40,996 bases of DNA, taken from Sphingomonadales bacterium. Its GTDB lineage: Bacteria > Pseudomonadota > Alphaproteobacteria > Sphingomonadales > Kordiimonadaceae. The stretch is taken from positions 1 to 40,996 of the forward strand of contig JAALKD010000028.1 of NCBI GenBank assembly GCA_011088215.1, read 5' to 3'. The translations under genes and the position numbers were made by a program. Under the pieces are notes generated by a model, which ran no database searches, was not told the origin of the DNA, and was given only the letters and a program-made list of their open reading frames with translations. Positions 1 to 40,996 of this stretch are shown piece by piece. How positions within the stretch are numbered: the first letter of the stretch is position 1; each line of letters opens with the position of its first letter.

Positions 1-198
1 ACCACCCCGGTTGCAGCACCTATTGCCAAAGGCCAAAATATCGGCGAACTGGTGGTGGCACTGCTTGGGCGGGAACCAATTCGGCTGCCCCTTCAGGCGG
101 GACAGGCAATTGATGGTGTTGGCGGTTTTGGAAAAATTGGTGCAGCTTTCGAATATTTGCTGTTTGGCTCAGCCGGGGCGGAAACACCTGGGCAATGA
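1..198 (+). CDS. D-alanyl-D-alanine carboxypeptidase (PBP5/6 family), C-terminal fragment
   Basis: The open frame runs in from the left edge and stops with TGA at 196-198, leaving 65 residues. The fragment contains VAAPIAKGQNIGELVV and then IRLPLQAG, the beta-rich pattern of the PBP5_C domain that follows the transpeptidase fold in periplasmic D,D-carboxypeptidases, which trim the terminal D-Ala from peptidoglycan stem peptides. The end carries a short hydrophobic/amphipathic stretch (FGKIGAAFEYLLFG), as expected for the membrane-anchoring helix of this family. The stop overlaps the tmk start by 4 bases (ATGA), so the two are translationally coupled; a dac gene ahead of tmk is common in alphaproteobacteria. 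The catalytic domain lies outside the window, so the family call rests on the C-terminal pattern and synteny. Confidence 0.75.
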   Translation, partial: TTPVAAPIAKGQNIGELVVALLGREPIRLPLQAGQAIDGVGGFGKIGAAFEYLLFGSAGAETPGQ

Positions 199-863
199 CA
201 CCACCACTTGCCAATAAGAGCCCTTTCATCACGCTGGAAGGCGGTGAAGGCTCGGGAAAATCGACTCAGATTAAGCTTCTGTCCCAGTGGCTGGGTGATT
301 TGGGTATTGACCATGTTTGCACGCGCGAACCGGGAGGTGCCCCAGGCGCTGAGCAGATACGCAGCCTCGTATTAACCGGCGACGTGGACCGCTGGACACC
401 GATGACAGAGGTATTGCTTTATACGGCGGCGCGCTCAGACCATGTGGAACGGGTTATCACGCCTGCATTAGACAGTGGTCGGATGGTAATCTGTGATCGT
501 TTCTACGATTCGAGTATTGCATACCAGGGCGCTGGACGCGGCGTGGGCGTTGAAAAGGTCAGAGACTTGCAGAAGTTGGTCTTGGGCGACCTGAGGCCGG
601 ATCTAACCCTGATTTTGGACCTGCCGGTGCAGGTTGGTCTTGGCCGGGCAGTTTCCAGGGAAACAGACAAAGCGGCAGCTGAAGATCGATTCGAGCGAAT
701 GGATGTTAGCCTGCACGAGACATTTCGACGGGTATTTCTGGAAATTGCCGAGCAAGCGCCTGACCGCTGCGTTGTTATTGACGCAGACCGTGAGGTAGAT
801 GATTTGCAACATATCCTTAGAGGCATTATCGCCCAGCGGTTTGGACTTTTGGAACAAGCGTGA
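195..863 (+). CDS. tmk: Thymidylate kinase
   Basis: Phosphorylates dTMP to dTDP with ATP in the cytoplasm, an essential step of dTTP synthesis. The 222-residue protein has the P-loop GGEGSGKST at about residues 16-24, the DR(F/Y) motif in CDRFYDSSIAYQG at about 101-113, which binds dTMP, and an arginine-containing lid region around RAVSRETDKAAAEDRFERMD. Length is normal for the bacterial enzyme. The ATG at 195 overlaps the carboxypeptidase stop and the tmk stop overlaps the holB GTG, giving a coupled operon. The pairing of tmk with holB is widespread in bacteria. No defect seen. Confidence 0.97.
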   Translation: MTPPLANKSPFITLEGGEGSGKSTQIKLLSQWLGDLGIDHVCTREPGGAPGAEQIRSLVLTGDVDRWTPMTEVLLYTAARSDHVERVITPALDSGRMVICDRFYDSSIAYQGAGRGVGVEKVRDLQKLVLGDLRPDLTLILDLPVQVGLGRAVSRETDKAAAEDRFERMDVSLHETFRRVFLEIAEQAPDRCVVIDADREVDDLQHILRGIIAQRFGLLEQA

Positions 864-1978
864 GCGCAGACACCGAACATATGGATCACCCGCGTCATAC
901 GGATCAATTGTTTGGCCATGACGCAGCCGAGCGCTTGTTTCTCGAGGCGGTGAATCAGGATCGTATTCATCACGGTTGGCTGATAACGGGGCCCAAAGGT
1001 ATCGGCAAAGCCACTTTTGCGTGGCGATTGGCCAAGTTTTTGTTGTCGCGAAACCCCGGTATGGCCGCGGAAGAGGGCCCCGGATTGTTTGGGGACGGTG
1101 AGGCGCCGGAAGAATATCAAACCCTTAGTCTTGATGAAGATGATGTAGTCGCCTCTCAGGTAGCTGCTGGCGGTCACGGAGGGTTGTTGTTAGTGGAAAG
1201 AAGCCTGAATGAAACCACTGGCAAGATGCGTAAAGATATTGTTATCGGCGATGTTCGCAAGCTGACGCGGTTTTTCAGCCAGACCGCCAGTGAAGGTGGG
1301 TGGCGGGTAGCCATTATAGACGCTGCCGACGAAATGAATGCCAATGCTGCTAACGCTCTTCTCAAAATTCTTGAAGAACCACCGGAAAAGTCAATCATTC
1401 TATTGATTGCTCATTCGCCGGGTAAGTTATTGCCTACAATTCGCAGTCGCTGTCGCGCATTGCCGCTGACACCTTTGAAGAACGATAGTGTTCGTGCCGT
1501 TTTGGCGGCTCGGTTTCCTGAGATTGAAACGGCCGAACTGGATGCTGCTGCTGCGATGGCGGCGGGCGCGCCAGGTAAAGCGATTGAGCTGGTATCTAAG
1601 GCGGGTACGGACTTGTACCGCCAAATGGCTTCGACGCTGGTGGCGCTGCCGACGGTTGACATGACACAGGTTCACGCACTTGCCAGCAAACTTGGCGCAA
1701 TAAAAGCTGATGCAGAATACCGTCTGTTTACGGAAATGTTTACCGCCTGGTTGCAACGGCTGATCCGACAAAGCGTTACTGGTGAAGCAACGCAAGATGT
1801 GATGGCTGGCGAAAGCGAACAAATTTCGCGAATTTCCGCAATGGCAAGGGTTGATCAGTGGCTGGAGCTGTGGGACAAGGTGGGCCATTTGATTAGCCGG
1901 GCTGATGCGATGAATTTGGACCGTAAACAAGTGATTGTCTCGCTGTTTGCGTCTTTGAAAGCGACCGTTAGGCCCTGA
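860..1978 (+). CDS. holB: DNA polymerase III delta' subunit
   Basis: Subunit of the clamp loader that opens and loads the sliding clamp during replication. The 372-residue protein shows a P-loop-like GPKGIGKATFAW near residue 45, the conserved NALLKILEEPP segment near 165-175, and IRSRC, the SRC motif through which delta' supplies the arginine finger to the adjacent ATPase. The zinc-binding cysteines of E. coli delta' are not seen, as in many alphaproteobacteria. The start chosen is GTG at 860, overlapping the tmk stop and preceded by GGA about 6 bases upstream; an in-frame ATG at 881 is the alternative. An insert of about 50 residues rich in acidic residues lies between the P-loop and the IVIGDVRKL segment. 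Confidence 0.93.
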   Translation: MSADTEHMDHPRHTDQLFGHDAAERLFLEAVNQDRIHHGWLITGPKGIGKATFAWRLAKFLLSRNPGMAAEEGPGLFGDGEAPEEYQTLSLDEDDVVASQVAAGGHGGLLLVERSLNETTGKMRKDIVIGDVRKLTRFFSQTASEGGWRVAIIDAADEMNANAANALLKILEEPPEKSIILLIAHSPGKLLPTIRSRCRALPLTPLKNDSVRAVLAARFPEIETAELDAAAAMAAGAPGKAIELVSKAGTDLYRQMASTLVALPTVDMTQVHALASKLGAIKADAEYRLFTEMFTAWLQRLIRQSVTGEATQDVMAGESEQISRISAMARVDQWLELWDKVGHLISRADAMNLDRKQVIVSLFASLKATVRP

Positions 1979-2031
1979 CTGAGTTAAGATCGAGCCCCAT
2001 ATGGCTCAAGTTTTTGTCTGACAGGATTGAT

Positions 2032-3597
2032 ATGAGCGAGCGGCCAGCTTTTTACATTACAACGCCGATATACTATGTGAACGACGTGCCTCATATCGGC
2101 CACGCCTATACCACGCTTGCGTGCGATGTACTCGCTCGCTTCAAACGGTTGGACGGCTACGACGTTATGTTTTTGACCGGTACCGACGAGCATGGTCAGA
2201 AGGTCGAAAAATCAGCAGAAAAAGCAGGTGTGCCGCCGCAAGAGTTTTGTGACCGGGTTTCTGCCCGCTTTGGCGAGCTTGCGGAGGCAATGGATTTTTC
2301 CAACGACCAGTTCATTAGGACAACCGAGACGAGGCACCGGGTTTCTGTGCAGCATTTGTGGAAAGTTTTGGAAGATAAGGGTTTTATATACGAGGACAGC
2401 TATGCTGGCTGGTATTCGGTGCGAGACGAAGCCTTTTACAGCGAAGATGAATTGAGTGACGGCGAGGGCGGCGAGAAACTGGCGCCGTCTGGCGCTACTG
2501 TTGAATGGGTGGAAGAGCCAAGCTATTTCTTCCGCCTGTCAGCTATGCAGGACAAGCTGTTGGCCCTTTATGAGGATCAGCCAGAGTTTGTGAAGCCTAA
2601 GTCACGCCTTAATGAGGTGCGCAGCTTTGTCTCTGGTGGCTTGCAGGACCTGTCGATCTCCAGAACCAGTTTTAGCTGGGGTGTTCCAGTTCCGGGTGCA
2701 GACGGTCATATTATGTATGTCTGGATTGATGCGCTGGCTAACTACCTGACCGCTGTTGGTTACCCGGACGAGGGGTCTGATGCTTACAGTGCTTTCTGGC
2801 CCGCTGATGTCCACATGATTGGCAAAGATATCCTGAGGTTTCATGCAGTTTATTGGCCTGCCTTTTTGCTGGCTGCCGACCTGCCGTTGCCGGACCGCGT
2901 GTTTGCTCACGGTTGGTGGACGAATGAAGGGCAAAAAATTTCCAAGTCGCTGGGCAATGTAATTGATCCGTTTGAACTTATTGAAAGCTACGGCCTAGAT
3001 GCAGTGCGGTTTTACCTGCTGCGCGAAGTGCCATTCGGAAACGATGGTGATTTTTCCCGCACGTCTTTTGTTCAGCGCTGCAATGCCGACCTAGCCAACG
3101 GCATTGGTAATTTGAATAATCGGACGCTGGGTTTGATTGTCAAAAACTGCAACGGCGCGGTACCTAAACCAAACGACTTCACCAAAGAAGACAATGAGTT
3201 ATTGTCTTCTATTGATAATTTAATTGAAGATGTTCGTGCCCACATGGACAATCAGGCTTTTCACAAAGCGTTTGAAACAATCTGGCAACAGGCTTCTGCC
3301 GCCGATAGCTATATTTCGGTGCAGGAACCCTGGAAACTGAAGAAGACCGACCCCGAGCGCATGATAACCGTACTGTATGTATTGGCGGAAGTTATTCGCC
3401 AGTTGGCGATTCTTATTCAGCCCATCATGCCTGATGCGGCGGATAAGTTGTTGAACGGGCTGGGTATTGGCGACCAAGAGCGCTCTTATGAGTATTTGGG
3501 GGCTGACTATCGTTTGAAGCCGGGCACAACTATTTCCAAGCCTGGTGTGATTTTCCCACGCCTTGAAATGCCAGTAACTGAAGGCACTAGCGAATGA
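2032..3597 (+). CDS. metG: Methionyl-tRNA synthetase, zinc-less type
   Basis: Charges tRNA-Met with methionine. The class I signatures are both present: HIGH as PHIGHAYT at about residues 22-29 and KMSKS as KISKSLGN at about 306-313. The connective-peptide knuckle (YAGWYSVRDEAFYSEDEL) has no cysteines, so this is the form without bound zinc. There is no C-terminal Trbp111-like tRNA-binding domain; 521 residues is the usual length for this short form. The start was placed at ATG 2032 because AGGA lies 5 bases upstream and the protein then begins MSERPAFYITTPIYYVND, as homologues do; a TTG at 2014 would add six residues. The last bases overlap the tatD start (ATGA). Confidence 0.96.
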   Translation: MSERPAFYITTPIYYVNDVPHIGHAYTTLACDVLARFKRLDGYDVMFLTGTDEHGQKVEKSAEKAGVPPQEFCDRVSARFGELAEAMDFSNDQFIRTTETRHRVSVQHLWKVLEDKGFIYEDSYAGWYSVRDEAFYSEDELSDGEGGEKLAPSGATVEWVEEPSYFFRLSAMQDKLLALYEDQPEFVKPKSRLNEVRSFVSGGLQDLSISRTSFSWGVPVPGADGHIMYVWIDALANYLTAVGYPDEGSDAYSAFWPADVHMIGKDILRFHAVYWPAFLLAADLPLPDRVFAHGWWTNEGQKISKSLGNVIDPFELIESYGLDAVRFYLLREVPFGNDGDFSRTSFVQRCNADLANGIGNLNNRTLGLIVKNCNGAVPKPNDFTKEDNELLSSIDNLIEDVRAHMDNQAFHKAFETIWQQASAADSYISVQEPWKLKKTDPERMITVLYVLAEVIRQLAILIQPIMPDAADKLLNGLGIGDQERSYEYLGADYRLKPGTTISKPGVIFPRLEMPVTEGTSE

Positions 3598-4406
3598 GCG
3601 ACTATGGCTACATTGTAGATAGCCATTGTCATTTGAATTACAAAGGCTTAGTGGAAGAGCAGGGTGCTGTGATCCAGCGCGCGCGTGATGCGGGTGTTGG
3701 CTGTATGCTGGCGATCAACACAAAACTCAAAGAATATTCTGAGATTATCGACATAGTTGAAAACCATGCGGACGTATTCGGTACAGTGGGGATCCACCCT
3801 CATGAGGCTGAAAACGAACCAGATGTGGCGTTGGACGCGCTTTTGAGCCGGGCAGATCATCCTAAAATTGTTGGTATTGGCGAAACCGGACTAGATTATT
3901 TTTACGACAATGCCCCGCGGTATATGCAAAAGGTGAACTTCAGGGCTCATATCGCTGCGGCTCGCGAAACTGGTTTACCTGTTATTGTTCACACGCGCGA
4001 CGCCGATAAGGATTGTGTGTCGATAATTGAAGACGAAATGGAAAAGGGTGCTTTCACTGGCGTGATTCATTGCTTCACCGCAAGTCAGTTTTTGGCCGAT
4101 TCAGTTCTGAAAATGGGCTTTTACATCTCCATTTCGGGCATTGCGACCTTCAAAAACGCCAAAGAATTACAGGAAACTGTCAAAACTATCCCCGAAAACC
4201 GGCTTTTGGTGGAAACTGATGCACCCTTTTTGGCACCTGTGCCGCACCGGGGGAAGACCTGTGAACCTGCCTTTGTAATGGATACCGCCCGGTTTGTCGC
4301 TCAATTGAGAGGCACGGAATTTGAACGGTTGCAGCAAACGACTACGGAAAATTTCTATAGGCTTTTCAATAAAGTTACCCTACCAGCTGCAGAGGTTACT
4401 GCATGA
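3594..4406 (+). CDS. tatD: TatD family metal-dependent deoxyribonuclease/hydrolase
   Basis: A cytoplasmic TIM-barrel metallohydrolase of the TatD/YcfH family, for which 3'-5' exonuclease activity and roles in DNA repair or D-aminoacyl-tRNA hydrolysis have been reported. The metal ligands are visible in order: DSHCHLNY near residue 9, the glutamate in GIGETGLDY near 95, histidine in VHTRDAD near 130, histidine in VIHCFTAS near 155, and aspartate in LVETDAPFLAP near 205. It has 270 residues, the usual length. The start ATG overlaps the metG stop and the stop overlaps the next ATG, so it sits inside the operon. metG-tatD adjacency is widely conserved. The exact physiological substrate cannot be read from sequence. 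Confidence 0.94.
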   Translation: MSDYGYIVDSHCHLNYKGLVEEQGAVIQRARDAGVGCMLAINTKLKEYSEIIDIVENHADVFGTVGIHPHEAENEPDVALDALLSRADHPKIVGIGETGLDYFYDNAPRYMQKVNFRAHIAAARETGLPVIVHTRDADKDCVSIIEDEMEKGAFTGVIHCFTASQFLADSVLKMGFYISISGIATFKNAKELQETVKTIPENRLLVETDAPFLAPVPHRGKTCEPAFVMDTARFVAQLRGTEFERLQQTTTENFYRLFNKVTLPAAEVTA

Positions 4407-5155
4407 AAATGACTATCCTTGGCTGCGGCACTTCAGGCGGGGTTCCGAAAATGCCGGAGTATTGGGGAGCATGCGACCCCAATAACCCCAAAAATCGCCG
4501 TTTGCGCGCCAGCGTTTTGGTGGAAGAGGGCGACACAAAAGTGTTGATAGACACTACCCCGGACTTGCGTGCACAGATGCTGGCGGCGTGCGTCGACCAA
4601 CTGGACGCGGTGTTTTATACGCACGATCACGCTGACCACACCCACGGCATTGATGACCTTCGAGGTTTTTATCACCTGAATAGAGAGAAAGTGCCGGTAT
4701 ACGGCGACTTGCAGACCATTGAATTGCTGCGCGAACGCTTCGGGTATGTGTTTAAAAAGGTTGAGGGTTACCCGGCAATTTGCGCGGCGCACACGCTTGA
4801 TGGTCCCAAAAAAGTTGGCGCTTTGACGATGCGTCCTTTCGAGCAGGGGCACGGCAACGGTATTAGTCTTGGCTATCGATTCGGTGATTTTGCCTATTCT
4901 ACCGACCTTAACCGCCTGCCCGAAACCGCTTTTGATGCGTTAAAGGGTGTTAAAATTTGGGTGGTTGATGCACTGCGCTACAAGCCGCATCCTACTCATT
5001 CTCACTTGGCGCAAACCCTTGAATGGATTGAGAAAGTTCAGCCTGAACGGGCTATTCTTACTCATATGACTTGGGATATGGACTATGAAACGCTGGCGCG
5101 CGAATTACCTGCAGGCGTGATGCCAGCCTACGACGGGATGGTCATAGAGACTTAA
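4403..5155 (+). CDS. MBL-fold metallohydrolase, PhnP-like (COG1235)
   Basis: The 250-residue protein opens MKMTILGCGTSGGVP, the classic N-terminus of the PhnP/RNase Z-like branch of the metallo-beta-lactamase superfamily. It carries the dinuclear metal motif THDHADHTHGIDD near residue 75, plus later histidines in HPTHSHLAQT and LTHMTWDMDYE. PhnP itself is a cyclic-phosphate phosphodiesterase; the alphaproteobacterial homologues that follow metG-tatD have no firmly established substrate, so only a phosphodiesterase-type hydrolysis is inferred. It starts within the tatD stop (ATGA); an ATG six bases later is also possible. It appears to be the last gene of the operon, with 52 bases before the next start. 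Confidence 0.9.
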   Translation: MKMTILGCGTSGGVPKMPEYWGACDPNNPKNRRLRASVLVEEGDTKVLIDTTPDLRAQMLAACVDQLDAVFYTHDHADHTHGIDDLRGFYHLNREKVPVYGDLQTIELLRERFGYVFKKVEGYPAICAAHTLDGPKKVGALTMRPFEQGHGNGISLGYRFGDFAYSTDLNRLPETAFDALKGVKIWVVDALRYKPHPTHSHLAQTLEWIEKVQPERAILTHMTWDMDYETLARELPAGVMPAYDGMVIET

Positions 5156-5207
5156 TTGCCGCTATATTAACAAAAGACAGAAAACCAAGACCGCGACGGA
5201 GAAAATT

Positions 5208-5996
5208 GTGGCAAATGAGCCATGGCGTGTGCCGGATCATGATCCTGATCATTTGCAGGACAAACTTCATGACCAGCATAACGACTCAAAGAAACTGTCC
5301 GCCAGGGACCTGCATTATGGTGGCCACACGCGGCCGCTAACTAGGTTTATTGCCTTTATTATCGGCATGGCACTGTTGTTGTTCGGGCTGTCGTTGGCTT
5401 TCCCCACGACCGGCTGGCTGGACGCCAATTTGGTGCGGGCAATGGTCATTCTATTCATATTTGGCGGCGCTGCGGCCTTCTGGAGCCGTTCGAGTTTGAT
5501 GCGGTTGGCAAAGGTCGCCGGCATTTGGGTTGTCATCGTTGTAGTGATATCAGGTTTTTATCTGTATCGGTCTGATTTTGGTGATCGGTTCATGTCAGCG
5601 CTTGACCCGGCGGGAGTTGTATCCACGGGCGAAGGTTTGATCGTTCGGCGTAACCGAGACGGCCATTTCTGGTTGCGGGCCTCGTTCGATGGTGTCCCGC
5701 TATTGCTGATGGTGGATACCGGTGCCTCCAACATCGTTCTCAGCCCGGATGATGCAAAAAAAATCGGTCTACGATCCAATCAGTTGGATTTTTCTGGTCG
5801 CGCGGACACAGCCAATGGCTCGGTGTCTTTTGCACGCGCCACCGTCACCAGCGTGGGCGTTGGAGACCAAACTTTTTTTGATGTGCCGGTTACAGTCAAC
5901 GGCGCTGAAATGCAGGGTTCACTGCTTGGAATGACGTTGCTTGACCGTTTCGCCAGTGTCGAATTTCGCGGCGATACCTTGATTTTGCGGCCTTAG
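5208..5996 (+). CDS. Membrane-anchored retropepsin-like aspartic protease (TIGR02281 type)
   Basis: The 262-residue protein has a charged His-rich N-terminus, then three hydrophobic segments at about 48-65, 78-93 and 105-122, followed by a single retropepsin-like domain in the last 130 residues. The catalytic motif is MVDTGASNIVLS near residue 168, and the downstream flap/hydrophobic-hydrophobic-Gly segment is SLLGMTLLDRF. With one DTG motif the enzyme must dimerise to be active, as known for the family. The protease domain probably faces the periplasm. Start GTG at 5208 has GGAG 6 bases upstream. Its TAG stop overlaps the stop of the convergent DUF1289 gene by three bases. Substrates are unknown. 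Confidence 0.88.
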   Translation: MANEPWRVPDHDPDHLQDKLHDQHNDSKKLSARDLHYGGHTRPLTRFIAFIIGMALLLFGLSLAFPTTGWLDANLVRAMVILFIFGGAAAFWSRSSLMRLAKVAGIWVVIVVVISGFYLYRSDFGDRFMSALDPAGVVSTGEGLIVRRNRDGHFWLRASFDGVPLLLMVDTGASNIVLSPDDAKKIGLRSNQLDFSGRADTANGSVSFARATVTSVGVGDQTFFDVPVTVNGAEMQGSLLGMTLLDRFASVEFRGDTLILRP

Positions 5997-6187
5997 TCGC
6001 CGCCGATATCTTCTGCTCTTTGCCGAGCTGCCGATACGATCTCGCGCTTGCGCGCATCGTTCGCCAACGCCCACTCGCCGATTTCCTGGCTACTTCGATA
6101 GCAACCGACACAAACCGTACCGCTTTCGTCAAGCTGGCATATGTTTATACAAGGGCTATTGATTGTCATTTCGGTCATAAGAGCCAT
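5993..6187 (-). CDS. DUF1289 family small cysteine-rich protein
   Basis: A 64-residue protein with the family signature SPCINICQLDESGTVCVGC: four cysteines in a C-x3-C-x8-C-x2-C arrangement near the N-terminus, likely to bind zinc or an iron-sulfur cluster, followed by a helical region containing EIGEW. DUF1289 proteins are common in proteobacteria and have no assigned biochemical role. Three closely spaced ATGs (6187, 6178, 6169) could each be the start and none has a convincing Shine-Dalgarno sequence; the longest is given. It is convergent with the protease gene, with interlocking stop codons, so no terminator fits between them. Confidence 0.85.
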   Translation of the reverse strand: MALMTEMTINSPCINICQLDESGTVCVGCYRSSQEIGEWALANDARKREIVSAARQRAEDIGGD

Positions 6188-6214
6188 TCATTGCCCAGGT
6201 TTTAATATAGATGT

Positions 6215-7470
6215 CTATCTAGCGGGCGAACCGGTCTTGTCAAGCCATGCCGCCGCACCAAGTGCAGCCTGCCGCCCTTGCGCAAGGCACGCGGTTAATA
6301 AGTAACCGCCGGTTGGTGCATCCCACGCCACCATTTCACCAGCACAGAAGGTGCCGGGCAGGGCAGTTAGCATCAGGTTTTTGTCCATTGCCCCAAAGGG
6401 CACCCCCCCAGCCACACTGATTGCTTCTTCTATAGGACGAGCAGAATTGATTGGTAATTGAAGACATTTTATTTTGGTCGCGATTTTTTCCGGGCTGTTT
6501 AGGTCGTCACCAGACGCGAATTCGCGCAGCAGTCCCAATTGCACGCCCTTCAGGCCGGTTTTGCGGCGTATATGGTCTGTAAGAGACCGTTTGCCCCGGG
6601 CTTCGCTCAGTCGCGCTTTCAAGCGGTCGACAGGCTGATCTGGAGCAAGGTCGAAGGTAGTCATAGCTTGGCCATTGCCTTCTATCGCTGCTGCTAGGGC
6701 CGCCGATATTTTGTAAACCGTCCCACCCTCAATACGTGTTTGGTGATCATGACATCACCCTTAGCGGTTTTTTCCCCAGTTTTGGGTCCGGTTTTTATCA
6801 CGCAGTTTTTAACGGGCTGGCCAGCAAAGCGGTCTCGGAAATGCTCACTCCAATTAACGTTAAAGCCGCAGTTGACGGAACGAAACGGGTCTAGGGTTAC
6901 ACCGTTAGCGACAAGCGGCTGCTGCCACTCACCGACCGAACCTAGCTTTGGCCAGCTTGTGCCGCCCAGGGCCAGGATAGTGGCGCGCGCGTCCACCCTG
7001 AAGACACCGTCAGGGCCAGAGAAGATCAAGTGTTTGCCGTTTTCGCTCCAGCCTTGCCATAGTGAACGCGTATGTAGCTTAACGCCCAGATCGTCCAAAC
7101 GCCGTAACCATGAGCGTAACAAGGGTGAGGCTTTAAAGGCCTTGGGGAAAACACGGCCGGACGAACCGATGAATGTCTCAATGTCCAGGCCCTGTGCCCA
7201 TTGGCGTATTGCAGTATTAGGAAAGGCATGTACTGGCTCGGACAAATGTTCCGCCATTTCGCCGTATCGTGCTGTAAAAGCGTTTAAGTTTTCGCTGTGA
7301 GTGAGATTGAGGCCTGATTTTCCAGCCATCAAAAACTTGCGGGCAGGGGTGGGCATTCGCTCAAACAGTACGGCTTTATAGCCTTGATGCGCCAGCTGCT
7401 CAGCTGCCATCAGGCCAGCTGGTCCAGCGCCTATAATCGCCACATCACATTTTGTCGCTGAAGTCGCCAT
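6215..7470 (-). pseudogene. TIGR03862-type FAD flavoprotein (HI0933-like), broken by a 1-base frameshift
   Basis: The first part (7470 to about 6736) has the dinucleotide-binding motif VAIIGAGPAGLMAAEQ, LMAGKSGLNLTHSE, and LALGGTSWPKLGSVG typical of BaiN/HI0933-like flavoproteins of unknown function. The frame then reads out to a stop at 6694-6696. The second part (from about 6735 to 6215) encodes the expected C-terminal half ending in GTFCAGEMVAWDAPTGGYLL, which closes the FAD site. Adding one G in the minus-strand string CACGTATTG (so CAC GGT ATT GAG) restores one 418-residue frame through HGIEGGTVYKISAALAAA. The start at ATG 7470 is preferred because AGAGG lies just upstream; a GTG at 7488 is the alternative. 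It is either a recent mutation or a sequencing indel. Confidence 0.85.
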
Positions 7471-7629
7471 ATGGCCTCTTTTTTCCACAACAAGCTTTTA
7501 GGCGCTGCGGGCTGTTTGAGCAATCTATTAAGCGGAATTGATTAATCTGATGATTTCAACAATAAATTGGTTATTGGCATATGGCAGAGGTTTCTCGTAA
7601 TGTTGAATTTGCACTGTTGAGATTGCCTT

Positions 7630-7660
7630 TTGTATTCTTTTTCAGTGGTAAAAGTATAAT
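7630..7660 (+). promoter_or_regulatory. Candidate sigma-70-like promoter of ctlX
   Basis: The 234-base gap between the divergent flavoprotein and ctlX genes is AT-rich and holds a perfect TATAAT at 7655-7660. The best -35-like element, TTGTAT at 7630-7635, is 19 bases away, which is longer than optimal. It lies 44 bases before the ctlX ATG. Weak evidence; nothing else was recognised in the gap. Confidence 0.3.
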
Positions 7661-7704
7661 AAAAATAATGGCCTAGTAAATATATTTAAGGTAATAGTTA
7701 AGCT

Positions 7705-8631
7705 ATGGACCACCGCAGCGCACAAACCCCATCAGCCGTTATATTGATCAGGCCGCATCATTTTTCGCCCAATCAGGAAACTGCAAACGACAATGCTTTC
7801 CAGCAGTCTGTTGCGGGCCAGGACTTGGACATGGTGGCGCGGGCGGCCTACAGTGAAGTTACCCGTGCAGCAGAACAGCTGAATTTTGCCGGCATTCAAA
7901 CCCATATTTTTGAGGATGAAACAACCCAAACGCCAGATTCGGTTTTCCCAAACAATTGGTTTTCAACCCATTCAGGGGGTCATGTCGCGGTTTACCCGAT
8001 GTTTGCTCACAATCGACGCCAGGAGCGGCGTTCGGATGTTATTGATATGCTTAAATCTACATACCGCGTGCAGGATGTGATCGATTATTCCGGGCTTGAG
8101 GCCGATGAATTGTTTCTGGAAGGAACAGGAGCCATGGTGTTGGACCATATTGAACGCGTGGCTTATGCGGTGAGCTCCAATCGCACTAACCCTGTGATTT
8201 TGGAGCGCTTTTGCACGCATTTTAACTATGAACCCATGGTTTTTGACGCGGCCGATGCTGGCGGCCTGCCCGTATATCACACCAATGTTTTGATGTGCAT
8301 CGCTACAGACTTTGCCTTGATCGGACTAGATATGATCGCAGACGTTGGGCGGCGCAGCGAAATTGTTGGCCGACTGGAAGCTTCTGGCCGCGATGTCATT
8401 GGCCTTAGTAATGAGCAAGTTTCCAATTTTGCCGGCAATGCCATTGAGCTCTACGGTAATTGCAGCCGCATACTTGTGTTGTCGGCGCGCGCACTTAAAG
8501 CTTTAACGTCGGAGCAGATTGCGCGCATTGAGGCCAGCGCGCAAACATTGGCGTTGGATGTTCCAACCATAGAGTATGCAGGCGGTTCAGTGCGCTGTAT
8601 GCTCGCAGGTGTGCATTTAAGTCCTAGATAG
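7705..8631 (+). CDS. ctlX: Citrulline utilization hydrolase CtlX / arginine-deiminase-related protein
   Basis: A 308-residue protein of the guanidine-group-modifying (amidinotransferase/deiminase) superfamily. The N-terminus SAVILIRPHHFSPNQET is typical of the CtlX subfamily. Further motifs are DSVFPNNWFSTHSGG (substrate-binding Asp/Asn region), EGTGAMVLD (catalytic acid), YHTNVLM (catalytic His) and, at the C-terminus, GGSVRCMLAGVHL with the nucleophilic Cys. CtlX has been linked to citrulline use; related enzymes hydrolyse arginine or dimethylarginine, and sequence alone does not separate them. All catalytic positions appear intact. ATG at 7705 has AAGG about 12 bases upstream. It stands alone and is convergent with the downstream diguanylate cyclase. 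Confidence 0.85.
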   Translation: MDHRSAQTPSAVILIRPHHFSPNQETANDNAFQQSVAGQDLDMVARAAYSEVTRAAEQLNFAGIQTHIFEDETTQTPDSVFPNNWFSTHSGGHVAVYPMFAHNRRQERRSDVIDMLKSTYRVQDVIDYSGLEADELFLEGTGAMVLDHIERVAYAVSSNRTNPVILERFCTHFNYEPMVFDAADAGGLPVYHTNVLMCIATDFALIGLDMIADVGRRSEIVGRLEASGRDVIGLSNEQVSNFAGNAIELYGNCSRILVLSARALKALTSEQIARIEASAQTLALDVPTIEYAGGSVRCMLAGVHLSPR

Positions 8632-8764
8632 TAATTTCCCATAATATAAATTATGCGTTTATTTTATACGCTTTGTTCAGGGTTTATCTTGTACGCTCGA
8701 ATAGCTTAACCTTCGGCCAGTTGATCTAATTCCGGTTTGCGACGAATTTATTCGGTGAACGCCC

Positions 8765-9763
8765 CTATTCCCGCAGTAAATCTAGATCTATAATATTAAT
8801 CTTGTTGCAATTTCGGCCCGCGGATTTGGCCTCGTAAAGTGCGGCGTCACTACGGTCGATCCAGGCATTGACGTCATCGCCCTGTTGTACTTCAGACAGG
8901 CCGCCGCTCACAGTGACCTTAATATCATTATAGAATTTATATTCTTGAATTTGGGAGCGCAAATCCTCCGCTAGATGCACCGCGTTTTGCAGCGACGTGT
9001 GACGTAGTAAAATTGCAAACTCTTCGCCGCCATAGCGAAAGAACTGGTCGCTTTTGCGCACCCTGGCGTGGACGAGATCGGACACCTGTTGCAGAATTTT
9101 GTCGCCTGCCAAATGGCCATGAACGTCGTTGACCTTTTTGAAAAAATCCAAGTCAAAAAGATAGAGTATAGCGGTGATCTGGTAGCGCTGGTGTTCCTCT
9201 TGTGCGATTTCGATCGCCGTGTGGAATGTGTGGCGGTTAAGCGCCTTGGTTAGCGGGTCGCGCGTTGCCACGCCGTTTAGCCGTGCGAGTAGCCGGTCAA
9301 TGAGGAGGGAAAAAATGCCTGAAACCAGCCCTGAAAGAATGACAGTTCCATAGATGCGATAAAGAACGTCCTGATTGAAATGCGGTGCAATAAGGTAAAA
9401 ACAAAGCAGGGCAAATACTGCAGTACCAATTGAGGCGTCAACCAGCGTCAACAGCAGGAAAAGAACAGCAACGGTAACATATATCCAGTAAACACCGTAT
9501 GCGGGGTTTGCGTATATCGCATATAGAATTGTCGTCGGCAGAATTAACAGAACACCACGACCACGCCATAGGTAATGCTGCTTCTTGTGCAGAAAATGTA
9601 CGATGCCGGCAAAGTAACAACTACATAGCAAACTGATGCTGCCAAGCTGTGGGTGTCCGGTGGAAAATTGCAGAACCGAAAAAAGGGCGGCAAACGCCCC
9701 GCCAAGGCCATTGATGTATAGCCTGAGTTTAAGCTTATAATCTGTGATTTCCGTTAGAATCAC
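8765..9763 (-). CDS. Membrane-bound diguanylate cyclase (GGDEF domain)
   Basis: Makes the second messenger c-di-GMP from two GTP. About 180 N-terminal residues form five or six hydrophobic helices (for example GLGGAFAALFSVLQF and VYWIYVTVAVLFLLLTL) with no recognised sensor domain. The GGDEF domain begins at TRDPLTKALNRHTF, has DLDFFKKVNDVHGHLAGD, and carries the active-site motif as YGGEEFAILL. An RxxD inhibitory site (RKSD) lies five residues before GGEEF, so product inhibition is expected. Start GTG at 9763 is preferred because AGGTGG lies about 7 bases upstream; TTG at 9823 would add 20 residues. No EAL domain is present. Confidence 0.92.
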   Translation of the reverse strand: MILTEITDYKLKLRLYINGLGGAFAALFSVLQFSTGHPQLGSISLLCSCYFAGIVHFLHKKQHYLWRGRGVLLILPTTILYAIYANPAYGVYWIYVTVAVLFLLLTLVDASIGTAVFALLCFYLIAPHFNQDVLYRIYGTVILSGLVSGIFSLLIDRLLARLNGVATRDPLTKALNRHTFHTAIEIAQEEHQRYQITAILYLFDLDFFKKVNDVHGHLAGDKILQQVSDLVHARVRKSDQFFRYGGEEFAILLRHTSLQNAVHLAEDLRSQIQEYKFYNDIKVTVSGGLSEVQQGDDVNAWIDRSDAALYEAKSAGRNCNKINIIDLDLLRE

Positions 9764-9882
9764 GGTACGACCACCTCTCTCCGGTTGTTTGGTAACACAA
9801 CCGTAACGAGATTTGGTTTCCAATAGATTAATGGATATTGGTGCAGAGGCGGGATCACTTCAGTCAGTTCAGCATAAAGCTG

Positions 9883-9908
9883 GCAGGCATCCATGTGCGG
9901 ATGCCTGC
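9883..9908 (-). terminator. Strong hairpin downstream of the chemoreceptor gene
   Basis: GCAGGCATCC at 9883-9892 and GGATGCCTGC at 9899-9908 form a perfect 10-bp stem with a 6-base loop, starting 10 bases after the stop of the MCP gene on the minus strand. The tract following it on that strand (CAGCTTTAT) is only weakly U-rich, so termination efficiency is uncertain, but position and stem strength fit a terminator for the PAS-MCP operon. Confidence 0.65.
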
Positions 9909-9917
9909 TGTATTTAA

Positions 9918-11042
9918 CTAGCTGTTGAGGACTTCCTCAAGCTTTTGTGCCTGGTCACCAAGGTTGCCTGCCACGGAAAGCAGGTTTCCGGACACATCTT
10001 TTACCTCCTCAACATTGCCGTTAACATCAATGATATTACTGGTGACATCGGTGACACCGACTGACACTTCTTCCACATTACGGGCAATTTCCTTGGTTGC
10101 CGCGCCCTGCTCTTCCACAGCTGCAGCGATCGAAGAGGAAAATTCGCTGAGGGAATTGATTGTTTTTCCAATATCGCCAATCGAACCCACTGCCGTGGTT
10201 GTTGCATTTTGGATTTCGGTGACTTGCTGCTGGATATCGTCAGTTGCCTTGGCGGTTTGTACAGCCAGGCTTTTTACTTCTGATGCAACAACCGAGAAAC
10301 CACGCCCCGCATCACCCGCCCGTGCCGCTTCGATGGTGGCGTTTAGCGCAAGTAGATTGGTTTGGCTGGCGATGTCATTGATCAGCCCCACGACGGTTTC
10401 GATTTGCTTGGATGCGTCAGATAGCCCTTTAACCAGTTCGTTGGTTTTTTGCGCCTCATCGATCGCCTCCTGGGCTAAGTCAGTTGAGCGCGTTACCTGT
10501 TGATTGATTTCCTGAATCGATGTGTTTAGCTGCTCTGCGGCGGAGGCCACAGTTTGGGCATTTGTGCCAGCTTCCTCAGCAGCGGCAGAGACTATCGTTG
10601 TCTTTTCTGTTGCTTGGCCGACGGATTGATTGAGACCCTCTGCACTGGCATTAAGATCGTTTGACGCTTCGGCGATGGAGCCAACAATGGCTTGAAACTC
10701 GTTCATTTTATTTTCAATGCCGTTAGCTGCCAAATTTATTTCATTGGCAGCCGTGCCGTATGATCCAAGTAGTCCGTGGGGTGAAATTCGGCGGAAATAC
10801 TGGTTTTTGGCAATAAAGCCGAGCGAGGCGGTACTTTCCCGCACATAAGCATCGGCTCGGTCTATCATTTCGTTTATGCGATTACATAAGTCACGCTCTA
10901 TGCCATCTTCGATTGTTATGCCGCCAATGCGCGACTCAAAATTACCTGCGCACACGTCGGTTACGACCGATAAAATATCCTTCATTTTTGCAGGGTTAAC
11001 ACTATTATCAGTTGCAGCATCAATATTTTGAAGTCCATCCAT
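9918..11042 (-). CDS. Soluble methyl-accepting chemotaxis protein (signalling half of a split Aer-like receptor)
   Basis: A cytoplasmic chemoreceptor with no transmembrane segment. The C-terminal 250 residues are the MCP coiled coil, with the conserved tip around NDIASQTNLLALNATIEAAR and AGRGFSVVASEVKSLA, which contacts CheA and CheW. The N-terminal 100 residues contain a HAMP-like/helical linker (ICNGNF-like VCAGNFESRIG, and RINEMIDRADAYV). The upstream gene encodes a PAS sensor and ends about one base before this start, so they are translationally linked. ATG 11042 has AAGGA 8 bases upstream; ATG 11051, overlapping the PAS gene by 8 bases, is the other choice. It probably signals energy or redox state through the partner PAS protein. 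No CheR-docking pentapeptide is seen at the C-terminus. Confidence 0.9.
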   Translation of the reverse strand: MDGLQNIDAATDNSVNPAKMKDILSVVTDVCAGNFESRIGGITIEDGIERDLCNRINEMIDRADAYVRESTASLGFIAKNQYFRRISPHGLLGSYGTAANEINLAANGIENKMNEFQAIVGSIAEASNDLNASAEGLNQSVGQATEKTTIVSAAAEEAGTNAQTVASAAEQLNTSIQEINQQVTRSTDLAQEAIDEAQKTNELVKGLSDASKQIETVVGLINDIASQTNLLALNATIEAARAGDAGRGFSVVASEVKSLAVQTAKATDDIQQQVTEIQNATTTAVGSIGDIGKTINSLSEFSSSIAAAVEEQGAATKEIARNVEEVSVGVTDVTSNIIDVNGNVEEVKDVSGNLLSVAGNLGDQAQKLEEVLNS

Positions 11043-11043
11043 G

Positions 11044-11565
11044 TCAGTCATCCTTCTTCAAATCGGCAATAAATTCATCATAGCTGACGTTCTTTTCCGC
11101 GAGCATTGACTTGAATGTCGCCACCGATTCCTGGAGGCCCGCCTTCTTGCTTGGGTTGCGGCTTTCAATGGATGACAACTTGTCATACAGAGGAATGACA
11201 ACATTTTTGATTGTGTTGGGGTTGGGGGTTCTGCGTGTTGAGTGGTAGCCCACGATGTCGCCGCCAGAGCGACTAGGCGTAACGTGCGCCATAACCCAGT
11301 AATGGCCGCCGTGCTTGGTGGAGTTCACCACATAGGCGAAAATTTCCTCGCCAGATTTAATGCTATCCCAAAGCATATCAAAAACCGCCCGCGGCATATT
11401 TTTGTGCCGGATAACATTATGCTGCTTTCCAACCACATCCTCTTCCAGAAAGTCGGAGACCTCCAGAAATGTGTGATTGGCGTATGTGATGCGACCATCG
11501 AGGTCGGTTTTGCTAACGATTAGATCATTTCGATCAAAGAAGACTTCCTGCCCGTCGAAGTTCAT
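11044..11565 (-). CDS. Aer-like PAS redox-sensor protein
   Basis: A 173-residue soluble protein whose first 120 residues form an Aer-type PAS domain: DGRITYANHTFLEVSDF, then VVGKQHNVIRHKNMPRAVF, and GHYWVMAHVTPSRSGGDIVG. This HN-x-RHxxMP plus YWV pattern is that of FAD-binding PAS domains of the aerotaxis receptor Aer. The remaining 50 residues are charged and helical, with no MCP domain of their own. The next gene supplies a soluble MCP signalling domain, so the pair seems to be a two-protein version of Aer. The ATG at 11565 has AGGGA 6 bases upstream. FAD binding is inferred, not shown. Confidence 0.87.
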   Translation of the reverse strand: MNFDGQEVFFDRNDLIVSKTDLDGRITYANHTFLEVSDFLEEDVVGKQHNVIRHKNMPRAVFDMLWDSIKSGEEIFAYVVNSTKHGGHYWVMAHVTPSRSGGDIVGYHSTRRTPNPNTIKNVVIPLYDKLSSIESRNPSKKAGLQESVATFKSMLAEKNVSYDEFIADLKKDD

Positions 11566-12154
11566 AGTATTTCCCTGTTACACTTGGCTGCCTTGAGCAG
11601 CGCGGTGTGTTCCTAATATATATTGTCCATTGATCCGGTATAAAGACCGGCAATGAACTGGAAATACTCGACCCGTGTGACCTAGTATAATAGACTAAAG
11701 TTTAAAAGTTTATTAATGCTAAGACATTGAATTAAATTAACTTTATATTCCTTTTTGACACAATGGGCTTAATTGGCATTGTGCAATTTAGGCGATAGTA
11801 AATAGAAAGATATTCCTGCTCTGTTCTTGTGTGTGATATTTAGTTTTTTGCAACCAGAAACAGTCCATGAATCGCTGTATCTGTCTGAATACCCAGAAAA
11901 AAGAACTAACTGCGAATCAGATATTGGAGCCTTTGCATCCAACTGTGCATTTTCCGTCATCATTTCACAGAGTTAGCGAAAAGGTTGTATCTGCGGCTGC
12001 AGAAGAAACAGCATTTACGCCAGTTTTCTCGCGTGGTTGATGAGATGTCAGGGCAAATATACTGGTATCTAGTTTACCTTCATTGGGGTGTATGTCGCTC
12101 TCTGTTGCCAAGCGAACGACTGGGGCTAATGCTGTTAGGTTTGCTTAGGTGCGC
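11566..12154. other. 589-base AT-rich intergenic region without a convincing gene
   Basis: The stretch lies between the PAS-MCP operon promoter side and the 3' end of the adenosylhomocysteinase-like gene. It presumably holds the PAS-MCP promoter near 11566-11700. An imperfect operator-like inverted repeat, CACAATG at 11759-11765 and CATTGTG at 11777-11783, was seen. A 64-codon minus-strand open frame (11769-11963) has no good ribosome-binding site and no recognisable motif, so it is not called a gene. It could be the remnant of a lost gene, given the decay seen nearby. Confidence 0.5.
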
Positions 12155-13325
12155 TTAGCGGTTCAATGTCAGATAGTCTTCGGCCACGCGGGCATCAATG
12201 TCTATTGGTACCGGCACTACACAATCGCCAGTACCACCCCCTATTCCTTGGCCTTTCTGCTGGGCTATGCGTTCCAGACACCTGGCTTGAAGGGCAAAGC
12301 CGATGTCCATGGATTCGATCGAATTGCCAAGCGGTCGAGGTCCGGAGAGATTGACCATGTGGCCGGCACTGAGAATATGCACCGTTCGTCCGTCATTCAA
12401 AGTCAGGCTTTCGATGCCCTCTTCCGAGTATGCGGCGCAGTGAACGACTGAGGGGCTCGCTTTAATTGCAGCCACATCGATTTCAGTTGGAAAATGTCTG
12501 CCGTTCATCAAGATTACACCGTCTTTTAGATCGGGGATATCATCGGCAATGATGATATTCTCTGCACCAGTCTCGGTAACGATCACGTCGGCACTTTTTA
12601 TCGCATCGCGGCGCAGCGGCGTGGCAAAGCCGTCAAAGTGGGCCGAGAGGGTTGTGACAGGATTGGTGTCGACGACACTGACGGTGCTATAGGCGGCGCG
12701 AAAACAGGCAGCAACCCCCTGCCCGCAGGCCCCGTAGCCAAACACCGTCACTCGTTTGCCGTTGGTGGCGCGGTTTGTCAGCCGCATGTAGCTTTCAAAA
12801 ATGCTTTGGCCGACAGCATGCTTGTTTTCGGCAAACTGTTTAATGGGGCTGTCATTGATCACCAGAATTGGCATGGCAAGCTGCTCGCGCAGCGGTTTTA
12901 ACCGCATGCGGCCGGAGGTTGTCCCCTATAAGGCCGTCATAGGGGTTATTCAGATAACCGGCGAAAAGGTCCCCGCCGTTATCCAGCAACAGATCTGGTT
13001 TTTCCGCCAAGATTCGCACAGGTGATTGGTCGTGGACATCGCTGTCCATGGTGGTCTCGGCGAACACATCGATATTATTGGCCTGAAGAAAATCAACTGT
13101 GGTCGCTTGGGTGCTGTTCAGGTTACCAGTAGCGACAATACGGGCGCCGCCAGCGCGCAGCGTTAGCAAAAGCGCGACTGTTTTGGGCTCCAGATGAATG
13201 CCGGTGCCAATGGTCAGCCCTGCGAATGGCAGGGTCATCTTAAATTCTTCGGTGATCGCAGCTAAAAGCCTGCAGCTGCGATGAACCCAATTGATGCGGG
13301 TGTTGTGGTTTGAGTCAGTGGCCAC
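12155..13325 (-). pseudogene. Adenosylhomocysteinase-like gene, broken by a frameshift
   Basis: S-adenosylhomocysteine hydrolase cleaves SAH to adenosine and homocysteine using bound NAD. The first frame (13325-12852) gives the N-terminal substrate domain: LTLRAGGARIVATGNLNSTQ and PDLLLDNGGDL. The second (12907-12155) gives NDSPIKQFAENKHAVGQS, the NAD-binding TVFGYGACGQGVA and a C-terminal substrate region. The break falls at a run of four C (plus strand) at 12923-12926; removing one G from the coding strand, or adding two, joins the frames through TTSGRMRLKPL. The residues expected before TTSG (a SEE-like segment) are also absent, so a slightly larger deletion is possible. The start is a GTG; the protein is divergent from canonical SAHase and may have been a paralogue rather than the main enzyme. 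Confidence 0.8.
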
Positions 13326-13494
13326 TCTTTTGCCCCATGCGATATGTTCTCGTTATCAAAATACACTAGATGGCGCCCCCAGTTATGGCAACAAGCACAT
13401 GCCAATGGCATATTCCTACTTGTACTTGGCCAATGACAGCCCGCCGATTGAATGATACTGGGTAATGGGACTTAGGGATTAGGGAGCCACAATC

Positions 13495-14718
13495 ATGTTC
13501 AGACCACTGCTGGGTGTAGCGGTTATTTTGTTGATTGCTTTTTTGCTGTCAAACCGAAAAAAGGCAATTAACCTGCGGGTGGTTGGCGCAGCATTTGGCC
13601 TGCAGCTATTTTTTGCAGTATTCGTGCTTTATGTAACGTTTGGCAAGGCGGTTTTGGGCGGTTTAGCCAACGGTGTGACAGCACTGTTGGAGTTTTCAAA
13701 GGCTGGCACGAATTTTATTTTTGGTGGCTTCGCATCCGATAGTTTTGGTTTTGTGTTCCTTATTCAGGTGCTGCCGGTAATCATCTTTGTTTCGGCGCTG
13801 ATGTCAGTTCTATACCATTTGCGCATTATGCCGGTGCTGGTGAAGTTATTTGGTGGCGCGATGAGCAAGCTGGTGGGTACAACGCCGGTTGAAAGCTTGT
13901 GCGCTGCGGCGAATATCTTTTTCGATCAGTCTCAGTCACCGCTTGTGGTGCGCCCCTATATTGATCGCATGAGCGATGCGCAGTTTTTTACCGTAATGGT
14001 ATGCGGCCTAGCGTCAATTTCGGGCGCAATATTAGGCGGGTATGCCAGCATGGGCATCAGCCTGGATTTCCTGATTGCTGCGGCATTCATGGCGGCACCG
14101 GGCGGTCTGCTGATGGCCAAGATAATGATGCCTGACGATCCGACGGCGGAGCGTAACGAAGACATTGACCTCTCTTCGGTAGATAATATGGGCGAGCCAG
14201 CGATCAATGTCGTTGAAGCAGCGGCCAACGGCGCACTTGACGGAGTGAAGCTGGCGGCGGCAATTGGCGGCATGTTGTTGGCCTTCGTTGCTTTGATTGC
14301 ATTGATGAATGGCATTATTGGCGGTGCCGGCGATATGTTTGGTGTCGCGGGGCTTAGCCTGGATTCCATCTTGGGAACGATATTTGCGCCCTTTATGTAT
14401 TTACTGGGTATTCCGTGGGAAGAAGCTTCGATTGCGGGTAATATGGTCGGGCAGAAATTGATTTTGAATGAGTTTGTTGCTTTTGCAAACCTGGCGCAAA
14501 TCCAGTCGACACTCAGTGATCATACGGTTTCCGTGGTTACTTTTGCGCTATGTGGTTTTGCAAACTTCTCTGCCCTGGCGATTTTGTTGGGTGGGCTTGG
14601 TAGCATTGCACCCAGCAAGAAGCATTTGATCGCCAGCTTTGGTCTGCGCGCAGTTGCTGCAGGCACTTTGTCAAATCTTATGAGTGCCGCGTTGGCCAGT
14701 ATACTCGTTGGGCTGTGA
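13495..14718 (+). CDS. nupC: Concentrative nucleoside transporter, NupC/CNT family
   Basis: An inner-membrane symporter that takes up nucleosides with protons or sodium. The 407-residue protein is hydrophobic throughout, with the gate domain signature FIFGGFASDSFGFVFLIQVLP, the substrate-binding segment GTTPVESLCAAANIFFDQSQ near residue 125, and the C-terminal LNEFVAFANLAQIQ and ALCGFANFSALAILLGGLG motifs. These are the CNT nucleoside-binding and cation-binding regions and all look intact. It is divergently arranged with the adenosylhomocysteinase-like gene across a 169-base gap, a suggestive link because that enzyme releases adenosine. Specificity among nucleosides cannot be told, and the symbol is used at family level. 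Confidence 0.92.
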   Translation: MFRPLLGVAVILLIAFLLSNRKKAINLRVVGAAFGLQLFFAVFVLYVTFGKAVLGGLANGVTALLEFSKAGTNFIFGGFASDSFGFVFLIQVLPVIIFVSALMSVLYHLRIMPVLVKLFGGAMSKLVGTTPVESLCAAANIFFDQSQSPLVVRPYIDRMSDAQFFTVMVCGLASISGAILGGYASMGISLDFLIAAAFMAAPGGLLMAKIMMPDDPTAERNEDIDLSSVDNMGEPAINVVEAAANGALDGVKLAAAIGGMLLAFVALIALMNGIIGGAGDMFGVAGLSLDSILGTIFAPFMYLLGIPWEEASIAGNMVGQKLILNEFVAFANLAQIQSTLSDHTVSVVTFALCGFANFSALAILLGGLGSIAPSKKHLIASFGLRAVAAGTLSNLMSAALASILVGL

Positions 14719-14722
14719 TTAT

Positions 14723-14765
14723 TCGGTTGGTCCGCTAATATAGGTGATTGGGTGTTCCCAACCGA
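14723..14765 (+). terminator. Possible hairpin after the nucleoside transporter gene
   Basis: TCGGTTGG at 14723-14730 pairs perfectly with CCAACCGA at 14758-14765, leaving a 27-base loop, starting 4 bases after the stop codon. There is no U-tract, so an intrinsic terminator is doubtful; an mRNA 3' end-stabilising hairpin is equally possible. Confidence 0.3.
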
Positions 14766-14860
14766 CGGCTCACGCACAGATTTTGTCGGATGCCCCCTTC
14801 TCTGCACACTCTTTGGTCTTTGATTTTATAATTGCATCTGAATTTTGATAGGAAATTACG

Positions 14861-15525
14861 ATGCAAAAAGCCTGGATAAGCCTGACAACATTGATAATTG
14901 TAGTTCTGTTGACACCGCGGTTAGCGGCTCAGGACAGACCAGCTGCTACACCAGACAGGGCGGAGGTCTTTGAATTTTCGGGCGGCAAAACCATTGAACT
15001 GGATTATTATCTGCCGAACGGTTTTGAGGCCCAAAAACCTTATCCCGTCATGCTGGCGCCAGGGTCATTCTTTTTACAAGACGACCCTGCGGCGTTTGGG
15101 TGGGTGGTAGTTCGCGCAGGTATAGGCGATCGCCGTTTCACGACCAAAGACGTCGAAACAGTGTTGGACCACCTTTCGGTAATGGTTACGCCGCGCGGCG
15201 GTCAGTTCCATATCATGGGCTATAGCGCTAATAGTGGTGGGATATTTCGTGTCGCAGCGGCTTTGCCGGCCCGGTTTGCCGGTGTGTTAGCGATTCCGGG
15301 GCACCCGAGGCAACGCAGGGAATATGAAGCATTAGCGGGAATGAAAATTCGGTTCATTGTTGGTGAGCGGGATGGCTACTGGTTGCGGGAAGCAAAAAAA
15401 GCCCATACCCAGTTCATGGCACTTGGTATTGATACAGATATCGAAATTGTTGAAAATGGGGGCATGTGTTGAAACGATTGGCTGGCGAGCCCCTATTTAG
15501 AAGGATCGGCGACTGGTTTCGTTAA
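14861..15525 (+). pseudogene. Secreted alpha/beta-hydrolase-like protein with a C-terminal frameshift
   Basis: The N-terminus is a signal peptide (hydrophobic stretch LTTLIIVVLL, then RLAAQD). The body resembles a small serine esterase/peptidase fold, with a Gly-x-Ser-x-Asn-Ser motif at IMGYSANSGGIFR as possible nucleophile elbow and DGYWLREAKK near the acid position. As sequenced the frame ends at TGA 15470-15472. Adding one G to the five-G run at 15458-15462 continues it as ENGGHVLKRLAGEPLF and ends at TAA 15523-15525, supplying the GGH histidine expected at the end of the catalytic triad and giving 221 residues. The natural length of the reconstructed frame makes an indel more likely than a true short end. 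Substrate unknown. Confidence 0.7.
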
Positions 15526-15622
15526 ATTATAATCCCGGCTATATTTGTTCTGTGATTGCTCAAGGCGGAACTGTTTCCATACTGTTGGCTGGCAATAAAC
15601 CTTCTGCCTTGAAAGACTAACC

Positions 15623-16690
15623 ATGCAAATATCAAATATCCTAAAGCAGTTTATGACACCCCGTAGTATCGCCTTGGTTGCAGTGTGGCTTTTTGTGTCC
15701 CTCGGCATGATGGCTTATTACAAAGCAAAATTTGTTTTCTCTGGTGATATCGCCTGGACAAGTGTCTTTGCACTGTTTTCGCTAGATGCCGTATTTGGTT
15801 ATATTGTTGCTACCATTCTGGTTTTCGGCTGCGAACTGATTGGCCGGGCCACTGAAAGTGCGTTAATTGATCGAGTTACGACGTTGCAATTGGCGGCGCT
15901 TCGCTATGTGGCTTGTGCTGTTTTTGGTATCGTCGGTGTTTTCGCCGCCAGTTATGGTTGGTTTACGCTGCTTTTCGGCTACCCAACGTCGACTGATTTT
16001 CTGATCGATCTAACTGTGTTGTCTCTTACCCTGCCGCTATTTGTTAACGGGCTGTTGGAAACTTTTCATTATCACGGCGCCTGGCAGGCTGAGCGCTTCG
16101 AGAGAGAGGCAGCCTCAAGGGAGGCTTTGCTAGCAGAGTTTGAAGCGCTTAAAAATCAGGTCAGTCCGCATTTTTTATTCAATAGTTTCGCGACATTGTC
16201 GCAAATTATACAGGACAATCCTGTTCGCGCATCCGCCTTTGTCGATGACTTATCTGACGTGTTTCGTTATGTGCTACAAAACCGAGACAGTGAAACCGTC
16301 GCTCTATCAGATGAGTTGAGGGCTGTACAGGCACTGTTGCAGGTTCATCAAGCACGGGTGCCCGGTGGTTTAGTTGTCAATATTGACGTTGCGGACAAGG
16401 CGAGAGGCGAACAGATTTTACCGATGGCGCTATATACGTTGGTGGAGAATGCGCTAAAGCACAATATTATCAGCTCAGAACAGCCGCTTGCTATTAAAAT
16501 TCATGTGGATCGGGACGACACGTTGGTGGTGGAAAACACGTTGCAACCGCGTAGAACCAGGCATTCTCTCGGCACGGGGCTTAAAAATCTTGATCGTCGA
16601 TTCCAGTTGATGTTGAGGCGCGGTCTGGATGTGGAAAAGACCGACAGTAAATTCATCGTACGGGCACCATTGATTGGAGTTTTACCGTGA
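15623..16690 (+). CDS. LytS/YpdA-type membrane sensor histidine kinase
   Basis: A 355-residue kinase. Four hydrophobic helices fill about residues 15-150 without a recognised extracellular sensor domain. A short linker helix (AEFEALKNQ) leads to the His_kinase motif VSPHFLFNSFATLSQI, whose histidine is the phosphorylation site of this family. The ATPase region carries LVENALKHN (N box) near 275 and GTGLKNLDRRFQLM (G box). This type partners LytTR response regulators, and such a regulator follows directly: its GTG start overlaps the kinase stop by 4 bases. Signal unknown; the downstream TIR-TPR gene is a plausible target. Confidence 0.9.
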   Translation: MQISNILKQFMTPRSIALVAVWLFVSLGMMAYYKAKFVFSGDIAWTSVFALFSLDAVFGYIVATILVFGCELIGRATESALIDRVTTLQLAALRYVACAVFGIVGVFAASYGWFTLLFGYPTSTDFLIDLTVLSLTLPLFVNGLLETFHYHGAWQAERFEREAASREALLAEFEALKNQVSPHFLFNSFATLSQIIQDNPVRASAFVDDLSDVFRYVLQNRDSETVALSDELRAVQALLQVHQARVPGGLVVNIDVADKARGEQILPMALYTLVENALKHNIISSEQPLAIKIHVDRDDTLVVENTLQPRRTRHSLGTGLKNLDRRFQLMLRRGLDVEKTDSKFIVRAPLIGVLP

Positions 16691-17430
16691 ATATTCTTGT
16701 GGTGGAAGACGAACCTGTCGCGGCGGCGCGCCTGAAATCATTGATTGAAGAACGCAGGAGAGGTGCAAAGATCAGCGCCATTGAAGCCACTGCAGAAAAA
16801 GCAGCAAACCGAATAGCAACAGAGGTTTATGATCTTATCTTCATGGATATTCAGTTGGCTGATGGTTTGTGTTTCGATATTTTTGAAGCGGTTGATCCAC
16901 CCTGCCCGGTTATATTTTGTACTGCGTTTGACGACTATGCAATTCAGGCCTTTAAAGCCAATGGAATTGAATATCTTTTGAAACCTGTACGCGGCGAAGA
17001 TATTGACCGAGCGTTCGACCGCTATGATGCCTTGAAAGGTCAATTAGGCAGTGCAGGCATTGCCGCGAAAGCAAAAAAGATCGAATATAACTCAGGCCCA
17101 AAACAACGGTTTCTGATTCGGGCTGGTAATCGTCTGTTCAGCATACAGGTTGATGAAGTGGCATGGTTTGAAACTCGCGGTAGAGATATTGCGCTGCGAT
17201 CTTTTGATGGGCGGGACTTCTATATAGATGACACGTTAAACGAGCTGGAACGCAAGCTCGAATCTGGTCGGTTTTTTCGGATAAACCGACAGCGCCTGAT
17301 GGCCTTCGACGCAATCGAGGACATTCGTATTGATGAGGGGCGCTATCATATAAAGATGGCTGCAGATCCATCACCTGTCTTGGTCAGCCGTGACCGGGTG
17401 CCTGATTTTCGCCAGTGGTTGGACCGTTAA
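16687..17430 (+). CDS. LytTR family response regulator
   Basis: The 247-residue protein has a receiver domain (about 1-120) opening NILVVEDEPVAAARL, with the phosphoacceptor aspartate in DLIFMDIQLADG, and LKPV with the conserved lysine. The C-terminal third is a LytTR DNA-binding domain beginning near RFLIRAGNRLFSIQVDEV, with FFRINRQRLMAF and SRDRVPDFRQWL. It starts with GTG inside the stop of the kinase gene and so forms a two-component pair with it. LytTR proteins bind pairs of roughly 9-bp direct repeats upstream of targets; the 84-base gap to the next gene holds inverted and repeated motifs that could be such a site. Confidence 0.92.
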   Translation: MNILVVEDEPVAAARLKSLIEERRRGAKISAIEATAEKAANRIATEVYDLIFMDIQLADGLCFDIFEAVDPPCPVIFCTAFDDYAIQAFKANGIEYLLKPVRGEDIDRAFDRYDALKGQLGSAGIAAKAKKIEYNSGPKQRFLIRAGNRLFSIQVDEVAWFETRGRDIALRSFDGRDFYIDDTLNELERKLESGRFFRINRQRLMAFDAIEDIRIDEGRYHIKMAADPSPVLVSRDRVPDFRQWLDR

Positions 17431-17448
17431 CCATCACTATCAGGATTT

Positions 17449-17477
17449 TTGATTATTTTTTGTAATCAATTGTACAA
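17449..17477. promoter_or_regulatory. AT-rich inverted repeat and palindrome between the LytTR and TIR genes
   Basis: TTGATTA at 17449-17455 and TAATCAA at 17463-17469 form a perfect 7-base inverted repeat around a T-rich loop, followed at once by the palindrome TTGTACAA at 17470-17477. A second TTGTAC occurs at 17515-17520. This compact cluster could be an operator for the TIR-TPR gene or a weak terminator for the two-component pair; sequence alone does not decide. Confidence 0.35.
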
Positions 17478-17553
17478 AAATTGAGCGCATATTGATACAC
17501 TACATATTCAAGGGTTGTACTATGTAACCTTAGGTAAGTTGGGGCGCCAGTTA

Positions 17554-19626
17554 TTGTCAGAGTTTCGCTACAAAGCGTTTATCAGTTATAGTCATCAAAA
17601 CAGCCAAATTGCAGCTCGGCTTCTGAAAAAGCTCGAGGGTTACCGCGTTCCCGCACATTTAAATGCTAGCCGTAGGCGGTTTGAGAAGGCCCCCAACACC
17701 CTCGGTAGAATGTTTCGCGACCGCGAAGAATTATCCGCATCTGTTAGTCTTGATTCGAAGCTTCTTGATGCAATCAAACAATCTGAATTTCTGATTGTTG
17801 TGTGCTCCCCTGATGCTGCGGGATCACGTCGGGTTAACGAAGAAATCACTCAGTTCATCAAACACCGCGATAGTAGAAATGTTCTTTGCTATATTGTTGA
17901 AGGCGAACCGGAGTTTGGGCCGATAACCGGACAGCTAACACAAGATTGTGTTTCGCCGGTACTGCGCAAGCAGTATATTCAGTCGGGTCAAATTCCAGTG
18001 GCGGCGGATGCTCGCGAGATTGGCGATGGCCCTTCACGGGCACTCCAGAAGATAATTGCCGGTTTGCTGGAGGTTGGGCTGGATGAGCTAGTACAGCGAG
18101 ATGCGCGGAGGCACCAAAATCGGCTGGTGATGGTTGCGGCAATTTCGGTTGGGTTCGCCCTCTTAACTACAGGATTGTTGGTACGAGCGAATTTGGCAGA
18201 AGGTGCGGCGCAACAAGCCACTCTTGATGCTCAACTTCAGAACGAACGTGCCGAAGACTTGATCCATTTTATGGTTGAAGATTTGGTCGGGATTAAACTT
18301 GTCCAACTTGGACGGTTAGATGTCATTGATGCTGTTATTGTCAAAGTGGCGACGCACTATTCACAGCAAGATGATGACAAACTCGGGCCTTTGGGGTTGG
18401 CTAGAACAGCACAAGCTTATCAAAAGCTTGGACAATTGTATTTAAATGGAAATATGCACGAATCCGCTGACGAATTATTTGAATATGCCAATCGAACAAC
18501 CGCTGCGCTAACAGAAAGATTTCCAGACTCTGAAGAGGCGGTTTTCGCACATGTCCGGGGTCTTTACTGGGTTGGTTTGAGTAATATTTTTCGCGGGCGT
18601 TATACCGCCGCAGAAAATATATGGAGGGAACGGGTAGATTACGGCGAAGTTTTGCTTCGAGAGCCGGAACATTCGCCAAAAGTATGGGCTGGACTCGGTG
18701 ATATTTATGTTCATTTAGGCTGGTCTTTGATGGAGTTAGGCCGTGTTGAAGAAGCCTATGTCGAGTTCAAAAAGGGTCTAGACTTGCGTCAGGCTAATGC
18801 AGACCGCTATCCCGAGGACATCAGCTGGCTGAATAGCCTCGCCGGTGGTTTTTATCATATGCAATGGGCAGAATTATACCTTGGCATGAACGAACAAGCG
18901 CTGAAAAATGCGTTAATATCAAATAAAACCTATAAAAAACTGACGCTTGCTGATCCCTTGGATCAACGCGCTCGCGGAAATTACGCTCGGAGCTTGCGGT
19001 GGTTGGCAGAGGCAGAAATCGCAAATGCCCAATTCGGCGAAGCAGCCACCCATCTGAGAGAATCCATAATAGTCCATAAGAAGTTATTGGATTTTGAACC
19101 TAATGAACTGACTTTTCGTTACCAGGCTTGTGTTAGTTCGGTAATGTTGGTGGAGGTGTTGATCGCAGATGGCAAGCCCGAGGAAGCAAAAAAGGCGAAT
19201 AATAGTGTTTGCGGCGATTCAACTGCGGTTTTGGCGCTTGACCACCCAGTCGCACACAATAGATTTTATGGCTACCGCCGCGAGCTAACCCGAATAAAAC
19301 TGGAGATGTTGGACGGGCATAATGAGCGGGCCGCGCAAAAACTTACCATTGCTACATCTCGGTTTGAGCGAGAATCAACGGAAATAAAAAATTCCCTGCT
19401 GGGTCGACGTATTGCCCTTTCGTTGGCTATTGATGCCGTAGAATTGGGCAGTCAAATGGCTAATTTGCCGAACGCGAAACGGGGATTATGGGGCATAGTT
19501 GCGAAGATTAGTTCAGGTTTCGGGACTTTACATAGTCCGACCGCGAGATTGCTATCGCGGGCAAAGCAGCTTTCAACTGAAACTTCTGGTGAAATTGAAA
19601 CTGACTCATTATCAATTAATTTTTGA
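17554..19626 (+). CDS. TIR domain – transmembrane – TPR protein
   Basis: A roughly 690-residue protein. Residues 4-120 form a bacterial TIR domain: FRYKAFISYSHQNSQIAARL, then MFRDREELSAS, then LIVVCSPDAAGSRRVNEEI; the glutamate in the last motif is at the place of the catalytic Glu in TIR NADases, although the usual nearby Trp is replaced by Arg. A transmembrane helix follows (about 190-212, MVAAISVGFALLTTGLLV). The C-terminal 450 residues are helical with tetratricopeptide-like repeats, for example YQKLGQLYLNGNMHESADELF. TTG 17554 is preferred as start because GGGG lies 9 bases upstream and the protein then begins (M)SEFRYKAFISYSH as in homologues; TTG 17515 would add 13 residues. It follows a LytTR pair. 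Role in defence or signalling is unknown. Confidence 0.85.
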   Translation: MSEFRYKAFISYSHQNSQIAARLLKKLEGYRVPAHLNASRRRFEKAPNTLGRMFRDREELSASVSLDSKLLDAIKQSEFLIVVCSPDAAGSRRVNEEITQFIKHRDSRNVLCYIVEGEPEFGPITGQLTQDCVSPVLRKQYIQSGQIPVAADAREIGDGPSRALQKIIAGLLEVGLDELVQRDARRHQNRLVMVAAISVGFALLTTGLLVRANLAEGAAQQATLDAQLQNERAEDLIHFMVEDLVGIKLVQLGRLDVIDAVIVKVATHYSQQDDDKLGPLGLARTAQAYQKLGQLYLNGNMHESADELFEYANRTTAALTERFPDSEEAVFAHVRGLYWVGLSNIFRGRYTAAENIWRERVDYGEVLLREPEHSPKVWAGLGDIYVHLGWSLMELGRVEEAYVEFKKGLDLRQANADRYPEDISWLNSLAGGFYHMQWAELYLGMNEQALKNALISNKTYKKLTLADPLDQRARGNYARSLRWLAEAEIANAQFGEAATHLRESIIVHKKLLDFEPNELTFRYQACVSSVMLVEVLIADGKPEEAKKANNSVCGDSTAVLALDHPVAHNRFYGYRRELTRIKLEMLDGHNERAAQKLTIATSRFERESTEIKNSLLGRRIALSLAIDAVELGSQMANLPNAKRGLWGIVAKISSGFGTLHSPTARLLSRAKQLSTETSGEIETDSLSINF

Positions 19627-19649
19627 TTTAAGCCCAACTGGATTCTGGT

Positions 19650-20753
19650 ATGGAAACCACTGATTGCATTGTTATCGGTGCTGGCGTTGTTGGTTTGGCT
19701 GTGGCCAGCAGGCTTGCGGCAACAGGGCGGGAAGTTTTGATCCTTGAAGTCGAAAACGCCATTGGTACCCAGACATCGGCAAGAAACAGTGAAGTGATTC
19801 ATGCTGGAATTTATTATCCGCCAGCCAGCCTCAAAGCCGCTTTCTGCATGCCTGGCCGGAATGCTCTCTACCGTTATTGCGAGGACAGAGGTGTGCCGTT
19901 CAAACGGTGTGGGAAACTTATCGCGGCAACCGGGCAAGATGACATATCTAATCTGGATAATATCCTCAAAGCAGGTCATCTCAACGGTGTGAGAGATTTG
20001 ATAAAGCTGGAACAGCCGCAAGTGCGGGAAATGGCCCCTGCCCTGAATGCCACAGCCGCCTTATGGTCGCCGTCAACCGGCATTGTTGATAGTCACCAGC
20101 TAATGCTTTCGCTTCTTGGCGATCTGCAGCGGCGTGGCGGCGCGTTGGCCATGAATTCAGGTGTAAGGAGCATGTCGCCGTATGGTGATGCAATTCGAGT
20201 AACGGTTGATGACGACGCTGAAACAATCATACAAGCGCATACTGTCGTAAATTGCGCAGGCTTAGGTGCTGTCACTGTTGCTAACAATACAAAGGGCTTG
20301 CGGGCGTCAGCTATTCCTCGAGTGGCTTATGCCAAAGGTAGCTATTTCGCCTATTCCGGTAAGGTGCCATTTGATTGCCTGATTTACCCGGTGCCAACGC
20401 CGGGCGGACTGGGAATTCACCTAACGCTTGATCAGGCCGGTCAGGCTAGGTTTGGTCCAGATGTAGAATGGGTCGATGAGATTGACTATGCCGTCGATCC
20501 GGATTCTCAAGTCAAATTTGTGAAGTCGATCCAGAGCTATTGGCCCGAACTCGAGCCATCGCGTCTTCATGCTTCTTACTCAGGTATCCGGATCAAAACT
20601 TATGCCAAAAATGCGGACCATCATGACTTTATCATATCTGGTCCGAAAGACCACGGCATCCCCGGAATTGTCAATCTGTTTGGTATCGAATCGCCAGGCC
20701 TGACTTCGTGTTTGGCGATAGCAGACTATGTTGCAGCTAAATTGGGAGAATAG
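19650..20753 (+). CDS. FAD-dependent oxidoreductase, L-2-hydroxyglutarate oxidase (LhgO)-like
   Basis: A 367-residue DAO-family flavoprotein. The FAD-binding motif is CIVIGAGVVGLAVASRLA at the N-terminus, followed by ILEVENAIGTQTSARNSEVI, the E-xxxx-G-TSxRNSEVIH pattern of LhgO/L-2-hydroxyglutarate dehydrogenase relatives, with HAGIYYPPASLKA just after. The second half has YPVPTPGGLGIHLTLD and GIESPGLTSCLAIADYVA, which close the FAD site. All parts look intact and length is normal. The likely reaction is oxidation of an L-2-hydroxyacid such as L-2-hydroxyglutarate to the 2-oxo acid, with electrons to the quinone pool; the exact substrate is inferred. It starts 23 bases after the TIR-TPR gene and may be read with it; convergent with the next gene. 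Confidence 0.88.
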   Translation: METTDCIVIGAGVVGLAVASRLAATGREVLILEVENAIGTQTSARNSEVIHAGIYYPPASLKAAFCMPGRNALYRYCEDRGVPFKRCGKLIAATGQDDISNLDNILKAGHLNGVRDLIKLEQPQVREMAPALNATAALWSPSTGIVDSHQLMLSLLGDLQRRGGALAMNSGVRSMSPYGDAIRVTVDDDAETIIQAHTVVNCAGLGAVTVANNTKGLRASAIPRVAYAKGSYFAYSGKVPFDCLIYPVPTPGGLGIHLTLDQAGQARFGPDVEWVDEIDYAVDPDSQVKFVKSIQSYWPELEPSRLHASYSGIRIKTYAKNADHHDFIISGPKDHGIPGIVNLFGIESPGLTSCLAIADYVAAKLGE

Positions 20754-20764
20754 ACGAGCCCCCA

Positions 20765-21820
20765 CTAATTCTTATTCAGCACAATCTCACCCTGCATAAC
20801 CAGCGTAGGTTTGCGCAAAACAGAAATATCGGTGATCGGGTTGCCTTTCACCGCGATCAGTTCTGCGAGCATACCGACTTTTACTTGGCCAATCTGGTCG
20901 GCCATATGTAACAAGCTGGCGTTAATCGATGTAGCACTGCGTAATACGTCAACCGGCTTCATGCCATATTCAACCATCAATTCGAGTTCCCAGGCGTTGT
21001 CGCCGTGATCAAATACTCCAACATCAGACCCGGCGCACATGATAACACCGGTCTGCAGTGCAGCCGCAAAAGATGCTTTTTGCGCGGTGATGCGCTTGGG
21101 CTCAGCCCCCTCGCCTTTTTTCCAGCCTTGATAACCGGCAATTGCTTCGCCAGCTGCTAGCGTTGGACACCATGCAACGCCTCTATCTTTCATCAAATTG
21201 AAAATTTCAACGGTACCTGCATTGCCGTGTTCGATAGTTTCTACACCTGCCATTATTGCTCTGCGCATAGCTTCCGGTGTGGAGGCGTGCGCGACGGTGT
21301 ATCGGCCATATGACCCGGTAGCCACAATTGCTTTACCAGCAACAATCAATCGAGGGCCTACAATTACACCTTTCTGCAATGCCTGTTTAACGCCCACGTC
21401 CACATAGCCAGCGCCTTCGCTACCCAGGTCGCGTAGCGTGGTGTATCCAGCTTCCAGTGAAGCTTTTAAATGGTTGCCTGCCCTTAACGCGCGTTCGGCC
21501 CAGGATTCCTTCAGAACCTGATCATTCCAGTTGGTTTCGTCGTAGGGGTGAAGCAGTACATGGCTGTGAAGCTCGATCAAGCCAGGCATAAGCGTTTGAC
21601 CGGGCAGTTGCACGATCTCGGCAGCACTTTGTTCCAAACTGTCAAGAGCAGCAATTTGAACGATACGCCCGTTTGACACCAATACTGCTTTGCCCGTGAT
21701 GAGTTCTGAGGATCTTCCGTCAAAAATGGCATCTGGCACCAGAATAACGTCATCCGCCCATACTGGCGCGACTACAATTGTTAACCACAGCACAAATGTG
21801 GTCCGTAAAAGATACTTCAT
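20765..21820 (-). CDS. Secreted amidohydrolase (COG1228, imidazolonepropionase-like) with an internal deletion
   Basis: The protein begins MKYLLRTTFVLWLTIVVA with a signal peptide (start ATG 21820, GGGGAT upstream) and is a TIM-barrel amidohydrolase: the first metal pair is in LIELHSHVLLH, later histidines in VAHASTPE and GVETIEHGNAG, and the catalytic Asp in CAGSDVGVF. Between KAIVATGSYG and RYTVAHAS the family normally has roughly 60 residues, including the lysine that is carboxylated and bridges the two metals. Here these two blocks are directly joined, in frame, at about 21304-21307. At about 351 residues it is clearly shorter than its relatives. Without that lysine it is probably inactive. 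The deletion could be real or an assembly collapse. Homologues are dipeptidases or cyclic-imide/ester hydrolases; substrate unknown. Confidence 0.82.
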   Translation of the reverse strand: MKYLLRTTFVLWLTIVVAPVWADDVILVPDAIFDGRSSELITGKAVLVSNGRIVQIAALDSLEQSAAEIVQLPGQTLMPGLIELHSHVLLHPYDETNWNDQVLKESWAERALRAGNHLKASLEAGYTTLRDLGSEGAGYVDVGVKQALQKGVIVGPRLIVAGKAIVATGSYGRYTVAHASTPEAMRRAIMAGVETIEHGNAGTVEIFNLMKDRGVAWCPTLAAGEAIAGYQGWKKGEGAEPKRITAQKASFAAALQTGVIMCAGSDVGVFDHGDNAWELELMVEYGMKPVDVLRSATSINASLLHMADQIGQVKVGMLAELIAVKGNPITDISVLRKPTLVMQGEIVLNKN

Positions 21821-21919
21821 AACCCATCCCCTGATTGATATTAGGGTAACTGTATCCGGCGAGACAGGCGACAGCAAACAATTGCTGCTGTCTAAACAAC
21901 CGAGGTGGATGTCAATGCG

Positions 21920-23293
21920 TTACTGGGTGTTCTCTAACTCTAAAAGCCGACTGCCATAGGCCTTGGCGTAGGGTGCTAGCCGGAAAGCTTTTTTATATGC
22001 TTCGATTGCTGCTGTTCGGTCGCCCCGCATTAGCTTGGCTTCCGCGAGCAAGGACAAAGCGTAATGGTCACCAGGTGCTTGTTCCAGTGCAGCTTCCAGC
22101 AAAACGATTGCCGATTTGGTGTCGTTAGCAGAAAATAAAAATGCAGATGCTTTGTCGACTAGTGCAAAATGGTTTTGCGCAGGGGCTTGCTCGTCAGGTA
22201 TCCGGTCAAGGCGTGTCATAAGTTGTGCTATCTGTTCGGCCATGCTCGGGGTGTCTTTCCACCGGGCTGCAAGTGCCTCCGCCGACACTCGGATTGCCGG
22301 AGATACTTCCTCTTTTGCCAGGAGTGAGGACAGTTCGCCTACCGCTATGCGCGCTGCTCCAGGGTTTGAAAGCTGCATGAAATAGCGAGCGCGCCAATAA
22401 CTAACGGTTTCGTCCGGTGCGTAGTTGGCTGTGATTGGATCCACCTGAAGCCGATCCAACATGGTGCCGAATAGAGGAAACAGCCCGAAGCTACCTGCTG
22501 TAACCGGATGCATACCTGACCAAATTACCTCATCGTTCTTGGGGTTTGACAGGACAAAGGACACAATGTCGTCGCCACCGTCCTTAATCAAGGTTCCTTT
22601 AAGTGAATATACCGGCGTGGCAGACCCGTAACGGGTATAAATGCCACCGGTTGGGTCTGGCGCATCCAGATTCCACCAATGACGAATTACCAGAATATCC
22701 GGTACTTGAGAAAGATAGTAGGACGACATCTCGCTGATCGCGATTGCCAAGGGAATTTTTTCTTTGTCTTCGTCTGAGGTGCGAACATCGTTGATGGTAA
22801 CTATGACGTTAGGTTTTTCGCTATTGGCGAACTGAATTCGGTCAGATTCTGCGTCTTGTGGTACGCCATCATTCCAAAGGTACATGACGGCCAAAATGGC
22901 GAGGAAAACCGCAATAAATCCAACAGAAGTTAGGGGCGTTCGTTTATTCTCCAACGCGGTTGGAGCGTTGGGTCCTGGCAGTAACTGATATCCTTGTCGT
23001 GGAATTGTTGCCAACATTTTTGGGTTATTGATGTCGTCACCAAGGGCTTTCCGCAACTTGGATATGGCAACAGGGATTGTTTGTTCGCTCAGCTCCCTTC
23101 CTTGCCAGACCTGATCGATAAGCTGTTCTTTCGATACAATATCGCCGCGCCGTGTACATAGCGCCTCCAGCAAATGAGCAATCTTATCCTCAAGTTTCAG
23201 CTTGTGGCCGTCGCTGTGAACCAATTCGTTTCCCGGTGTTTTGAAGGCCCATGGTCCGATCACAAACGACACTGATTTTGATTTATCTGACAC
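21920..23293 (-). CDS. ToxR/CadC-like winged-helix regulator with transmembrane helix and TPR domain
   Basis: The N-terminal 100 residues form an OmpR/PhoB-type winged helix (LEALCTRRGDIVSKEQLIDQ, TIPVAISKLRKALGDD, IPRQGYQLL). A transmembrane helix follows near residue 122 (SVGFIAVFLAILAVMYLW), then about 310 probably periplasmic residues ending in TPR-like repeats (HYALSLLAEAKLMRGDRTAA). No receiver domain is present, so it is a one-component, membrane-tethered transcription factor like CadC or ToxR. The start is GTG at 23293. It faces a divergent secreted-protein gene across a gap with three 10-bp-spaced TTAAG repeats, a good candidate for its own operator. The signal it senses is unknown. 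Confidence 0.88.
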   Translation of the reverse strand: MSDKSKSVSFVIGPWAFKTPGNELVHSDGHKLKLEDKIAHLLEALCTRRGDIVSKEQLIDQVWQGRELSEQTIPVAISKLRKALGDDINNPKMLATIPRQGYQLLPGPNAPTALENKRTPLTSVGFIAVFLAILAVMYLWNDGVPQDAESDRIQFANSEKPNVIVTINDVRTSDEDKEKIPLAIAISEMSSYYLSQVPDILVIRHWWNLDAPDPTGGIYTRYGSATPVYSLKGTLIKDGGDDIVSFVLSNPKNDEVIWSGMHPVTAGSFGLFPLFGTMLDRLQVDPITANYAPDETVSYWRARYFMQLSNPGAARIAVGELSSLLAKEEVSPAIRVSAEALAARWKDTPSMAEQIAQLMTRLDRIPDEQAPAQNHFALVDKASAFLFSANDTKSAIVLLEAALEQAPGDHYALSLLAEAKLMRGDRTAAIEAYKKAFRLAPYAKAYGSRLLELENTQ

Positions 23294-23408
23294 GGTGGGC
23301 GTGGCTCCGGTGAATCGGTTTTAATAAAATCTCTACTGCTCAATCTTACAGGTGAACGCAGCTCAAATGCCAGCCTTGAGAAACATTTCACAGGCGAATT
23401 GCCAACAT

Positions 23409-23434
23409 TTAAGGTTTCTTAAGGATCCTTAAGT
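23409..23434. promoter_or_regulatory. Three TTAAG repeats at 10-bp spacing, overlapping a 16-bp palindrome
   Basis: TTAAG occurs at 23409, 23419 and 23429, exactly one helical turn apart, and positions 23418-23433 form a perfect palindrome (CTTAAGGATCCTTAAG). The site lies in the 218-base gap between the divergent ToxR-like regulator and the secreted two-domain protein. Winged-helix regulators of the OmpR/PhoB type bind tandem repeats with roughly 10-11 bp periodicity, so this looks like an operator for the neighbouring regulator. No promoter elements were convincingly identified around it. Confidence 0.55.
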
Positions 23435-23511
23435 GTGCCTCTGGCTTAGTTTTATGTCCGGAAAAACTGTGGGCAAGATAACCGCCGACAATGAAACTGC
23501 GAGGAAGAAAA

Positions 23512-24693
23512 ATGATCAAAGTTATAAAAAACGCCCTTTATGCTGCTGCGGTGATAACCACTGCGCCAGCCTGGCTGGTGTTGGCACAGGATATCGACGC
23601 GGCAAATTGGGAGTTGTCCGAAAATGGTGCTCAGATAGTTGATCATCTGGGCCGGCAAAGTATTCAGCTAAATAACGGTATTGCTGAATTGAAAGACACG
23701 GCTTTTCAAAATGGCACAATAAGCTTCGATATTGCCATGGCAGAAAAACGTGGATTTGCGGGCGTTTATTTTAGGCGAAATGACAATTCAGCAGAATATT
23801 TCTATTTGCGGTCGCACATGTCCGGTAATCCTGATTCCAACCAATACACACCTAATTTCAACGGCGTTTCCGGATGGCAATTGTATCATAGTCCGAGGTT
23901 CAGTGCGCCGACTGTATATAAATTCGACCAGTGGCTTCCTGTAAAGCTCGTCATCAAAGATAATAAAATGGACGTCTATATAGACAGTGTTGAACCCGTT
24001 CTGCACGTTGATAACCTAATGGGCCCAAAAGCCGCTGGAGGAATTCGCCTCGGTGGAGGATTTCAACAATTTTATTTCAGCAATGTCAAAATTGTCGCGG
24101 ACAATTCAGTCGCGACTGTCGGTACGGCTGCACCACGCGCTGAGCTGCCAGATAATTTGATTACAAAATTCAGCGTGGCCAGCACAGCTGTTCTAGGAAC
24201 TTCAGTGGAAGGCAAAGCTGAGTTAGATAGAAAGTTGCTGTAAGGACAGGTATGGCAAACTCTGGAAATTGACGAAGCCGGTGTTGGCAACTTGGCCCGC
24301 GTTTCGGGCCGGACACGGGACGTAAATACATTGCTGGTACGCAAAACTCTGACCGCTGACACCGCAAAAACCATCCAATTTCAGTACGGTTTCAGTGATA
24401 GAGTTACCGTCTTTCTCAACGGTAGGGCAATTGCTTACGGTGATGATACATATGTCACACGTGATTACCGTCACTTAGGAACCATTGGCCTTTATGACAG
24501 TGTCTTTTTGCCGTTAAAACGAGGCAAGAACGAATTGATATTCGCGGTTAGTGAGGTTTTGGTGGCTGGGGTATCAAAGCCGCGATGGACCCTGTTGCCG
24601 GCGTTCAAGTGGATTAGCTCCTCCATGAACGCTGCCTCTGGAGAGGCCCGGGCAGACTTGACCCCTGCCCGGGTTTTTCAGTTTAGTCGATAA
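23512..24693 (+). pseudogene. Secreted LamG/DUF1080-like two-domain protein interrupted by an in-frame TAA
   Basis: The chosen start ATG 23512 has GAGG 7 bases upstream and gives a signal peptide ending near LVLAQD. Residues 28-205 resemble a concanavalin-like (DUF1080/LamG) domain: GTISFDIAMAEKRGFAGVYF, WLPVKLVIKDNKMDVYID and GGIRLGGGFQQFYFSNVKI. TAA at 24241-24243 then stops the frame, but the same frame continues at once with GQVWQTLEIDEAGVGNLARV and a second beta-rich domain (DRVTVFLNGRAIAYGDD, LPLKRGKNELIFAVSEV) like a galactose-binding or carbohydrate-binding module, to TAA at 24691-24693. No frame change is needed, so this is a nonsense codon in a natural 393-codon gene. Its end overlaps the convergent gene by 11 bases. 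It may bind glycans; no catalytic residues were seen. Confidence 0.75.
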
Positions 24694-25858
24694 TATCGAA
24701 CGTCAGGCCAGCGTTTGTTACAAGCCGTTTGATCAGTTGGTCACCCATTGCAGGGGCTGTTGTCCATATGCCACCGCCAGTGTTCAGATCATCTTGAACC
24801 AGACAAACAGCACTCTCACTGATCATTTTTGATGTTGAACCGTAACCGGGGTCTTTATCGCCAGTAACGACAGCGGTAATCCTATTGTCGCCGTCAGTTC
24901 CCACAAAAATTACATCGTAAAAACCAGCCTCGCGTTCTTCTTTGCCGGGGCCTTCACCGGGCTTGGGGCCGCCGTCCTTGGACATGCTGTCATCGTTGGC
25001 AATTGCATTGGCGATTGCTTCGCCTTTTTCACCAGGTCCAGTGACAAACATTTCGTCATAAACGAAGTCGTTTCCGTAGCTGTAGCCAGAAATGAAATTG
25101 GACCGCAAAACGTTACGAGTGTTGATCGGAGCCATAATGAACGGTGCACACCAGCTTTCGATCAAGTCATCATAGATCGGTTTGGTACCTCTCGGCTGCT
25201 CCGGCCCTTTCGCGCCCGGCGCCAATGAGTATGGATCACGCAGTAATTCCAGAATGGATGGGTCCTTGGCTGCCGCAGCCATGGTGGCTTTCAGGCTGGC
25301 GGCAGTTCCACCAGAGAATGTGCCCTGCATTCCACGAACTCTGCCGCGGACCCGCGACATTGGTTTGCCGAATTTTTCGTGCGCTGCGGATTGTAAAAAA
25401 TGCACACCTAAATCAAATGGAATACTGTCAAAGCCGCAAGAGAAAACAATGCGTGCGCCTGATTTTTTGGCGGTTTCCTCGTGCGCGTCGATCATCTGGC
25501 GCATCCAGGGTGGCTCGCCGCATAAGTCGACATAGTCGGTGCCAGCCTTGGCGCAGGTGGCAACCAGATCTGACCCGTAAAGCTGGTACGGTCCAACTGT
25601 TGTTAACACTACTTTAGTGGACGCAACCATGGTTTGAATGGAATCGGGATCATCGGCATCGGCAATAACCAACGGCGTGCTTGCAGGGGCGCCGATCTCA
25701 TCGCGAACTGCGGCTAGCTTTCCTGCGCTTCTGCCCGCCATAGCCCACTTGAGTCCTGAACTAGCGCCATATTGCTTGGCAAAGTATTCAGCAACAAGGC
25801 GGCCGGTAAAGCCACTGGCGCCGTAAACAACGACATCATATGTTTTTTCTGCAGTCAT
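24683..25858 (-). CDS. Saccharopine dehydrogenase-like NAD(P)-binding protein
   Basis: A 391-residue protein with an N-terminal Rossmann motif VVVYGASGFTGRLVAEYFA, then KWAMAGRSAGKLAAVRDE, VVLTTVGPYQLYGSDLVATC and DYVDLCGEPPWM, the usual pattern of the saccharopine dehydrogenase-like oxidoreductase family (SCCPDH and mycobacterial trans-acting enoyl reductase relatives). FSCGFDSIPFDLGVHFLQ also fits. Members act on lipids or are uncharacterised; lysine metabolism is unlikely because the saccharopine-binding C-terminus is absent. The start ATG 25858 has AGGAG 9 bases upstream. It is intact and convergent with the secreted protein gene. Confidence 0.88.
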   Translation of the reverse strand: MTAEKTYDVVVYGASGFTGRLVAEYFAKQYGASSGLKWAMAGRSAGKLAAVRDEIGAPASTPLVIADADDPDSIQTMVASTKVVLTTVGPYQLYGSDLVATCAKAGTDYVDLCGEPPWMRQMIDAHEETAKKSGARIVFSCGFDSIPFDLGVHFLQSAAHEKFGKPMSRVRGRVRGMQGTFSGGTAASLKATMAAAAKDPSILELLRDPYSLAPGAKGPEQPRGTKPIYDDLIESWCAPFIMAPINTRNVLRSNFISGYSYGNDFVYDEMFVTGPGEKGEAIANAIANDDSMSKDGGPKPGEGPGKEEREAGFYDVIFVGTDGDNRITAVVTGDKDPGYGSTSKMISESAVCLVQDDLNTGGGIWTTAPAMGDQLIKRLVTNAGLTFDIID

Positions 25859-25957
25859 CAGCTTGCTCTCCTGTTGTTGACACAACGTAACTATAGGGCG
25901 CGATTTGTGCTTTGCGACCCAAATAAATTTTTGCCGTTAAACGATGTGTTAATTTGG

Positions 25958-26747
25958 TTAAAACGAATACCCGAAGGCAAGAAACATCGACAATGTTGTT
26001 CGTCGGTCGACGATGGGGCTATTGACAATGGAATCGCTGTACAAAGTTGGCGCGGCGGAGCTGATTAGTGTGAACTTTTCAGACAGCCGGTAAATGCCGG
26101 TAAGTGCTGCCCTGCCCTGCAAGCCTATCGCCGGCTCGATAGAATGCTCGGCCCGCGCGTTGGTTTGCCAGTGACACGCCGTATAAGTAGTTGGTCAGCT
26201 TATCGTCGGACCATTGCAGAGTCACTGACGGGGCCAGTGATAATTTTCGGTTGATACTAAAGGGTCGGCTAATTGCAGCAGTCGCCCGCCAGCCTTCGCT
26301 GGCGAAGCCCAGTTCCCGCTGCACCGTGCCGGTTAGGACGATGTCTGAGACATCTACATCAAGCGCTACACCGCCGTATATTGGCAGCCCGAGGTTTTCC
26401 ATATCATTGAGCCGGCCGACGTCGTTCCGGTTTTGTTCATTGATACCCACCTCTGCGACAAACGATAGGCGGTAACGATCGTCTTTGATGACCTCATAAC
26501 CGAGGCCTGCCTGGTTCGAATAAAATCGACCCTGGCGAAAGTTAATGAAGGGGAAAGCGTTGATTTGGAACGAGCCGCCTTCGAACTCTACCTGCCCCGC
26601 AGATGCTGCTGCTCCAATCGCAAAAAAGTTTGGAGGGCCGCCTTTTTCGTTAAGTGGGCCTTGTTTTGGTCGGTCTTGCGCTGACAATATGTTGGAAATG
26701 CAGAATTGTACGAGTATTGCGACAATTAGTAGAAAGGTTGATTTCAT
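25958..26747 (-). pseudogene. MipA/OmpV family outer-membrane protein, frameshifted near the C-terminus
   Basis: ATG 26747 opens a signal peptide (FLLIVAILVQFCISNILSAQ). The body shows alternating beta strands of the MipA/OmpV barrel: FFAIGAAASAGQVEF, GLGYEVIKDDRYRLSFVAEV, LGLPIYGGVALDVDV and GWRATAAISRPF. As sequenced the frame ends at 26079. Between about 26112 and 26135 the coding moves to another frame, which continues as AALTGIYRLSEKFTLISS, then IVNSPIVDRRTTLSMFLAFG and YSF with stop at 25958; the terminal aromatic residue is what an outer-membrane barrel needs for BAM recognition. The net change is one base too many or two too few. The protein as sequenced would lack its last strands. 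MipA proteins interact with murein-synthesis enzymes in E. coli; here the role is unknown. Confidence 0.8.
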
Positions 26748-26869
26748 CGATGGGTACTCATTTGGCTGGGCGGCAAGTGTGTGCCAACTTCGTGAACCGC
26801 TTTTTACGTGTCGGTTCAATAGCCAGATCAAATGATCAACAATAAATGCTTTGAAAAATACTAGAGCGG

Positions 26870-27739
26870 CTATTCAGTGCGGCTTTCAAGGATTTTGGTC
26901 ACTTGCATATAGTCGCGCGGTGAATCCAAATCGATTGCGGCTTCCGCATAGGGAAGCTTAATGGCCACCCCCTCGGCACCCAGCACTTTTGATGCCCGTT
27001 GGAAAGCGTCTTTGACGGTAAAGCGACGCAACATCAGGCCAAGCAGATTGATAAAACCGAACGCCTTGAACAGTTTAAATGGGCTTTTGCGCTCGTTTTC
27101 GACATTTTTCCAGAATTCTAAAATTTTGACGCTGTCCTGGGACATAACGGCGAACAGGTTCGCGCCGGAAAGCTTGGTGTCTTTAAATGGAAGATATGTG
27201 CGTTTGGATTCCGGGTGCATTGCCTTGATATATTTTTCCTCAACAAATCCCGCGCCAAAACCTTTTAAATGCTGGGCCTCGGCACAGAAATAGTCAACCA
27301 CCTCGGGAATTAACAATGCGTGGTCTGCAGTTGTTACCAGATAGGGGAATTGGCTACCGGTTTCTTCGATAGCCTTGATAATACTTTGGCAAATGGATTT
27401 GGCCGTCGCCACCACTTTAACGTTGGCTGCGTCTAGTTCGTCTTTGAGTTTGCTGCATGACGCAAATAGTTCTTCCTGGCCATCAAACACCACGTGAATA
27501 TCGCCGACAGAAGGTGAAACCCTCAGTGCATCGACAGCATAAGCTATCATTGGGCGGCCCATCAGGGGAACTAACGCTTTGTATTTATGACCAAAAATCG
27601 ATGCAACAGGATCGTTGTCGTTGCGTTTTCCCGCCAAGACAATCGCTGTGAATTGTACGTCAGAACCGGCTATGACCTTGGCGGTTGACGTATCGGCAGC
27701 ATCGGCTGTCCCGTTGGTGTCAGGCGGGTTTAATGTCAT
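26870..27739 (-). CDS. Nucleotidyltransferase family protein (NTP_transf_3, MobA-like fold)
   Basis: A 289-residue protein whose domain starts after about 28 Pro/Asp/Ala-rich residues with FTAIVLAGKRNDNDPVASIF, a variant of the LAGGxGxR nucleotide-binding loop, followed by KALVPLMGRPMIAYAVDAL. The metal-binding aspartate is in YLVTTADHALL near residue 145. Near the C-terminus are LPYAEAAIDLDSPRDYMQV, typical of the sugar-phosphate/alcohol-phosphate nucleotidyltransferases that end with an ID-x-D-x-P-D motif. The region between contains a hydrophobic segment (LFKAFGFINLLGLMLRR), unusual for a soluble enzyme of this fold, suggesting membrane association or a lipid-linked substrate. A PAP2 phosphatase and a glycerophosphodiesterase follow on the same strand upstream in the window. 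The activated product is unknown. Confidence 0.8.
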   Translation of the reverse strand: MTLNPPDTNGTADAADTSTAKVIAGSDVQFTAIVLAGKRNDNDPVASIFGHKYKALVPLMGRPMIAYAVDALRVSPSVGDIHVVFDGQEELFASCSKLKDELDAANVKVVATAKSICQSIIKAIEETGSQFPYLVTTADHALLIPEVVDYFCAEAQHLKGFGAGFVEEKYIKAMHPESKRTYLPFKDTKLSGANLFAVMSQDSVKILEFWKNVENERKSPFKLFKAFGFINLLGLMLRRFTVKDAFQRASKVLGAEGVAIKLPYAEAAIDLDSPRDYMQVTKILESRTE

Positions 27740-27921
27740 TTGGTTCGGGCCTCAAATACTCTTTAACGCAATTACGTGGCAAAACAATCAACAACTGTGT
27801 TTGTTGGCGTGTCGCGAGATTGTTATAGCTTGCCCTGTTTAGTTAGACTGACAAGGGATAAAAGGCAATGAAAGCTTCTGTCAGCTAGCGAGACTAGCGC
27901 CAGAGGGTGTTTTTGATCTGG

Positions 27922-28554
27922 TTATGCATTGCGGACTCTATCGTAGCCCACCTTGCACAGTAACAACCAAAAACCGGCGATTAACCAAGCAGCCACGATG
28001 TCAGTCGGCCAATGCACGCCCAAGTAAACACGACTTATCCCATTCATTAAAATTACACCAGAAGCTATTGAAAATATTACATAATTCAACTTTTTTGGAC
28101 AGACTTTTAACAATAGATATGCCAGCAAGCTATAAATTACTGCTGACCGCAACGTGTGTCCGCTGGGGAAACTGGCGCTGGAGGCTGAAACTATCTGTTC
28201 GACAATTTCCGGCCGGTCCCGACCGAACGTCCATTTGGCTACCGCGGTAATGATGAAAGAGCCTGCGGCTGCCAGTAAAAACCAATGTGCAGCCTGTTTT
28301 TCATTGCGCCAATATAAAACACCAATGGTTATGAGGCTTATGACTGCCAAAACAATGGAATCTCCCAAATGGGTTAGACTAGCGACCAATGTTTGCCAGA
28401 AGTCGCCAACTATCACCGTTGGCGAATTTCCGCGTAGTAGTAGAATGCCGTTTTCGTCAAATTTGGCGGTATAGCCTTGCATAACAAGGAATGCGAGACA
28501 GACAAATAGCCCTACCGGCAATATAAGTAGCGCACGATTTCGCAGGTTAGTCAT
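27922..28554 (-). CDS. PAP2 family membrane phosphatase
   Basis: A 210-residue protein with about six hydrophobic helices and the three-part PAP2 active site: KWTFGRDRP (K-x6-RP), SFPSGHTLRSA (PSGH) and SRVYLGVHWPTDI (SR-x5-H-x3-D). Such enzymes remove phosphate from phosphatidic acid, phosphatidylglycerophosphate, undecaprenyl pyrophosphate or lipid A; the specificity is not evident. ATG 28554 has GGGGA about 6 bases upstream. It lies between a glycerophosphodiesterase and a nucleotidyltransferase on the same strand, which suggests a lipid-headgroup or glycerol-phosphate role, an inference from context. Confidence 0.92.
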   Translation of the reverse strand: MTNLRNRALLILPVGLFVCLAFLVMQGYTAKFDENGILLLRGNSPTVIVGDFWQTLVASLTHLGDSIVLAVISLITIGVLYWRNEKQAAHWFLLAAAGSFIITAVAKWTFGRDRPEIVEQIVSASSASFPSGHTLRSAVIYSLLAYLLLKVCPKKLNYVIFSIASGVILMNGISRVYLGVHWPTDIVAAWLIAGFWLLLCKVGYDRVRNA

Positions 28555-28568
28555 TTAAATCCCCTATT

Positions 28569-28595
28569 CCCCACCTGGTTAACTTATCGGTGGGG
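28569..28595 (-). terminator. Possible hairpin after the glycerophosphodiesterase gene
   Basis: CCCCACC at 28569-28575 and GGTGGGG at 28589-28595 form a perfect 7-bp GC-rich stem with a 13-base loop, beginning three bases after the glycerophosphodiesterase stop and just before the PAP2 start. No U-tract follows on the minus strand, so it may be an attenuator or processing hairpin rather than a terminator. Confidence 0.4.
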
Positions 28596-28598
28596 GCC

Positions 28599-29546
28599 CT
28601 ATTTTGCCAGCCTTTGTTGCGTATAAATGAACAGGTTAGGATTACGGATTTCCTGCTGCACCGCCCAAAAACGGTCTGTGGCGATAATGTCTGCGCCCAT
28701 GGCAACAATTTCTCGGTATGAAACGCCGGTTTTTTTGTCTCTGATTTGGTTGTCCAACGCGCTCGCGCCGCGGCCTAATGTTCCGACTATAGTGCGCCAG
28801 CCACGTTGGTGCAGTTTTGTATAAAAGGCAGGTTCCAGCAGGCGCGTACCGGTCCAGGCGACCACCAGTCGGCTTGGTATACCGCTGGCATTCAGTCTTT
28901 CAATGGCCTGATCGTCGGATAGACCAATTGAAATAGGCATCTCAGGGGCAACATTGTAGAAAGCCTGTGCTTGCTCAATGGAGTATGCGATTGACATGCT
29001 GTAATCTTCGGCCCCGGTTTGTTTCACTAACTGCGCTACTTTCCTGAAGTCAGTACCGCGTTTTATGTCCAAGGTAAGGACAGTACGCCCAATAGACCAT
29101 TTAAGAGCAGCTTCCAGTGTCGGAATACGAAAATTGGTTAAAGTTCCATCGTTGTCTTTTAGCCGAAGGTCTTTGATGTCATCCCATGTTTTATCTTGTA
29201 ACCCACCGTTGCCGTTGCTGGTGCGGTCCAGAGTATCATCGTGCAACAATATAAGCGTGCCGTCCTTCAGTTGGGCAACATCCACTTCCATTAGGCCGTA
29301 GCCGTAGCTCAGCGCGTTATCCATGGCCTCCAGCGAATTTTCCGGCATGCCTGGCACCGGTCCGCCGCGATGATGACTCAACATGGGGATGGGGGAAGCT
29401 GGTCTTTGCATGAAGTCAGCAAGCCCGCCAGATGGGATTGTCAGGTAATGCCGGACGTTTGGGTCACGGGGCTTGGGAACCTGTTCACTGAAAACCGGCA
29501 AGGACAGCCCTGCTAGCAGTATAAACAGGCCGAATAATTTGGACAT
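28599..29546 (-). CDS. Secreted glycerophosphodiester phosphodiesterase family protein
   Basis: ATG 29546 (AGGAG about 11 bases upstream) starts a protein with a signal peptide (LFGLFILLAGLSLPVFSEQ). The GDPD TIM-barrel motifs follow: LSHHRGGPVPGMPENSLEAM with the HR and PENS elements, LMEVDVAQLKDGTLILLHDD with the metal-binding E-x-D and the catalytic HDD, and RTSNGNG. The second half has TLDIKRGTDF and ends MGADIIATDRFWAV. It hydrolyses glycerophosphodiesters to glycerol 3-phosphate and an alcohol, in the periplasm. About 315 residues. It is divergent from mazG across 84 bases. A PAP2 gene and a nucleotidyltransferase lie downstream on the same strand. Confidence 0.9.
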   Translation of the reverse strand: MSKLFGLFILLAGLSLPVFSEQVPKPRDPNVRHYLTIPSGGLADFMQRPASPIPMLSHHRGGPVPGMPENSLEAMDNALSYGYGLMEVDVAQLKDGTLILLHDDTLDRTSNGNGGLQDKTWDDIKDLRLKDNDGTLTNFRIPTLEAALKWSIGRTVLTLDIKRGTDFRKVAQLVKQTGAEDYSMSIAYSIEQAQAFYNVAPEMPISIGLSDDQAIERLNASGIPSRLVVAWTGTRLLEPAFYTKLHQRGWRTIVGTLGRGASALDNQIRDKKTGVSYREIVAMGADIIATDRFWAVQQEIRNPNLFIYTQQRLAK

Positions 29547-29630
29547 TTTGTTTTTGTCTCCTTGACGAACGGCTGCGGTGCGATGATACCAGAAGAGTAT
29601 TTCAACAGATTGCAAGTGAGCCACGTCCAG

Positions 29631-30448
29631 ATGCAACAACAATATTCGCGACATCAGTATTCCATGAATGACCTGCTGGATATCATGGAGAAATTACGAA
29701 CGCCGAAAACTGGTTGCCCATGGGACCTAGAGCAAACCTTCGAAACCATTGCCCCTTATACCATCGAAGAAGCCTATGAGGTGGATGACGCCATCCGTTC
29801 GGGTGATATGTCTGCACTGAGGGACGAGTTGGGCGATTTGTTGCTGCAGACAGTATTTCATGCGCGTATTGCTGAAGAAGGCGGTGACTTCACTTTTGAT
29901 GATGTCGTCGGGTCCATATGCGATAAAATGGTAAGGCGACACCCCATGTGTTTGGCGGTGCCAGCGTTGAAGATGCTGACGCTCAGACCGCTGAATGGGA
30001 GTTGCAAAAGGAGCAGGAGCGAAGAGCTGTTGCATCGGCCCAAGGCGCGGTGCCATCTGCTCTAGACGGGATTGCTGGCTCTCTTCCTGCTTTGTTGCGC
30101 GCAGTGAAGCTACAAAAACGGGCTGCGCGGGTCGGATTTGATTGGCCTGACACTGTCGAGGTGTTGGATAAAGTTCAAGAGGAATGCGCGGAGTTGGTAG
30201 AAGCACAGCAAAAACCAGATAATCATACCCATGTATACGAAGAATATGGTGACCTGATGTTTGTGATGGCAAACCTGGCCCGCCATCTCAAACTTGATCC
30301 GGAAGAAGCCCTGCGCGCTGCCAATGCGAAATTTGAGCGGCGCTTTAAGAAAGTTGAAGGCAAGATCGCAGCGCTTGGCAAGACTATGGAACAGTCCAGC
30401 CTCGAAGAAATGGATGCCCAATGGGACTTAGTGAAACGAGAAGAGTAA
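29631..30448 (+). pseudogene. mazG: Nucleoside triphosphate pyrophosphohydrolase MazG, broken by a 1-base frameshift
   Basis: MazG hydrolyses NTPs and dNTPs, including damaged ones, to monophosphates. The N-terminal half (to about 29945) has GCPWDLEQTFETIAPYTIEE and DELGDLLLQTVFHARIAEEG. After VRRHP the frame diverges and runs to a stop at 30065; the true continuation is in the next frame: HVFGGASVEDADAQ, EECAELVEAQQ and EYGDLMFVMANLAR, the second MazG helical repeat. Adding one C to the four-C run at 29942-29945 (CAC CCC CAT GTG) restores a 272-residue protein of the usual length ending at 30448. Start uncertain (29631, 29664 or earlier 29583); no clear Shine-Dalgarno. Conserved beside hflX in alphaproteobacteria. 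Real mutation and sequencing error both remain possible. Confidence 0.9.
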
Positions 30449-30470
30449 ATCTCCGACCTGTCTAATTACG

Positions 30471-31882
30471 CTAGCTAGCCCAGTAATTTGTGCCCTTGCT
30501 GTATTTCCCCCAAGCTATCGGATCAACGGTGAAGGTGAAGCGCGTACCATCCTCGGTATATTCGCTCTCAATAATTTTGCTGTTGGCGTGCAGCCATGCA
30601 GGAGTTTGCCCATCGTCAAAGGGAACGATAATTTCAACTTCAGATCTTTGTTACTAAGGGCTTTGTCCAGTGCAGCGATGAACTCATCGCATCCTGCGCC
30701 GGTCAATCCGGAAACGGGCATCGTGGTATTATTGCGCGCTCCAACACCCTGCCATTGTTCCAGCTCAGCAATACTCACCAGGTCAGACTTATTCATCGCT
30801 TCAAGAACCGGTGTGGCGTCATTATCAGCCGCCAGGTCGTAATTGAGATCCACGCCCAATTCGGCCAGTACGCCCTCTACGTCTTGCTTTTGAATATCAC
30901 TGTCGGGGTGTGAGGCATCGCGCACATGAACGATAAGGTCCGCTTCAAGCACTTCTTCCAGGGTTGCTCGGAAGGCAGCGACCAGCGTAGTTGGCAGCTC
31001 TGAAATAAACCCCACGGTATCAGACATTATGATTTTGCGCCCGCTGGGAAGCATGATTGAGCGCATGGTCGGATCAAGCGTGGCAAACAGCATATCTTCA
31101 GCCAGCACGTCAGCGTCAGTTAATCGGTTGAATAATGTTGATTTACCAGCGTTGGTATAGCCCACCAGGGCTACAGTCGGGTACGGAGTTTTTTGGCGCT
31201 GGGCGCGGTGCAGGTGCCTGGTTCGAGTTACCGAATCCAGCTGGCGCTTGATGCGAGTGATACGGTCTGCGATTATTCTGCGGTCTGCCTCAATTTGGGT
31301 TTCACCCGGCCCACCAAGAAAACCAGAGCCACCGCGCTGGCGTTCCAAATGGGTCCACGACCGGACCAACCGGCTTCGCTGGTACACCAGGTGTGCCAGT
31401 TCAACCTGCAGTTCGCCCTCTTTGGTGCTGGCACGATCACCAAATATTTCCAAAATCAGCGCGGTCCTATCGATAACTTTAACCTTGAGTTCTCTTTCAA
31501 GGTTTCGTTGTTGAATCGGGCTTAATTCGCAGTCAAATACAATCAGGTCGATTTCTTCCGCCTTGGCGAATTTCTTAAGTTCGGTGAGTTTTCCGCTGCC
31601 CAAATAGGTCGCTGGCTTAATTGTTCGTAGGCTCGCTGATTCCCCGCCCACCAAATCAATTTCAATGGCAGCCGCCAAACCCATCGCTTCTTCAAGCCTG
31701 GCGTCAGGCGAGCGAACAAGAAGGTCTGGCGCTTTATCTTTCAGGTAGGGATGCAGAACAAACACCCGCTGGCGGGTGACTTGTTTTTGCAAATAGGCAA
31801 GTCCATTGGTTGACCAACCGCCCCCACTCTCGCTGAGGTTGCCTGCATCTCCGGAATCGGATCGATCATTTTTTTGGGTCAA
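30471..31882 (-). pseudogene. hflX: GTPase HflX, C-terminal frameshift
   Basis: HflX binds the 50S ribosome and splits stalled or heat-damaged ribosomes. The GTPase motifs are intact: VALVGYTNAGKSTLFNRL (G1), SDTVGFISELP (G3) and MNKSD (G4), after the N-terminal helical region and GPGETQIEADRRIIADRI. As sequenced the frame ends at 30515 with an unrelated C-terminus. Adding one base at about 30635-30640 (AAGTTG to AAGGTTG on the coding strand) continues as DLKVEIIVPFDDGQTPAWLH and reaches TAG at 30471, giving about 470 residues; the C-terminal ferredoxin-like domain is what gets lost. Start TTG 31882 with GAGGA 6 bases upstream, right after the hfq stop. It is convergent with mazG, 22 bases apart. 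Confidence 0.9.
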
Positions 31883-31883
31883 A

Positions 31884-32132
31884 TTAGTCCTCTAAGCCTT
31901 CTTTCTCAGGCTCAAAAAGCTGTACAGGGCCGGACGGCATGACAGTTGAAATTGCATGCTTGTAAACCAGTTGGGAATGCCCGTCCCGGCGCAGGAGAAC
32001 GCAGAAATTGTCGAACCAGGTAATAACGCCTTGAAGCTTAACACCGTTCACCAAGAATACGGTAACAGGCGTTTTGGTTTTTCTGACTGCGTTAAGGAAT
32101 ACATCTTGAAGGTTTTGGTTTTTTTCTGACAT
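31884..32132 (-). CDS. hfq: RNA chaperone Hfq
   Basis: Hfq forms a hexameric ring that pairs small RNAs with mRNAs. The 82-residue protein has both Sm motifs: [20 protein letters not shown] (Sm1), [20 protein letters not shown], and [19 protein letters not shown] (Sm2, the YKHA(I)ST segment). The C-terminal tail is short and acidic (EPEKEGLED), as in alphaproteobacteria. ATG 32132 is the start (AGAAG just upstream); an earlier frame start would add an unrelated 18 residues. It lies directly upstream of hflX, as in many proteobacteria, and is likely co-transcribed with it. Confidence 0.97.
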
Positions 32133-32276
32133 GGTCTTCTTTTTTCTTGTTTCGTTAATGTGCCCGCCGCTTATTCGCTGCGACAAAGTACCATCGTTGG
32201 ATGGTTTGCTGTCGATACCCGTTCGTTTGTTCTATATGTCAGACCTAAGGAGCTCCGGTCAACAGACTTTTGACGA

Positions 32277-33719
32277 TTACCCACGCCAAAGTGCTTTTGC
32301 AAAGAGTGCCATAAATATAGGTGCCTCAATGCGACCGACGAGCATTAGGACACTTAAAATCAAGTAATCAACTTGCGCCAGAGTGGCATATCCCGCAAAT
32401 TCAGGATCAGCACTGGTGGCAAGGGGTCCGGAGAGAGTCATTGCCGTGAAGGCAAGAGTAAGTGCGTCCTGGAAATGAATCCCGAGAACAGCAAGGCTTG
32501 TCGCGCCCAGTGCTGTCACCAGTACGAACGAGCCAAGTAACAACCAAATTGCGTTGATGTCGCCCTTCTCCGCTATTTTTCCGCCGTAATTAACTGCATG
32601 AACGCCGTGTGGGTGCGCTAGACGGTCTACTTCTGCGCGACCAAGGCGGAAAATCAGCAAAATTCGCATATGTTTCAAGCCACCCGAGGTGCCAGCAACC
32701 GCACCTCCAACTGCCGCTAGCATCATCAGTACAATTGAAACTGGTAAAATTACGTTGTTGTCCAGTGATGTTATCTGGCTGGGCATACTGCCGTATGTTG
32801 AAAGCGCCGAAGTCGCTGCAAAAACTAAAGCCGAAATGTCTGTGAAGGTAATATCCATCAACATGGCTAGAAGTACAGTACCTGCAACAATTGCTAGTAA
32901 GCTTGTGCGCAGCTCGCGGTCGCGCTTGAAAGCTACAGAAAATATTCGGCTGCGCAAATGGTGATAATCCCAGTTCGACAGACCGATCAGCAGGAATACA
33001 GTTAGTATAATTTGCCTTAGCGGACCTTGCTGTTGAACAAGTGTTTCTGGCACCACACCTGATGTACTGACTACGGAAAGTGCCAAGATGAAAGCATCAA
33101 ATTTGTTGTTGCCTGTCAACCACAGCAGGATGAAACAAACCAAAGTTACGAAAATATATATTGGCAACAGCGAGCGAGTGGTTGAACGCAGGCGCTGATA
33201 ACCAGAGTCCCGATCGCCCAAGTTGAGCGGAGACTGATGCAACTGGATGCCACCGCTATTCATAGCCATTAACAGCGAGAGCGCGAAAGCAACAGCCATA
33301 AGACCACCAGTCCAACTGGTAAGTGAACGCCACAACAACACGGAAGACATAGTTTCAATTGTGCCCTCATATGCAGTCGACCCATTGGTGGTGATCTGTG
33401 ACATGCCGTCATAGAAAGCAGTTAAGAAACCGCTGTCGGGAAACAAGAAGAACAGTGGTAGACCCGCCATCGCTGCGAGGGTAATGATGCCAATAATGGG
33501 CAGGAAAATAGTTAGCCTTGGGACCCGCACCCGTTCTGTAGACCGAAAGCCGAGAAATAGCGCACCACCAAGCAAAGACGCCAATGCTGTTGAGGCGGCA
33601 AAGCCCCCAAAGGCTTCGGTTTCGTTATTAAGGGCGGCGTATACAAGCGGCACAAGCTGTAGGCATGCCAATACGAGTATCCAGGAACCGATCAGATAAA
33701 ATAGGCGGCTTTTCCACAT
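32277..33719 (-). CDS. trkH: Potassium uptake protein TrkH
   Basis: The channel subunit of the Trk K+ uptake system. The 480-residue inner-membrane protein has eight or more helices arranged around four pore loops, each with its selectivity glycine: TTNGSTAYE, VVSTSGVVPE, SALSTYGSMPS and TAMTLSGPLAT. ATG 33719 gives the N-terminus MWKSRLFYLIGSWILV. The AGGCGA ribosome-binding site overlaps the trkA stop, with the start 10 bases further on, so trkA and trkH are co-translated. In the ntr-hfq neighbourhood trkA is usual. No defects seen. Confidence 0.95.
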   Translation of the reverse strand: MWKSRLFYLIGSWILVLACLQLVPLVYAALNNETEAFGGFAASTALASLLGGALFLGFRSTERVRVPRLTIFLPIIGIITLAAMAGLPLFFLFPDSGFLTAFYDGMSQITTNGSTAYEGTIETMSSVLLWRSLTSWTGGLMAVAFALSLLMAMNSGGIQLHQSPLNLGDRDSGYQRLRSTTRSLLPIYIFVTLVCFILLWLTGNNKFDAFILALSVVSTSGVVPETLVQQQGPLRQIILTVFLLIGLSNWDYHHLRSRIFSVAFKRDRELRTSLLAIVAGTVLLAMLMDITFTDISALVFAATSALSTYGSMPSQITSLDNNVILPVSIVLMMLAAVGGAVAGTSGGLKHMRILLIFRLGRAEVDRLAHPHGVHAVNYGGKIAEKGDINAIWLLLGSFVLVTALGATSLAVLGIHFQDALTLAFTAMTLSGPLATSADPEFAGYATLAQVDYLILSVLMLVGRIEAPIFMALFAKALWRG

Positions 33720-33729
33720 GGCAAATCGC

Positions 33730-35106
33730 CTAAAACAAGTCTGCGCGTGCGGAAAACAGTTGCTCAACTTTCTTGACCGATTGCGCCATGGATAACAGCA
33801 CTACATGGTCACCGCTCAATAATTGTGTGTCAGCGGTAGGTAGTATGGTCTCGCCGTTCCGGACCACCATGCCAAATTTGACTTCACCGTGCATGCGAAG
33901 CTCTCCTATGGTCTTTTTAGCGATATCTGAGCCTTCAAGAACTTCAGCTTCGATTATTTCGGCCTGGCCGTCAAAGATGCTGTATAGATCGCGAATTCGA
34001 CCACGCCGCACGTGTCGTACGATTGAGGAAACAGTTGTTTCCCGGGGATCCAGCGCAATATCGATACCTAGCGAGCCAACCAGATTACCGTATATTGGGT
34101 TATTCATCAGTGTAATGGCATTGTCGCAACCCTGTTGCTTGGCCAACAACGCCGACAGAATATTGACCTCGTCGTCGTCAGCGACTGAAACAACCGTGTC
34201 CACTTGTTCAATATTGGCTTCCAGTAGAATTTCGCGGTTCAGGGCATCGCCGTTGATAACCACTGTTTTATCAAGGCTTTCGGCTATTTTTTTTGCTCGC
34301 TCGGTGTCAATTTCAATGATTTTGAGATTGGGGCTTCGTTCGCTCTCTTCAAGAAGTTGAGCCAAAGCAAGGCCAATGCTTCCCCCACCAACGATAACAA
34401 TTCGCCGTGCTTTTTGCTCTTCATGACCAAATACTGCCATTGATCGTTCGGTCGTCGATGCTTCAACCACAATAATGATAGCGTCGCCTGCCTGTAGCTG
34501 GTCGTCACTGCGCGGCACAAACAAACGGTCGCCGCGCTGCACAGCGGCCACAATGGTCCGTAAATTAGGGAATAACTCTGATAGTTGGCGTAGCGGCGTA
34601 TCGATAACCGGGCAATCATCCTCCAGAAGTAGGCCGATCATTCGTACCTGACCGCCGACAAACGGCACCATGTTGAAGGCGCCGGGAACTTCCAGCCGAC
34701 GATGCAGCGCGCGAGCAACTTCCATCTCCGGAGAAATAATAACATCAATGGGCAGATTATCGCGTGAAAACAGGTCTCGCCAATTTGGATTGAGGTAAAC
34801 TTGATTGCGAATTCGGGCAATTTTTGTTGGTACGCTAAATAGGGAGTGCGCGACCTGACAGGCAACCATGTTAACTTCGTCTGAAAGAGTAACAGCAACC
34901 AATAGATCGGCGTCAGATGCCCCCGCCCGTGCGAGCATGTCGGGGTCGGAACCGTGGCCAACAAGCGCCTGCACATCCAGACTTTCGCTGATTTTTCTGA
35001 TCAACTTAACTGAGCGGTCGATAACGGTGACGTCATTTTGTTGGTCTGCCAGATGTTTGGCAATATGGAAACCAACCTGTCCCGCTCCACAAACAATAAC
35101 TTTCAT
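33730..35106 (-). CDS. trkA: Trk system potassium transport regulatory protein TrkA
   Basis: A cytoplasmic nucleotide-binding protein that gates TrkH in response to NAD(H) and ATP/ADP. The 458 residues comprise two RCK units: KVIVCGAGQVGFHIAKHLA with VIDRS at the N-terminus and RIVIVGGGSIGLALAQLLEE near residue 232 with IIEID, each with the GxGxxG nucleotide motif and a terminal acidic residue, and each followed by a TrkA_C-type domain. The start is ATG 35106. It sits between ntrX and trkH in the conserved alphaproteobacterial order. Intact. Confidence 0.96.
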   Translation of the reverse strand: MKVIVCGAGQVGFHIAKHLADQQNDVTVIDRSVKLIRKISESLDVQALVGHGSDPDMLARAGASDADLLVAVTLSDEVNMVACQVAHSLFSVPTKIARIRNQVYLNPNWRDLFSRDNLPIDVIISPEMEVARALHRRLEVPGAFNMVPFVGGQVRMIGLLLEDDCPVIDTPLRQLSELFPNLRTIVAAVQRGDRLFVPRSDDQLQAGDAIIIVVEASTTERSMAVFGHEEQKARRIVIVGGGSIGLALAQLLEESERSPNLKIIEIDTERAKKIAESLDKTVVINGDALNREILLEANIEQVDTVVSVADDDEVNILSALLAKQQGCDNAITLMNNPIYGNLVGSLGIDIALDPRETTVSSIVRHVRRGRIRDLYSIFDGQAEIIEAEVLEGSDIAKKTIGELRMHGEVKFGMVVRNGETILPTADTQLLSGDHVVLLSMAQSVKKVEQLFSARADLF

Positions 35107-35156
35107 AAGTCGTTATCCGATCTGAAATACAGTTTGATGGCTAGCCAGTTGGCAGC

Positions 35157-36557
35157 TTAGCTATCAATTTTGCCACCGTTGTCCTGTTTGCTTCCCGACA
35201 AGCCCAATGACTTTAGTTTTCGGTGTAATGCCGAGCGTTCCATGCCAATAAAGGCCGCTGTCCGCGATATATTACCACTGAAGCGGTTTATCTGGACCTT
35301 CAGATATTCTCGTTCAAAAGCCTCGCGCGCTTCCCGTAGTGGTGTCGTCATTATAGTGTTGTTGTCGCTGGTTTGTAACAGATCTCCAGAAGTGACCTTG
35401 ACTTCTTGAGGTAAATCATCTGCGGTAATGCTCGCGCCCGCCTCCTCTGGGCCCATAATAACCACACGTTCCATGATATTTTTAAGCTGGCGGACATTGC
35501 CCGGCCAATCATAGGACTGCAGTGCGGCGATCGCGTCGTCTCCCAGGATTGAAGGTGACCGACCCGTGGCAACAGCGAGTGCATCCAAAAAGCCCTGTGC
35601 CAGTGCAGGTATATCCTCACGGCGTTCGCTCAACGCAGCCATAGCCAGCGGTACGACATTAAGTCGGTGATAGAGATCCTCTCTGAAACGACCCTCGGCT
35701 ATTTCCTGTACGAGGTCCCGACTGGTGGCAGACACTACTCGGACATCAACTTTTACGCCTGTATTGCCACCGACGCGTTCAAACGCTTGATCGGTCAGTA
35801 CCCGCAGGATTTTACCCTGAGTGGGCAGCGGCATGTCTGCAACCTCGTCGATAAATAAGGTACCGCCATGCGCCCGTTCAAAAAGGCCGGTTTTTACCAC
35901 GCCGCCATTTTGCTCTACGCCGAAAAGCTCCTGCTCCATCCGGTGCGGCTCCATCGACGCTGCGCTGACAATAACAAACGCCCCACTGGAGCGATTTGAA
36001 CGGAAATGTATTTGCCGCGCTGCCACTTCCTTGCCGCTACCAGACGCTCCCTGAATCAAAACCCGGCTATTTGTTGCCGCAACTTTCTCAATGCTTTGGC
36101 GCAGGCTGTTGATTGCGGCGGATCGCCCGGTGATGTCCACCGAAAAGGCAGATCGTTTTTTAAGTTCTTCGTTCTCGCGGCGAAGCTGTTCTGTTTCGGT
36201 CGCGCGCTGGACCGTCAATAGTAGCTGGTCGGCTTCAAAAGGCTTCTCAATGAAGTCATAAGCGCCCTTTTTAATGGCTGCCACGGCGGTTTCTATATTG
36301 CCGTGCCCCGAAATGACGACAACAGGGAGGTCCCTATGGCGCGACTTTACCAACTCAAGAATCTCAAGCCCGTCCAGTTTGCTGCCTTGCAGCCAAATAT
36401 CCAAAACCATCAGAGACGGAAGTCTGGCCTCGATTTCGGCTAACCCACTGTCACTGTCTGCGGCTGTTCGGGTTGCATAACCTTCGTCTTCAAGAATGCC
36501 GGCAATCAGGTCTCTGATGTCTGCTTCGTCGTCAATAATTAGAATGTCTAGCGCCAT
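35157..36557 (-). CDS. ntrX: Nitrogen-response regulator NtrX
   Basis: Response regulator of the NtrY/NtrX system, which in alphaproteobacteria controls nitrogen metabolism, redox response and envelope functions. The receiver domain has LIIDDEADIRDLI and the phosphoacceptor in LMVLDIWL; the AAA+ domain has Walker A LIQGASGSGKEVAARQ and Walker B GGTLFIDEVADMP; the C-terminus has a Fis-type HTH (RTAAFIGMERSALHRKLKSL). The sigma-54 contact motif GAFTGA is replaced by a degenerate FGVEQNGGVVKTG sequence, as is typical for NtrX. ATG 36557 is preferred (AGGA about 11 bases upstream), giving 466 residues; ATG 36566 is the alternative. It overlaps nothing but lies 27 bases after ntrY. Confidence 0.95.
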   Translation of the reverse strand: MALDILIIDDEADIRDLIAGILEDEGYATRTAADSDSGLAEIEARLPSLMVLDIWLQGSKLDGLEILELVKSRHRDLPVVVISGHGNIETAVAAIKKGAYDFIEKPFEADQLLLTVQRATETEQLRRENEELKKRSAFSVDITGRSAAINSLRQSIEKVAATNSRVLIQGASGSGKEVAARQIHFRSNRSSGAFVIVSAASMEPHRMEQELFGVEQNGGVVKTGLFERAHGGTLFIDEVADMPLPTQGKILRVLTDQAFERVGGNTGVKVDVRVVSATSRDLVQEIAEGRFREDLYHRLNVVPLAMAALSERREDIPALAQGFLDALAVATGRSPSILGDDAIAALQSYDWPGNVRQLKNIMERVVIMGPEEAGASITADDLPQEVKVTSGDLLQTSDNNTIMTTPLREAREAFEREYLKVQINRFSGNISRTAAFIGMERSALHRKLKSLGLSGSKQDNGGKIDS

Positions 36558-36584
36558 AAGAGGCATTGTCCTTTAAAAAATGAC

Positions 36585-38936
36585 TTATTCTGCCGCTGTT
36601 GATTGGTCGTTAACAGCGTCGTTTTCCTCGGCTTGTTCAGCCCGTTTTTCGAGTATTTGGTGAGTGAAACTAAGTACGACGCGTGCGCCGATGGGAGTTC
36701 GATCCGCAATGCGCACCGATCCGCCGTGTTCTTCCATAATTCTGCGGACGATAGCTAGTCCCAGTCCTGTACCCTTGGAACGCGTGGTTACATAGGGTTC
36801 CATAAGGCGAGCTTTTTGAGCTACTGGCAGTCCTAGTCCATTATCCTCAATTTTAATAATGGTTTTATCATCGATTTGGGACAGGCTGGTATGAACGAAG
36901 CCTGGCTCTAATACGTCACTGCCGTCTCGTTTGTCGTTAGCCACCCTCGCCTCAACAGCTTCTGCGGCGTTTTTCAACACGTTCGTTAACGCTTGTCCAA
37001 TCAAGCGACCATCACATTTTATTTGCTCAAAATTACCGTCCAGCTCACTGGAGAACTGGATGTCAGGCGCTGCAACTTCCTGCAAAAACACAGACTGTCG
37101 TGTAACGTCGGCTATGTCCGTTTGTCGGTATATTGGCGCAGGCATTCTGGAGAATGACGAAAACTCATCAACCATGCGGCGCAGGTCACCCACCTGGCGA
37201 ATAATGGTGTCGGTACACTGACCAAAAATATCCTGGTCGCTCTTTATTTCGTTTAAATATTTTCGCTTCAAACGTTCGGCTGATAACTGGATCGGCGTCA
37301 ACGGGTTTTTAATTTCATGGGCGATGCGACGTGCAACATCAGCCCACGCTGCCGTGCGTTGGTCGGCCAGTTGTTCGGTCAAATCGTCAAATGTCACGAC
37401 ATATCCGCCGATCGTGTTGTCTTTCTGCCGTTCAGCAAACACACGTACCATCAACGTTCTAATTTCGCCTTCGATGTCGATTTGAACTTCGCCTTTGGTT
37501 TCGCCCTCCTCAGATTGTTCGCTCTGTTCGATAATGTCGGTAAAGTCAGGAACGACTTCGGTCAGAACTTTGCCCATTAGATCTTCTGGCGACACGTTAA
37601 GTAGATTTAGCGCAGATCTGTTGGGCAAGAATACGCTGCGATCTTGCTTCAGTCCCATTACCCCTGCTGAGACACCCTCCAGCACCTCTTCAAGAAAACG
37701 ACGCCTTTCATCCATTTCGGCATTGGCCTCGATAAGCGCGTCTTGATGCTTGGCAAGCTGGTCAGTCATGCGATTAAATGCGCGGCTAAGCGTGCCCACT
37801 TCATCACCGGATGATACTGTTGGAACCCGCGCCTGCAGGTCACCTTGTCCAACCCGGTCTGCAGCATCGACCAAATTGGATAAGGGATTAACCAGTCGGC
37901 TGGAGAACCACAAGCCTATCCATATGGCAGCAAGTAAAATCAGCAGCGCGATGATGATGAAAACTACATTGAACTGCAATTGAATGTCGCTGCGTTGCCC
38001 TTCAAGGTTGTCATAATCGGCTACGGCTGCGCGGGTTGCCGACAAATAGCCCAACACCTGAGGGCTGAGGTCGCGAGAAACATATAGATAGGTTGGTCTC
38101 AGGAAAGACGATAATTTAATCAGTCCCGAAACATTATTGCTTTCTACGTTAGCAGAAATAACGGTTTCACCGCTTGAAGCCCGGGTCAGCAAGTCAGTCG
38201 CAATGCGCGGTGTTGTAAAAGTCAGGCCGTCATTGGCGCCCGCAAGGATTGAACCGTCCTCACCGATTGGCTGTTCGATTATCACAAGCTCAGACAGTAA
38301 CCGCGTGCTAAGCGCTGTTTCTGCCACGCGCTGCAGGGTAATCTGGTCCCGTTGTTGGGCAAAATTAAGCTGATTGTATGCGAGCGCAATTTTGAGCATG
38401 TCTTTTTCGATATTGACGCGATGCTCAATCATATATGTTTCAGCAACCTCAAGCGAATTATTCAACGTGAAGCGGATTTTCTCGCTAAACCACTGTTGAA
38501 TACCAAACTCTAGGAACAATGCCGAAAACACGGTCATGATAATGGGTGGGACAATCGCGATTGCGATGAAAAACCCTGTCACCTTCGCTTGTAAGCGTGA
38601 ACCGGCCTTCATGCCTTTTCGAGACATCCAGATGCGAATAAACCAACGACCAATTGCCATGCCAAGTGCTAACAAAAGTACCAAGTTTATCGCCAACATA
38701 ACGCGCATTGTCTGGCCTGACGTTACTTCCGTCGGCGCGGATTTTTGCGACATGGTAATGTATGTAGCAATGGCGGAAATAACGGCCAGTACAGAAAGCA
38801 ATACTTCTAGTCGTCCAAACAGGTTTAGCCGACGTGACCATAGCATAAACTTGGCCCATCGCCGGTTTGGCAGCTTCGGCGCGGCAGTAAGAAAGTCGTG
38901 TGGTTCTTTACGCTTAACAGTTGTCATGCAGTCCAT
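36585..38936 (-). CDS. ntrY: Sensor histidine kinase NtrY
   Basis: Membrane kinase for NtrX. The 783 residues comprise about four N-terminal transmembrane helices (VLLSVLAVISAIATYI, LAINLVLLLALGMAIG and others) with a large extracytoplasmic part (about 160-310), a HAMP domain near LVNPLSNLVDAADRV and LSRAFNRMTDQLA, a PAS domain (GVSAGVMGLKQDRSVFLPNR) and the kinase core: H box DVARRIAHEIKNPLTPIQLS, N box LTNVLKNAAEAVE, and G boxes DNGLGLP and GTGLGLAIVRR. All catalytic motifs are intact. The longest start is ATG 38936; ATG 38927 (MTTVKRKEPHD) is possible. Downstream ntrX follows on the same strand, 27 bases away. Confidence 0.95.
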   Translation of the reverse strand: MDCMTTVKRKEPHDFLTAAPKLPNRRWAKFMLWSRRLNLFGRLEVLLSVLAVISAIATYITMSQKSAPTEVTSGQTMRVMLAINLVLLLALGMAIGRWFIRIWMSRKGMKAGSRLQAKVTGFFIAIAIVPPIIMTVFSALFLEFGIQQWFSEKIRFTLNNSLEVAETYMIEHRVNIEKDMLKIALAYNQLNFAQQRDQITLQRVAETALSTRLLSELVIIEQPIGEDGSILAGANDGLTFTTPRIATDLLTRASSGETVISANVESNNVSGLIKLSSFLRPTYLYVSRDLSPQVLGYLSATRAAVADYDNLEGQRSDIQLQFNVVFIIIALLILLAAIWIGLWFSSRLVNPLSNLVDAADRVGQGDLQARVPTVSSGDEVGTLSRAFNRMTDQLAKHQDALIEANAEMDERRRFLEEVLEGVSAGVMGLKQDRSVFLPNRSALNLLNVSPEDLMGKVLTEVVPDFTDIIEQSEQSEEGETKGEVQIDIEGEIRTLMVRVFAERQKDNTIGGYVVTFDDLTEQLADQRTAAWADVARRIAHEIKNPLTPIQLSAERLKRKYLNEIKSDQDIFGQCTDTIIRQVGDLRRMVDEFSSFSRMPAPIYRQTDIADVTRQSVFLQEVAAPDIQFSSELDGNFEQIKCDGRLIGQALTNVLKNAAEAVEARVANDKRDGSDVLEPGFVHTSLSQIDDKTIIKIEDNGLGLPVAQKARLMEPYVTTRSKGTGLGLAIVRRIMEEHGGSVRIADRTPIGARVVLSFTHQILEKRAEQAEENDAVNDQSTAAE

Positions 38937-39048
38937 GATGCATAATTGTCACTATTGTTCCACATATATCACAAAGAAAATGGAGCTTTCAATCTAAGGC
39001 ATTGTAGTTACGTGATAAATCGAAATCCAGAACGTAACGGATAAGAGG

Positions 39049-40503
39049 TTAGCTAGACCTCAAGGGCAGATTGATTTCCAATTCTCGTATTTTTTTGCGT
39101 AGCGTATTGCGATTCAGTCCCAAAAGCTCAGCTGACTTAACTTGATTGCCATTGGTAACACTCAGTACTTTCTGGATCAGTGGTCGCTCAATTTCCCGCA
39201 AAATTCTGGTATGCAGACCGGGCGGCGGTAAGCCGTCTTCATGATAGTCAAAATATTGATCCAAGTGGAGCCGGACAGTTTGTGACAAATTTCCTCCCGT
39301 CACGTTGGCCATAATACTCATGGGGCCACCAGCAAGGTCAGACGTAGAGCGATCAAATTCGGTTTTAATGGCCTCGCCGTTGATTTGGTCTCCAGGATGC
39401 AAGGCGCAGATTCTACGAATTAAATTTTCCAGTTCCCTTACATTGCCCGGCCAATCAAAGGATTGTAGCACCTTCTTGGCACCCGCTGTTAAGCTTTTAA
39501 ACGGAAGACCAGACTCAGCGACTTGATTAAGAAAATGTTCAGCAAGGTCAGGAACATCTTCTGTTCGTTCACGTAGCGGAGGTATCGATAAGGGCACAAC
39601 ATTTAATCTGAAATATAGATCTTCCCTAAAGTCGCCAGATCCAACCATATTCTTTAGGTTTTTGTTGGTTGCAGCAATGATACGTACATTGGTACGAATG
39701 CTCGATTGACCGCCTACTGTGCGATATTCGCCTTCCTGTAGCACTCGCAAGAGCCGGGTTTGTGCCTCGAGCGGCATGTCGCCGATTTCATCAAGAAACA
39801 GTGTGCCGCCTTTAGCTTCTCCAAAACGGCCCAGGGTACGCGTTTCAGCGCCAGTGAAAGCACCGCGTTCATGACCGAACAACTCGGTTTCAATCAACTC
39901 TTTGGGAATTGCGGCCATATTAATTGGCACGAAGGGATTTTCGCGGCGCGGCCCGTGCTCGTGCAGTGCGCGCGCAACGAGCTCTTTTCCTGTTCCGCTT
40001 TCGCCGTGAATTAACACAGTAAGTTCGGTTTGCACGACCCGGGCCATGGCACGGTATATCTCCTGCATGGCTGATGAACGGCCAATAAGAATGTCCTGAT
40101 CAGCGACGCTGGGTTCTGTTTGCTGAGACTTAGATGTCTTAAGTGCTTTCTTAACAATGCTTACTAACTCATCAATATCAAAAGGTTTTGGCAGGTATTC
40201 GAAAGCACCATTGTTGGTTGCATCCATCGCTGTTGACAGAGTATTTTGTGCGCTCATAATGATGAATGCCAGCTCTGGGCGGTTCTTCAGGAGTATGGGC
40301 ATGGCTTCAAGCCCACTACCGCCGGGCATTAGTACATCAGAAATCACAACGTCGCCCTGCCCTGACCGTACCAGTCGGGTCAATTCGGGCACGTCTTCAG
40401 CCTCGATTACGAGCCAGCCTTCTTGACGCAGGGCCTCGCCTACGACGAGCCTGATTGTCATGTCATCGTCGGCAACGATAATTGTTGCGTTATTTTTACT
40501 CAT
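39049..40503 (-). CDS. ntrC: Nitrogen regulatory protein NtrC
   Basis: Sigma-54-dependent activator of nitrogen-scavenging genes such as glnA. The 484-residue protein has a receiver domain with [14 protein letters not shown], the aspartate in [12 protein letters not shown], and LPKPFD; an AAA+ domain with [18 protein letters not shown], the sigma-54 contact loop [10 protein letters not shown] and [14 protein letters not shown]; and the Fis-type [26 protein letters not shown] 40503 ([14 protein letters not shown]) has GAGGA about 8 bases upstream and overlaps the ntrB stop by 8 bases. A longer frame start at 40587 would lie inside ntrB and is rejected. Confidence 0.97.
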
Positions 40504-40996
40504 GAATTCTGTCCTCATGCATGGCCAGTTGCACCCTGAATACTGCGCCGCCGTCATTGTGGTTGTCAGCTGTAACAGTGCCGCCAAAGTTACTTACATA
40601 GCGCGCGACCAGCGATAATCCCAATCCAACGCCACCAGACCTTCCGGTTACGAACGGGTCGAAAAGGTGGCCTTTGATGTTGTCGGGAATACCCGGCCCA
40701 TTGTCCTTGACTGTTATTTCGATTGGCAGTCGAATTCGCTCCCCGTCTGCGCCTCTTATCCAAATCCCGTGGCGATATGCGGTGGAAACGGTAATGTCTG
40801 CTTTCGGCCCTGCGGCTTCAACAGCATTTTTGACTAGATTAAGGAACACCTGGACTAAACGATCATAGTTGCCGTCTACTAAAGGTAAAGACGGATCAAA
40901 TTTCGGGCGAATGACAGCGTTTTCGGCAAAACCTGCAATCGATAGATTCAGAACATGATCTAACACCTCGTGGATGTTGACGGCCTCCATATTTTG
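40496..40996 (-). CDS. ntrB: Nitrogen-regulation histidine kinase NtrB, C-terminal part
   Basis: The frame enters at the right edge. The visible 166 residues are the ATPase domain: VQVFLNLVKNAVEAAG (N box), KDNGPGIPDNIKGHLFDPFV (G1 and F boxes) and SGGVGLGLSLVARYVSNFGG (G2). NtrB phosphorylates NtrC under low nitrogen and is controlled by PII (GlnB). The stop TCA/TGA at 40496-40498 overlaps the ntrC ATG by 8 bases. The PAS and phosphoacceptor histidine regions lie outside the window, so this is partial. Confidence 0.93.
   Translation of the reverse strand, partial: QNMEAVNIHEVLDHVLNLSIAGFAENAVIRPKFDPSLPLVDGNYDRLVQVFLNLVKNAVEAAGPKADITVSTAYRHGIWIRGADGERIRLPIEITVKDNGPGIPDNIKGHLFDPFVTGRSGGVGLGLSLVARYVSNFGGTVTADNHNDGGAVFRVQLAMHEDRIHE

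Follow-up and report, generated by a model that had tools for sequence, protein, structure and literature searches.

Eight disrupted genes on one contig of a likely Kordiimonas genome, and the case for recent gene decay

Intact and disrupted genes of the window

The window analysed here is the entire contig C79 (40,996 bp) of a 4.0 Mb genome in 147 contigs (G000), which is likely a member of the genus Kordiimonas. The nearest relative seen was G010, whose contig C217 is collinear with window positions 9558-40996 at 83.6% nucleotide identity; adding G003, G006, G014, G015, G017 and G018 brought the genomes compared over the window to seven. The calls of broken genes in the window rest on nucleotide alignment and tblastn, some being weak in the former and resting on the latter, and stop calls from nucleotide alignment alone were noisy and so were used only together with tblastn.

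The two ends of the window are in frame throughout. On the left (195..5996, forward strand) lie genes that, from their translations, we take to be tmk, holB, metG (also supported by PF00133) and TatD-like, metallo-hydrolase-like and retropepsin-like genes; no frame change was called among them against G015, G017, G014 or G003. On the right (31884..40996, reverse strand) are genes presumed, save where Pfam was run, to be hfq, trkH, trkA, ntrX, ntrY, ntrC and ntrB, the last cut by the contig end, and no frame change was called inside them against G010 (87% nucleotide identity over this part); contig C34 carries the ntr operon onward past this end. Thus the statement of the first-pass annotation that tmk, holB, metG, hfq, trk and ntr are clean proved correct. 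The contrast it drew between damaged genes and essential neighbours is, however, too small within one window to carry weight by itself: eight breaks could readily miss tmk, holB and metG by chance (P=0.43), and missing the whole named clean set has P=0.028, although that set was defined post hoc. The interior of the window also encodes a 703-residue protein (17515-19626) with an N-terminal TIR domain (a ThsB_TIR match was found too) and TPR repeats, which is 77% identical to its G010 counterpart and whose gene adjoins those of a sensor kinase and a response regulator.

Eight genes had been described as damaged, and comparison of the homologous loci bore this out for every one of them, each being disrupted relative to orthologs that are open in between one and seven relatives. 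Where clear frame changes inside window genes were seen against G010, all were losses on the window side.

The HI0933-like flavoprotein gene (6215..7488, reverse strand) is split into two open reading frames (6694-7488 and 6215-6664), both with pieces of PF03486, because the frame shifts somewhere from about 6697 to 6820. It is a single frame of about 417-441 codons in G015 (L009/L201) and G017 (L010), and the change was seen against both, in the case of G017 weakly by nucleotide alignment and visibly by tblastn. The S-adenosylhomocysteinase-like gene (12155..13325, reverse strand) has a net loss of 11 bp at about 12922, seen against G010 only, in which one open reading frame of 393 residues replaces the two that share the PF05221 and PF00670 pieces here. 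Also visible against G010 only is a net loss of one base at 15460 in a gene (14861..15522, forward strand) that carries the name secreted hydrolase from the first-pass annotation and gave no match in a Pfam search; the lesion affects the last ~22 of the 225 residues encoded in G010, near the C-terminus.

The amidohydrolase gene (PF01979; 20765..21877, reverse strand) has suffered an in-frame loss at 21301-21305 that amounts to 213 bp, or 71 codons, and not the about 60 codons first supposed. The lost codons are present in all seven relatives and cover the segment ADFIKVYA of the G010 protein, which we take to hold the metal-bridging lysine of the amidohydrolase superfamily; because the deletion covers this stretch, the product is predicted to be inactive even though the gene remains in frame. 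In the gene for a secreted protein with a weak match to 3-keto-disaccharide hydrolases (23491..24693, forward strand), which is open in all seven relatives, the TAA reported at 24241 is present, together with a second lesion that had been missed, a net loss of one base at 24554-24555. The gene for a MipA-like outer-membrane protein (PF06629; 25926..26831, reverse strand) is a single frame in four relatives, against which a frame change was seen at 26106-26172, weakly in the case of G014. It is missing from the collinear G010 contig, yet present in these four more distant relatives.

The last two disrupted genes each carry a net loss of one base. That in the gene for the MazG nucleotide pyrophosphohydrolase (29649..30448, forward strand), at 29942-29945, leaves PF03819 matches in both resulting frames of a gene that is open in all seven relatives. 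That in the HflX GTPase gene (PF13167, PF16360 and PF01926; 30480..31882, reverse strand), at about 30640, interrupts a frame open in six of the seven, G018 giving no call; the GTPase domain is kept and the last ~56 of 470 residues are replaced. Since HflX retains its GTPase domain and the secreted hydrolase loses only ~22 residues, the eight genes are not damaged equally, and several lesions near C-termini may have a mild effect.

Broken genes across the sampled genome

To set the window against the rest of the genome, 60 further stretches of G000 were sampled, giving with the window 1.08 Mb or 27% of the genome, together with 634 kb of G010. The stretches were chosen mainly through matches to GTPases, tRNA synthetases, HisKA, Mur ligases and ATP synthase, plus a few others, and genes were counted if they had at least 100 codons, at least 60% identity and a counterpart present. 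By this measure 19 of 355 genes that are open in G010 are broken in G000, compared with 2 of 380 in the reverse direction (P=6.5e-5), and outside the window alone the counts are 13 and 2 (P=0.0025). The genome-wide count of frameshifts that had been proposed was therefore made in part, and within that part the damage is not confined to the window. Breaks are denser in the window, which was picked for its damage, than elsewhere (6 in 31.0 kb against 13 in 334.1 kb, P=0.0015). Whether the window was included (P=0.13) or left out (P=0.11), the breaks did not cluster significantly in particular stretches.

The 13 broken genes outside the window encode bL25 (broken in its C-terminal part), an AcrB-type transporter, five histidine kinases, a serine carboxypeptidase-like protein (by an 88-bp insertion), gamma-glutamyltranspeptidase (at the C-terminus), an aspartyl-protease-like protein, a CxxCxxCC protein, a protein without a Pfam match, and DusB. 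The large share of histidine kinases reflects the use of HisKA matches in selecting stretches. In dusB (contig C34, L172:11588-12571) an in-frame TGA stands at codon 41 of a gene whose protein is 96% identical to that of G010, and it was kept in the count because the codons before it are conserved. The kinase gene in L176 was counted for an insertion of about 151 bp relative to G010 (L176:6193), a +1 change in the same gene being unreliable. The 88-bp insertion, at L162:7773 and again relative to G010, looks like a local tandem duplication. Judged by open-frame length, the listed tRNA synthetases, Mur ligases and GTPases other than HflX look whole; contig ends truncate mutS and one match to ATP synthase.

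These counts depend on how doubtful rows were treated. Of the G010 genes placed on G000, 32 were flagged and a further 14 were found by tblastn alone; 19 were kept and 27 dropped, most of the latter because, on the same strand of G000, a frame stays open over at least 80% of the length or because they lie antisense to a longer gene; two others are gaps of 66 and 87 bp that keep the frame. About seven of the dropped rows are doubtful, including L149:7583 (an 11-bp change near codon 65, at a stretch end), L161:10513 (near codon 50), L149:3300 (codons 26-42), L199:7360 (near codon 16), L185:6563 (a stop 65 bp from a contig end), and L186:1374 and L154:1860 (stops, strand unclear). For G000 genes on G010, 12 rows were flagged and 9 came from tblastn alone; the two kept include one (at codon 25) that is itself doubtful, and the others were window lesions seen in reverse, start differences, antisense frames and in-frame gaps. 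A count against G014, made in stretches picked for the housekeeping genes in them, gave 1 broken gene among 125 (126 kb) outside the window, where about 4.9 were expected (P=0.044). That result came from 12 rows, of which one was kept and one, with three stops and the strand unclear, was doubtful; admitting the doubtful row gives 2 of 125, which is not significant (about 0.13 by hand).

Most of the lesions are losses of one or two bases, with 16 frame changes in 365 kb, and they also include three stop codons, deletions of 11 bp and 213 bp and the 88-bp insertion. The mutation types are thus mixed, as had been stated for the window, and homopolymer error alone is not a sufficient cause. The accompanying claim that the frame changes are mostly of one base in or near G/C runs was half upheld: of four one-base window sites examined, 15460 and 29945 lie in G or C runs of at least 4, one lies beside a T run and one in no run. 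Over the larger sample, four of nine one-base losses fall within 3 nt of a run of at least 4, against a background of 14% (P=0.03).

Selection on the two branches and recurrence of the breaks

Nonsynonymous and synonymous changes (N/S) were polarised with an outgroup, which for the window genes was G015. The four broken window genes with an outgroup gave N/S of 71/211 on the G000 branch and 65/171 on the G010 branch, and so show no relaxed selection; the intact window neighbours gave 178/531 and 124/460 (P=0.11). Likewise, for five broken genes with an outgroup the values (109/271 and 81/220) were not different. Across 74 intact genes, N/S was 932/3224 (0.289) on the G000 branch and 652/2731 (0.239) on that of G010 (P=0.0009), with a bootstrap interval above zero. 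Purifying selection is therefore slightly weaker on the G000 branch across intact genes, although the effect is small. Thus the dN/dS comparison that had been suggested, run here as N/S, revealed a slight rise in the intact genes and no relaxation in the broken ones. As substitution in the broken genes is not relaxed, the breaks, if real, must be very young, and under an assumed neutral N/S of 2 to 3 they would be at most about 3-5% of the branch old. By hand arithmetic, substitution errors that produced the N/S excess would affect about 0.27% of sites, and as ~4% of random changes are stops they would yield about nine stops in 82 kb, whereas only three were kept in 365 kb; consequently, we take the excess as biological.

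The broken genes also lean towards the less constrained part of the gene set. When the gene set was divided by length into a more and a less constrained half, 5 of the 19 fell in the former and 14 in the latter (P=0.03), and the mean constraint of broken genes showed a weak shift only (P=0.07; pooled P=0.10).

Three of the window breaks, those of the amidohydrolase, the secreted protein and HflX, were searched for in a collection of 5.8 billion proteins. All three (the 71-codon loss, the TAA and the frame change) recur as the same broken products on a contig of 48,702 bp: a 351-residue amidohydrolase product (P0001) and a shortened secreted protein of 243 residues (P0241), both equal to those of the window, and a 455-residue HflX product with the window's tail (P0121). 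The last of these differs at residue 236, just before the P-loop, which is Thr in the window, Ile in P0121 and Ile or Val in two other relatives viewed, and this contig is therefore no copy of the window contig. It may nevertheless derive from the same reads. Among the matches listed (the best 120 of 7,978, the best 120 of 7,979, and 49), the homologs that rank next are full-length and share 90%, 91% and 89% identity, and an intact allele may be hidden inside a 90% protein cluster, P0121 itself standing for two members.

Origin of the breaks

The first-pass annotation held that gene decay and uncorrected sequencing error explained the breaks equally well. The evidence now leans towards real, recent decay, because all three of the breaks searched for recur, the lesions are mixed, the breaks lean towards less constrained genes and N/S is weakly raised; error in some of the one-base losses is still conceivable. 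We consider it probable that the eight window genes are real, very recent pseudogenes under mildly weakened selection. Dispensable genes would have been inactivated by separate small mutations (mostly losses of one base to 11 bp, with one stop codon and one 213-bp deletion), and these would have persisted because selection was weakened, each gene being observed after its break but before drift in the remainder of its sequence. The lesions would then exist in a living population, and the less efficient selection on the G000 branch would explain their persistence.

According to PMC11017572, many draft-genome pseudogenes are assembly errors, a known problem that would allow most of the one-base breaks to be uncorrected errors in a draft or metagenome-derived assembly, with only the larger lesions real. 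G000 resembles such cases in its one-base frame changes, some beside short runs, and in its fragmented assembly. The stop codons are few, an indel rate of about 1 per 23 kb would suffice, and the absence of relaxed selection in the four broken genes fits errors as well as it fits recent loss. Moreover, a search of the G000 contigs for the RpoB domain (PF00562) and ribosomal protein S3 (PF00189, rpsC) gave no match, against a stated completeness of 100%, so that a piece of the rpo/ribosomal cluster seems to be missing from the assembly. Against this, the HflX frame change is found with the other two on a second, non-identical contig, the breaks lean away from the more constrained half of the genes, and the stop codons and larger lesions, unlike draft artefacts, would require a separate cause; error is the main rival account, but on balance we think it an unlikely source of most of the one-base breaks. 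A mutator lineage that had lost mismatch repair would produce small deletions, and losses of one or two bases do make up most of the lesions, but the MutL frame (637 codons) and the MutS frame (643 codons, starting near a contig end) have no visible break in a partial alignment, and we give this explanation almost no credence.

Early host-restricted genomes such as those of Sodalis and Shigella hold many broken non-essential genes in a gene set that is otherwise complete, a feature shared by G000, and the first-pass annotation had offered a host-associated lineage as one setting for the decay. The excess of broken genes and the slightly raised N/S are in keeping with a recent move to host restriction, and Kordiimonas is reported with ascidians, sponges and corals. 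However, unlike in Sodalis and Shigella, only about 5% of the sampled shared genes are broken in G000, and the marks of later reduction were not seen: at 4.0 Mb the genome is within the range of the genus members compared (2.7-4.3 Mb), its G+C in the sample (0.512) lies among those of its relatives (0.449-0.529), and for transposases of the rve family (PF00665) there are two short matches in G000, none or one in six relatives and 12 in G008. Host restriction thus appears very improbable as the cause. A reading of wider scope, which we hold only tentatively and would place a little short of even, is that G000, a genome of undiminished size from a genus whose members mostly live freely, has only just entered gene decay: ~1/20 of its shared genes would already be disabled, in most cases by one hit, selection would be weaker by a barely measurable amount, and no reduction, base drift or transposon bloom is yet seen.

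If the breaks are real, comparing G000 with G010 offers a way to date the earliest stage of gene decay, while secondary decay has yet to obscure it; if they are errors, the genome deserves a warning in reference collections. Two tests of decay against error that need no reads are also illustrated: whether lesions recur on a second contig, and how polarised N/S behaves in broken as compared with intact genes. As an instance of a genome starting to decay, G000 may be a good but ordinary example. According to PMC2916853, the lesions of young bacterial pseudogenes are chiefly short deletions and stop codons, those of Salmonella enterica being mostly single-hit and rich in short deletions, and Salmonella genomes under less efficient selection hold more pseudogenes. 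G000 shares the single-hit majority and the predominance of short deletions, whereas stop codons are more frequent in Salmonella (131/346 lesions against 3/20, P=0.054), in a comparison of several Sanger-finished genomes with one draft under differing definitions of a pseudogene.
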